A stretch of 64,000 nucleotides of DNA from Ulota crispa (lineage: Eukaryota; Streptophyta; Bryopsida; Orthotrichales; Orthotrichaceae), in assembly GCA_963920765.1 (NCBI GenBank), contig OY987242.1, positions 35,550,002 through 35,614,001 on the forward strand. Direction: 5' to 3'. The translations under genes and the position numbers were made by a program. Positions 1-64,000 of this stretch are shown in pieces (the first letter of the stretch is position 1; each line of letters begins with the position of its first letter). The notes under the pieces are model-generated. The model did not search any database. It was given only the letters and a program-made list of their open reading frames with translations, and was not told where the DNA came from.

Positions 1-3000
1 TGCCTCTGCAGAGTTTCAGAGTTTTGCAGACGAAGACACATGGGCCAGCTTAAACAGAGACATGCAACACGAATCTGCATACATTAATGATGAGGATAAT
101 TGGGAGAACATAAACGAATGCCACATCAACACCGACTCCCGGGTATCACATGCTTTACCAAAAACTGAAAGCAGACGAGGCTCTAAGCAGGTCTCTTTTC
201 TTGCCGAGAGTTCGAGCAGTATTACCATGGTGAATGACCACCTTCTAGTCTTGTTTGCATTACCTGCTGTTCACGCTTCTATTTCAATACATGAAATTCG
301 GTCAATTTGTTTGTTTTATATCTGATTTTCGTGAACTGTGAGGCCCCTTGCTGCTGATTTACAAGGTTGTCTGCTATTTGGTTTTTCTCTGACCAAATTG
401 TTGTTGTTAGATTTATGATTTATTTGATCATCGGTTGATGGTTCCATTTTGTTTTTCTTGAAGTATAAATTTGCGATGTGTTTTTTGCCCTGCAAACAAA
501 TATGATGAAGGCGTACTTAGACTACTGTGGCTTAACTCAATGTCAGTCTATGACAAAAAAAAATGCCATTAACATGTAAATGTTGCTGTGATGTCTCGCC
601 ATGCGGCTTTGCGAATGATACTCTTTTGCATAATTGGGAGTTTTGCTCAACCACAGTGCATCACTGGGAGATTAACATAGGCGCATTTACGAGTCGGATA
701 ATGGAAATCCTTGTAGAGTTGGAAGCTTGGATGATATGAACAGGTTTCGAACTGACTTCTAGACTCGTTTTGTGAACAGCTGAAGCAGCAGCTGAATGAT
801 ATGAATCTGCAGTACCAAGATCTTCAATCATCCACGGAATTCAAGGTCCTAGTTTTAACTGTCACCGATTTATGTATATTGGGTCAAGTTTTCAAAAGTT
901 TGATTGTACTCTTGTAGCCTTCTCGAAATGCTGTAATCTACTTTTAGATCTCGGAGGCATGCTGAAATGTACTAACACGGTTTTGCTCATCTTTGAATTC
1001 GCTGATGTTGCAGATCCAGGAAAAAACTAAAGAAGCAGTTGCAGCTGCAAACAACGCTCTAGTTGAAGAGAAATCAAGGTTTCAACTTCAGGTATTAAGA
1101 CAACCTGAGATTGAAAGATTCATATCTTGCGTAGTTGTATGATTCTACAAATGCTTGTTTGTTTATCTTGCGTCAAGGTGCTGAGGCTATTGTAACTGTC
1201 GAAATGCAGGAAATTGTGAAACTTACAAGTACAGTCAAGGATTTGGAGGTTGAGCTAGAAAACCGTAATCAAGAAAACAATCGGCTGAAAGCAGAGACTG
1301 TGAATCTGCATGACCAAATTATGCACACAAGGGCAGCTCTTGAACCAAGAGTTCGAGAAAGGGTATCTATGGGTGAAGAAGATGAGTATTTCAAAGAAAG
1401 GCTACACAGTCTTGAGATGAGGATCAATGATGATCGTTACTCGCAATTCAATAGTGCTTCCTGCTTGGGTGATGACTTCGCACACCACGAGCTCGATGTC
1501 AGTGAAATCAGTTTTTGTGCAAAATGTCAGACAAGCACAGACATGAATAGTCGACGATCTTTGATGCAATGTGGAGTGTTAGACAGCTCCTGCATGTTCA
1601 GGAGGGTTTTTAATGAAAACCAGGATAAACAGTTATCTGAGATCTCAATGCCTAAGGTCTATAAGAGACGACTTTTTGATGATAAAGATAAATCAAGTTC
1701 TGAAGTGTGCGAAGAGAAGAATCAATACTGTAACGAATCCAGAATGAGGTTTGTTCCCGGGAATGCCCTACATGCTGATGATATTCCTGCTGCACTCGGC
1801 CGTTTGTTTAGTCGAGCCACACAGCTTGCAGATCGAAGCGCCAACTGTATGGAATCTGGCAACCCCGAGAACAGAGCTTCCAATGAAACCAACAACCTGA
1901 AATTGTCCTTGCATCTAGCCAATCGGTTTGCAATGGAACTTCTTCAAGAACTCTACAGTGTCGTCATGCACGACGTTCGATGCTTAGAAGGCCATGTTGC
2001 TTCTAATGGAGTTGTTGGCAACAGCATAAAAACCCTTCAGTTGTTGCTGCTAGAGAACGCTGACGTCGGCCTTCGTTTGTTTAATAACCTTCCTTCACAG
2101 GAGTCCTCATTGGTGGCTCGTTCGGTCCACCAATTTATGCAAGAAGTTGCAAAATATGGAGCAATTAGTCCGGGGGATGACGTCTTTGCTAAAATGGTAA
2201 GAACACACCTGACCTGTAGATTGCTTCATGACATCTTTGCTTTCTCCATATGGGGCCTTAATTTTTTTTGTAGGTGTTTTTGTTCATCTGATATTGCCAC
2301 CTCTTCAAACCTTAAGCCACCTGTGATTGAGGTGACTCAGCATAGTTAGGAGATCCTATTAGCCAGTTGCTGTGATCGTTGGCATGCGCTCATTTATCAC
2401 GTGAAACTGCATATGCTGTGCAGAGATCCGCAACTGTTTCCGATGGTATGCAGCTGATTCACACTGACTCTGTCTTCTTAGAGGACTCCAAGGCAGTCGA
2501 TAACTCTGCATTGCCTTCCAACACGTGGAGTCAAACTCTTGAGGATGCTTCTTTGGTATCGTCTCATGACCCAGGTGAAGACATCTGCAACATTGACCTG
2601 CACCCAGATTGTGATGAAGGAACTGGGACGGAATTAAACTGCCTCCCCAGTGTCTTCTTAGATGTGCAAGTGACTGACGCACCGCGTAGCTGTGAGATGG
2701 CTCTCGACTGTGTGCCGAATGTCCAAATTGCTGAAAATGGTGAGGAACTAAAAATTATGCAAAACATGAGTGAGGCAGAAAAGCAGTTCACGACGGCATT
2801 GCTGGACAAGGTATGCTTTGACGCTCTTCACGAGATACTCTGATTCTGTGTGCACGTATCATACTACTGACTCGTTGTGCTGATGAGAAACTAGTCTACA
2901 ATTTCTCCACTTATGAATCATTTTATGCTCCCACCAGCATAGCATTCAGTAAGTGTCTAGCTGACATTCCTGATTTGAAAGCAATGGCTCCTTACGAAGG

Positions 3001-4997
3001 TGCTAAAATGTTACCTTCCCTTGTGCATTGCATTGTTGGTTTTTGATGACATATTGTGCATCCTGAAGGTGAAAGCTCTGGAAGCTAAGTTGACAATTGC
3101 GGAGATGGAGGTTGTCGAGTACAAAGTGGAAATTGAGCATCTACGGTACGCTCTTGTACCTTGTAATTTAGGATTGATCGATCAATTGATTTGAAGTGCA
3201 AGTAGAAGAATCGCTCCAATCCCTTGTTAGGTATATCTGGTCGGTAGTTTTTGTGGTTACCATGTAGGCTGTTGAGTTTTCTGAGCAAAGATGGTGTCAT
3301 CCGTCATTCTTCTCAAAGATGTTTCATTATTCAAGCATTTCCGGCAGCTATCTAATAACCAGTGCTTTCAGAGTGAACAAGTTGGAGGTTTCGCAACACA
3401 GTGACGACTCGGAGCTTCAAGCTCTGCGAGTTGAATGTGAGACACAGAAGGAGGAAATTCGACAATTAATGGAGCAAGTGATGACACCTGATGATGAACT
3501 AGAACGAGAATCGCTTTTCCGGGAAACCATGGAACGGAACAACTTTCTTGAGAATTGTTTGAAGAAAGCTGAAACACGGCTGATTAGGGCTAAGGTAAGG
3601 AGCCAGCGAAGTTTATCTGCAGTGATTTTTGGATCGTTTTTTGCAGCTTTGTTGAGCAAAATTACTGAAACATTGCTTGAGACTGGGTATCATAATTCAA
3701 ACATTGTGTATGTTCCTATTCCCATTCTTGAAATTTAGGCTCTATCAACTATACTAACATGTAAGGGAAGTTGTGCGATGTAGGGTTGGCGCGAGGGACT
3801 GCTGCAGATCCGAGAAGTAGAGAGCCAAAGAAAGGTACAGACTCATACAGATACTCGCTTGTCTGTTTGGAATTACTATGCAGGAATCCACGGTTTTAGA
3901 TGGAATGTATGCATAGCATCTAATAAATCTCTCTTTCAGTCCCTATTCTCAACCCCATGGGAGGTGTGCCGATACTGATGTATCATAACATCAGGGTGTG
4001 GAAGTGGCTCTCGGTGTTCCATTCAATATGCAATTGGCATAACGTGATCACCTGTGTGCAGAAAGCATATCTTGACCTTCAAGCTAGAAATGCAGTACTC
4101 GAGAGAGAAATTGTTCAGCTACGCCAGAAAGGGTTGGAAGACCAACAATCTGCTGGTTCCCTGGTTGAATATCTGGACGAAGTAACAAAGTTGGAAATTC
4201 TGAACGTGGCAGAACCCCTGAACCTTCAGGTAAACTTGATAACTTGCAGATAACCGGACTGAAGTACGCAGAATTGTGGGGTTATGTACAAGGGTAAATT
4301 TCATGAATACCCCTAAAGTTTGCAATATTTACATAGATACTCCTACTTTTTCAGAAGTTACACAAATACCTTTGGACCAAAATTTTCAGGCGTTTGTTTT
4401 GTTGTGCATGCCACTTCCGTTCTTCCTTTGTGCGCATGTTGTTTCTTTTTGTTTCATTACATTCCCTTCTTCAACACTAGTCATGAAGTACGAAACACAA
4501 AAAAAATGCCTAAAAATTATGATACAAGGGTATTTGTGTAATATCTGAAAAAGTAGGGGTACCTATGTAAATATTGCAAACTTCAGGGGTATCCATGATA
4601 TTTTCCCTATGAACAATCGTTGTTACAGGCCTGTTGCGTGCAGTAGGAATGGTGTTCGATTTTTTCATCTATCCAGAACCTTATTCGTGCTTTCTTCTGT
4701 GGTCAGGTTTTATTATCGGTTGGCCCTAAGAAGCGAGCTACTCAGTCAACTCCATCAAGAAAAGTAGATCCTATACCAGCTCGGAATCAAGTTGAAACAG
4801 AGCACCCAGCAGGTCTCAGTTGCCGACCACCAAGACCAGCTTTGGGGGAAGTACACAAGAACTTGCTACAGCCATGTACACCAAAAGAATTGGGAGGATA
4901 TATTTGTCAAAAAGATGTCAGAAAGCTACACGTAAGCGATACGTCAGATAAGGAAAATCAACCATGCCCCCAAGGTCTTACCACTACCAATCACTGA
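1..4997 (+). CDS. Coiled-coil protein, 3' part of a multi-exon gene (possibly a kinesin-like tail)
   Basis: Ten exons can be joined in one frame with GT..AG introns: (1)2-229, 780-845, 1014-1091, 1210-2196, 2424-2810, 3069-3145, 3372-3594, 3784-3834, 4062-4229 and 4707-4997, ending in TGA. All junctions are phase 0 except 3145/3372, which splits an Arg codon. The visible protein is about 851 residues; the N-terminus lies left of the window. Heptad-rich, Glu/Lys/Leu-rich coiled coil covers roughly residues 77-180 and 565-735. Between them is a long Ser/Asn-rich, less helical region in the large fourth exon. The C-terminal ~95 residues are basic and Pro/Ser-rich (GPKKRATQSTPSRK) and end with an SDKENQ-like stretch. 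No motor or other catalytic domain is in view. A cytoskeletal or kinesin-tail role is a guess from the long coiled coil plus basic tail. A transposon sits in the last intron. Exon 1 could instead end at 190, and a small exon near 690-740 cannot be excluded. Confidence 0.7.
4284..4616. mobile_element. 317-bp long-TIR MITE inside the last intron of the coiled-coil gene
   Basis: The element 4292-4608 has terminal inverted repeats of about 85 bp with few mismatches, starting GGGTAAATTTCATGAATACC. It is flanked by ATGTACAA (4284-4291) and ATGAACAA (4609-4616), an 8-bp direct repeat with one mismatch. Long arms and an 8-9 bp duplication suggest a Mutator-like or hAT-like non-autonomous element. It encodes no protein. 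It lies between exon ends 4229 and 4707 and so is spliced out. Confidence 0.75.
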
Positions 4998-5540
4998 TAT
5001 CATTTGATGAGGAGCTTCTCTGGGCTTCATATAAATTATCAAGAAGTCATGGATGCTTCTGGATCCTTCTCAACAGAAATTCATGTTGCAGTGTCTAGAC
5101 CTGGTTGTCTGGACTTGGTCTGTACCAGGGCGATGCTCGACTTCAAGTAGCAATTGAATCGAGTGCTCCTGTCGTACCGGTTTCTCGAAATATTGAACAC
5201 TGTATCTTGACGGATGAGGTACACGTCAATTCCTTGTAAGAAAATATCCACGTGCTACACTGACAGTACTGGATTGCCAACCGCTCTGAAAGTGGTTAGT
5301 TTTGGAGAGTAAATTATCAGGAGACGCCGATCCCACTTTTGTCTTTGAGATATGGTTGGATCATAGGGTTGAAGATGTTTCTCATAATTATGTGTGAGAT
5401 ATAGACTTCAGAGAGTGAACTGGTAGTTATCAAATTATTGTATAAACGTATATACATTTGGATGCATATCGCTTGATGACTATAAGAGCTTCCGTCAGTT
5501 CTAGCCTAGAGAATCTTATCACAATCCTATATTTTTAATG
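4998..5540 (+). other. 3' flank of the coiled-coil gene
   Basis: This stretch follows the stop codon, has multiple stops in all frames and contains no recognisable exon. It is presumably 3' UTR followed by intergenic DNA. No clear polyadenylation site could be fixed. Confidence 0.4.
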
Positions 5541-5576
5541 TTTGGACACAGATACTTTTACTCGCGTCTCCCAAGG

Positions 5577-5645
5577 CCATACACTGCTGGCCGCAGTGTA
5601 TGGGAGACGCTGCTGGGGTCATGCACTGCGACCAGCAGTGTATGG
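5577..5645. repeat. Inverted repeat with 14-bp perfect arms
   Basis: CCATACACTGCTGG (5577-5590) is matched by its exact reverse complement at 5632-5645. The 11-bp core GCAGTGTATGG occurs twice and its inverse once, so the hairpin can form in more than one register. It is more GC-rich than the surroundings. Function unknown. Confidence 0.6.
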
Positions 5646-5987
5646 TTACCATACCAGCAGCTTTAAAATAAATAAAAAAGCTTGTAAACGGGCACAAATC
5701 CCACACTTCGAGCAATTAAGGAAATTTTGGACAAAACTGAGAAGAATGTACGATACATCCAAGTTCTTACACTGAGTTTGCTAATATAAAAACTTTATTT
5801 GAAATATGCATCAAAATAAATCTTTAGAAATAGACTAATGACATAAATGGAGTGCTTTATTTTAAAAAATTGCATACAAATAATAATAAGATATTCAAGC
5901 TTGAAATACCTATGCCTTCCCTTTGCCCTCTTCCTTTCCTTTTTCCTTGCTTTGACTTTGTCTTGATTTTTGTTAGGAAGTTGAGAT

Positions 5988-6864
5988 TTAGATTTTCTTT
6001 GTGCTTGTAAATGTTGATGAAGTTTTACCAATTTCTAACCTTGCTAGAGGTTCCTCCACTTCATCACTGTTGTCATCCAAAGTCCTCTTTTTCATTTGAT
6101 CTTGCATTTCTTTGGTTCTGAGAGGGTGTAAAAGCTTCCACCTTCCCATGCGCTTAGCTTTCCAATCTTCTTTCCAATGTGTCTCATTTTCCCACAAAGA
6201 CTTTGCATAATAGAAGTCGTTAGCTTGAAGCAGATGGACAAGATGGGTTGCCCTTTGATATTCGTATCTATCCCAATCTGCATCTACACAATCCATGCAA
6301 AAAATTTAAAATTTAAAACAAGATTAAAAAAGACTCAAGGTAAAATTAGGCAAAATATAGAAAATGCTTTTCAAAAAAGAGACACATAAAGCAACATAAA
6401 TTTCAATGAACAAACCTTATGATATCAAAAGAAACATAAAGAGCTTAGAGTTTACCTTCAAAGTAACCAATTACTATTGCCGCCTTTACTTTCTCCCACT
6501 CATCACTTGCTATGGAATCAAGATATCCATGCAAGGCCTTCAAGATGTATGAAACATACATGTTGGAGGACTTGAGCAGAGTTGGCACAATAAATTTATG
6601 ATGTTTAAAACAAAATTGTTTCAAATAATCAAGAAAACCTTGTTCCATTGCCTTCACTAATGAAGAAGATTTCACATCATCACTCATCAGAACAAGAGGA
6701 AGAATTGATTCCTTCCGTTTTTCATGTGTAGCATGAACACTATTTCCTATCCTTCTCTTAGCATTAGCCTCCGCATTCTTCTCATTCTCTTTTTCCCTTC
6801 TTGCATGTCTTGCTTCCTTGGCACTTTCATCACGTTCCCAAGTCCTCTTCCTTTCGGGAGCCAT
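5988..6864 (-). CDS. Hypothetical two-exon gene, highly charged N-terminus
   Basis: Exon 1 runs from ATG at 6864 down to 6456 and exon 2 from 6283 down to a TAA at 5988. The intron has canonical ends (GTAAAC..GTAG) and restores an Asp codon split after its first base. The product is 234 residues. Residues 1-60 are very rich in Arg, Lys and Glu (nuclear or nucleic-acid-binding character is possible). The rest is a globular-looking part with GYFED-ADWDRYEYQR across the splice junction and a Lys/Glu-rich end. I recognise no domain. Upstream is extremely AT-rich. It could be a lineage-specific gene, or a domesticated or dying transposon protein. The conserved reading frame across the intron is the main support for it being real. 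A longer basic frame continues to about 5880 and may be an alternative 3' end. Confidence 0.5.
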
Positions 6865-6870
6865 GATCAC

Positions 6871-8540
6871 TTAAATGAAACCTAAACATCCAAAAATAAT
6901 ACACCAATTATGGAAAGAAATACAAAATTACTTTAATGATTTTCAAGAATAAATTATTTTTAAAATCCAACAAATTAATTTCACTCAAATCTAATAATTT
7001 TAGTTTCAAATATTTCAGTAGCCAAATTCCAAATATATATGTAACCACAACTTAGGTAGTGCCTACATCATAATTTCATACTCATTGAACACTTAAAATC
7101 AATTTTGCATTTATGAACTCTAATTTCAAAATCTTGATGAAAGAAATATTCTTTAACTTCAAACAATTTTCACGTGCACTCCACAACTTGTTTGTATTTT
7201 AACCCTTACAAGCTTGTTGTCTTCTAACGTTTATTTATAAACCTGGCTATATTGCCTAATAACATATATTATCTCAAACTATGGTTCCCACATAATTTGA
7301 ATAATAATATTAAGGATTGTTATCTAATCTCAAATACCTATAATTTCACAACTATAATTTTGTTTTTGCATACATTATTTTCAAATATCTATCACCAATT
7401 AAGATGCATATATTAATTTTATACTCATTCATCCTATTGCCTTGATTAGATCCAAGGACTGACTTTCTTTTTTCAACATTTTAGTCAAAGTTAACATTTA
7501 ATTTTCTAAAATTATCTTAGAAAAAAACTAGTTGTGTACTGATCAACTGACCAAATTTTGCAAGAGTGTTACCAAAATAATTATGTAGCTAACAAACTCT
7601 TGAACTTTCTTGTATAAAACCTGATTGTTTCAGCTTTTTAGCAATGTTTTTAGCTAGCTAAAACTAAAAATCGTATTTTTGTTCACCGATACTAATTAAA
7701 TATAGGAATATTGAATATTTAATGAGAACTTCCTAGAGAATTACATCAATTGAAAACACTAAAATCACAATCTATACCACCACTACAATAAGAAAGCATG
7801 CACAGGAATGCAACAATCAACCACTTTTGGAAAAACAACTAAGAAATTTAAGTGTCCAAGTTACCAATGCTTTTAGAAACAGGAGGGAACTTTTAGGAAT
7901 TAGTAGAATCCTTGTCTCTACTAAGAGTCACAAATTTTTTTCCATGATTCACGAGATTTTAACTTATGCACCTCACAAAAAAATCTCAAAAAGACTGTTA
8001 ATTAACATAGACTGATTCTACTAAAGACAATATTTGTTGGTAAATAAGAATTAAATGAACAGGTAGGAAATTGGAGGATTCATTACAAAAAAGAGCATGC
8101 ATTACCTGAAGGGAATATGACGCTTGAAGGAGGTTGAAGTTGAAAAAGAATACCCTTGACGACAACTCAGGCAGGTCTGGATAAACTATTTATGTAGAAG
8201 ATAGTCAATTGGTACTCGTTGTATTCAGATAGTTAAACTATATGTAACTCTTTATGCTCCAAGTTTTTGGTTTGTTGAACGTCCAAGAACAGGTCAGTAA
8301 GTGTAGTTTTCAAAATGTTAACTACCACTTCTGGTATGCTAAAAATATCAAAGTTTTTTTCTTCCAAAAATCTATATAATAATTGAATATCAGGCGGTCA
8401 AATTCAACGGTTCCATGGGTGAGGAGGACGATTCCGCAAAGCCCATTTTTAGTTCCATCTAAAAAAAGAGTAGAGTACAAGTTGAACTAAAGTTCTACAT
8501 GGAATAAAGTAAAATCACCTACAACTCTTTACTAAATGTT
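6871..8540. other. AT-rich intergenic DNA, no gene seen
   Basis: No open frame of note, no tandem array and no clear inverted repeat was found. The upstream region of the two-exon gene begins here, but no TATA box can be chosen among many AT runs. Confidence 0.5.
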
Positions 8541-9000
8541 AACAACATGTCACTGGCAGTTGCATCGTCACTGGTAATTGCACCACAACTTTTACTCCGT
8601 TGGTACAACGGGTGCGTAAACTCATATACAATAATTAGCTCATTTTTTTGCATACTAGTGTGGCCCTTTGCCGTTGGCCCAATCTTTACTTTTAAATTAT
8701 TTTTAATTTCATATTTAATTGAAGTAAAAATAAAAATAAAAATAAAAGTGAAAGTATGGAGTAAAAGGAATTTTAAAAGTCACAAAACCATGCCCGTGCA
8801 CCCCCTTGGCAAGATGTTTCCAACAATACCATGAATGCCACTAAAATAAATGTAAAATTATCTTTCTAAATTTTTAATACACAAAAAACTTAGAAATTCA
8901 ATAACTTTCCCATTGTAAACCCAAATACCACAAAACCATGCCCATGCTCCTCATTTTGTAGAGATCTTTCCTACGGTACCAAGCATGCAACACAGAAACA
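8540..9000. repeat. Fragment of the Helitron-like family plus a degenerate duplication
   Basis: CCGTTGGTACAACGG at 8597-8611 is a perfect 6-bp stem with a 3-bp loop followed by GGTGCGTAAACT. The same hairpin and following bases recur at 36914-36940, 56715-56755 and 60040-60070. Upstream is the shared GGTAATTGCACCACAAC segment also seen (inverted) near 24880, 35240 and 59350. Two similar segments near 8785 and 8935 (ACAAAACCATGCCC) are an old duplication. Confidence 0.4.
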
Positions 9001-9579
9001 TACGGTCCGGGATATCATTGTGACAAACAAACAATCAACCTCATTTCAGGTATTCATGCTTTGTTAGAACTTGTAATAAAATCATACTTTACCCTATAGA
9101 GAACAAAACCATATTTTGTTTCTAGATAATTGTACTGGGCGTACACAGTAAAAATTGGACAATATTAGATTTTCTCTTGAAAGGCACCATGTTAAATACA
9201 TAATCTTGCATCCAAACATTAAAAAACCATGAAATTAGGTATGTAAGTTGACATCTAATGGTATTCATGTAGCGTGGCCTATACATATGTATCCATTTTT
9301 AGTTGAATTTTCACTTTAAAATATAGCGGAATACAAGTAAAACCAACGTAAAAAATAATTAAAAAAAGGGTAAAGTACAAGTTTGACAAAGTAAAAACGT
9401 TGGATAAAAATAAAAGTGCAAAGGTTATAAGTTGCATTTTTCTAATATGATAAGTGGACACTAAATGGAATGTTGTATGTAAACTTTAGCCAATGCTAAA
9501 TGGTTTTTTTAAACAACTTTTAACTTATACCTATGCTAAGTGGAGTCACCATGATTCATTTAGCTTTGCTAAAGGAGGC

Positions 9580-9775
9580 AACATGCTAAATGGATGCTAA
9601 ATGGAACATTGTTTTACATAAACCATAACCTATGGTAAATGGATACTAAATGGATGCTAGATGAATGCTAAATGGATGCTAGATGAATGCTAAATGGATG
9701 CTGAATGAATGCTAAATGGATGCTAAATGTATGCTAAATAGACGCTAAATGGATGCTAAATGGATGCTTAATGGA
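9580..9775 (+). repeat. Tandem repeat of an ~11-bp unit GCTAAATGGAT
   Basis: The motif TGCTAAATGGA and variants (TGCTAGATGAA, TGCTGAATGAA) repeat about 15 times almost without spacers. Isolated single copies extend from 9495 to 9900. Open in places but no coding character. Confidence 0.8.
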
Positions 9776-9899
9776 AGCCTAATTATTTTTATTTTTATAT
9801 TAACCAAGTAGTCTACACTAAATGGAGATAATTTTTTTATATATGCCTTAACCTATGCTAAATGGAGACATTTTTTTAATATGAACCTAAACCCATGCT

Positions 9900-10010
9900 A
9901 AACAAAATCTTGACCCAACAACGCTAGGATGCGAGCCTTGAGCGGTGAGCTTGTGAGCCTCGAGCGTGAAGTCCATGAGCATGGAGCCTTAATCAAGAAC
10001 ATTTGAAGAA
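9900..10010 (+). repeat. Terminal-type segment of a GTGAGC repeat family (left copy)
   Basis: The sequence GCTAGGATGCGAGCC.. followed by GGTGAGCTTGTGAGCC is matched in inverse orientation at about 17255-17335. Related shorter elements lie at 37.63-37.87 and 61.01-61.25 kb. The two distant inverted copies could be the ends of one 7.4-kb element or two separate small elements. Confidence 0.35.
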
Positions 10011-12540
10011 ATAGAAATATTCTTTCATTTTTTTAACAAATTTTTTGAAGAATTATTAAAATTTTATTATTTATAGTAAAATTTGAGACCTATGACTACA
10101 TATTTGTGCTTGCACCTATAATTGTGCAAATCTGATTTTGTTGGTTGTATTCATTGTAATGATAAATTTGCAATCAAAATAAACTAAAAAGAATTTAAAT
10201 GAGTTATGAATTTCATGTACAATTATTTAAAAGTGTGAGCATTGAATAAATACTTTTTTTTAAGAAATTGAAATTGTAGATTTTTGATTCACCTCAATTA
10301 AATTGGTTTGCATTCATCAAGTAACCTTAAAAACTAACATACATGACTATTCATAAAAGCAGTCAGTTACATAACACGATCATTAATCTAAATATACATC
10401 TTCCAAGATCAAGACCACAATAATAGTTTTCTTATGTAAAATTATTTATTTATTTAGTTATGCAAAGTTGTTATAATGTGCAAGAAATTTTCACTAATTA
10501 CATCCAAAATTGTAACAAATAAGAAATCCAAAATAAAAAAACAAGCAACACATGTTTGTGATGCATTTGAATGCATAAAAAAGTTAAACCGCAAAAGATT
10601 ATAAAAAAACAAAAGAAGTCTTATAATCCATATTTAATGTCCAATCTGTATTGAAATAAATTTCTAAGCACAATTTTTTCTAATCTTGATAATCCTACTT
10701 AGATGTAAAGGGTATTCATCTTGAAGTAACAAGAATTTGAAGTATGTATAATTTTTTCCTTTTAAGTATTCACCTTGTAGAGGTAACAAAATAGATAATA
10801 CAAGTGTTTGTAGCTTACATATTGTTGAAGTCCACCAATAGCAAAAAAAATTATATTCACAAAATCCAAGCAAGTACAAACAAAAAATGTTCATACTTTA
10901 ATTTGATATACGTTTTTTACGGGATCATTTCCCATTTCAAGGAAAAAAATTGTATCTAATCTAGGCAATACAAGTAGTGTTACTTCCAAAATTTTATTAC
11001 TTATATTTGTAGCACTTTTTCATTTGTTTCTTTATATTGGGGTCAAGATGTTGAAATTTGCCGTATAGTGCAACTGTTTCAAATGATTGGATAAAGTTCT
11101 AAATTGGATGATGTTATTTCATTGAGCTAAATGCAATCAAAACAAGTTGACAAGCTAACTAGACAACAAAGAGACAATAAAGGCTGCTCTTGCAAACAAA
11201 AACCCGCATGCTGCAACAATATAGATTCTTCACAAGGGAGATAGTACCTAAAAAAACAAGCCAAATTTGGAACTTTGGGCCAATCAATAATCCATTTTTG
11301 CTTCAAATCTCTAACACAACATTGAATATCATCTTGGCAAAACCAAAAATGTGTCAAAACCTTTGTGGCAATCATCATTTTTTTCTTTTTTTCTTTGATA
11401 AGTTGGAGCCAAATAACCTTTGCATTCTTTTGCTATTTTGGTAGTGCACTTCAAACTTGAACCAAGGTTTCTGAGCAAGACATTTAATGTTTGATTTATG
11501 GATGATTGTTGCAATGTGCCATTTCAAAAAGTCTCACATGCTATCGTTGCAAGTGGCATCAACTAAGGTATTTCCTTGATTTCTTAACATTTGTAGCCAA
11601 CAATGCTCAACTCAAGTAGATTGCAATAGGGCATATCAGCCATTTCTTCCAAATTTGCACCTTGAAAAACAAATCAACAAACAATGTTCATACATATTAA
11701 CATTCCAAATATAATGTAATGAAATTAAGCAATCTCCAATAAAAAACAAAGAATAAAAGAAATATAATATGAATTGCAAATCAAACACATAGCATTTATT
11801 AAAAAATTTAAACTTTGAAAGCATAAACTCATCCTATAAAATGGATATAAATATTGCAAGCAGAATTGAACCAAATAATAAATAAAAATATTGGTAATGC
11901 ATAGAAATAAATATATCAAAACTAATAATCCATTCTAACATATACAACCTTCTATAACAAATTAAATCAGAAATGTTGTTAAGTCGTGAATGTTACACGT
12001 ATTTTCTACTTTAGGTTATGAAATCAATAGTACCAAGGGGCTCCAATAAAATGTTAGTCGTGCACAACTAATGTTTCCTAACGGCCACTAACTACTCCAA
12101 TATTTAAGCAAGTTTAGATAATTGAAATGCTCTTAAATCTTGAATGTAACATGAATTAGCTACATTAATAACTAAAATCCATAGTATCAAGGGGCTCCAC
12201 CTATACATTAATTGTGCACAACTCTTGATTTCTAAGGGCCTCTAACTACTCCAATATTCTAGTGAAATGATGCAAAACATTCTAAGAAAAACTTGAAACA
12301 TATTAGTAGTGCAAAACTACAATTCATAGACAATGATGATATTATTTTGACACAAAGAACACACTAAATTGAAAAAACAAAATTTCAACAATACTTATAT
12401 ATGGTGATCCATAAATTCATTTTATGTTACAATAAAGATCAAGCTAAATGAAGGTAATTGCGCCTACATTTGAAAGCTTAGTTGCATGTGACTAAACTCT
12501 TGTGGGTGGGCATAGCCACTCATGTTGCTCATTCCAAAAG
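10010..12540. other. AT-rich intergenic DNA, no gene seen
   Basis: Only short random-looking open frames occur. A partial duplication is visible between about 12010-12080 and 12185-12255 (both carry AAGGGGCTCCA followed by TGCACAACT). Nothing else could be identified. Confidence 0.5.
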
Positions 12541-12542
12541 AT

Positions 12543-12698
12543 CACTAGAAGAAAACTTTGTTGAAGTCAACATAAACTGTATGATGTCTTTTTGCTTCTA
12601 ACTCAAACAACTATGTTGTTCAACACAAATTTATGCGTTAGAAGCAAAAAAAAACATCATGTAGTTTGTGTTGACTTCAACAAAGTTTTATTCTAGTG
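12543..12698. mobile_element. CACTA-type MITE, 156 bp
   Basis: Begins CACTAGAAGAAAAC and ends with the inverse TTCTAGTG. The arms pair over about 35 bp with few mismatches, and a second inner inverted repeat (TTGCTTCTAAC / GTTAGAAGCAA) extends the hairpin. The flanking triplets are GAT and CAT, a one-mismatch 3-bp target duplication. CACTA ends with a 3-bp duplication define the CMC/EnSpm superfamily. Confidence 0.75.
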
Positions 12699-13490
12699 CA
12701 TGTTCAAATGAAAAAGGAAGAATTACCACGTTTCAAAAAGGTGGACACTCCTATCCTAGATTTTTTGAATTACTACAATGAAATACTTTGTTTTTATTGA
12801 AACAAAGCAAGTTAAGATTGAAGAATACACACCCTAGCTTCAGCAATCACAAGTTTTTCCAATGATTTTGGAACTAGTGGTATGTCTTCCTTGCCCAACA
12901 TTTGGCTTTGTGTACGTGGCCCTAACGTCATCTGGTAGTTTGAATCAAAACCCTAGCGGAGGAGAATAGTGTGAATCTTCTAAGTCAATTAGCACCAATA
13001 GAAGAGACACCAATGAGCAAATTGGCATAAAAACCTTGAACTTTAGTTAAGCATGAATTTGCCCAAGTGATAGTGATTTCATAAATCGATGTAAGCAAAT
13101 GAAATTGACAATCATTGCTCAACATTAAAGGTTCTTACCAAACAAAATAGGCAAGCAATACACCACATTCACGGCCACAATCAACAAAACAATCAAAGTT
13201 TGCAATAACAATTACAAGAGTCAAAGAACTAAAGAGTAGCGGGAACTTTGGTAAGTACAGTCATTAAGGTTTTGTTGTCAAATGAAGATGAATAAAAATA
13301 AAATGACAAACAGTGACTCCAACAATGCTGCCCACAAGAACATAGAAACTTATAATATAAAAAAATCACAAAATCTCAAATAATTCTACCTTTAATGAAC
13401 ACAAAAATTAGCTAATGCCTTCAATTAATATACACATTTGATACCATCTAGGTGCAAATAAGTCTTCATACAACCACCATTCAATAGGTA
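12699..13490. other. Intergenic, no gene seen
   Basis: No supported feature. Moderately AT-rich with short frames only. Confidence 0.45.
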
Positions 13491-15290
13491 TGATATAGTG
13501 GCTACTTGAGGCACCTCCAAGACCCTAGTCTTCCAAGACTAAGTTCATAGATGTGCCTCTTGTCACTCCCACTTTTATCAAAAATCACAATAAAACAAAA
13601 GTAATTACTCATTAGGCATGAAATGGTGTCCACATGAGGCACCTCTGAGACCCTAGTCATCCAAGACTAGGCTTATGGGGGGGCCAAAAGCCACTCCCAC
13701 TTTCACCAAAAAAACAATAAAAAAAACTGAAAAAAAAACATTAGGCAAGAACAAGGAGTGACATGATGCACCTCCACCACCCTAGTTGTTCAAGACTGAC
13801 TTATGGGGGTGCCTCAAGTCACTCCTACTTCCATTAAAAAAATCTTAGAAAAAAATTTAAAAGAAAATTTGCAAAAAATGTGAGTGACTTAATGCACCTC
13901 CACCACCCTAGTCTTGGAAGACTAGGGTGGTTTCCAAGACTGGGTGGTATCCAAGAATAGGATGGTATCCACAACTAGGGTGGTATCCAAGACTAGGGTG
14001 ATATCCAAGACTAGGGTGGTATCCAAGACTAGGGTGATATCCAAGACTAGGGTGGTATCCAAGACTAGGGTGGTATCCAAGACTAGGGTGGTATCCAAGA
14101 CTAGGGTGGTATCCAAGACTAGGGTGGTATCCAAGACTAGGGTGGTATCCAAGACTAGGGTGGTATCCAAGACTAGGGTGGTATCCAAGACTAGGGTGGT
14201 ATCCAAGACTAGGGTGGTATCCAAGACTAGGGTGGTGGAGGTGCCTCAAGTCACTCCCACTTCCAAAAAAGAAACATAAAAAAACTTTAAAACAAAAATT
14301 TAGCAAAAATTGTGAGTGACTTGGTGCACCTCCACGAACCTAGTCTTGGAAGATTAGGGTGGTAAAGGGGCCCCAAGTCACTCCCACTTCCACCAAAAGA
14401 CAAAAATAAATTACAAAAACAAAACAATTGCAAAGAATGTCAGTGACTTGATGCACCTCCACCACCCTAGTTGTCCAAGACTAGGGTGGTGGAGGTGCAT
14501 CAAGTCACTCCCACTTCCACTTCTACTAGAAAAACATACAAAACTGGTACAGATTATCACTTTGCTGAAAATGTGAGTGACTTGAGGCACCTCCACCACC
14601 CTATTTGTCCAAGACTAGGGTGGTGGAGGTGCACCAAGTCACTCACATTTTTTGCAATTTTTTTTGCAAGTTTTCTTTTTGCAATTTTTTTTATGTCTTT
14701 TTGGTGGAAGTGGGAGTGACTTGGTGCACTTCCACCACCCTAGTCTTGGAGGACTAGGGTGGTGGAAGTGCACCAAGTCACTCACATTTTTGCATGTTTT
14801 AAAAAAATTAAAATTTTAGGTTTTTTTTGGTGGAAGTGGGAGTGATTCAAGGCACCCCCATAAGCCTAGTCTTGGACAACTAGGGTAGTGGAGGTGCCTC
14901 AAGTCACTCCCACTTCTACCAAAAGGACAAAAATTAATTAATTAATTAATTAAATTGCAAAAAATTTGAGTGACTTGATGCCTTCCACCACACTGGTCTT
15001 GCAAGACTAGTGTGGTGGAGGTGCCTCAAGTCACTCCCACTTCCACTAAAAAAACATTAAAAGAGTTGTAAATTTTTTCTTTGGGCATAAAATGAGATGG
15101 CCTTGAGAGACCGCCAAGGCCTTAGTCTTTAAAGACTATGCTTTTGGGAGTGCCTCCAGCACCCCCACTTCCATCAAAGTTCCAATAGCAAACAAATGAA
15201 ACTAATGTATGGGTTTGAAATTGGAGCACCATGAGGCACTCGCAAGAGTCTAGTCGGCGCCGACTGAGCCTCTTGAGGTGCCTACAAGTA
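13490..15290. repeat. Array of about twelve long palindromes, ~130-bp spacing
   Basis: A unit made of GAGGCACCTCCACCACCCTA.. facing its own inverse recurs with centres near 13530, 13655, 13785, 13915, 14345, 14475, 14608, 14748, 14875, 15005, 15125 and 15260. The best unit is 14715-14745 paired with 14752-14782: a perfect 31-bp stem with a 6-base loop. Units are joined by CAAGTCACTCCCACTTCCACC plus A-rich or T-rich linkers. Towards 15.26 kb the units become more divergent (CGGCGCCGAC centre). Confidence 0.85.
13918..14240 (+). repeat. 18-bp minisatellite, about 17 units
   Basis: The unit CCAAGACTAGGGTGGTAT repeats in near-perfect head-to-tail order. Because 18 is a multiple of 3 and the unit lacks stops, long open frames exist on both strands, but they are artefacts of the repeat. 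The unit is one half of the palindrome stem of the surrounding array, so it looks like a local expansion within one palindrome. Confidence 0.9.
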
Positions 15291-15304
15291 CTATAGATTT
15301 GGTA

Positions 15305-16075
15305 GAGCATGGGGGCATGGGGGCATGAAGGCATGGGAGCATGGGAGCTTGGAGGCCTGGAGGCATGGGGGCATGGAGGCATGGAGGCATATAGGCATGG
15401 TGGCATGGAGATATTCATAGTACATGGGAGCATGGGGGTACGGGAACTTGGGGGCATGGGGGCATGGGAACTTGGGAATTTGGGAATTTGGGGGCACGGG
15501 GACTTGGGGGCATGGGGGCATGGGGGCATAGCCGCATAGGGGCTTGGAGGCATGGGGGCATGGGGGCATGGAGGCATGGAGGCATGGAGGCATGGTGGCA
15601 TGGTGGCATTGGGGGCCTAGGGGCATGGAGACTTGGGGGCATGGAGGCATGGTTGCATGGGGGCTTGGGGCATGGGGGCATGGGAGCATGGGAGCATGGG
15701 GGCTTGGGATCATGGGGGCATGGAAGCATGGATGCATGGGAATATTTTGGGTACATGGGAGCATGGACGCATGGAGGCATATGGATATATTGGGTACATG
15801 GGTGCATGGGGGCATGGAGCATGGAGATACTTTGGGTATATGGTAACATGGGCATGGAGGCATGAGGGCATGGAGGCATGGGAATATTTTGGGTACATGG
15901 GGTATGGGGCATGGGGCATGGAGCATGAAGACATTTTGGATATATGGGACCATGGGGCATGGAGCATGAAGATATTTTGGATGTATGGGACCATGGGGCA
16001 TGGAGGCATGGAGGCATGGGTGAAACTTGTGTACATGAGAGCTTGGAGATAATTTGGATACATTGGAGCATGTAA
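15305..16075 (+). repeat. GGCATGGRG minisatellite, ~770 bp
   Basis: Nine-base units GGCATGGGG and GGCATGGAG, with interspersed AACTTGGG and TATTTTGGGTACATG variants, run continuously. It is strongly G-rich on the plus strand against AT-rich surroundings. Several frames on both strands stay open (His/Ala/Pro/Met/Cys-rich or Met/Gly/Ala/Trp/His-rich), which follows from the unit and is not evidence of a gene. It interrupts the degenerate palindrome family. Confidence 0.9.
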
Positions 16076-16179
16076 AAGAAGTTTTATGGCATTTAGTCTT
16101 TATGTAGCCTGTTCTGATCTAAAAGTACTTAGAGAAACCATGTTCATATCTAGAGTATCATAGAGTACCTTCTAAGTTC

Positions 16180-16900
16180 TAAAAGCCAGTCAACCTTAGG
16201 TACCCTAGGAGCTACTTTGGTTTGCTTAGATTGGATGATAATCCACATCATTGCTATCACATACATGGAACAAAAAATAATGGGATACCCATAGGCACTC
16301 CAAAAAGATGAGTTGGCGCCAAATAGGCTTTCCAAGGTGCCCCTATGTACCCACCTTCTTATTGATTGATGTGCTTGAATGAAAAAGAAAATTAGTACTT
16401 TGGTTGAACAAAGCAAAGGAATAACACTGGAGTATCTAGAGGCATTTCAAGAAACCTAGTCAACACCAACTAGGCTTTTTAGAGTGCCACTAAATATCCC
16501 AAGAATACTGATCCTCTTTCCTCAAATTGGATAATAGTCATTTTTTTACCATCATGTGCATGGAAAGCAAGAAAATGGGGTGAACACCTTGTTAGGAAAA
16601 AATTGAAAAAAACAGTACAATCTAGGACTTTTCACTATTTCCCTCTTTATGTACAACAAAAAACTAGCTTGCATTTTTTTGTACAATAGTGAAGTCTGGG
16701 TGATTGCCTCCAAGAACTTCAATAATTAGAACTTTGAGTAATAGCTATGCCTCACATTAATTGTATGTGGGATTAAGGTGGAGTAGAAAATGGTCCCTCC
16801 TTTTTTTCCAATTTACCTAATATGGTGTTGATATGTGTAGGCACTATAAGAAGCTTAGTCAATGCCAATTGGGTTTATGCCATGCCCAATACCCCAAGAA
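16180..16900. repeat. Degenerate continuation of the palindrome family
   Basis: Segments such as AGTTGGCGCCAAATAGGCTT (near 16310) and CCTAGTCAACACCAACTAGG (16457-16476) resemble the divergent unit at 15250-15280. A weaker one is near 16855. Spacing is irregular. No gene here. Confidence 0.5.
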
Positions 16901-17813
16901 AATTACGTTGTTTTGCTCAAATTGGATATTAGTTAGTAGTACTAATGAATTATTTAATGAGTCCATTAAAACTTAGATTTTTGAAATTGACATGTTTCAT
17001 GAATTAGTCTATTTTGTATTGTTTTCCTTTGCCTATAGATTTCTGTGTTTTATGGTTATATCATGGTAATGTGTGGTTGTTGTTATACTTCATTAACAAG
17101 TGATTTTTAATAATTAAAAACTCTATTCTAAAATGCATTCTAAGCTTCTAATTTGTTGGTTATATTCTTCAAAATCTCTAGCAATTTGACCTCTTCATTT
17201 TCATAGTTTAGGGCTTTGAGTTCCATGGTCATAGGTACTTAGCACTATATTTATTTATAAAAAAATTCCGCTCATAAGCTCACAAGCTCACACTCACATG
17301 CTGGCTTCCTAGCAATCCTGGCTTGATAACACCTAATTTAATTGTCCACCTTCCTCACCTACAATAGGAGGAAGTCTACTTGGCAAGTCTTGCATGCATG
17401 TTATTGCAAGCAAGTTCTATAAGAGGATGGAACCCTAAACATGCACTTACAAAAAGTAAACAACACATTATCGGCCCTACAGTTCAAAACATTCATTATC
17501 TTGTGCAAATTAACTTCTAAAACAAACTTTTGTTTAACATGTGCCAAATCAAGCAAGTCCTCATTGATAACACATGTAATTTTGAAACTCCTATTACAAA
17601 GAACAAACATGTTTGAAGCAAAAAGCATAGATGCATATTTTTAAAGACTCAAATGAAGAAGCAAACCTACTTGAGTTTCAATCCTGAAACTCAAGGCCTA
17701 CTTCAAAACTGATTCTATGAAACGAGTTGGAATGGCATACACATCTGTGAAAAATACGAAAACTAGTATCTTGATGTTGTTCTCACAAGTACAAAAGGGG
17801 TGTTTAACCCCTA
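16900..17813. other. Intergenic; contains the inverted right copy of the GTGAGC family near 17255-17335
   Basis: CCGCTCATAAGCTCACAAGC at about 17269-17288 is inverse to the segment at 9.93 kb. Otherwise AT-rich with only short frames; nothing recognisable as coding. Confidence 0.4.
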
Positions 17814-17817
17814 AAAG

Positions 17818-18334
17818 CCTAAGGGGTAAGGCCAAAACAAAGATGTATTATAAAATAATATTTATGTAATTTTGATGAAGTTTGTTTCAAAAGTGAAAAT
17901 AAGAATCATGATGTTTGGTAATGATCCATATAGTCAAACACTCAAAAAAAGTTTTGGATTTTTATTTAATGAATTTAGAAGCATTTACCATTTAATATTC
18001 ACCATAATTATAGATTTTATTCATAGATGTTGAAATTTGGTATGATTGGTTAAAAACATACATTCTGTTGTAAACTTCAAAAATGCAATCTTTTCAAAGG
18101 AGAGAACATCATTAGCTTCCCAAAATAGTAAATTTTATAACACTAGCAAATGTTGAAGTGTTTGTCTTTGAAAAAATCTCCTTGATGGAATTTAACTTGG
18201 ATTGACATGGTTCAAGTTGGATTGGAAAGTAGACTTTATTTTCTATTTAAGAATCTTTTAAAAAAATTAAAAGTTTTTTTGCACCTCATGCAATCATGCA
18301 GCAAGAAGAAAATGGTCAATTGAGCTCTTAGGGG
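17818..18334. mobile_element. TTAA-flanked piggyBac-like non-autonomous element, 517 bp
   Basis: TTAA at 17814-17817 and 18335-18338 bracket a segment starting CCCCTAAAAGCC and ending GAGCTCTTAGGGG. No coding capacity. Member of the TTAA/CCCCT group described throughout this window. Confidence 0.6.
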
Positions 18335-18344
18335 TTAAATGACT

Positions 18345-18630
18345 TATTTGTGACATTTTTTTGGCAATATCATTTCAATGACATGTTGAAATGACATTTT
18401 ACTAGCAATGTCAAGTAAACTTGTTTTTGGAGAAGATTTCATTTCAACCTGCTTTAGGGAGGTTGAAATGACAATTTTTAGCAATGACATTTCAATCTCT
18501 TTTGGAGAAGATTTAATCTTGTCTTGCTCTTGCCGGGTTGAAATGACATTTTTTTAGCAATTTTATTTCAACCTCTTTTGAAGAAGATTTAATTTCAACT
18601 TGCTTTGGGGAGGTTGAAATGACATCTAAA
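18345..18630 (+). repeat. Imperfect tandem repeat, ~90-bp unit, three copies
   Basis: GGAGAAGATTTCATTTCAAC..GGGAGGTTGAAATGACA recurs near 18435, 18505 and 18580. Within each unit TTTCAAC and GTTGAAA form a small inverted repeat. Confidence 0.65.
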
Positions 18631-19390
18631 TCAAATTTTCATGAATCAGTTTTTGATGGGGATTTGAAGGTTGGATGTTAGAGTGGGGTGCTGGTATATT
18701 TCTAGCTTTTCGTGAGATTAGGAACATGGTGGAAGAGCTCAATAATGAAGAAAGTGAGGTTTAGTTTTTGAATCCGTTCTTGAGGACATTGGCTCTCACT
18801 ATTTAATAAAGAAGGTGGTGAATTTTGTAGGCATGGAGATGAATCTAATTTGTTGTAATTAGGATCCATTCTTGGGCCTATCAATGGCTTACTTTTCCTC
18901 TTCTCTCATAATTTAAATAATTAGTTTTTGCATGCAAGAATTTGATGTGTCAAAATGTGATTAGTATTTGAAATGTTTTGTGAAAAGATTGTCCATTCTC
19001 TTAGGGCTTCATACATGATTGTTCTACTGAAAAGGTGCGTAATATTGACTATATTTTTTAAATGAAATGCGTGGCATAGGGTTTGATTGGATTGGAGATC
19101 ATCAAGTGAGCATATAATGTAGTAGAATCCAAATAGGGAGCTTGGTTCTAAAAGATTGCACTAGTATACCTATTTGCTTTGAAATAAAAGCACAAATGTA
19201 AGAAATCTACCAATTGGCTTTAATCACTTACAATTATTGCATTCACTATTCAAATATCGTTCTCAAATATACAAAAGTGTAATATAAATATCAAACCTTG
19301 CTAGTACGTAAGGCATTGTTAGAGGAATTTATTGGTTATATGTGATATAACTTTAGATCTTTTGGAAAAATTCATGATAGTTTGAATAAA

Positions 19391-19795
19391 GGATCTCAAT
19401 ACTTTGATACTGCCACCCCCCTCTTTTACATTATTGTTCATATCTCAGTGGTTTTTTAGGATAATTTTTTCTGAAATATTTAGAATTAAATATACATAAA
19501 AGCAAGTGATTTTTTGTTGGTGTTTTTCAAAATGATAAGCTGCAATCAAAAAATTCAATAACAAAAGACAATGCTCTATTATGTTTTCTTATCAAAAAAA
19601 TTTGACTGCACTTTATAATTTTGAAAACACAAACATAAAATCACTTGTTTTTATACATATTTAATTCTTGTTTTATTATTTTAAAAGTGTCCTCAAAAAC
19701 AATTGAAATACAAACCATGATGTAAAAGTGGGGGGTGGTAGTATCAAAAAAGGGGGTGGCAGTATCAAAAAGGGGGGTGGCAATATCAAGACCCT
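19391..19795. mobile_element. Hairpin MITE with G-rich ends, ~405 bp
   Basis: The left end (CTTTGATACTGCCACCCCCC, about 19402-19421) is inverse to the right end, where the motif GGGGGTGGCAGTATCAAAAA is repeated three times (19728-19790). The interior arms also pair (AAGCAAGTGATTTT with AAAATCACTTGTTT). The triple G-run end could form a G-quadruplex. No protein. Confidence 0.65.
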
Positions 19796-19801
19796 AATTA
19801 A

Positions 19802-20454
19802 AAAGGCTATAATGCTTGAGGCACTACATTTTGGTGTCCACAATACTTTGAAGTTTAATAAAACATAACTAAGTTATTATTTTATAGTACTTTATAATTT
19901 TGAGCTATTCTTTTTGAAGTCTAGTTTTAGTATCAAAAATCTCATTTTATAAATGAATGATTATGATTTTTCTATTCAAGATTTTGTGCAAAGGTGTTCA
20001 CAGCAATCTTTGACTTTTTGTAGTGTTGAGAGTTCTTGGAAATGAGCCTCAAATACACTAATTCTTGGAGAAAAATCCACTCTAAAAAATCATTTTCAAA
20101 AATTGTAGAAGAGATTTTGAAAACTTGTAAATTGATTGGGGTTATGTATGTTACATTCCTTAACCTTATATTTTTTTGGTGACCAATTTTTTTAATTTTT
20201 GACATGTGAAAAAAGGATGGAAAGACTTCAAGTCATTTTTTAAAGTTTTAACACCCTCATGATCAAACATTATAACCATTCAATCCATAAGTGCTATTGT
20301 TTTCTTTTCTTTTCCTATCTGAATTATAACATATCTAGTTTGAATTTAAAATTACAATTAAAAAAATGATAAGACAAATTATCAAAATGTTGGTATTCTG
20401 TTCAATTTAGAACAAATTCCTAGAAGCTCAAAAACAGCCTTAGGCATTTTGGGG
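19802..20454. mobile_element. TTAA-flanked element, family R2 copy A, 653 bp
   Basis: TTAA at 19798-19801 and 20455-20458. It is a diverged paralogue of 44645-45512 along its length (shared ATTTTGGTGTCC.., TTTTTGAAGTCTAG.., TCAAGATTTTGTGCAA..). The left end has decayed; the right ends TTTGGGG. It carries a single TTAA at 20160-20163 where the paralogue holds an insertion. Confidence 0.6.
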
Positions 20455-20807
20455 TTAAATCTTGTAGGAGTAAATGCCTTTTTAGGTTGCTAGGGATCAC
20501 ATCCCCGGACTTGCTATAGGGGGTTTAATGATAGAAATTTGCAAAAAGTGAGGGTAGGGTATAATGAAACACACTATTCCTTGCGGCAAAGAAAAGGGAT
20601 GACCACTTCCCATGGGATAAGGCATCTAATACTACTACAGCCTCACTATTTTTAACTTCCTCAAGAAAGGTCTTCCAAATTGCTATGCCAGCATGGAAAG
20701 TTACCACCTTGCAATGCCAAAGACCTGTTCTCCACTAGTTGACTAGTTTGCAAATCTTTTGTTGCATTTAAGTCCTACATGAAATTTAAGGAGGAAAAAG
20801 AAATAAC

Positions 20808-20982
20808 CACTAGAAGAAACTTGCATTTTTTATCACAAATTTTTTTGGACATCCACTTGTTTTTATGTTAATAATGACATCAAATGTATCATCAAGATGT
20901 TAATTTTAACATTAATTGTAACATAAAAACAAGTGAACATCTAAAAAAATTCATGATAAAAAAACACGGATTTCTTCTAGTA
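20808..20982. mobile_element. CACTA-type MITE, 175 bp, with AAC target duplication
   Basis: Begins CACTAGAAGAAA and ends TTTCTTCTAGTA. AAC precedes (20805-20807) and follows (20983-20985) it, the expected 3-bp duplication. The arms pair over most of their length around ATCACAAATTTTTTTGGAC-like sequence. Related to 12543-12698 by ends. Confidence 0.8.
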
Positions 20983-20985
20983 AAC

Positions 20986-22481
20986 ATACGTACTTACATA
21001 CACATATGTGCACACATGCGTGCATACTTTTGTGTGTATAATTTTGTTTAATTTTGGTTGGTCACATACAGCAAAATCAATTTTGATAGTACGTCACATT
21101 TACCTAATCATGAACTACTTGTGTGAATATGGACTTTATATGTTCTTGAGCATTGAAAATTCCTCAATATTTTGCATGTGTTTTTCTTGAGATTTTACAT
21201 GTTTTTTATTTGAAAATATCTCTATATGTTTCCCAAATCCCTCCCGATTTTTGTAAACCAGAGCAATTCTGGAACTATTACTTATGAGTTTTGGATAGTC
21301 AATAGAGGGACCGCTACAACTTGCAATCACAATACAATAACAAAGATGTAGTGATGGTATCAAAATGTTGTTGTTTACACATAATATCTTTTGTAAAGTA
21401 AAAAAAAAAATTGGAGAAGATGCATGGCTAAACTTGGCAAATAGGCATCATGCAATTAAAGAGCATGTGAGAGAAGAATGTGTAGTGAAGAAACATTTGA
21501 TAACAAGTACAGATGGTCTTCTTCACTAGTTTATTTTCCCATATTAGTAAAACTACCTGTTTCTTTATGAACATGAAGGCACTTGGTTACTACTGCTTTT
21601 TAATGTTATGGACCAAAATAACATTATAGTCTAAAGTTTGGGCCTACCTACTTGCATCACAATGGATCTAAGAAGAGGTTTTTTTAGCTTTACAAACAAA
21701 CATCAAACAACTTCCCATTCAAAACCGTTATTTGATGTGCCTTCATCAGATATTTTCTACAAGCATACTACAATTATATTTTCTAGAAAATACTACCACC
21801 TTTTGTTTTGAAGTTTCAAAGTTTAACCAATTGTTTATTGCATTTTCACTTGTTAACAATAAACTCATTGCCGGTGCTCCTTAAACATTGTTGGCGAGCA
21901 ATCTAAAACATCATTTGTTTTCATAGCTAAAGTGGCTATAATCATTTCTAATTGAGCTACATTCCGAATGTAATATTGAATACACAATTCCTTATTTTTG
22001 CACTCAGACCGATTTTTTTGTTGTTATGAACTTGAATTTGCACAAACGGCACATGTGATTTTGGAAATTCATTTGATGATTTTCAAAGTTTATAATATTT
22101 TTACATCTGATGCAATTTGAGTATCATTTTGTGCTCCACTTGATGAAAGATTTTTAAAACCTTCGAAAGTTCTATGAATTATAAGGTATCCTTCTAAGTG
22201 AAAATCCGGGATTTTGAATGAGCTGAAAACTTTCAATAGAATGTGGACTTTATGAAAAACTAACAAAATCTGCACTTAACCTATTTTTGTTCAAAATTTT
22301 CATAATATTTATGAATTAGTTATGCCTACTCGAAGTTGGAATGGGGTAGCTCTAAAAGTATCCCTACCTTGAGATGTTCAAAATAATCACATTGAAAGGT
22401 TTAAAATGAATCACCATGTTAGAAGACGCTATACAGCATGGCCAATTTTAAGACACCCGCACCTTGGGTCTACTTAACGTC
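20986..22481. other. Intergenic, no gene seen
   Basis: AT-rich, short frames only. No repeat family could be assigned with confidence. Confidence 0.45.
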
Positions 22482-22485
22482 TTAA

Positions 22486-23647
22486 TCCCTAAAGGACCAA
22501 GCAAAGTTTTCACCAAAAACTCTCCAAAACTGCCATTTTTAGAGCATCAACCAAATTTGAAAACAAATAACGGGATATTCGTTAAATTGGGACAAAACAG
22601 TCATTTTGGGACTTTTTGAAGGTTTTGGGTGATCACCCCAAAGCAGGCCCCCAATCGAGCTCCAGTGTTTTTTTGATACACATGTCCTCACTTGAGAGGA
22701 CTTTGTGAGGTAAAAAATCTTAGTGGCTTAAACTAAATTTGATACTTTTGAATTTGGTTTAGGGTGACTATTTTGGATTGAGGTGGAGTACAAAATGGTA
22801 CCTTTGTTTTTCCCAATTTAATAAATATCCCGTTAAATACATTTTTATGCATATGTGATCATAGGATCTTAGAAGAATGGTTTTAGAAGATGTGGAAAAA
22901 ATTTCAGAGTTTTCCATTGCGTGAATTGGAAGTTAGAATGGTTTGAATGTTCAAAAACGTCTTGTGAAAAACCAGGGAGCTACCCTTTAGAAGGTGAAAT
23001 TCCTAAGGAAAAAAGGTCATGTGGGTGGTGCATCTATAAATTCCTTATTCCACCTAAGTAAAGTACATGTCAAAAAATTTCAAATCATTTGGAATTGTAT
23101 ATAACATATGGAAAAAAATTAGTAAGTAAAAAGTAGAGAATGATTCAAAACACAAAATTGTTAAGAATTTAATTATGGAAATGAAAATGCCAATCCCAAT
23201 GATCGTAATGTTGTGATAAACAATATACATCCTTTGGTTTTGTGTTTTTTCCAAAATAATGAAAATTGAGTAAAATAAAGGACTTCAAAGTTTATTTAAG
23301 AGTAGAGAATCCATAACTGCCTGCAAAATAAAAACCCTCATAACTTTCATCTTGTTGATAAAATAGAATGATTGAAAGCTTCCTACATTCACATAAATCT
23401 CCTAAACCAATTTCTTTTTTAAATGTTTTGAAAAAAGTGATTTTTAAAAATCTACTCAGGCTGCCCGCCGAGTGAAAAACAACATATTAGGCCATAAATT
23501 TTTTACTCAAAATTCCAAATGTCATGAAGTTTAGTGCATATTAAAGATAAACCTCATCCCCACATTCTACTAAAATTTCAGCCTAAAATATGAAAAGCTC
23601 CAATCACATGTACTTGCCCAAAATTGCTATGTTGCTAAAAAAAGGGA
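22486..23647. mobile_element. TTAA-flanked element, family R1 copy 1, 1162 bp
   Basis: TTAA at 22482-22485 and 23648-23651; starts TCCCTAAAGGACCAAGC and ends AAAAAAGGGA. It shares most of its length with the adjacent copy 23660-24579, for example the segments ATCATTTGGAATTGTA and AAGGACTTCAAAGTTTATTT. Confidence 0.6.
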
Positions 23648-23659
23648 TTAAGGACTTAA

Positions 23660-24579
23660 CCCCTTAAGGACCAAGCTACATTTTCAACATAAATCCTCCA
23701 AAACTGTAATTTTTAGAGCAACAACCAAATTTGAAAACAAAAACCTCTTATGCATATGTAATAGTAGGATCTTGTAGTAAAATAATTTCAAAAGATGAGG
23801 AATTTTTTTTGAGATTTTCATTTTGTGAATCGGAAGATACAATTGTTTGAATATTCAAAAATGTTTTTTTGGGTCATGTGAAAAACTAGGAAGCTATTCT
23901 TTAGACAGTGAAAATCCTAAGGAAAAAAGGCCATGTGCATGGTGCAATTCTAAATTCTTCATTCCACCTAAATAGGGTACATGACAAAAAAGTTTCAAAT
24001 CATTTGGAATTGTAAAACATATGGGAAAAAAGTAGTAAGTAAATAGAAGTACAGAATGATTCAAAATAGTGAACTGTCAAGAATTTGATAATGGGAATGA
24101 AAAATGCCAACCCCAATGGTTATGATGCTCTAGAAAACAATCTACATGTTTTTATTTTATTTTTTCCCAAAATATTGAAAATTGAGTAAAATAAAGGACT
24201 TCAAAGTTTATTTTAGAGTAGAGAATCCTTAAGTGCTCGCAAACAAATGCTCCTCATAACTTTCATCTCATTAATCAAACTGGAATGATTCAAGCTTTCC
24301 ACATACACATAAATCTCCTAAACCAATTTTAAATTTCTATTTTAGATAAATGTGATATTTTTAAAGCTGCCCGAATTGATCATGTGAAAAAAGCAACAAA
24401 TTTGGCCATAACTTTTAACTCATAATTCCAAATGTCATGATATTTGGTGCATACAAAAAATATTCCTAGTCCTCATCTTCTATTAAAGTTTTAGCCTAAA
24501 ACATAGAAATCTCCATTCACAAGTACCTGCTTGAAATTGTTGTGTTGCCAAAAAGCACATCTTATGGTACTTTGGAGGG
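23660..24579. mobile_element. TTAA-flanked element, family R1 copy 2, 920 bp
   Basis: TTAA at 23656-23659 and 24580-24583; starts CCCCTTAAGGACCAAGC and ends CTTTGGAGGG. It follows copy 1 by 8 bp in the same orientation, so the pair is a tandem dimer. No coding capacity. Confidence 0.6.
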
Positions 24580-24639
24580 TTAACTATCAAAAGACCAAGA
24601 ATAATGTAGATTTCCAATAAAGTAGAGATGTCATAAAGC

Positions 24640-24990
24640 GAAATTTTGAAGCATGAAAGAAAGATTTTTTATTTATTAACATCTACTATACTACCTGTTG
24701 TACCGACTAGATTATGCCCCCCACCCCTTATCCCTGTGCCCCCTATCCATGTGCCCCCCTATCCTCGTGTCCCCAATCCCTATGCTCCTATCCTTGTGTC
24801 CCCTATCCCAGTGCCCTCTTTTGACCGAGAGAAAGTTGTTGTGCAATTAGTAGTGACGGTGCAACTACCAATGATGGTGCAATTGCCAGTGACTTGTTGT
24901 TAACGTCTAGTGAAGCCATAGGTGATTTTCCAATGATGGTGCAACAATCATTGACATGTTTTTAACATCTAGTGAAGCCATAGGTGATTT
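24640..24990 (+). repeat. CCCCTATCC minisatellite within a Helitron-like fragment
   Basis: CCCCTATCCNTGTGC-type units run from about 24716 to 24820. The inverse of the same array is at 56605-56690. GTGCAATTGCCAGTGAC with TTAACGTCTAGTGAAGC follows (twice, 24850-24990) and links this to the family at 35.2 and 59.3 kb. Confidence 0.5.
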
Positions 24991-27200
24991 TACTTTATTC
25001 CGTTTATAACTTTCCGATCCCAATCATGCCCAACCCTCTCCTAGTCATGCCCGGCCCGAACTAACTAATAACTGATTGAATGATATTCAATTATTAATAT
25101 AGATGTAGATGGCTCTATCATTATATTGGCCAATATCTGTCATCAAATTATGTTACAAATAGTTTAGACTTTTTTCTCAAGTGCAATATGAAAGAAACAT
25201 TAATCATTTTCTCAAAAATCTCTTTAACCTATTAGAACATCTCCAACAATCCTCCACATGTCCAAGTCTCTCCAACTCCTCTCTACCTGTTTTAGAGGGA
25301 ATGGCCACTTCCATCCCCAACAATGCAAACTGCTAAGAGTAGTGCCAAGCGTTCACAAGTCAAAGAACTTTGAAAAACATTAAAGTAAGCTATGATTACC
25401 ATTAAATTTAACTTGTAGAGGGTTTAGAGGCCCCTTTCAAATATGGCTTGTTTAAAAAGAGAAAGTAAATGTAGAGGCCAACACCTCTAGAATTGGTTGC
25501 TTTTCATCTGGATTTGAGCAGGGCCTAGACATTTGGCAGGTTGCAGGAAACGCTAATAGTGTCAAAATTTAATTGTAAAGATTTTTGAGATTTTTTTGAC
25601 ACGCACTAATTTTGACCATTCTTGTAGTAAAATTTGTTGCACAAAAGTAGTTCGTTATTGAAGTACAACATGCTTATACTCTTCATGTGGTAGAGCAATT
25701 GTAGATCTATTACAAATGAAAGTTTTGGATGGCATTACCATTCATATGCCAGAAAACATAACTAAGAGTTTAATGACACATTGATGGATAAAAAACATAA
25801 TTTTTGTATGCATTAGACATGGTCACACTCATTCACTGCTCGATTGAGGCAGTTTCTCTTCTTCAGAAAGTTGTTCCCATTTCACACCACATATCAATAT
25901 AATAAACCGAAGTCTCGGGCCGACCCCGGTTTTTTCCCCGCAAGGGGTTTTTTCACTCCTCGATTGAATGCCTAGAAGAATAGATAGGAATTGAAGGTTA
26001 ACTCACACGACATCGTCCAAAAATGCAAGGTCTTCAAATGGTGAACAGCCCTCAAAACAAGGCAGATAGCATCCACATCTCCAACCCTCGTAGATCACGG
26101 GGATGTTAGATAACATCAACAGAGTACGCACATTACAAGAATCTCCTCTCCAGCCCATCTACACAACCTGAACACTCTACACCACAACTACCGTCTCCGA
26201 AAGGCTTTCCTACGAACAAAAAGACGTCAGTAGAGATTGCTGGAGAAAGGACCAATCCCAACGGTTTCATTCGAAGCCACCACTGCAACCCCAGATAATC
26301 TGAGTTGGCAACATCACTGTAACCTTCTAATCCGGTGAGATTCAAGGGGAGCTTACAGCAAAAATCATTGCCATTCTTTTGCTCCACTCTCTCAACTAGC
26401 CCTACCACACAATGGTAGTAAAGGGACCTTTTGAAGCCCTCACAAATGACCTTCTAAACAGCTAAAGAAGCAAATACAAGTGGTTGTGGAATACACCACT
26501 CCATTTATTTTTTCCCTCTCTATTGAATGAATCAGAATTTGCTAACATTTAGCTCCTAGGCTGGATTTCTTTTCAACAGATGGTTGAGAGTGTAGGAAAA
26601 CAGCCTACTAGTCACAAAGGTTCTAGAGTAGTGTTAACAACCCACCCCTTTTTCGTCCTAGATTGTAAGAGTAATGATCGAGAAACAATGATTTGTTTTC
26701 TTGAACTCAAGCTACTATGAAAACGATCTGCAGCAGTCAAAGATAAAAAAAAGGGTGTTAGATATTTAAGGTGTTCTGGATATATACCACATTCATATAT
26801 TTTAAACTATCCATACGTACATGTCCAAAAATTGCTTTGGTTGGCAAAACAATGGAAGATCATTACGAGACTTTAAAAAAAAGGTCTAAAACAAAAGACA
26901 AGCAAAACACTGGATGAATTACCATATAAAATTAGAGTCTTGTGTTCAGAATATACTTCATCTTAGAAGGTATTTGCAAGCATGAGGGGCAATTCCAAAA
27001 ATAAATGCTAAATATTCAATTTATACTTGTAGGTTAAATGCTTATATGCTCAACCATAAAATTTATAGCTTCTATAGTAGTAAATTTTCGTTTCGAGTTG
27101 CAATATGAAGAACCGTCGAGATTGTAATTTTATGGAGCTTTAAAGGTTTCTCAATAAAAAATAAAAAATAAATCGACCTTTTCCTTTTATATATTTTTTA
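24990..27200. other. Gene-free; contains a GC-richer segment with a doubtful open frame
   Basis: At 26133-26408 the minus strand is open for about 90 codons with moderately coding-like composition (…LQWWLRMKPLG…), but its frame has no upstream ATG; the only start is GTG. It could be a gene relic or a lone exon. Near 25915-25950 a short GC-rich inverted motif (CCCCGCAAGGGG) is present. Around 25230 is a fragment of the GAACATCTCCAACAA type common at transposon ends. Confidence 0.35.
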
Positions 27201-27632
27201 TCAAACTTCTCTACGTACGAGCCTAGGATGTACACCAATACACCATTTCTCTAAAATCTTCATAAATATGATATTTATACAATCACTGTGATTCTTACGA
27301 CGTACATTCCTCAAAACGAAAACTACAATTTTTTCGAAACACGTATTTTGCTCTACAACAGTGACAAGAAGTAACCAAACAAAGACACGATTTGTCGTTC
27401 TTGATCTTACTAAGATATGCATACCCGAAACCAACATAGCACCTCTAAAATCTTGACAATGCATACATCTCAATTAGCAACCCGTGCTCGAGGCTCGATA
27501 CTCTACTAAATTTATTAGGTTTACAATTTTTTTTTAAACTTTGAACTCTCAGAACTTTGGCATGTGGTATTCAAACAATACATTCTACAGCGCATTGCAA
27601 TCCTCTAACAAAGTATGTAAAGTGCGCATACC

Positions 27633-29126
27633 TCACAAGAAGGTCGTAACTTTGCCAGAGGTTTCAGTGCGCGATTCTTTAATCGCAGCCACTTTCCGGA
27701 TCATCCCTTCAATAGTCAAATCAAAAGCATCACTCTGCAGAATGTCCACAGCTCCAGGATGCTTGTAAATCACACTAGGAATCATAGAAATGAGCTTCTC
27801 ACGCATCTGGAGCACCTGAGCAGCAGGGATTTCCCGAAGAATGTCTCTCACGATACACGTCCCATTCATGATACACTCCTCCGAGATGAAAACGGAGAAG
27901 GAGCTGTAGTCATCCGGAAAATGCCACAAGTACTGCCTGGCAGCAGAGTCTCCGTGAAACAAGACGGGAATGCAGCCCGAGACGATGGAATCAATAGTGG
28001 ATCTGCGAGTGGCGGTGTCTCCACGCGGTTGCAAACAGAAATCGGCTTGCAACAAGCTCTCGTAAATAGGCTCCGGGTTGTGACCGCAGCTGATCTTGGC
28101 GCAGTCCAGCCTTGCACATTCTGAGGAGGCATTCACGCATTGGTCTGACAGAATGCCGCGGATGCTCGCCGCCATTTGTGGTCGCAGCGCGCCGGAAAAG
28201 GAGAACAAAGCGGTGCGTTCTGAGGATCGCACCTTGTCGATCCAGAGGTTTAGGCTGGTGGCTGAGGAAGGGTGGAAACCGACAGGATAGGGGATGGCTT
28301 GCTCTTGCGACCGCCATGGCCGACGCTCCAGCACCATGAAAGTCACGTTCTGAAGCTCGGTTAAATCGAACATGTGCGTCCCCCAGTTCCCTCCCCAACC
28401 TGCCCCCGGAGAGCCGAAATCCCACGCTGTTCGTCCCGCGATCATGAAGTGGTCGCGCCCGCCGTACCGATGCCAAGAATTTGCAGCGTTTTGGTTGAGC
28501 CAGGAAATCACGCCATAGCCTTGCTCTTGAGAGCGCATCGTATCGTTGTACAGGTAGGGCAAAGCATCGAGACCGGAGAAGTACGGGATGAAGAAGATGT
28601 CGGCGTCGTCTGGGGATTCTGTTAAGCAGGGGTACGCGCTCATGCGGTCGAAGAAGATGACCTCGAGCATGTAGGCGTCCGTGCGGTACCAGTCGCGGGC
28701 GAAGAGTTCCGTGGTGTTGACGATCTCGCCGAAGCCGTAGTTCTTGTAGTGCTTGCAGAAGCGAATCCATTCTACCAAGCCGCCATCGCAGTGCGTCAGT
28801 ATTTCAGTGTGGAAATTCTCCGGCATGTCGTACATGTGCACACGTCTGCCGTGACAGGCGTCCAACGTCTCGGGGGAAGAGATGTGAGAGAAGTTCGGAG
28901 CGTCGGAGGTGAAAGCGACTTTGACCGGGCTTATGCTCATCCAGATTGTGACGAGCACGATGCAAACGATGACTACACACTTCGGTGTCCATCTCTTCTT
29001 GAAGCTCGGCGGCCGATACTTCTTCGATAACATCTTCGGCGTATCTGTAAAACGTCCAATTCGCTCGCCCTGGAAATCCGAGACACCAATCCAGCTTAGT
29101 CTCGGGAAACGACGCACAGATTTCAT
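27633..29126 (-). CDS. Exostosin-family glycosyltransferase (GT47, MUR3/XLT2-like)
   Basis: An intronless 497-residue type II membrane protein. A single hydrophobic segment (about residues 50-65) follows a basic cytosolic tail (KKYRPPSFKKRW), then a short stem and an exostosin domain from about residue 93 to 450. Hallmark motifs are GGRDHF (222-227), FCLQPRGD (363-370) and SGCIPVLF (383-390); the last two form the nucleotide-sugar binding core of GT47. N-glycosylation sites lie near residues 137, 194, 260 and 332. Within GT47 the GGRDHFMIAGRTAWDF stretch and overall length fit clade A, whose characterised members (MUR3, XLT2) add galactose to xyloglucan in the Golgi; the exact acceptor is inferred only. 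The first ATG is at 29126; a second at 29033, with A at -3, lies just before the membrane anchor and is an equally likely start. GC content is far above its surroundings. Confidence 0.9.
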   Translation of the reverse strand: MKSVRRFPRLSWIGVSDFQGERIGRFTDTPKMLSKKYRPPSFKKRWTPKCVVIVCIVLVTIWMSISPVKVAFTSDAPNFSHISSPETLDACHGRRVHMYDMPENFHTEILTHCDGGLVEWIRFCKHYKNYGFGEIVNTTELFARDWYRTDAYMLEVIFFDRMSAYPCLTESPDDADIFFIPYFSGLDALPYLYNDTMRSQEQGYGVISWLNQNAANSWHRYGGRDHFMIAGRTAWDFGSPGAGWGGNWGTHMFDLTELQNVTFMVLERRPWRSQEQAIPYPVGFHPSSATSLNLWIDKVRSSERTALFSFSGALRPQMAASIRGILSDQCVNASSECARLDCAKISCGHNPEPIYESLLQADFCLQPRGDTATRRSTIDSIVSGCIPVLFHGDSAARQYLWHFPDDYSSFSVFISEECIMNGTCIVRDILREIPAAQVLQMREKLISMIPSVIYKHPGAVDILQSDAFDLTIEGMIRKVAAIKESRTETSGKVTTFL

Positions 29127-30330
29127 CACTACGCACACCAAATTGATCAATCAATCGCCAAGGACATGCAGCTCCACGATAAATTCGTGCAAGAGCAAAG
29201 TAAGCTTAGATTGTCAAGCCTCTTTTACCGTGATATTCCCGAGAAAAGCGCGTAGACTGTGAAAGTCACTAGCGAGTTGTCACGTTCATAAACCTCAATA
29301 AGAAATACAAAATCTCAATATCGCCATTGTAATTTCGCCGTCAACAAAGTTCGACAATCAAAGCGCGCCACCAATACCAGCACAAATACACAATTGCGCG
29401 CGTCTCTCGAAAAGCACTGCGGCGGAGCTTTCGAACTACGAAAACTAAAAAACAGAGACGGCGAGAAATCCAATCAAATCACTACACCAGAAATCTTGGC
29501 TCGCTCATCAAAATCGAACAACCAGACGCTCTTTATAACCAAAAACTAAGCAACGATTTGCAAAGAATGAACTCCTCCGACGACGCCGTGGTTCAAAATC
29601 GGTCTCTCACGACACACCAACCGCGGACAACGACGTGACTTAAGCTTAATCCACGCGTCCTCGAAGCTCGTCATGCACTCAAGCGCTTGAGTATTTCGAT
29701 GAGCAGAATCCAACCACGCATTATACTCAAGCACGTTCTCGCCTGTCCTGCCCTACCTTCCCCATCCCAATCACGGACACAACCTCTAGGAGCAAAAAAA
29801 AATCCAGGAACTCGCTATTTCTCGAATTCGCTATTTCTCGAATTCACTCCGGGATTCTATTGCAATGCTTCGCAAGAGCATGCGGCTATGGAACTACGGC
29901 TATCTTCGGTGTTACTAATGCGGAGAAATCGGCGATTGCGGAAGATTGCTAGAGATTGCTGGCGATTATTGGACAAAGCGAGCGATGAATCGATGGATCG
30001 GCCACAAAAAAAATGTGCTGCGCATCGAGATTGCGCCGCAGCTCAATGAAAATGGCTGCAAGTGCGATGGATTGTTGCCGTAGCTCGCAAATGGTGGCGC
30101 TCTTGCAGCGAGAGAGACGCTCCTCGTTTCTCTCGCATCGGAGGCGGAACTGCGGTGAGCTCGCAGCTCTATACCTATTGGCTCTCGCCCTTTTCACCAC
30201 GTCAGCCTATAACATACACCACCTCAGCCTATACCTTACTGGTGAGTTCCCGTGACTGCCAACGCAGCGCGTTTCGTATTGGCTGCTGCAGCGCGCCTAT
30301 TCAATAAGTCTTTTTTTCCTTCGGGTACTT
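29127..30330. promoter_or_regulatory. GC- and CpG-richer upstream region of the glycosyltransferase gene
   Basis: The 1.2 kb upstream of the start is richer in CG dinucleotides than any other non-coding part of the window and drops abruptly to AT-rich DNA after about 30330. Short frames exist on both strands but none looks coding. It is likely promoter and 5' UTR; no core element could be fixed. A direct repeat CTATTTCTCGAATTC occurs twice near 29820-29845. Confidence 0.4.
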
Positions 30331-31260
30331 CACTGGCGGGGCTCGGGTAAATATTAAATGACTACGCCAACTTGGTATTCTGGCATTATGTCCAATTATT
30401 ATTGGGGAAAGTACAAATAGGAGCATGAAAATGAAAAATATTACAAATAGTGACACAGTTCCTAAATAATTAAAAACAGGGGCACAAAATTTTTTGGGTT
30501 GAATATTGGTTGATTTGAATACATCACAAAGTCAATTTGGCAACCAAAAAAGAAATCCTAAGAAAGTAAAATTGAAAAAAAACAAAAAAGAATATCTTCT
30601 GACTATTTTGGCTCTGATATTATTGTTGATGATTGTGCTTTTGAATTTACTTCGTAGTTGAGTGCAAACTTGCAAAAAGGACTTGCATTTCTTAGGACGA
30701 TTTATTGAGACAGAAATTCCAGCTATGTTTAGACAAATGAAGCAAATTATTGGTCCTACCATTAGGTATATTCTAGATCAAACTTTGAATATTCATTGTT
30801 CCCAAAAGTGCACAATAAGGGGAATCTAAAGTAAGCACACCCATTCCTAAGAATCTACTCAATATCAAGCTCATTTGTTTAAAACCTATTTTGAAATGGA
30901 CAATCTACGTATATAATTGAGGTATATTTTCGAAACGCTTCCAGGCCGGATTTTGAAAGTATTCATAATTTATCCCTCACCACCAATGTGCTGGAAAAAC
31001 CGGCTGCTAGTTCATTGTTAGCCAGTGGAATTGGGAAAAACCTGGTTGCATTTTGAAATTGTTGGCAAAAAGTCGGTTATATTTTACTATTAAAAAATAG
31101 TATATTACTATATAAATTTTAAAAAATATCTAGGACACTTCGGCAAAAAACCAGTTGAGTACAAAAAATACGGGTTTTTAGCTGTAGAAGTCCAAAAAAT
31201 TTCCCAAACACTGCTCACCACGCGAGGTATCTATATTGAAAGACAAAACAAGGGGCATAT
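30330..31260. other. Intergenic, no gene seen
   Basis: The part 30950-31230 has repeated GG(T/C)TG..AAAAACC-type segments and ends CCCAAACACTGC, which resembles the ends of hAT-like elements, but no target duplication could be matched. Confidence 0.4.
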
Positions 31261-31262
31261 TA

Positions 31263-31678
31263 GGGCCGCTTCACACTATGGCCAGAGGTTTAGAGACCGT
31301 CAATTTCTACCAATCACAATGCAAGAAAGTAAAGACCCAAACTATGGTTGAGAGGCCGTCATTTTTTTCATAAAATAATCAAAAGTCTACAAGATCTTGG
31401 CCATTAGATTTGGAAGGGCTAATAAATGCTATGGCTTTAGACCTTGGCCTTTGAAGGTTTCACACTATGGCCATTCAAGTTGAGAGGCAGTGGAAGCTTA
31501 TTGCCAAGAGTTTGGCCTTTGGACTTGGCCTTTAGAGGCTTCACACTAAGGGAGGCCAAAGGTGTTAAAAACAATATTTTATTACCTAATTTTAGCCCAT
31601 TTCTTTGGCCTCTCAACAAAGTTTGGTCACTCAATCCCACAACCTCTTGACTTGGTTAGCCATAGTGTGAAGCGGCCC
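31263..31678. mobile_element. PIF/Harbinger (Tourist-like) MITE, 416 bp
   Basis: Perfect 20-bp terminal inverted repeats GGGCCGCTTCACACTATGGC flanked on both sides by TTA (31260-31262 and 31679-31681). The TTA duplication and GGGCC ends are typical of PIF/Harbinger. Internal copies of TTCACACTATGGCC suggest rearrangement from several units. No transposase. Confidence 0.85.
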
Positions 31679-31689
31679 TTAGTTCTCAA

Positions 31690-32348
31690 TTTTGGTAAAA
31701 TGTTAATTTGTGTGTTGTCCAAAAATTGTACAATAGTGGGGAATAGGTTTAGAACTTTGCTAGAAGATGGAACTCTTGGATAACACAAGTGTAGGATTTA
31801 GAGGGAAAATAAAAAAGAACATTGATGCCCATGATACATCTACATGCAAGTTTTTTTTTGTTTTTGTGACAAGGAGAGAGACTTAAGAAGAGGAATTTTA
31901 AACACCCAAAAAAATCTCAAAATCTAGCACCTTACCTTCATCTTTTAAAATAAATGAACAAAAAAAATTCAATGATGTGGTTAATTATCCTATATCTTTA
32001 GCTTAATTTTAAAATCTTGTTTTTCAATCTTGCATTAGAAGTTTAGGTCTAAACACTCTTAATATCTTGTTTATTTCCTCCATGCCAGTTTTGGAAAAAG
32101 CATTGCACTCTACACTAAATATTGCAATTAGGTTGCCTTAATAATTAGGTTGCCTTACCCCTAGAAAGTTACCCCATGACTCATTGCTTGGCCTCTTAGA
32201 GACCCACCTGAATTTCTAAACATTAGGGTTTCACATGGTTTACGGCTTGACCGCTGCTAGCTTGTGATCTATAGCGTCATTGTTGTTGCTAGGCCTTATT
32301 GTAGTCATTATTAATGAATATTATTGTAGTATCAATAAGTATTTTATA
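31690..32348. other. Intergenic, no gene seen
   Basis: AT-rich; no assignable feature. Confidence 0.4.
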
Positions 32349-32723
32349 GGGAATTACTATCGCGACACCCTACATTGCTAACGGGACACCCTTGTGAGCA
32401 TGAGGTTTGATAATTTAGTGCTATTTTTTATTTATCCAAGTGGTCCATCTTTGATTCAATCACGGCATTACCACCTCCTTAAAAGAAAACATGATAAATA
32501 CAATTTTTTGTTGAAATATTATTACACCAATACTATTTTTTGATGTATTTTTGCTTTAGGTACTTCAAAAGTTATATATTTTTAGTTTCAAATTTAAGCA
32601 CACCTTTTTCTTTTTTGTAGGTGAAAAAGCTGTTTTGATCCAAATAAAAAATTATTATTAAAATCACATTTTATGCTCACGAGATGTCCCATTAGCAATT
32701 TAGGGTGTTGCAATAGTAATTCC
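32349..32723. mobile_element. MITE family F3 copy 1, ~375 bp
   Basis: Left end GGGAATTACTATCGCGACAC is inverse to the right end over about 50 bp (…CACCCTANATTGCTAA..). A paralogue lies at 51489-51875 with the same order of internal motifs (CAAGTG(G/C)TCCATC, TTCAAAAGT). No coding capacity. Confidence 0.7.
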
Positions 32724-33891
32724 TTTTTAATATTGTAAAATGTCAAAAAATAAGGGTGATGTAGCCTAATTGCATTATTAGCTGGGGTTAGATGGCATAC
32801 CGTTTTGTGGGACCATGATGAAATTTTCATTTTTTTTCTGCAAACAATCATTAAATCAATTACTTGAGCCTATATTTAAATATATTAATTGTTTTTCCCC
32901 TCATTGATTCCAGGTTAAATCAGGATTTCTAAAATCAAATGTGAATTCAAAATTCCCAATTGTAATGTCCCGATGGTAAATACAGTATCTAAACCTTCAT
33001 ATTTTCTGGGCAGTGAAATAAAGGTGAGATTTCTCACTCTATCTCCACGCAAAGCGGCATGCCATGCAATCGTAGCCGCCTCTACTCTTTTTAATGAACC
33101 TTCTTTTATTAGTGTCTAACAAAAAAGGAAATTCTTATAATAAAAATAATACAGTACATATAAACTTCTAATAAAGCACTTAGTGAGTTCAAAAAAGGCA
33201 AAGATTTTCAAATAACTCAATGCTGACCTCACGGTTGCCTTTGGTTGACTGGCCAGGGGGTTTGTCTTAGGAGTTCCCCAAAGGAGGGCTCTAAAAATAA
33301 ACCAATACTTCAACCATGGAATGAAAGTCCAACAGGGCCATCCGTGCTGACTGGGCCTCTGAAATTCTAAACACACCTGGGCATGCAAACAGCCGTGTCA
33401 TAGTACACAAAAAGCAAACAAAAAGTAAGCAGATGTAGGCGAAAAGTAAGGGGGTCAGGTGGGGCTAGCAATTGCCCCCATCCTTTGCTATGGTGCCACT
33501 TCTCTTACCCCTGAGATGTACTTTTTAAAGGAGGGTCTCGGAGGAAAAAGGAGAGTGTAAATAGGTCAGTTTCTTGTGCCATTTTTGGCTCAGAAGTGAT
33601 TTAGATGCTTTTTAAAGAATCTGTGGCAGTACATATTCTTTTAAGTCATCGGTGGATGAAATCGCTGAATTCCTTCACAATCTTGAGATGATATCATATT
33701 TTTAGAACGCACGAGGACTACTTTTTAACCTTGTAATGAGTTTTCATCCAAATTCAATATATCATATTCATACCCATGGATGTAAATAACTTTGTCACTC
33801 TAACAAAGATTGCTCTTCATGAACTTATTTCGAGATAAATGATCAATTACTATTGAATAACATGGTCAAATCAAGTTAGAGATTTATGTTA
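32724..33891. other. Intergenic, no gene seen
   Basis: A fragment of family F2 (AAATGTGAATTCAAAATTCC) lies at about 32937-32957. The rest has no supported feature. Confidence 0.4.
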
Positions 33892-34280
33892 GGGATTTGA
33901 TATGTGTACCACACCTTCTTGACTATCCCACCACACCTTGGGTTAAATTTTAGATTTCTACCATCAAAAACTTGAATTTGAGAATTTGGAATTCAGATTT
34001 GGACTAGAAACCGTGATTTTGTTTAGAATCATAAAAAAATGGTTATATTTGAACAACACCCAATGAAAAAGCTTAGCTTGGGGAAAAGTATTACTTTTAC
34101 TTTTGTTTAGAAAAAGGATACGCTTTTTCATTGGATGTTGTTCAATTATATTTTTTTTTTGTAATTTTAGATAAAATCACGGTCTTTAAGTCCAAATCTG
34201 AATTCCAAATTCTCAAATTCAGGTTTTTGATGGTAGAAATCTAAAATTTACCCCGCGGTGTGGTACGCATATCAATTCCC
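33892..34280. mobile_element. Hairpin MITE family F2 copy 1, ~389 bp
   Basis: Almost the whole element is an inverted repeat: GGGATTTGATATGTGTACCA at the left is inverse to the right end GTACGCATATCAATTCCC. The arms share the stretch AATTTTAGATTTCTACCATC (left) and its inverse. Copies 2 and 3 are at 34759-35160 and 39465-39869. Confidence 0.8.
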
Positions 34281-34758
34281 TTTATTTTATTGCAACTATA
34301 TAACTTATAATAACAGTAGTGAGAACAGAGCTCGACAATAATGAAGTCGACCTCAATTATAAGAAACTACTTTTTTTCTTTATAAGGAATTTTTTATAGT
34401 TCCTTCGTCACTCTAGCGGCACCCACCCTTAAATCTTATTTACATGCAGATAAAGTAAACCAATGATAAAACCATCCGTAAAGTCAGCTATGATTAGTTA
34501 CTTTTCATCCAAAATTTGGCGTGCGTGGTTTTTCTGCGGGAAACTTTCTATCCACCCTATCTGCTTTTTCACCGATTTTTGTCTGTTTCCCAAAGGTTAA
34601 CGGGTAGCCAATGTCTAAAAGAGGTAAGAATCTAGCTAAACAAATCGCCCGCAAAAAATTTATATTTATCAGCTTCGTCACTTTGGTGTGAACTTGGTAT
34701 CAATACAAAGTTTGCAGGTTGAAATGGAAAAAGATGATAATAATAATAAGAATAATAT
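34281..34758. other. Intergenic spacer between two F2 copies
   Basis: No supported feature. Confidence 0.4.
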
Positions 34759-35160
34759 GGATTTGATATATGCACACCCAGGGTTTGTTATATGTATATG
34801 GGGTAAATTTTAGATGTTTACCATCAACAAGTTGATTTTGGAAAACTTGAATTCACATTTGAATTTAAAGAATTTAATTTAGTTTAGAACCACAAAGGAG
34901 GATACAATTGAACAACGTCAAAAAAAGCTTAGCTAGGGGTGAATTATTACTTTTATCTTTGTTTGTAAAACAAAACTAAGCTTTTTCAATAGACATTGTT
35001 CAAATGTATCCTCTTTTGTGGTTCTAGATTATACTAAGGTTTCTAAATCCAAATGTGAATTCAAATATTTCAAATTCAACTGGTTGATGGTGAATATCTA
35101 AAAGTTTTCCTCACCTCTAGTGTACATGTAACAAATCCCAAGTGTATATGTATCAATCTT
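34759..35160. mobile_element. Hairpin MITE family F2 copy 2, ~402 bp
   Basis: Same structure as copy 1: GGATTTGATATATGCACACC at the left, inverse-like right end, TAAATTTTAGATGTTTACCA in the left arm and its inverse in the right. AAGCTTAGCTAGGGG marks the loop. Confidence 0.8.
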
Positions 35161-35181
35161 CTTATACAAATTATCTTCTTA

Positions 35182-36935
35182 TCTTATATATAAAAAAGAA
35201 TACATCTGCATTTTGATTGGTTGAGAGTGTTGTGGTGCAATTGCCAATGACATGTCAACGTTTGGTGAAGCGGCTCAAACTAATTGGTTAAAAGAGAGTG
35301 TTGTGGTGTAACTTCCAATGATAAGTCATATTTTATTAATAATCACCACATGAGAGAGGGGTACATGCATAAAGTGGTTTACTTTGAGTCCTTTTAGCAA
35401 AGGACCAATAGGGGAAAGAAGGGTACATAAGTAAAGTGGTTTACACTAAGTCCTAGCGGAGGACCAATAGGGGAGAGAGACATCTCAAGGAGATCAAATA
35501 GTGTATCTATAACTAACCACGTGTATTAGATTTTTTGTCCCTTTATTTATTTTTAAATGAACTATGATTTCAACTTATGATTTTGAGCATTGTTTAACCA
35601 AGTATATAGGATTCTATTGCCAAAATCTTCAATCTTCATTTTGAGAATTTTTTGTGTATTTTTTAAACAAATTTTTCTTATATAAAATAGGGGTGTGAAA
35701 GTTAATTTCAGCTTTGCAATGTACCATTTTACTTCAAAAAATTGTAACTAATTATAATTAACAAATAAAATTATCAATAATTCAAAACATGAACTTTCAA
35801 AGTAGGAGAGTCTACTTTTTTCCCCTTTTATTAGAGTTCTAAAACATAAAATAGGGGGTCTAAAATCTTAACGAACATAATTTATAACCCCTAAACCACA
35901 AAAGTGTTCAACATTCAGTTGAAAGTTTGAATAGGTTTCTATGAAGTCATCTTTTGGCAAATATCTTTGAAATTTGAAAACAAAGTGCACACAATGAATA
36001 CATTTGTGTGAAAAAAAATACTCCAACTGGATGCTTGAGTAAAAAGTTATGCTGCACAGGAAAATTTGGGCACCTTAGGCAATTTGGGCATCTTTGGAGA
36101 ATTTTATGCCAAAGCTCTCATTAACTTTTGAAACTTGGCATGTATGTAACTAATAAAATATGGTACACAATCCTCAAAAAAAAACTTAACTCTCACATCA
36201 CATTCTAAGAGGAGTCAAAATTTGTTAACTATGTTTGGGCAATTTCAGGAGAAGATGTATTCTTCTAACTTCAAACCATATTCTCTTTCAATCTATAAAT
36301 CCAAAGCTCTTGAGTTTTGTTTGCATATTCATGATGTTTGTTTCTAATTTTTTTGTAGTTCAAATTTCAAATAAAAAAATTCCTCATTGCACAAGAAATC
36401 ATGAGAAAATGACTAGTGTGTTGCCAATTCACCGAACCTCCTTGCATTATAGTGTGATTTAGAATAAGCTAGATTCTATATTTGCTTCTAAGATTTTTCA
36501 TGAGTGAACCTAACATCATATACTTGTGAATGGTCCAAAATCTAATTTTTTTGTAAAGAAAAAATATTCTTTAGGGAGGGCTCGAAGTCTATTGACCTTG
36601 TTTTGCAAGAATGAAAAAACATTGTTTTCCTCACTTCAAACATTATAACCTCACTATTTACGTGGTCAAATGGGCTGGATTTTTTATCACACATTGCCTT
36701 ACTTGTATTTTACACTTTTGTACGGTTGAAACTCAAAAAAATTCATTTTGAATTTTAAAGATTATCAAAAAATGACAATTTGAGTTTTATTTTTCTTTGC
36801 AACATTAATCCAGCTTTATGGGGTAATGTACCCTCTAAGTGATCTCCCCAAAAGAAACATACATGCATAAAATGGTTTACATTGAGACTTTACTCTGAAT
36901 CAAATTGTTGCCTCGTTGGTACAACAAATACCTAA
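35182..36935 (+). mobile_element. Possible non-autonomous Helitron, ~1.75 kb
   Basis: It starts TCTTATATATAAAAAAG after an A and ends with a CGTTGGTACAAC hairpin (36914-36925) followed by ACCTAA. A TC 5' end, a 3' hairpin and a CTRR end are the Helitron pattern, though the base after CTAA is A rather than the expected T. Internal motifs (TTGTGGTGCAATTGCCAATG, AAAGGACCAATAGGGG) recur at 59.3-60.0 kb. No Rep/helicase protein. Confidence 0.4.
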
Positions 36936-37206
36936 ACTCTTTCCCTAATAAAAATGAAATATGAAACTACTAGATACAGAAGCAGCCGAATTTTGCTATA
37001 AAGTCTAATTATAGTAGGTTGTACCATTGTAGTATGGGTGTAGGAAATTATTTAGTAACTTACATGCCCCGTGAAAAACTGGTTGGAACTGGGGATGTCA
37101 GAAATTGGCTGGTGATGCTAAATTTTCTCCCTGAACGCTGAGGGAGAGAGTCAAGAATTTCAAAAAAACACTTACTTTTGAAAAATTACAGTGTACAGAA
37201 ATCAAC

Positions 37207-37491
37207 CTAAACTGCAAGATCATTTTTTAACAGACTTGCTTTGATCCACCTTCCTGGTTTCTTGGGAATTTCGCTTTTATTCTTGGAAAAGTTCCCCTCC
37301 AATCTTGGGACTTCTTTAGCGACGAAAGAAATCGGCGGGCTGCCGTTGACCTCGACGTGAAAGAAATCTAGACTGCTACTGGAGATTTCTTTAACGAGGA
37401 AAGATATCGGGGAACAAACGTTGACCCTTCCATAAAAGGAATCTAGATCCTTACTTGGGGTGCTGTCTGGGCTTGGTGAAGAAATTGAATT
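37207..37491 (-). pseudogene. Doubtful coding fragment, no start codon
   Basis: About 94 codons are open with coding-like composition; the peptide contains an internal duplication (CSPISFLVKEIS / SPPISFVAKEVP). There is no ATG in the frame and a stop lies immediately upstream. A possible acceptor AG precedes it, so it may be a terminal exon of a lost gene. No family recognised. Confidence 0.3.
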
Positions 37492-37624
37492 CAACTACCC
37501 TGAGACTTGAGACTTAGGACTTGGGACTTGGGACGACCCAGTGGGGGGCACCAAGAGCATCCCCACCTCCACTCGCCATAAGTTACTCGGCCTTGGCCCT
37601 GAGGGGAATGCAAAATAGTAAGCG

Positions 37625-37870
37625 GGGGTTTGTGAGCAGTGAGCCTAGATTTTCGTTAAATTGTTAAACTTCACATATAAATGTATAAATGTGTACATAA
37701 GGCCTTATAATTGTGTATTATAAATGCTTATCTCTTCAAGAATTTGTTTTTTTTTTTTAAATTCTTCCATTCACTTTGAGTTCAAAATTGGTTCTTGCTC
37801 ACAAAATTTGGCTTATCACTCATGGGCTCACTGTCTTACACTTGCAAAATAGCATAATCCGGCCAAAAAT
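37625..37870. mobile_element. GTGAGC-family MITE copy, ~245 bp
   Basis: Left GTTTGTGAGCAGTGAGCC, right GGCTTATCACTCATGGGCTC, in partly inverse relation; the interior TTCAAGAATTTG pairs with AAATTCTTCCA. In reverse complement it aligns to 61012-61250. Confidence 0.5.
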
Positions 37871-38005
37871 TGCCCCATTGTGACACTAGGGGATATTTTT
37901 TAGCACTGGGCCTGCCCAATTTTCACAAGGGTTTCTCATGTGAGCATGGACACAAAAATTATTTGGAATTTGGATTTGAGTGAAGAAAGAGTCGTTTTGC
38001 ATTAA

Positions 38006-38759
38006 CCCTTGAAAGCCCCAAAGGACCAAAATGGTCTTCACAGGATTTCACATGCATGTTTGAGGTATTGAATCTAATTTTTTGACCTTGCTATAAACTA
38101 TAATTATTTAGGTATTCAAGTGGTCCATGCAAGTGAAGTAATGGCAAGACAAGTCATATGTAATACAAGTGCCTCAAGAGTTTCAATTTGGTGAAACACC
38201 ATATGGGGCATAGTAGCAAGCAATGTCTTACAAGCTACAACTAATCAACACTCATGGCAAGCTTCCTTGCATGTGCTTTGTGGTAGCATGAAATTCACTA
38301 GTAAGGGTTCAAGCATGTTTCAAACCCTTGTCAGGGAAACCCTCACTAGTTGTGCCGGTCATCTTTTTCCGTGTAATTGCAAATTGAAGCCCTAAAACTT
38401 AACTTACAAAGAAGTAAAAATTTTGATAATTTGCAAGTGTGTCCATTCACATCTAATCTTACTACTCAAAAATTTTGAGATGAATGATGGGGCTTATAGA
38501 ATTTTGTAAAAATCATTAAACATCAACTACTTGCCAAAAATGAGATTTTGCCATCACATGTTGTTTGATCAAATGTTATAACCTCTCATCTCTCACAGTT
38601 AATTGTTCCCAAAATTTGCAATCCTTTTTCTAAGTAGGTGTTCCACCACTTTCAATGGTCACTTTTTGTGGATCATCCAATTGACTAAGATACTATGCAT
38701 CAAAGTTGTAGGTCTCCCAAAAGCCTAATTTTGGTGAAAATAGCCTAGGCGCTCAGGAA
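38006..38759. mobile_element. TTAA-flanked element, family R3 copy 1, 754 bp
   Basis: TTAA at 38002-38005 and 38760-38763; starts CCCTTGAAAGCCCCAAAGG. It aligns over its length to 57423-59218 (shared ACACCATATGGGGC, TGTGCCGGTCAT, GAAGCCCTAAAACTT, CTAAGTAGGTGTTCCAC). No protein. Confidence 0.65.
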
Positions 38760-38854
38760 TTAATAGTTAAATTGAGCAAATCTCAGCCATGCCCCTTATC
38801 TTACAATGGAGGTGGGGGGTCCCAATAAACGAAACCTTTGGGCTGTAGCAAGCC

Positions 38855-39245
38855 CAAAGCAATTGCTTCCTTGTGGAGATTTAAAGCATCCTTCCATGCT
38901 GGCCCCGGTGGTCGGTGAAGACAAATCACTAGTCAAAAACTGCATTGGAACCCACCATTTCATACAAGGTAGTTCCTATTGAGTTCTTTGTTTGCAACGC
39001 AAAGTTCCATGTTTCCAAAGCAGAATCTACTTTGGAAACAAGGAACTCAATAGGAACTACCTTATATGAAAAGCTGGGTACCAACACAATTTTCTACTAG
39101 TGAATTTAGCCAACCAATAATTGGCGGATGGGAGTCCAAAAAACTGGAACCCCTACCTGGCCAATTATTGATTGGCTAAATTTACCTTCATCGGCCACCC
39201 GGCTAGCATGGAAGGATGCTTTAGTTGCCCCACATTGGCAATGAT
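38855..39245. mobile_element. Hairpin MITE interrupted by a CACTA MITE
   Basis: TAAAGCATCCTTCCATGCTG on the left is inverse to the right arm ending AGCATGGAAGGATGCTTTA. After removal of 38927-39102 and one AAT, the left arm reads ACAAATTTAGCCAACCAATA and pairs without a gap with the right arm through TAATTGG. The loop holds ACTCCCATCC-type sequence. Confidence 0.75.
38927..39102. mobile_element. CACTA-type MITE, 176 bp, AAT target duplication
   Basis: Starts CACTAGTCAAAAAC and ends TTTTCTACTAGTG. AAT precedes (38924-38926) and follows (39103-39105). The interior folds on GTAGTTCCTATTGAGTTC and its inverse. It is inserted in the left arm of the hairpin MITE. Confidence 0.85.
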
Positions 39246-39315
39246 CTAAGAGAATGTTCACACTGCATCCTAGTGTCCCACGCATCATCTTTGCAAACCC
39301 TCCATTGGGTTCTGA

Positions 39316-39919
39316 ACCCCTAAAGGACTAAGCTCTTTTTTGTGAAAGTCACTGAAAACTACCACTTTTAGGGAGTGAGTAGAAAGGTAGGACAAAAAGG
39401 TTTTTTTGAAATTCAATTGTAGGATCCTACCCTACACTATGGAAGGTACTTGTAGAAAAAAAAAGGAATTGATATTTGCACACTGAGGGGTTGATATATG
39501 CACACCTCCTTGGGGGAAAATTTTAGATCTATACCATGAAAAAGCTAAATTTGAGAATTTTGAATTCAGATTTGGACTTAGATACCATGATATAATTTAG
39601 AACCATAAAAAGGATTGTAATTGAACAACATCCAATGAAAAAAGCTTATCTATTTTTAAAACAAAAATAACACTTTTTCCACTAGCTAATTTTGTTCATT
39701 GAGTGTAATTCAATTGAAACATTTTTTATGGTTCTAGCCCAAATCATGGTCTCTAAGTCCAAATCTGAATTCAGAATTTCCAAATTCAGCTTTTTCATGG
39801 TAGAAATCTAAAATTTACCCTGCGGGGGTGTGCATATATCAACCCTCTAGTGTGCACATATTAATCCCCAAAAAAATCAACTCATTCTAGATGTGATTGA
39901 GTGATGTATTGACATCTGA

Positions 39920-39956
<37 letters not shown>

Positions 39957-40460
39957 CCAAAAACTTCAGAAGCCTTTGACCTCTCCTATTTCAAAAAAAA
40001 TGCTCTATGCAAAGTTGAGGTTTATTATTTCCATGTAGAAGAGAATCTTCAAATGAATTGGAGGTGTGAATCATACTTTGTAAAATCTTGCAATGTTGTA
40101 AGGCCATGAAATTTGCATATACACTAGGCAAAATTGGAGGATTTATGTAAAATTCAAATATTCAAATTACTTTAATCCAAAAGGTGAAAACCAAGGAATC
40201 CTAGTCTACTACAACTTGGAAAGAAAAAAAAGTCAAAAAACAAATAGACAAAGAGCTTAAAAAATTAAAGCACCAAATTTTACAAGGGCAAAAGGAATCA
40301 AAGTTTGAGAGTTCCATACCTACTTGCAAACTAAAACTTCTTGCTCATCAATCAAAATTGAATAATTCAAAGCTTCCCACATACATGTAAATCTAGAGAA
40401 CCAATTTTATATTTATATTTTAAAAAAATACAATTTTAAACGAGTTTTTGGGACGCCCGG
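39316..40460. mobile_element. Family R1 element, right end lost, with an F2 MITE inside
   Basis: Starts CCCCTAAAGGACTAAGC after a TGAA (a decayed TTAA) and follows the R1 order (TTTCATGTAGAAG-like, GCTTCCCACATACATGTAAA) to about 40460, where similarity stops before the usual end. The F2 MITE 39465-39869 interrupts an A-run. A 30-base poly(A) lies at 39920-39950. Confidence 0.55.
39465..39869. mobile_element. Hairpin MITE family F2 copy 3, ~405 bp, nested in R1
   Basis: GGAATTGATATTTGCACAC at the left and an inverse right end; the arms share AATTTTAGATCTATACCATG and its inverse. The R1 sequence resumes directly after it (TCAACTCATTCTAGATG), giving a clear insertion boundary. Flanking A-runs hide the target duplication. 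Confidence 0.8.
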
Positions 40461-40808
40461 GAGTACGGTTTGGACTTGTTTTCTCGGACTTGAAATGGAC
40501 TCTTCTAACATTGTTCTAACAATGTAAATGTCTAACTAAAACTTGTAAATATTTTAATCTTCATCTCCAATCAAGGTCTATTGGACGCTTGGAAAAAAAA
40601 CCGGTTTTTTGGAAACCGAGCTACAATGTCAATTTTTGGTTTCACAAGCTTATTTGGGTACCAAGCGTGTTGCAATTGGAGCTTCGTTCCGCATGCCTAT
40701 TTTGGCACCAAAACAAACCCAAATGTGCATGTGGAACCAAGTTTAACATTGTACCTTCATTTCCAAAAGCCCTTGATTTTACTGCACTAACAACAAAATT
40801 TAGTATTA

Positions 40809-41122
40809 AGGTATGTACACCCATAAGTGTCAATGTCACTATAACCGTCACCTCTGTAATCTTGAAAAATTTGTGGAAGTGAATAGATGTAATGATAAGG
40901 ATGTACAACATGTAGACATGAAATCTTGAAAATGGTTATAGGTGCAATGGCAATTTACTTTTTAAAATTTCACAACTTATTCTCAGAGTATCCAAATAAT
41001 ACATTTGAAAGTGCAAACTTATTTTTTTTTTGTTCCTAATAGGATCTTATAATTTGCTAGCTGCTTATTGATACTCATCATGTTCAAAACCCTTAGTTTA
41101 ATGCTTATGGGTGTACATATCT
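40809..41122. mobile_element. TA-flanked MITE family F6 copy 1, 314 bp
   Basis: Ends AGGTATGTACACCCATAAG and CTTATGGGTGTACATATCT, flanked by TA (40807-40808, 41123-41124). The reverse complement aligns to 50092-50389 along its length. TA duplication suggests a Tc1/mariner-type mechanism. Confidence 0.75.
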
Positions 41123-41124
41123 TA

Positions 41125-42594
41125 TGGTACTTGTAATGTTGTTTAACCTACCACATAACTCACTTCAATTCTCATTTAATTAGGAACTAATTTTTATAAT
41201 GACATGTAGTGTTCATGTTAGATACTACTTTGGTGCAAGGTTAACTATTTTAATTTTGATTTAGCGTTTATGGTGAGAGTTTTTATGAAAGATAACATTC
41301 ATGCTAACATTTGGTATTGTAGCATTGGTAGAGTTGTTTGCATATAGTATTAGAGTATGTAATTAGTGTTGCAAACACCGAATTTCGTTATCTGTGAAAA
41401 ATAAATCAAGCTAATTCTCTTTAACTATGGTATCTCAAGTGTAAAGTCAACGAATAAAAAGTTTCAAAAAATGGATGCCATATTAAGAATTTTGTTTTTC
41501 TATCAAAAAGAAATTTCACAATAGGCAAAACAAATCTAGGAACTCATGAAATAATACTTGGGGACTACCCCCATTTACTTGGTTTTATTTATTTGATGGA
41601 AATTTTATTATTTGGTAATGAAGGGCAAACTATCCCTTTTAACCCTTGTAATTGCTATGATGTGGCTTCACTGGCTTGTATTGAACTGCTATACACTGAT
41701 GCTTGGATAAGGTCAATGTTTTATGTAAGAAAAAGTCATTGACCATATCCAAGCATTGATTGTGAGTAAATGCTCCATTAAATTGGGACCAAAAAAATGA
41801 GAGTGGAGTCTTGACATTATCCAAACAATTCTCTTACAAAGATCAACCTTATCCAAGCATCCGTGTAAACCAAAATTGCTCCAAACAAGCAATCTAAAGG
41901 AGGGTTGCATATTGCAATTTCAAAGTGTTGTCAATGAAAATTTTAGGATGGAGTTGCTTGACAATCATTCAAATTTCAAAAATTCCCAAAAAATTATGAC
42001 TAATTCCATGAGTATTTGAAAAACATAACATCGGATACCTAAGTTTTCTAGTCATCTTTTTTAGGTTTAAAAACAGGCTTTCAATGCTTTGAGGTGAACA
42101 ACCCGTTTGAAATTTTGAACCAGCGCTTTGAGGGGACAATCTATAGAGATGCTAACTAACAATCCACCTTAATTCAACATAAAACTATCATGAATAGCAA
42201 CTTCACCACATCCAAGACAAATTATCAATATTTTTCAGAATATTGAATCGAACCCCGGGAATTTTCTTGAAATTTTCTTTTTCTTTTTATAAAAAGTTGT
42301 TTATTTTTAGAGAATAACAATATTGTCACTTATATTTTGAAATACTTTTGATATTGAGCTTATTTGCCTATGGTCATAATGTAGGTCCTTAAAGGTACCC
42401 TATTAAACCTGATTTCCACTTTTAGAAAGCTAGAATTCCTAAAATGTTTTCAAACACATTATTCTTGAAAGATAAATGGACATTGCATCCAATCCAAATC
42501 GTTTCATATTTTTTCAACTTTTTTTTGTGTTGGTTATATCTTTTGGTAGGAGCCCTAAAAGCATTCACATGTTGAAATGTTCACCGTCAATACA
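41125..42594. other. Intergenic; small repeat of GCTTGGATAAGGTCA
   Basis: At 41636-41910 the motif ATGCTTGGATAAGG occurs with inverses (ATATCCAAGCAT, CTTATCCAAGCATC), a decayed inverted-repeat element. No gene in the remainder. Confidence 0.45.
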
Positions 42595-42598
42595 TTAA

Positions 42599-44465
42599 CC
42601 CTCAAAGGCCCAAGTGGCCCCTCGGGGGCCAAGAGAGGGATTTTGGGCGTGTACTTACAGCTAAACCATTTTGTGTGATTTTTTGAAATTTTTATGGAAT
42701 ATGCAGAATTCAAAAATCTACATGGGCATCCAATTTTTTCTCATTCCAACTTATATTGAAGAAGTTCTGCATGAGTTTCTAAAAAACAAGGGAGGACAGA
42801 CATCCCAAAAACTCCTTTAATTTGTTGTTTTTTTTTAATATAAAAATATAAAATTGGTTCTCTAGATTTACATGTACATGGGAAGCTTTGAATCATTCAA
42901 TTTTGATTGATGAGCGAGAAGTTTTAGTTTGCAGGTAGGTATGGAACTCTCAAACCTCCATTCCTTTTGCTCTTGTAAATTTTGGTGCTTCAATTTTTTA
43001 AGCTCTTTGTCTATTTGTTTTTTGACTTTTTTTTCTTTCCAAGTTGTAGTAGACTAGAATTCCTTGGTTTTCACCTTTTGGATTAAAGTAATTCAAATAT
43101 TTGAATTTTACATAAATCCTCCAATTTTGCCTAGTGTATATGCAAAAAACATGGCCTTATAGCATTGCAAGATTTTCCAAAGTATAATTCACACCTCCAA
43201 TTCATTTGAAGATTCTCCCACACTTACTTACCTAACTTGGTCTTCCACATGGAAAAAAAAACCTCAACTTTGCGTAAAGCAATATTTTTGATATAGGAGA
43301 GGTCAAAGGCTTTTGAAATTTTTGGGCAGCACGGAAAAAAACTTTCTTTTTCACTTCAGATGTCCATAACCCACTCCTTTACAGTCGGGTACATGGTGTT
43401 TACCAACTGCCAATTTGAGCTATTGAGTTTTTTTGATGGAACGTGGTATATAGTTGGTATATTTTTGTCAAAAAAATTACCATTGCATCCTTATGCAATA
43501 CCAAGCAAGCATATCAAATTTTAGCTCCTAAAAATCAAAACTCCATTTTTGGTGAATGATTTTGTAAGAAATTTATGGTTTTACATGATAATTAATTGAA
43601 AAAAATTGGTGATGAGTTTTTGAGATTTGATTCCATGGATATGTAGGAAACATTCATATGCACATCTTCCGTGCTAAAAAAAACCCCTTTAAGTAACAAA
43701 ACTTTGAGCTACAGAAGATTCAATGAAACTTGTGATAGGCCCAAATTTCGTAAAATACATATTTTTCTGTGAAAATCAAATTTTGTTGTTTGACTCATAA
43801 ATTGTAACTAAGTTTGTATCTCTAAACATGATGTTTTGTTTACTTGATGAAAAGCTAATTAAAAAACATATATGTATATATATATATATATATATATTAC
43901 AAAATTTGGGCATATCATAAGTTTCATTGAATCTTCTGTAGCTCAAGGTTTTGTTACTTAACGGGGGTTTTTTTTAGCATGGAAGATGTGCATATGAATG
44001 TTTCCTACATATCCATGGAATCAAATCTCAAAAACTCATCACCAATTTTTTTCAATTAATTATCATTTAAAACCATAAATTTCTTACAAAATCATTTACC
44101 AAAAATGGAGTTTTGATTTTTAGGAGCTGAAATTTGATATGCTTGCTTGGTATTGCATAAGGATGCAATGATAATTTTTTTGACAAAAATATACCAAATG
44201 TATACCATGTTCCATCAAAAAAAACTCAATAGCTCAAATCGGCAGTTGGTATACTAACATGTACTTGACTGTACATCTAGAATGAGCTGATTTTTTTCCC
44301 ACAAGTACTTCTCATAGTGTAGGCAAGATCTTACGGTTAGATTTCCAAAAAAAAAAAAAAAAAAAAAAAAATCATAACTATTCATTCTCCCAAAAGTGGC
44401 AGTTGATAGTGACTTTCACAGAAGAAAAAAAAAAAAAAAAAAAAAAAAACTTGGGCCTTTAGGGG
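42599..44465. mobile_element. Family R1 element in reverse orientation, with a foldback insertion
   Basis: TTAA at 42595-42598 and TGAA at 44466-44469. It starts CCCTCAAAGGCCCAAG and ends TTGGGCCTTTAGGGG. Orientation is opposite to 39316-40460. The segment 43381-44272 is foreign to the family. Two long A-runs lie at 44350-44371 and 44426-44449. Confidence 0.65.
43381..44272. mobile_element. Large foldback element, ~375-bp near-perfect arms
   Basis: Left arm 43381-43762 and right arm 43899-44272 are inverse copies with few differences, separated by an unpaired ~135 bp ending in a (TA)n run (about 43872-43898). The outer ends are ACAGTCGGGTAC and GTACTTGACTGT. The R1 sequence continues on both sides. 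It has no coding capacity; a transcript would form a long double-stranded hairpin. Confidence 0.85.
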
Positions 44466-44644
44466 TGAAAAAAATCAATGTGTGTTTTTGTGTTAGTGGA
44501 CGTTTTTAATACCCACAGAGTTCTTGAACCCTAATTTAATCCCTTACCATCCTAAATATCTCAAAATATGATAAAAAAGGTTAAAATTTGTTCTTTTGGA
44601 GTTCATTCACAACAAAAGGAGAAACACAAAACTTATAAGGTTAA

Positions 44645-45512
44645 CCCCTAAATGCCCAAAGCACCACATTTTGGTGCCAACAATATTTTGAAGTGCAATA
44701 AAATCTAATTGAGCTGCTACTTTTAGATTTTTGTATTTCAGAATTATTCTTTTTGAAGTCTAGATTTAGCATCAAAAACCCAATTTTGAAAATTATTGAT
44801 TGTGAATTTTCTATTCAAGATTTTGTGCAAGGGTGTCCATTGCAATCTTGACCTTTTTAGTGTTGAGAGCTCATGAAAATGAGCTTCAAATACACTAGAT
44901 CTTGGAGAAAAATTCACACTAGAAATTCATTTTAAAAAAATGTAAAAGAGATTTTGAAAAGATGTAAATGGACCAGAGTTATATATGTTATGCCTTTAAC
45001 CCTTGAAGGGCCCTTGGGCTTTGGAGCTACGGTACCAAATACAGTCACAACCAATATTCAGAAGTTTGAATTAGTTGAAAATTAAGTGTTACAACCATAC
45101 ATATTGAAGGGTTGTATGATGGTGGGTGCATATTTATTTTGAAAAGCCCTCAGAGCAGCTCAAATACATCTGTACATACGATCATACATACAGCTGCAAT
45201 GGGCGTTTGGGCCCTTTAGGGGTTAACCTCATATTTTTGGTGTCCAACATTTTGGATTTGACATATGAAAAGAGGATTGAAAGACTTGAAGTCAATTTTC
45301 CAGTTTTAACACCCTCTTGATCAGACATTATAATCTTTCAATCCACAAGTGGTATTGTTGCATTTTCTTTTCCTACTTGATATCTAACATATCTAGTTTA
45401 AATTTGTACGGTTACAATTTTTAAAAAATTGATACAACTTATCAAAATGTTGACTTTTGTTCAGTTTAGAGCAAATTCCTAGAAGCTCGAAAAAAGCCTT
45501 TGACATTTAGGG
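44645..45512. mobile_element. TTAA-flanked element, family R2 copy B, with a nested TTAA element
   Basis: TTAA at 44641-44644 and 45513-45516; starts CCCCTAAATGCCCAAAG and ends CCTTTGACATTTAGG. Paralogous to 19802-20454. Interrupted at 44996-45226. Confidence 0.75.
45000..45222. mobile_element. TTAA-flanked piggyBac-like element, 223 bp, nested in R2
   Basis: TTAA at 44996-44999 and 45223-45226. Starts CCCTTGAAGGGCCCTTGGGC and ends GTTTGGGCCCTTTAGGGG. The paralogue at 20160-20163 has a single TTAA in the same context, so exactly one TTAA was the target and it was duplicated. Confidence 0.85.
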
Positions 45513-45516
45513 TTAA

Positions 45517-47563
45517 GATTTCACATAAAAGATGGAGTCTTTTTGCTCCATGCTCACCCCTTGAAAGTTATCTTTTCTCCTTTTGTGTGAATGAACTTTC
45601 GGATGTGGGATATCTTTATTGTCACATAGATGATACATAAACTCTTTTAAAACACACAAGATTATCTTTTATGCCTCAAATTTTCATAACCCTTGGTGTG
45701 AATGTACCCTTAGGGAGGGAGAAGTTAAACAATTTTGCATTTTTCATTTAGCATATCTCTATATGCTAGCAGAAGTTGCAAATTACATGCATGTCAAGGC
45801 GTTTATAGTATTTTGTCAAGCCATTCATTATTGAGAGGAGATGATCAATTTCCCATGTGATGAGTTTTCATGCATTAAGTGAGAGAGAAATATCAAATCA
45901 ACAATCTTTAGTGGAAATGAGTGTAGAGGGGAAGCTTCCATTTTTGACAATGATTTGGAAAAGGTCCAAGATATTTAACAAAGTTGGTAAACTATACTTA
46001 CAAATAGAGGTTTTTTCACTAATCTCTTCCATGCGAACGAGGAGAAAGTAAAAGAAAGCAAAGCAAGACTGCCTAGCTCTGAGAAAATTTTCAAATTTAT
46101 TGATATTCACAATGTGATGTAGTTAGCTCTTTAATAATATCTCACACGTGGAGATTTTTTACATCAAGGTTTGGTGTGTGGTACATCATTGGAAAGCTCT
46201 CTAGAATCCCTTTCCGATGATTTATTATACTCCCCATTAGTTTGAATTTTGAACACAAATTTCAACATAGCACAAAATAAAGGTGCCTTTCAATCTCAAG
46301 TCAAATTCAATTATCAAATTCAACCAAGCTCTAAACAGTGTTTGGAGAGAACCAACATCACCACATTGTTAACAAGTGAAAATGAAAACTAAAGAACAAA
46401 TTGAACTTTGAAACTACAAGATGAAATAAGCTAGATATTCAAAAAATAAGTAACCATAAGTTAGGCAATATCAATTCTAGCATGTGAAAAATTGGTCAAA
46501 AATGGAAAATGAAGGATGTTAGTTAGAGAAGCTCAAAAATCTCTTAAAACACAACTTCCTAATCAACAAAGCTCCTTAGACTATGGGCTTTTATCCTTAA
46601 ATTATGCAAGCAAATTTGTCCGCTTGTCTTTTGTTAGTAGAACCTATTCATGAATCATGCCAACAAGTTTGTCCATTCATCTTTTTCTAGTAAACATTAT
46701 CAATTATTCATTTGCCAAATGCATTTACAAGCAAAAATTGTCAATTAATCACTAACCAATAGAGATGGTTCTTTTTTCTTTCTTTGGCAACAATATCTAT
46801 CCATTATACTTTTGCCAATTAGTCACACATCTATGCATAACCAAAAATTAATAAAAATTGTAATTGAGTTTGCCAATCATTCTTTCTTTTACAAGCAAAG
46901 ATGATCAATTAACTAGAAATCAAGTGTATTTTTTCTTTTTTATGATACCAAAAAAATACCGTTTTTCTACTTCTTGAATGGACCTCTTTAAGTCATAGAA
47001 GAAAAGGTGTATTCTTTTGCAAGAGCTAATCATATTCCTTGGTTTCACCTCATCTCTTTACAAGTTGCAGGGGAATGGTTTATGGGAGATGTAGAGTCAC
47101 AAACAAGTGCCTACTACACAAAACTTTAAAAATTTATCAACAATTTAGTAATGCTTCAAAATTTATGAAAAGAATTGTGTTACATTTGACATTTGACATC
47201 TACTTCTCTTTATCTAAAAATTAGACAAGAAAATTTCCTATCCCAGAAAGCCCATGAAAAAGCATATTAACATTTGAAGTGACGCTATAAGAGCTACTCC
47301 CTAACTCCCTTAGGGCCTCCTTCCACATAGCAAAAAAATTCTTGGCAAAAATTCACCTAAACCTTACCTCAAAACCCGACTAGCAATTAGAACACTATAA
47401 ATATTCACTAAAAAAATGGATGAAGTTGCCAAATCCTTCCCCAATTTTGCACCAGATTTGCCAGCTTTTGGATGAAAGATACTAATATTAGTATATTTCT
47501 TGGATGGATGTGCACAAGTAGTTGATTTTATCCAACTCTATCCAAATTTTCCTTAACCCTTAA
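45517..47563. other. Gene-free AT-rich DNA
   Basis: Only short open frames are present. At 46600-46920 a loose repeat of ATTTGTCC.., AATTAATCACTAACC.. and AACTAGAAATC.. themes suggests old tandem decay. No feature could be named. Confidence 0.45.
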
Positions 47564-47803
47564 CCCCTGAGCGCCCATGCCATATTCACTCAAATCCATA
47601 CCCTTGTGTACTTAGTTCAATAAAAGTATTACCTAAGTAGAGTCAAATAGTTTGAGTTTTTTTGAGTGGTAGTAGACACGTGCCTGGAGGTACATGAAAA
47701 AGTACAAGTCCTTTGACTTTACCATTAAGAAGAGGATAAGAGTCAAACATGCACATTTTTTAAAACTAAGCGACCACATTCGGGCTCCTGGGACGCTCAA
47801 GGG
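47564..47803. mobile_element. TTAA-flanked element, 240 bp
   Basis: TTAA at 47560-47563 and 47804-47807; starts CCCCTGAGCGCCCATGCC and ends CCTGGGACGCTCAAGGG. The interior is unlike the other members. Confidence 0.65.
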
Positions 47804-47974
47804 TTAAAGGATGTTGCCTACCAAAAATATTGTATGTATTTGTACAAGAATCATTTAATACTTGAAGAAATGACTTTATGACATATGTCAACAATTTCCC
47901 CAAAAATCCTAGTAGATTAATAATATGTCTACGACTTGACTTGAAATTTACAACTCCAATGAAATTCATGTGCT

Positions 47975-48600
47975 ATCAAAATACCCCATCCATATACAAC
48001 ACAAGAGTCCGTATACAAAACAACATCCTTTAGACCTGCTCGCATGGTCGGGTGCGTGTCGCTCTACCAGCCAAAATACACAAAATAAACGCTGCTTCCA
48101 TACATAACCACGGCTCGAAAGAGTCAAACTCTTTCGTCTTATTTTTCTCCTGTTCTTTACCTCATTCTGCCACACATGTCTCACATGCCTTATTCTCAAT
48201 TACAAAGGACAGACCTGCCTGATAAGAGAGTAAGTTCAATAACCACACAGAATGAGAATTATGAAATATGTTTGAATGGCCTTGGGAAGGAGGAGGGGGA
48301 GAGGGAGATGAAAAGGTCAATGAAGGCGAGACCTGGGTCTGAACTCTGGAGCCCCCCATGTTGTAGAGCTGGAAAAAGCTGGTGGTCCAGTTGGGTACCA
48401 AGGCAAGGGTCCGAACCTCCGAACCTTGCAAGGTCGGAAGGGTTCTTCCATAAACCTTGGTCCCCAAGCCATGCTGGCATATGACAGGTCAGGGCCGCAC
48501 TGCAGAAAATCATTGCCAGAAAAACACTGGATCCAATCATGGGTCATTTGACATTAACGGGTTATGTACCTTATGTGTCATACCTTGTACCTCAGATCTT
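47975..48600. other. GC-richer intergenic segment, no gene recognised
   Basis: Composition rises to near 50% GC at 48280-48500 with overlapping frames on both strands but no recognisable protein. Short duplicated segments (GGGTCTGAACTCTGG / GGGTCCGAACCTCCG) recall tRNA-type B boxes, but no tRNA fold was found. Confidence 0.3.
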
Positions 48601-48869
48601 CAGCCCAGGGAATTCTTTTTGTTTTTTCTATTGGTCCAACGGTCCAACCACACCCACCCTTGAATGCCTGCAGGCAAAGAAAAAACAAGGGCTACAAGAC
48701 CATCTCCACCAGGGGCTTCCCTATCTGTTTCTGGATGTAATTCATTCTCATGGGGATTCCCAAATATAGAGGTGCTTGGTTAGCATCAATCTTTGTACGA
48801 GCAATAATTAGATAAGATCACAGCCCCACTCCCTTTTTGTTCAAAAGCATGTATTATGAGCTTGGTTAA

Positions 48870-49798
48870 CTTCTAAAGGATTGTTGTCCCTTCGGGGACA
48901 TCTTGGACTTTGGGCATGTACCTATGGCCAAACTATCTTGTGACATTTTATGAAACTTTTATTGAAGGTGGGGAATTCAAAGATCTATGTGGGCATCTAA
49001 TTTTTTCTTCATTCCAACATTTGATGAAGAAGTTATGCATGAATTTATGAAAATTTGGGGAGGACTGCCCATCTGGGCAGCCCAAAGCTTCTTTAATTTT
49101 TTTTTTTTTAAACACAAATTTGAAATTGGTGTTTTAGATTTTTTTATTCATGAGAAGCTTTGAATCATTCAATTTCAATCAATGACATGAAAGTTATGAG
49201 GAATTTTTGTTTGCGGGCAGTTATGGATTCTTTACTCTAAAATAAACTTTGCAGTCCTTTATTTTACTCAATTTTCAATATTTTGGAAAACAAAGTAAAT
49301 AAAAGGAAGTAGATTGATTATCACAACATTATCACTGTTGGGATTTGCATTTTTCATTTCAATAGTTAAATTCTTAACAATTTAGTGTTTTGACTCATTC
49401 TCTACTTCTTTTTACTTACTATTTTTTCCCATGTGTTGTATTGTTCCAATTGATTTGGAAATTCTCCCACATATACCTAACTTGATCTCCTACATGGAAA
49501 AAATAAAGCACAACTTTGGGTAGAGCAATTTTTTTGTTATAAGAGTGGTCAAAGGCATCTGAAATTTTTGGGCAGCATGGAAAAAAACTTTTTTTTTTCA
49601 CTTTAGATGTAAATATCTCACTCCTACCCATTTGGAATGAGCTGATTTTTTTCCCACAAGTACCTCTTCCAATCTAGGGCAAGATCCTATGGTTGGATTT
49701 CCCAAAAACAAAACATAAAATCCATTTTTTCTAAACCTCCTAGAAGGGGCAGTTTTTAGTGATTTTGGCAAAAAAAAAGGGGCTTGGTCCTTTAGGGG
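48870..49798. mobile_element. TTAA-flanked element, family R1, reverse orientation, 929 bp
   Basis: TTAA at 48866-48869 and 49799-49802; ends TTCTAAAGGATTG and GCTTGGTCCTTTAGGGG. It is uninterrupted and so is the best full-length reference for R1 in reverse orientation. It aligns (inverted) to 55016-55937. Confidence 0.75.
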
Positions 49799-49875
49799 TT
49801 AAGGTCAAGTGCTTGCATATGGTCAACGTTTTCTTTTCATCAATTCCCATTTTGACTCTTTAGTAAGAAAGGCAT

Positions 49876-50029
49876 TTGGTTAGTGTCCCAAAAACATGGG
49901 TGGGAAAGCACCTCCAAAGTTGCAACCCTTAGAACTAGGGAAAGTAATACAAATGGAGGATTTGTTTATGAACAATGTTTGGATAAGGGTCAACACTTTC
50001 TACAAGCCCAAAGTGTTGACACTAACCAA
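49876..50029. repeat. Short inverted-repeat element, 154 bp
   Basis: TTGGTTAGTGTC (49876-49887) and its exact inverse at 50018-50029 bound the segment. No clear target duplication. A related GCTTGGTTAGCATC occurs near 48775. Confidence 0.5.
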
Positions 50030-50040
50030 GCACCATTGTA

Positions 50041-51074
50041 TTTAAGAATCTAGATGAGAGGGAGCCTCAATTCCCTATAGAAGAAGTCATAAGGTAGGAG
50101 CACCCATAAGCGTCAGTTTAAGGGTTTTGAACATGATGACTATTATAGGATCCTATTAGGAACAAAAAAATAATCAGTTTGTACTTTCAAATGTATTATT
50201 TGGATATTGTGAGAATAAGTTGTGAATTTTAAAGAGCCAACTGCAATTGCACCCATAACCAACACTAAAGTGTCATGTTCATATGTTGTACATCACATCC
50301 TTGTAATTATATCTATTCATTTCCACAAAGTTTCCAAGATTTCAAAGGTGACAGTTATGGGACACTAACACTTATGGGTGTTCCCACCTTATAGGAAACT
50401 CATATGTGGTAAATTGTATCCCCACTTTTCCCAAAAAATGTAATATGTTACCTTCTTTCACTCCTAGTTCTTCTCTTGACCCACCTCTACCAACCCATTT
50501 TAGTAACTATGGAGGAAAAAACTCCCTTATGGGAAAGAACTACTGGGTTTGCCTTTCCTTATCCCCATCTTTGCTCCCTGTTCATCCAAGTGGGGATAGG
50601 GGTAGGGAAGCCTTTGGTGGAGATGCTCTAAGGTAGGTATACCCAATATTGACCATGTGCGCACCCAGTACCTCTAAGAACATCTTCATCAAAGGTCTCC
50701 CTATCTGTGTCTGGATGAAATTCTAGATAGCGAAGAATCCTCTCCTACCAAGAGTTTGTATCCCTAAAAATTTAGAGAATTTGGATGAGAGGGGCCCCAA
50801 ATTCCTTATACATGAGGCCATATAGGGAACTCAAATGCAGTAAACTGCATCCTCATTTTTCTTAAAAAAGTGCCATTTGTTACCCCACTTCACCTCCAAG
50901 CTCCTCTCCCCACCCATCTTGCTTGGCCCATCTTAGTAACTATATAGAAAAGAAGCTCCTTGATAGGGAAGAACGTGTGGGGCTTGCCTATCTCTGTCCC
51001 CATCTTTGTTCCTCTTTCATTCATATGAGAATAAGGATAGGGGTAAAGAAACCCTTGGTGGAGATGCTCTAAGG
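50041..51074 (+). repeat. Direct duplication (family F7), first copy split by an F6 MITE
   Basis: About 300 bp from 50041-50638 (without 50092-50391) aligns to 50770-51074: both run from GGATGAGAGGG-like sequence, through GTAAACTGCATCC-like, to TTGGTGGAGATGCTCTAAGG. Ends of the GAGATGCTCTAAG type are common in plant MITEs. A fragment lies at 48690-48770. Confidence 0.65.
50092..50389. mobile_element. TA-flanked MITE family F6 copy 2, 298 bp
   Basis: Ends AGGTAGGAGCACCCATAAGC and ACACTTATGGGTGTTCCCAC plus CT; TA on both sides (50090-50091, 50390-50391). The second F7 copy shows the uninterrupted site with a single TA (near 50820). Confidence 0.85.
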
Positions 51075-51488
51075 CCCGCTTTACACCAATGAGTGGGGAG
51101 ATCCTGAAAACAATAAGAAATCATTTGAAGAAAATGATAAAATCTTCGGTTGAAATTAAAATTTATCAAATAAAAATTGGTTGAGTTTCCCAAAAATGTC
51201 TAATTATGATATATATCTACGTGGGCTACATCATGTGCATGCACTCAAAAAACTAGTTTAAAATCGGAAATGATGTATACTTATTGATGGAGCTCAAAAT
51301 CTCCCCACTTATTGCTTCTCAATATGTTCCATTTACTCTCTGCGCAAAACCCATTCAAAGGTTAAGGAACCAGCATTCAGCATTCAGCATTTAATGTACG
51401 AGTAGCTGGTTGAAATTGCAAAATAAAAATGTTGGAACTTGAAACTACTTATAAGAAATTGATCAAATTTTTCACAAGAACTAATTAT

Positions 51489-51875
51489 AGAGAATTGCTA
51501 AAGCCACACCCCTACTAGAATGTATTTTGCAAATTTTATGCTATTTTTGTATTCAAGTGCTCCATCATTTATTCAATCAAGGTATTATCACCTTCTTGAA
51601 AAAAAGAAAAAGAAATACAATTTTTGTTGAACTTTTATTTCACCATTTTTTTTTTAATGTATTTTAGCTTTAAATGTTTCAAAAGTCCTATATTATTTTT
51701 AGTTTTAAACTCAAGTACCTCCAATTTTTTAAAATATAGCATTAGAATGATAAAGGCAAAACAAATCTTTTGATTCAAATTTAAAAATTCAACATAAAAT
51801 TCTCATAGTTCATGCTCAAAGCACACCTTGGGGTGTGGTGTTAGCAATTTTGGGTGTGGCTTTAGCAATTCCCTA
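51489..51875. mobile_element. MITE family F3 copy 2, ~387 bp
   Basis: AGAATTGCTAAAGCCACACC at the left is inverse to GGTGTGGCTTTAGCAATTCC at the right. It shares its interior with 32349-32723. Confidence 0.7.
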
Positions 51876-52437
51876 ATTGTATTATAATATAGTATAAAGA
51901 TAGAGAACTTATAGAAATAATTATTGCACTCTTGTCAAAAACCAGCTAAAAATGGAAAATGTTGCATTTTAGCCTATGAAGATTTTAAAAATCCTCAATC
52001 TTTAATTCAACGTGAATGTAAGATCTTAGCATTTTTGGGTTATTAAGGACAAAAAGGAGTACTAGAGAAAGTTATAAAATTTCATACAAAAACACCGGTC
52101 TAACTTGGGCTAAAAGTTGGATCCTGTAAAATGGTCAATCAAAAACTTGAGTGAAGTGACTAAAGTACTATTGTTACAAACTTTCCATAGTTTGTAATTT
52201 CAAATGGCAAATCTTTGCTTATTCACTAATTCACATTTCATCATGCATTAGTCATCCATTTATGATTTCATTCATCATAGGTCATGACACAATCCTCATC
52301 AGTTCTTTAATCTATCAATGCATTCATCTATCAAAGGTTGTAACAAAGGTCATGACATTCACCTTCTTGGGTGCCAAAATGTACAAACCGTGTTGCCATA
52401 TAAGCAATCAAAGTGTGGAACCTAGGACATAGTTTAA
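51876..52437. other. Intergenic, no gene seen
   Basis: No supported feature. Repeated ATTCATCAT / TCATCATG-type words near 52230-52330. Confidence 0.4.
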
Positions 52438-53313
52438 CCCCTAAAATTCTTTTGTGTTTACATGGTCAAATGGTTCAAAATGGACCTCTCTCAATAAAAT
52501 GATTAGTAAATCAAAATTTTGAATTTTTTTCAATAAATTAACCCTAAGATCTATTTTTTCACTTGCTTATGTACATCCTCTCAAAAATTCAAACTTCGTG
52601 AGGGCATACTTCATTAGATTATAACATTCAAAGTAGGGGCAAAACTTTTTTTGAAGCTTCTCTTAGGTGCCAATTTTTTTTGTTTTAGTCATTCAAAATG
52701 TTATCTTCCTTTTTATAAATTTCTTTTGCAATTTGACTTTCTTGTTGAGCATGAAGTTGGCTATATGCCTCACAAATTTCATGATCATCCAATGCTTAAA
52801 ACATAATGGAAAAAAAATCAAAAGCGGGAATTGCTTTGTTCAAATTGTCATTACACTAAGAAGTATTCACAAAAAAGATTCTTATAGAAATAAATCTTAA
52901 TTACAAAATCTATACGATATAAACCTAGAACTTCATGGGAGTACTTGCCAAAGTAATTTTTTTCTAAAAATAAAAGTAAAATAGAAGTTATTACATAGTC
53001 AAGGAGAGTTGATTGCAAATTTTGCCCATTGACCAAGCCATTGTAAAGTGCCTTTGAACACTATTTGGACAATATCCTTCCTCAATTCCTTTGTTTCTGA
53101 ATTTTTTTGAGGATACCCGTGTTGACATCTAAATCACATATGGTACCATATCTCACTCAAAAATTATTCAATTCCATTTTTTTAAAGGTATGCAAGCTTT
53201 TCAATATGAGTACATACACCCTTATTTTCACAATCTTATCTTATGTATTTACGCGGGAAATGCTTGCCCAAATATCCCACAATCCCAAAACGGGCTCCTT
53301 GATCTTTTAGGAA
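52438..53313. mobile_element. TTAA-flanked element, 876 bp
   Basis: TTAA at 52434-52437 and 53314-53317; starts CCCCTAAAATTC and ends CTCCTTGATCTTTTAGGA. The interior has no paralogue here. Short frames only. Confidence 0.5.
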
Positions 53314-53317
53314 TTAA

Positions 53318-53936
53318 AGTGTCAAGTCTCAATTTTTGGCTCTACACCAATCACATTCTCAAATTTCAGTGAAATATAGTGCAAAGAGCCCCTAAATAAA
53401 CCCTTTCAAAATTGATTGGTTACTTTGTGGTTTCTTTTTGTAGAACAACAATAACAACTTACTTCATCCAAATTTAGAGAAGAAAGCATTTCCACCTTCG
53501 CAACATATAAAAACAAATTTTCATCTATTTTTTTAAATAAAAAATGCTTTAATGAAATTTGAGTATGTGCCTTTCTTTAGATTTTTGGATTTATCATAAT
53601 GAGTGATATTCATATTTTCAAATTTTGACTGGATTTCTTTAGATACCAAATAATATTAGAGGCATCCATTGCATTAGAATGGGATTGGAATAACCCTCAT
53701 TAAGGGAAAAATGAATTGGATTACCATATTACAAGAGTTTTATTTCCGAAATTAGGTCTAGTATTTGGCAATCACTCCTAATTTCTTGTCATTTATAGCT
53801 TCTACTTGTATTATTACATTGTAGCAATAAAATGAATTTAAAAAATATTAAAGACCAATCCGAAAAAATAAGTTTAAACAATAAAAACCCTTCATAAGTA
53901 CCAAAGGAAGTAATATAACATTATTTAATAGGTTAA
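53318..53936. other. Intergenic, no gene seen
   Basis: No supported feature. Confidence 0.4.
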
Positions 53937-54367
53937 CCCCTAAATCTCTGAGTGTCCCCTTGGGGGACAAATGAGATTTTGGGCAGGTACCTATGATTAA
54001 ACTACTTTATGTGATTTTTTGAAACTTTTATGGAAGATGGGGAATTCAAACATCCGTGTCCGCATCTAATTTTTTTCATTCTGACATTTTTTGAAAAAGT
54101 AAAAAATGAATTTCTGAATTTTTTTGAAGATGGGGCAGTCCAAGCAGCCTAAAAACTTTTTTAAAATTTACTTTTTTTTGAAATAAAAATCTGAAATTGG
54201 TTCTTTGAGTCTACATATACATGGGAAGCTTTGAATCACTTGTTTCTAATAAATGAAATGAAAATTATGAGGACTTTTAGTTAATTGGTAGATATGGCTC
54301 AATCACACAAAGTAGTTTAGTCATAGGTGCGTGCCTGAAATCTCATTTGCCCCCGGGGATTTAGGGG
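53937..54367. mobile_element. TTAA-flanked R1-related element, 431 bp
   Basis: TTAA at 53933-53936 and 54368-54371; starts CCCCTAAATCTC and ends CGGGGATTTAGGGG. The inverted arms extend inward (GGTACCTATGATTAAAC with GTTTAGTCATAGGTGC). It resembles one end of R1 joined to its own inverse, an internally deleted derivative. Confidence 0.75.
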
Positions 54368-54371
54368 TTAA

Positions 54372-55015
54372 GATGTTCATTCACAACAAATGACTACAAA
54401 TAAGATACTCTACAAAGGTAAACATAAGATAATAGGAGTCACGGGCAGCATCCTAAGGTCATAATGTTGCATTTCTTTAGTCAAAAAAGTCATTTTATAC
54501 AAACAACTGTTTGGAGCATATCAATTGTTTACTTTGCCAAAACCCTCAATGTCAAATGCTAATTACTTGAAAGATTCCAAATTGAAGATAAGTTTGCATG
54601 ATGAATTTTGAGAGTTTGTTCTTTTGGACAAAATGCACTAAGATGAATATTAATTCAACATGACTTTTCTACTATATACTATTAGAGACTCCAAAGCAAA
54701 ATTTTCATATTCTTCCAATTGTTTAGATATCTTAGGTTCAAATTTAGGCTCAAAACTTACATATATAAGTTGTGGTTCCATAGCAATATCAAACATGGAA
54801 AATTGTTCACTTAGTGAATTTGGATAATCTCAAGTACCTAGTTTTAGGTTTGTATTTAGCAACATTGTGTTAAATCACCAAAGACTTAATGTAATACAAG
54901 ATGAATGTTTTAAGGAAATATATAGAAAATTATTGATAAGTTTTAGAAAGTAATAGACAAAATTTTCATCAAATTTGTTTGTTAACATTGCTCATGGATT
55001 TAGAACCATTTATCT
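54372..55015. other. Intergenic, no gene seen
   Basis: No supported feature. Confidence 0.4.
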
Positions 55016-55937
55016 CCTAAAGGACCAAGCCATTTTTTCTGTGAAAAACACATAAAATTGCCACTTTTGGGGAAGCAAGTATAATGGTAAGAAAAAAAGT
55101 TTTTACAAGAATTCAACTGTAAGATCTTATAGTAGACTACAAGAGGTACACGTGGTAAAAAATCAGCTCAATCTACACAAAAATGAGTGAGATATTTACA
55201 TCTGAATTCTGGATTTTTTTTTTTTTGCAGCTGCCCAAAATTTTCAGAAGGCTTTGACCACTCTAAGAGCAAAAAATTTACTCTACACAAAGTTGAGGTT
55301 TATTTTTCCCATGTAGGAGACCAAGTTAGGTATGTGTGGGAGAATTTTCAAATCAATTGGAAATATACAACACATGGGAAAAAATAGTAAGTAAAAAGAA
55401 GTAGAGAATGAGTCAAAACACTAAATTGTTAAGAATTTAATTATTAAAATGATAAATGCAAATCCCAATGGTTATAATGTTTTGATAAACAATCTACATC
55501 CTTTGGTTGTTTTTTTTTTTTTCCAAAATAATGAAAACTGAGTAAAACAAAGGACTTCGAAGTTTATTTAAGAGTAGAGAATCCATAACTGCCCACAAAC
55601 AAAAACTTCTCATAAGTTTCATCTCGTCTATCAGAATTGAATGATTCAAAGCTCCCCACATCTATATAAGTCTAAAGAACCTATTTTAGATGTTTATTTG
55701 TTAAAATTGAAAATTTTAAAGAAGTTTTTGGCTACCTGGGGAGCAACATTTTCCAAATTTTCATGCATAACTTCTTTAGTAAATGTCAAAATGAAGAAAA
55801 AATTACATTCCCACTTAGATCTTTGAATTTCTCACCTTCAATAAAAGTTTCAAAAAATCACGCAAAGTCGTCTAGCCATAGGTACATGCCCAAAATCCCA
55901 TTTGTCCCCCAAAGGGACAATGGTCATTTAGGAGAAA
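55016..55937. mobile_element. Family R1 element, forward, ~922 bp, flanks decayed
   Basis: Starts CTCCTAAAGGACCAAGCC and ends GACAATGGTCATTTAGGAG. It is complete along the family and inverse to 48870-49798, but the TTAA at each side is no longer intact. Short frames (for example 55187-55387) are family-wide accidents. Confidence 0.65.
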
Positions 55938-56330
55938 ATGTAAACATAATGCTTGAATGAAATTTGTTGATATGTATGTGAATCATAAAAAGCCACATTC
56001 AAGTGATGATATTCATGTTACACTATGATTCAAAAAACCCTATATGTTTACAAAAAAAGCATTGATATGCTATTGGAGTTATTAACAATCTTGAAGATAA
56101 TGAGCATTGTAAGTATATAATTTACCTTGATGTTTGACTGACTTTGAGAAATGATGAAGTCAATCAATGCTTTGTTAAGACCAAATTTAAGTCAACCAAA
56201 TCAAATCAAAACTTGGTGGCATATATTCAAAGAATCCAGTTTTTTAGTTATAGTTATTGATATATAAAGGCCATTACTAGATGCTAAACATAGTGCATCA
56301 CATTGATCATATTCAAAAATAGAAGAAGAT
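55938..56330. other. Intergenic, no gene seen
   Basis: No supported feature. Confidence 0.35.
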
Positions 56331-56760
56331 TGTCTATATATATAAAAGAATCTTGTGTTGGATGAAAATCAAAATAGAGTAGAGTAACAATAAAGTACAA
56401 CAAATTATTGTAAGTTACACCAGAAACACTCTCTTTTATCCACTTCACCAGACGTTAACAATAAGTAGCTAGTAGTTGTACCACAACTTTTTCTTGGCCA
56501 ATTAGAACGCTCATATATTCTTTAAAAGAATCTCATATTGGATGAAAAGTAAATAGATTAAAGTACAAGTTTAACTACATTTATAAATGGAATAAAGTAA
56601 AATTTGGGGGGCAAGGGCATAGGAGGGCATGGGGATAGGAGGCACATGGATAGAAGGCATAGGGATAGGGGGGCATGGGGATAAGATTGCTATTGCACAA
56701 TTTGTTTATTGCAAGGATAGTTTTGTTGCCTTTGTTGGTACTACGGGTACTTAAAATAAT
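56331..56760 (+). repeat. Helitron-like fragment with GGGATAGG minisatellite
   Basis: Begins near TCTATATATATAAAAGAATC, repeats AAAAGAATCTCATATTGGAT at 56525, and ends with TTTGTTGGTACTACGGGTAC. The array 56605-56690 (GGGGATAGGAGGCA-type units) is the inverse of 24716-24820. Confidence 0.45.
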
Positions 56761-57422
56761 ATTGTAGTATAGAAATTGAACCAAAAATGGAACCTATAGG
56801 GTCAAAGTCAACCTTCATGTTCAAAACTTAGATGCCACAACTCCTTGTTCTTTGACCACATATCACAAAATAAATTCTAATTAGAGAACTAATTTTTTTC
56901 TTCTAAGTAAAACATACCCTTTCTATATGTTGACAGAAATCATATCATTGAACAAAGATTTGTAACAAATAAGTGTAACAATGGAATTGCCAGATCTAAA
57001 ACAATTCAAACTTTACAATTGCTTAACTTTATACTTCAAAGTCACTTGTAATATGGATATTCTATTTCTTCATTCTAGCACATTCATCAATAAAGGAAGT
57101 TTAAATTTCTTTGAATTATTTTAGAGCCTCGAAGAATAAGGTTTTTATCTTATGATAATTAACTATTAGCTAATATGAGGTGCAAATCTTAATATTTTGT
57201 ATTGCATGTTACAAGGCTCTCCTTATAAATGACCTTAACGATAGAATGGTTTCCGTGATGGATGTGTAGTGAAGCCTCATTATAAATTTCAAACAAATAA
57301 AAATAAAATAAATGCAAATGCTATAAAATATAAATGAAGAAAGTTTTTGCCATCGATATTTTATAAATGATTTTCAAAATGTCGATATACGCATTCATTC
57401 TTTGTGAAAAATCGATGTTAAT
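56761..57422. other. Intergenic, no gene seen
   Basis: No supported feature. Confidence 0.35.
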
Positions 57423-57594
57423 TCCTGAGCTCCCCAAAGACAATGTATTGTCTTTGGGGATTGGAAATGCTTATTTTAGGAACTAGATCTACTCTTTTTA
57501 ATTTTGCTTTAGATTGTAATTATGAAGGTATTCAAGTTGTCCATGCTAATGGAGTAATGATAAGGAAAGTCAAATATTATACAAGTGCTGCAAG

Positions 57595-58628
57595 TAGTGT
57601 CCAAGGAGGTTTTTAAAATAACTTGGTACGTTTCCTACTTTTCTATGGTCTACTCGGTTTTTTTTAAAATTGGCCATGGCCTAGACATGTATTTTTTGGT
57701 CGGCCAATAACCTTAATTTTTTTTTTCACTCGATTGATTTCCTAAGTTGAGGAAATTAGTTTGATTGAAAACTGAATTTCAATGTATTATATCGGATTTT
57801 TTTTTTTACAAATGCTACAAACAAATCCATCTTTTGCTTACCATGTGCATGGCATAGCAAAGCAAGGCAATGATTAGACTAGTGTTTTTTTTTTGGGCCT
57901 CATGAGGCCACCTTGTCAGATATTGAACCAACCAGCCTCTCTCCCTCTCATAATACTCCATTCCTAGGAAGGCACATGGCATGTGGTAGGTGAAAAAAAA
58001 AACATTGGATTAGACAACAACTTGTCAAGTTACCCCCAATCAATGCAAGTTTCTTTATACTTTAAATGGATTTATTGTTGACTTATGTTACTTAAATATG
58101 TTTGGCTAGATTTTAACCGGGTCAAGCACTCTCCCATGGTAGCCTACTCATCCACTCACCCTCTCACCCTCTCATTTACTCACCCACTCACCCATTCACC
58201 CACTCACCCATTCACCCACTCACCCATTCACCCACTCACCCATTCACCCACTCACTTACCCACCCACTCACCCACATGGCCACCTCACCCATATTTCTTG
58301 TTTTTCTAATTTTTGACCTTTTAGCACAGTGTAATTGCTCATGAAATAAAAAAACAATTGATTTTTATTTTGAAGATCGGAAAATTTCCTTATCACAAAA
58401 AAAATTCATAGGTTGATTTCTCATCATTTCGATTTTCATCTGGCCCATTTTCTCATCTACATGTGCATGTTTGGCTAAATTTCCTAAGGCTAAAACCATA
58501 AATTGGCTGATTTCCTAAAACCATAATTTTATGGTTGGAAGTAAATTTGACAACTTTCATTTTATTTTGGCAATTCCCAAAAAAAGTCGGCTACCTTGTA
58601 ATTAAAAGTTGGTTCTCCCCAGACACTG
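57595..58628. mobile_element. hAT-like non-autonomous element, 1034 bp
   Basis: It begins TAGTGTC and ends GACACTG, flanked by GCTGCAAG (57587-57594) and ACTGCAAG (58629-58636), an 8-bp duplication with one mismatch. The paralogue at 38.16 kb lacks the insertion. No transposase frame. Confidence 0.7.
58146..58280 (+). repeat. 16-bp minisatellite CCCATTCACCCACTCA
   Basis: Eight or more units of alternating CACTCACC and CATTCACC lie inside the hAT-like element. Strong strand asymmetry (C-rich plus strand). The open frame over it (Thr/His/Pro/Ser-rich) is a repeat artefact. Confidence 0.85.
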
Positions 58629-59249
58629 ACTGCAAGAGATTTGATTGGGTGAAATACCATACGGGGCGTGGTGGCAAGTAGCATTTTACAGGTTGTAACC
58701 GGACAATATTCCTTGCAAGCTTCCTTCACTGTGCTTTGTGGTAGTGGGAAAGTTGTTGGCAAGGGTTCAAGCATGTTCTAGACCCTTATTGTGGCAATTG
58801 TCACTAACTGTGCCGGTCATTGTATTCTGTGTAATAGCAATTTGAAGCCCTAAAACTTGACATAAAAAGAAGTGTAAATCTTCAATAATTTACAAGTGTG
58901 TGCATTTACATCTAATCTTGCTGCTCACAAAATTTGAGGTGAATATAGGGCTTATAGAATTTTGTAGAAATCATCAAATAGCAACAACCTACCAAAAACT
59001 GAGATTTTGTCATCACATGTTGTTTGATAAAATGTTATAATCTCCCATCTCCTATGGTGAATTGTTCCCAAATTTTGTAAGCCATTTTCTAAGTAGGTGT
59101 TCCACAATTTTCAATGGTCACTTTTGGTGGATCATCAGATTAACCAAGATACAATGCTTCAAAGTTGTCAGTCTCCAAAAACCCTAATTTTGGTGAATAT
59201 GGCCTAGGTGCTCAGGGGTTAAAGAAGACTAGAGATAAATTTAATGTAA

Positions 59250-60067
59250 TCTAAAAAATATATATAATGGAAAAAAACAAAATTCTTTTATACATGAATT
59301 TGACATGTTAACATTTAGTGAGGTGACTCAATCTAATTGGTTAAAAGAGAGTGCTGTGGTGTAATTTGAAGTGTGTCGTCATGTTTTATTGTTACCCACC
59401 ACATGAGAGAGGAGTGCATGCATATAGTAGTTTAAGGTAGCAGCATCCATAAGCGTTGCGTCCCCATGCTCGTCACCTGACACTGGCAGGGCTAATCAAT
59501 AAAAAAACAAATGGTTGTGGGTGGCTGAGTGATGGTTATGGGTGATGAAGTGATGGTTGTGGGTGACTAGCATGAGGTTTGAGTACCCATCTCACTATTT
59601 AAGAACCAACAAGCCTTGTGATTAGCATCTCTTACACATGGTTCCTACAATTTCAGTGATTTTGGACTTTGAAAAATCTTTGTGAACAAATGCTTGCAGT
59701 TAGAACCTTGAAAGTGATGCCAATATTTTTGGTTTCCATTCCCTAACTTATAGTATCTTTTTCAAAGTTAAGCAATTGTTTTACCTACTCCAAAACTCTT
59801 ATTTCCACGCTTATGGGTGCACCTAACTTACATTGAGTCTTTTTAGCAAAAGATCAATAGAGGAGAGGGGTTCATGTTCAAAGTGGTTTACATTGAGTCC
59901 TTTTAGCAAATGACCAATAGGGGAGAGAAGGGTACGCAAGTAAATTGATTTAAACTAAGCCCTAGCTAAGGAACAATGAGGGAAGGAGGGATAAATGTGT
60001 AAATCAGTTTACACTGAGACTTTACTTTGAATCAAGTTGTTGCTTTTATTGATACAACAATACCTAA
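59250..60067 (+). mobile_element. Possible non-autonomous Helitron copy 2, holding an F6 MITE
   Basis: Starts TCTAAAAAATATATATAATG after A and ends TTGATACAACAATACCTAA. It shares GTGGTGTAA.., ACCACATGAGAGAGG and GACCAATAGGGGAGAG with 35182-36935. Interrupted by 59435-59828. Confidence 0.4.
59435..59828. mobile_element. TA-flanked MITE family F6 copy 3, 394 bp
   Basis: Ends AGGTAGCAGCATCCATAAGC and GCTTATGGGTGCACCTAACT, with TA on both sides (59433-59434, 59829-59830). The related Helitron-like copy near 35370 has the uninterrupted GTGGTTTACTTTGAGTC. The interior differs from the other F6 copies and contains GTGATGGTTGTGGGTGA repeats. Confidence 0.75.
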
Positions 60068-60642
60068 ACTTGTTTGATATATAATAATAATAATAATATA
60101 ATATTGACTGTTTTTTTTGTTTTTTTTTTTCAATTTTCCTAATATGTACCTAAGTATTAGAATATAAATGTTTTTGAAATTACGGGGTTAGTTTATATGC
60201 TTTGGAAAGTTAATTTGCAATAAAATAATAGTTAGAATAGATAGACATAAAACAATCATCACAACTTCGTGCTTTATTAAAATATGTTTGAACATTTAAG
60301 TATTGTCAAACTAACCATGACAAAGTCCCGGACAAAGTGCACTAGCTAAAAACTACCAAATGTATTTGCCACAATTTTGGAGCAAACATGATTCATAATA
60401 ATGTGTGATAAAATTTATCCAATGGAGAAATATATGTATATTCATGTGGACAATTTTTCACCTCTTAAGTGACACAAATATATGATTTTTGTTGTACAAG
60501 AAATACATCCATAAGTACAAAAATATTAATTCAAGGGCCACACTAATTGTCTACACTAAACAATTTAATGACCGCTTTTCAATTCTACATAATCATAAAA
60601 GCACTAAACTCGTGGTTTAAATAAGATTCTAATTATGATTTT
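60068..60642. other. Region downstream of the 14-3-3 gene
   Basis: Contains an (ATA/ATAATA)n microsatellite near 60085 and the presumed 3' UTR close to 60642. No other feature. Confidence 0.4.
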
Positions 60643-63586
<2,944 letters not shown>

Positions 63587-63885
63587 GGTTTCTTAGTGGT
63601 TTTTTTTAATGTTTGATTTGATATCAAGTTTAGCAATGGAATAGCAATGAATATTATTTGAATGATTGATATATGGATTGTACATGTGTGTGCAAAGAAA
63701 ATTGTTGTAAACCTAAGAACAAGTTGAAAATAATGAAGGTAAAGAGAGAATGATGAAGACATTACTATAAGTAGGTGCTATGTGAAATGATAGTTATTGG
63801 AAAGTTGTTTACTATAGTAAAATGTAAGCTCCAATAAAATGAGTTGAACTATTAACAAAAATCAATGAAATAGTAAAAAGGTTCT

Positions 63886-64000
63886 CTATAGTTTTTCTGT
63901 GTATATATTACTTTCTTGCAAGTCTAATCTCATGGTTTGTGGGTTTTGTATCAAGTTTAGCAATAGAGAATTTACATGATTGATTTATGAATCATATATG
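63886..64000 (-). pseudogene. Duplicated 5' fragment of the 14-3-3 gene
   Basis: The minus strand from ATG at 63933 reads 15 codons (MRLDLQESNIYTEKL) then a stop at 63886-63888. Nine of the fifteen residues match the 14-3-3 start [15 protein letters not shown] in register. The upstream side also matches the real 5' flank (ATCAAGTTTAGCAAT at 63610-63640 and 63950-63965). It is a relic of a tandem duplication covering the promoter-proximal and start region. Confidence 0.65.

Follow-up and report, generated by a model that had tools for sequence, protein, structure and literature searches.

Candidate piggyBac-type miniature elements in the moss Ulota crispa and their probable transposases

The 64-kb window of the Ulota crispa genome analysed here, that is, the whole stretch of DNA under study, raises the question of what its many TTAA-bounded segments are and what has moved them. 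Taken together, the evidence below makes it very probable that they belong to the piggyBac superfamily as non-autonomous, MITE-like elements of a plant, and that several related DDD transposases, encoded by ~5-5.6 kb elements elsewhere in this genome, have moved them in trans.

Boundaries, families and copies of the segments

A sequence-only reading of the window had listed twelve segments with TTAA on both sides, and all 12 have it once two left edges are shifted by 10 and 1 bp, so that the first segment starts at 17808 (not 17818) and the last at 57422 (not 57423). Several of the CCC-type tips ascribed to them are decayed, namely those of four left ends (19802, AAAGGC; 22486, TCCCT; 48870, CTTCT; 57422, TTCCT) and three right ends (23647, TCCCT; 38759, TTCCT; 53313, TTCCT). 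Three extra elements proposed to have decayed TTAA were recovered as such: 39317..40453, whose right edge is drawn from alignment alone, is preceded by TGAA; 42599..44465 is flanked by TTAA on the left and TTCA on the right; and 55014..55934 has lost TTAA on both sides. By hand sum, with nested insertions counted in, the elements occupy ~13.1 kb of the 64 kb.

Self-comparison of the window sorts the interiors into seven groups, which agrees with the earlier figure of at least six families. Family A comprises 22486..23647 and the adjoining 23660..24579 in the same direction, 53937..54367 (these three assigned from their ends and self-comparison), 48870..49798 (genome copies and their flanks), 55014..55934, and two relatives interrupted by palindromes, 39317..40453 (palindrome at 39465-39868) and 42599..44465 (894-bp palindrome at 43380-44273). 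Family B consists of 19802..20454 and 44645..45512, the latter assigned from its ends and self-comparison. To family C belong 38006..38759, which has TTAA on both sides and relatives elsewhere in the genome, and 57422..59218, which is interrupted by a hAT-like insertion (~57594-58633). Four elements lack relatives in the window: 17808..18334, which has a TTAA and a CCCCTAA tip at each end; the 223-bp miniature 45000..45222, nested in 44645..45512; the 240-bp miniature 47564..47803; and 52438..53313, a miniature with genome relatives.

In a window of 35% G+C that contains 466 TTAA, such boundaries might be a chance effect of A+T-rich sequence, yet this explanation is hardly credible in view of what accompanies the TTAA. 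Requiring a match to CCCCTAAAGGACCAAG in at least 12/16 letters selects 21 window sites, 9 of them with TTAA directly before, as against 0 of the 12 like sites in three Markov-resampled windows. A search of the whole genome for the ends found the tip CCCCTAAAGGACCAAGCC 1523 times and TTAACCCCTAAAGGACCAAGCC 1249 times, so that TTAA precedes 1249/1523 exact tip copies (82%), and backwards-read control patterns of both end motifs had 0 occurrences genome-wide. Moreover, two pairs of empty and filled sites have one versus two TTAA, with TTAA alone duplicated. In the first pair, 45000..45222 inside 44645..45512 is compared with the empty site in the relative 19802..20454; in the second, a transposase-bearing element from elsewhere in the genome (locus L012) is compared with the empty TTAA at 18192-18195, within the window element 17808..18334. 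Both sites were read by eye from the letters, as automatic alignment of the first scattered the gap.

Four families were queried genome-wide for further copies. Among 8516 first-look candidates for 48870..49798, the 39 other copies that were scored are near full length at 89-90% identity, and ten family A copies have the left TTAA in 9/10 and the right in 8/10, one of the latter with a substituted first tip base. For 38006..38759, 39 scored relatives (from 2148 first-look candidates) are 84-88% identical, most of them near full length. Relatives of 47564..47803 stop within 2 bp of the outer TTAA edge at their starts in 32/41, at their ends in 32/41 and at both in 27/41 cases; the corresponding values for the 39 scored relatives of 52438..53313 are 29/39, 27/39 and 18/39. 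The segments are thus short, non-coding and present in many dispersed copies with common boundaries, as expected of MITEs. No transposase had been seen in the window, and none emerged: tblastn of three open frames gave a best E value of 1.9, and no match to PF13843, the piggyBac transposase domain, was scored there (116/528 candidates scored). Neither Rfam models nor a tRNA search gave a hit in the window.

Transposase-bearing elements elsewhere in the genome

Genes with the DDE_Tnp_1_7 domain between matching ends, for which a search had been suggested, are present in the same genome. At least 120 matches to PF13843 (best 1.3e-73) were found in its 274.8 Mb, a lower bound with 116/528 candidates scored; most of the matches listed contain stops. 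This genome also contains a LEAFY gene, which marks it as that of a streptophyte. Among 28 loci fetched (L001-L028), seven (L012, L014, L017, L018, L022, L024 and L026) have TTAA/CCC-type tips at both ends, 5.2-5.6 kb apart, with TTGA as the right flank of L018, and in these seven elements the first 16 bases of the two ends agree at 11-14/16. For L001 and L006, both ends of this type were located after extension. A left end of L012 at 739 was discarded, as it belongs to the miniature that hosts L012, and 898 is the better left end. The 389-aa open frame of L009 matches piggyBat best among PDB entries (2.6e-24), followed by Trichoplusia ni piggyBac (7.6e-20), and its three catalytic Asp motifs (DDD) align with both. 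Downstream of the domain, by 181-207 bp, a CxxC..CxxC..C..C motif occurs in 11/28 loci and in 0/28 upstream controls, the pattern having been written after examples had been seen. This motif count with its upstream control replaced PF13842, the zinc family, which had no match in the genome and none in any control either.

Together with the TTAA duplication, the CCC tips and the genome-wide end counts, the occurrence of PF13843 inside such ends backs the assignment to piggyBac that had been proposed from the letters. Two other superfamilies that target TTAA had to be considered. One of them is Sola3. The other, Kolobok, also duplicates TTAA and has been recorded in chlorophytes and rhodophytes, according to PMC9587614. 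That paper gives Kolobok termini as 5'-RR, and the Kolobok transposase is another one, whereas the tips here are CCC, therefore 5'-YY, and elements with TTAA/CCC ends carry PF13843. On tips and on the transposase domain found between such ends, both superfamilies were rejected, and an origin from either is very improbable.

Within piggyBac, all window families might have been mobilised by one transposase, as had been suggested from their common ends. This would account for the TTAA and CCC(C/T)TNA-type tip common to all families, but the tips fall into different types (CCCCTAAAGGACC, CCCCTGAGCGCCC, CCCCAAAATGACC and others), the left-end palindromes described below differ in sequence between elements, and the genome contains over a hundred transposase matches. 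A single enzyme is therefore unlikely, and several related piggyBac transposases are the more probable source of movement, given the separate types of tips and left-end palindromes and the large number and diversity of transposase copies. Beyond tip-like similarity, none of the 28 transposase loci resembles a window miniature in the way its own parent element would.

A palindrome near bp 25 of left ends

A palindrome centred near bp 25 was found in left ends, whereas matched right ends did not show one at this position. The letters of the palindrome vary between elements while the pairing is kept, and in animal piggyBac and piggyBat this is where the C-terminal zinc domain binds. In the first eight left ends, a test that was not blind as the palindromes had been noticed by eye beforehand, 0.86 of cells pair around bp 25 (shuffle maximum 0.50 in 300 shuffles), compared with 0.23 in 15 right ends. 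Seven matched pairs provide the cleaner comparison, because the set of 15 right ends includes one at L021 that is part of a family A miniature; in these pairs the value is 0.88 for left ends and 0.20 for right ends, with a null maximum of 0.57 (n=1000). Some of the eight left ends depend on each other, their 19-bp blocks being identical at 4 to 18 of 19 positions. A comparison of 9 left ends revealed two-sided changes at pairs 5 to 9. L028 has two candidate left ends, one with and one without the palindrome, and including both lowers the value from 0.86 to 0.77.

A follow-up in 10 further loci gave a mixed result. Eight yielded a candidate left end (L013 and L019 none), and at least 6/7 pairs at bp 24-25 were found in 3/8 (L010, L025, L001); L016 had 4/7 pairs, and L015, L006, L023 and L027 had 0-3/7. 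Inverted repeats also occur in right ends, namely in L016 (5/7 at bp 24) and L020 (6/7 at bp 30). In the window, pairing at bp 25 over all 28 ends pooled is 0.32, below the shuffle maximum of 0.41, and 6/14 elements have at least 6/7 pairs at one end and at most 4 at the other, four of these six belonging to family A. Left-end palindromes centred at bp 25 are found in 42599..44465, 44645..45512 and 53937..54367; the centre lies at 23.5 in the copy 48870..49798 and at 24 from the 55934 end of 55014..55934, and 57422..59218 has a left-end palindrome as well.

The palindrome could simply reflect common descent of one repeat and be no protein-binding site. A G(A/G/C)GGACA-like half site is indeed common to L012, L014, L017, L022, L024, L026 and L025, and the palindrome is decayed or absent in some cases. 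However, L018, L009 and one L028 candidate, as well as the miniatures of families A, B and C, keep the pairing at the same place with other half sites, and moth and bat elements have theirs at this position too. Descent without a binding role is thus improbable, and a site bound by the transposase remains the preferred reading. By analogy with piggyBac, the several related DDD transposases of the genome would move the miniatures in trans by cut-and-paste with seamless excision. The transposase core may read a tip of ~13 bp, while a C-terminal zinc-domain dimer would grip the 17-19 bp left-end palindrome centred near bp 25, and the resulting synaptic complex would be asymmetric, as it is in piggyBac and piggyBat.

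Relation to animal piggyBac elements and meaning

The tips of T. ni piggyBac are CCC, like those of the plant elements. Both also share the TTAA target with its duplication, the DDD transposase (PDB 6x67/6x68) and, as described in PMC7351741, a palindrome at left-end bp 17-33, which in piggyBac is bound by the C-terminal zinc domain. According to the same source, T. ni piggyBac differs in having the 19-bp repeat at both ends in different layouts, whereas the matched right ends of the plant elements have no palindrome at bp 25. The plant elements further differ in their host, their length of >5 kb and a distant protein similarity (7.6e-20). piggyBat of Myotis lucifugus (PDB 9c0f), besides giving the best PDB match to the L009 frame, has left-end palindromes and none recognised on the right (PMC11707139). 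Its first palindrome lies at ~bp 19-32, as derived here from the motif positions published there, and its left end contains three motif/palindrome units, to the first of which the plant ends were compared. CCCTC, CCCTT and CCCAT are given as piggyBac tip motifs in PMC10813416, which also states that piggyBac has been isolated from plants. Similarly, PiggyBac appears in the list of plant superfamilies given by a plant review (PMC10794571), and a repeat table for a fern contains 1230 PiggyBac copies at 0.00% (PMC6890710). A moss paper (PMC10619864) was dismissed as a piggyBac record, the word 'piggybacking' being the sole overlap. In searches of the open-licence literature, no paper on such elements in a moss was found. 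The superfamily is a known one that is abundant here, in a host without a description found in that literature.

A widely used tool for genome engineering derives from piggyBac, whose biology has been described mostly in animals. One joint reading of the data, which we offer tentatively as a real possibility, is that a radiation of piggyBac in this genome produced many transposase lineages, each marked by a left-end palindrome of its own, and that their miniatures account for much of the genome. The one-sided palindrome near bp 25, which has persisted from moth and bat to a land plant in spite of changing letters, might then go back to the ancestor of the superfamily, and palindrome and zinc domain might evolve as matched pairs. 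The presence of transposase genes and >1000 exact copies of one end in a land plant would close a gap in the distribution of piggyBac and would offer plant-resident relatives for study. The many natural combinations of left-end palindrome and zinc domain would let the coding of the asymmetric complex be tested.

TTAA-bounded elements in the window

The segments of the window proposed by the sequence-only reading as piggyBac-type MITEs in a plant are indeed such elements, on the strength of TTAA duplications and of a transposase encoded elsewhere in the genome. Inspection of ends and flanks confirmed TTAA on both sides of all 12 segments listed, and two left edges have to be shifted, by 10 and 1 bp. 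In a scan of the window with CCCCTAAAGGACCAAG, 21 sites scored at least 12/16, nine of them with TTAA immediately upstream, compared with none of the 12 sites obtained over three Markov-resampled windows. Self-comparison revealed seven interior groups, the nesting of 45000-45222 within 44645-45512, and palindromic insertions interrupting both 39317-40453 and 42599-44465. The insertion in the family A element 42599-44465 is an 894-bp palindrome (43380-44273; arms 88% identical), which is resembled by stretches in L021 and L011, two of the loci fetched for their transposase matches. Three palindromic elements of a single family (33930-34264, 34763-35156 and 39465-39868, the last being the insertion in 39317-40453) represent a mobile family distinct from the TTAA elements; relatives occur in loci L004 and L028. 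The family C element 57422-59218 is interrupted by a hAT-like insertion of ~1.04 kb (57594-58633) that, in contrast to the TTAA-bounded elements, has ends of the TAGTGTC/CAGTGTC type and lies between nearly identical stretches of 8 bp, GCTGCAAG/ACTGCAAG, matching at 7/8 positions by eye. The window also harbors dense tandem arrays (13507-16019), among whose repeat units are ones of 128, 18 and 8 bp (GCATGGGG), and two host genes on the minus strand, a GT47 exostosin-type glycosyltransferase (27633-29150; 7.3e-67) and a 14-3-3 exon (63086-63592; 4.8e-60).

Target sites and genome-wide copies

Two empty/filled pairs, read by eye from the letters, show one versus two TTAA at paralogous loci. Within 44645-45512, the site filled by 45000-45222 reads ..ATGCCTTTAA[CCCTTGAAGG...CCTTTAGGGG]TTAACCTCATA, and its empty counterpart in the paralogue 19802-20454 is ..ATTCCTTAACCTTATA, with one TTAA only. 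The second pair is a case of a transposase-bearing element: the empty site in 17808-18334 reads ..GATGGAATTTAACTTGGATTGAC (TTAA at 18192-18195), and a homologous miniature in L012 is filled, ..GGTGGAGTTTAA[CCCCTTGAGG...CTCAAGGAG]TTAACTTGGATTGAC, with ~5.3 kb containing the DDE domain between CCCCTTGAGG and CTCAAGGAG. A first look across the genome gave 8516 candidates for family A, 2148 for family C, 1091 for the 52438 family and 2433 for the 47564 family, which are seeds rather than copy numbers, 40 being scored per family. With queries carrying 100-bp flanks and a tolerance of 2 bp, similarity halts at the outer TTAA edge in 32/41 starts and 32/41 ends of the 47564 family, and in 29/39 starts and 27/39 ends of the 52438 family, where 8/39 end just inside the right tip. 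Of ten family A copies, nine carry TTAA at the left end and eight at the right. The genome-wide search for ends was made with one exact right tip, of which 1249 of 1523 occurrences are TTAA-flanked.

Transposase-bearing elements

The piggyBac transposase gene with matching ends sought by the earlier reading is present in the genome outside the window. The assembly (274,817,297 bases, 157 contigs), in which the window occupies C1:35550002-35614001, contains at least 120 matches to PF13843 (best 1.3e-73), a lower bound because 116 of 528 candidates were scored; most contain stops and a few frames are open. Contamination as their source is not plausible, because the matches, spread over contigs C1 to C11, share C4 with a LEAFY gene, identified by its SAM domain (best of 6 matches) and two DNA-binding stretches. 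LEAFY is not known outside streptophytes, and the residues in KMRDYVH and GAWCQACY are presumably those of moss LEAFY; the host would thus be a streptophyte and probably a moss. The 14 control genomes yielded no match to PF13843 and none to LEAFY, so these controls are possibly plant-free. Five weaker SAM-domain matches (7.9e-9 to 1.8e-4) lie on C1, C2, C3, C5 and C10.

Among the 28 loci fetched out of 120 matched places, both element ends were placed in seven, at lengths of 5.2-5.6 kb (locus-internal coordinates: L012, 898-6197; L014, 782-6003; L017, 585-6086; L018, 199-5846; L022, 488-6003; L024, 713-6127; L026, 608-6180). Their two ends agree at 11-14 of the first 16 bases. After extension of ten loci, matching ends were found ~5.0-5.1 kb apart (by hand arithmetic) in L001 and L006. 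TTAA flanks these elements, with the sole exception of TTGA to the right of L018. In some of the fetched loci (L018, 199-6811; L022, right flank; L026, left flank; L012), TTAA elements are often adjacent or nested, and such neighbors sometimes seem to have one TTAA-like site in common. In the L009 frame, the three catalytic Asp motifs align with piggyBat and piggyBac. A zinc-type motif, its pattern set only after examples were seen, lies 181-207 bp past the DDE domain in 11/28 loci and in 0/28 control stretches. The proposal that one enzyme moved all families is probably too simple.

The left-end palindrome

In a test that was not blind, eight transposase-bearing left ends were complementary about bp 25 in 86% of cells (maximum of 300 shuffles, 50%), and 15 right ends in 23%. 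Seven matched pairs gave 88% on the left versus 20% on the right (null maximum of 1000, 57%), and across nine left ends, pairs 5 to 9 carry changes in both partners. The signal was weaker in a follow-up on ten loci, whose copies are decayed: among eight candidate left ends, L010, L025 and L001 had at least 6/7 pairs at bp 24-25, L016 had 4/7, and L015, L006, L023 and L027 had 0-3/7; no left end was found in L013 and L019. The candidate left end of L023 resembles the family A right tip. At least 6/7 pairs at one end only occur in 6/14 window elements, and the 28 window ends pooled show no excess pairing at the palindrome position.

According to PMC7351741, the C-terminal zinc domain of T. ni piggyBac sits as a dimer on bp 17-33 of one left end. 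For piggyBat, PMC11707139 describes imperfect palindromes, each placed three bp interior to a motif, the first motif occupying bp 11-16, and recognises no palindrome at the right end. Plant left ends share this layout, and by analogy the plant zinc domain may bind at the left-end palindrome. The superfamily is known, and no such description was found for this host; these plant elements have their end architecture in common with the animal ones. A bolder view, first given an even chance and now put slightly below it because the follow-up recount was slightly weaker, is that many piggyBac lineages may exist here, each with its own left-end palindrome, that miniatures may make up a large share of the genome, and that the one-sided palindrome may be ancestral.
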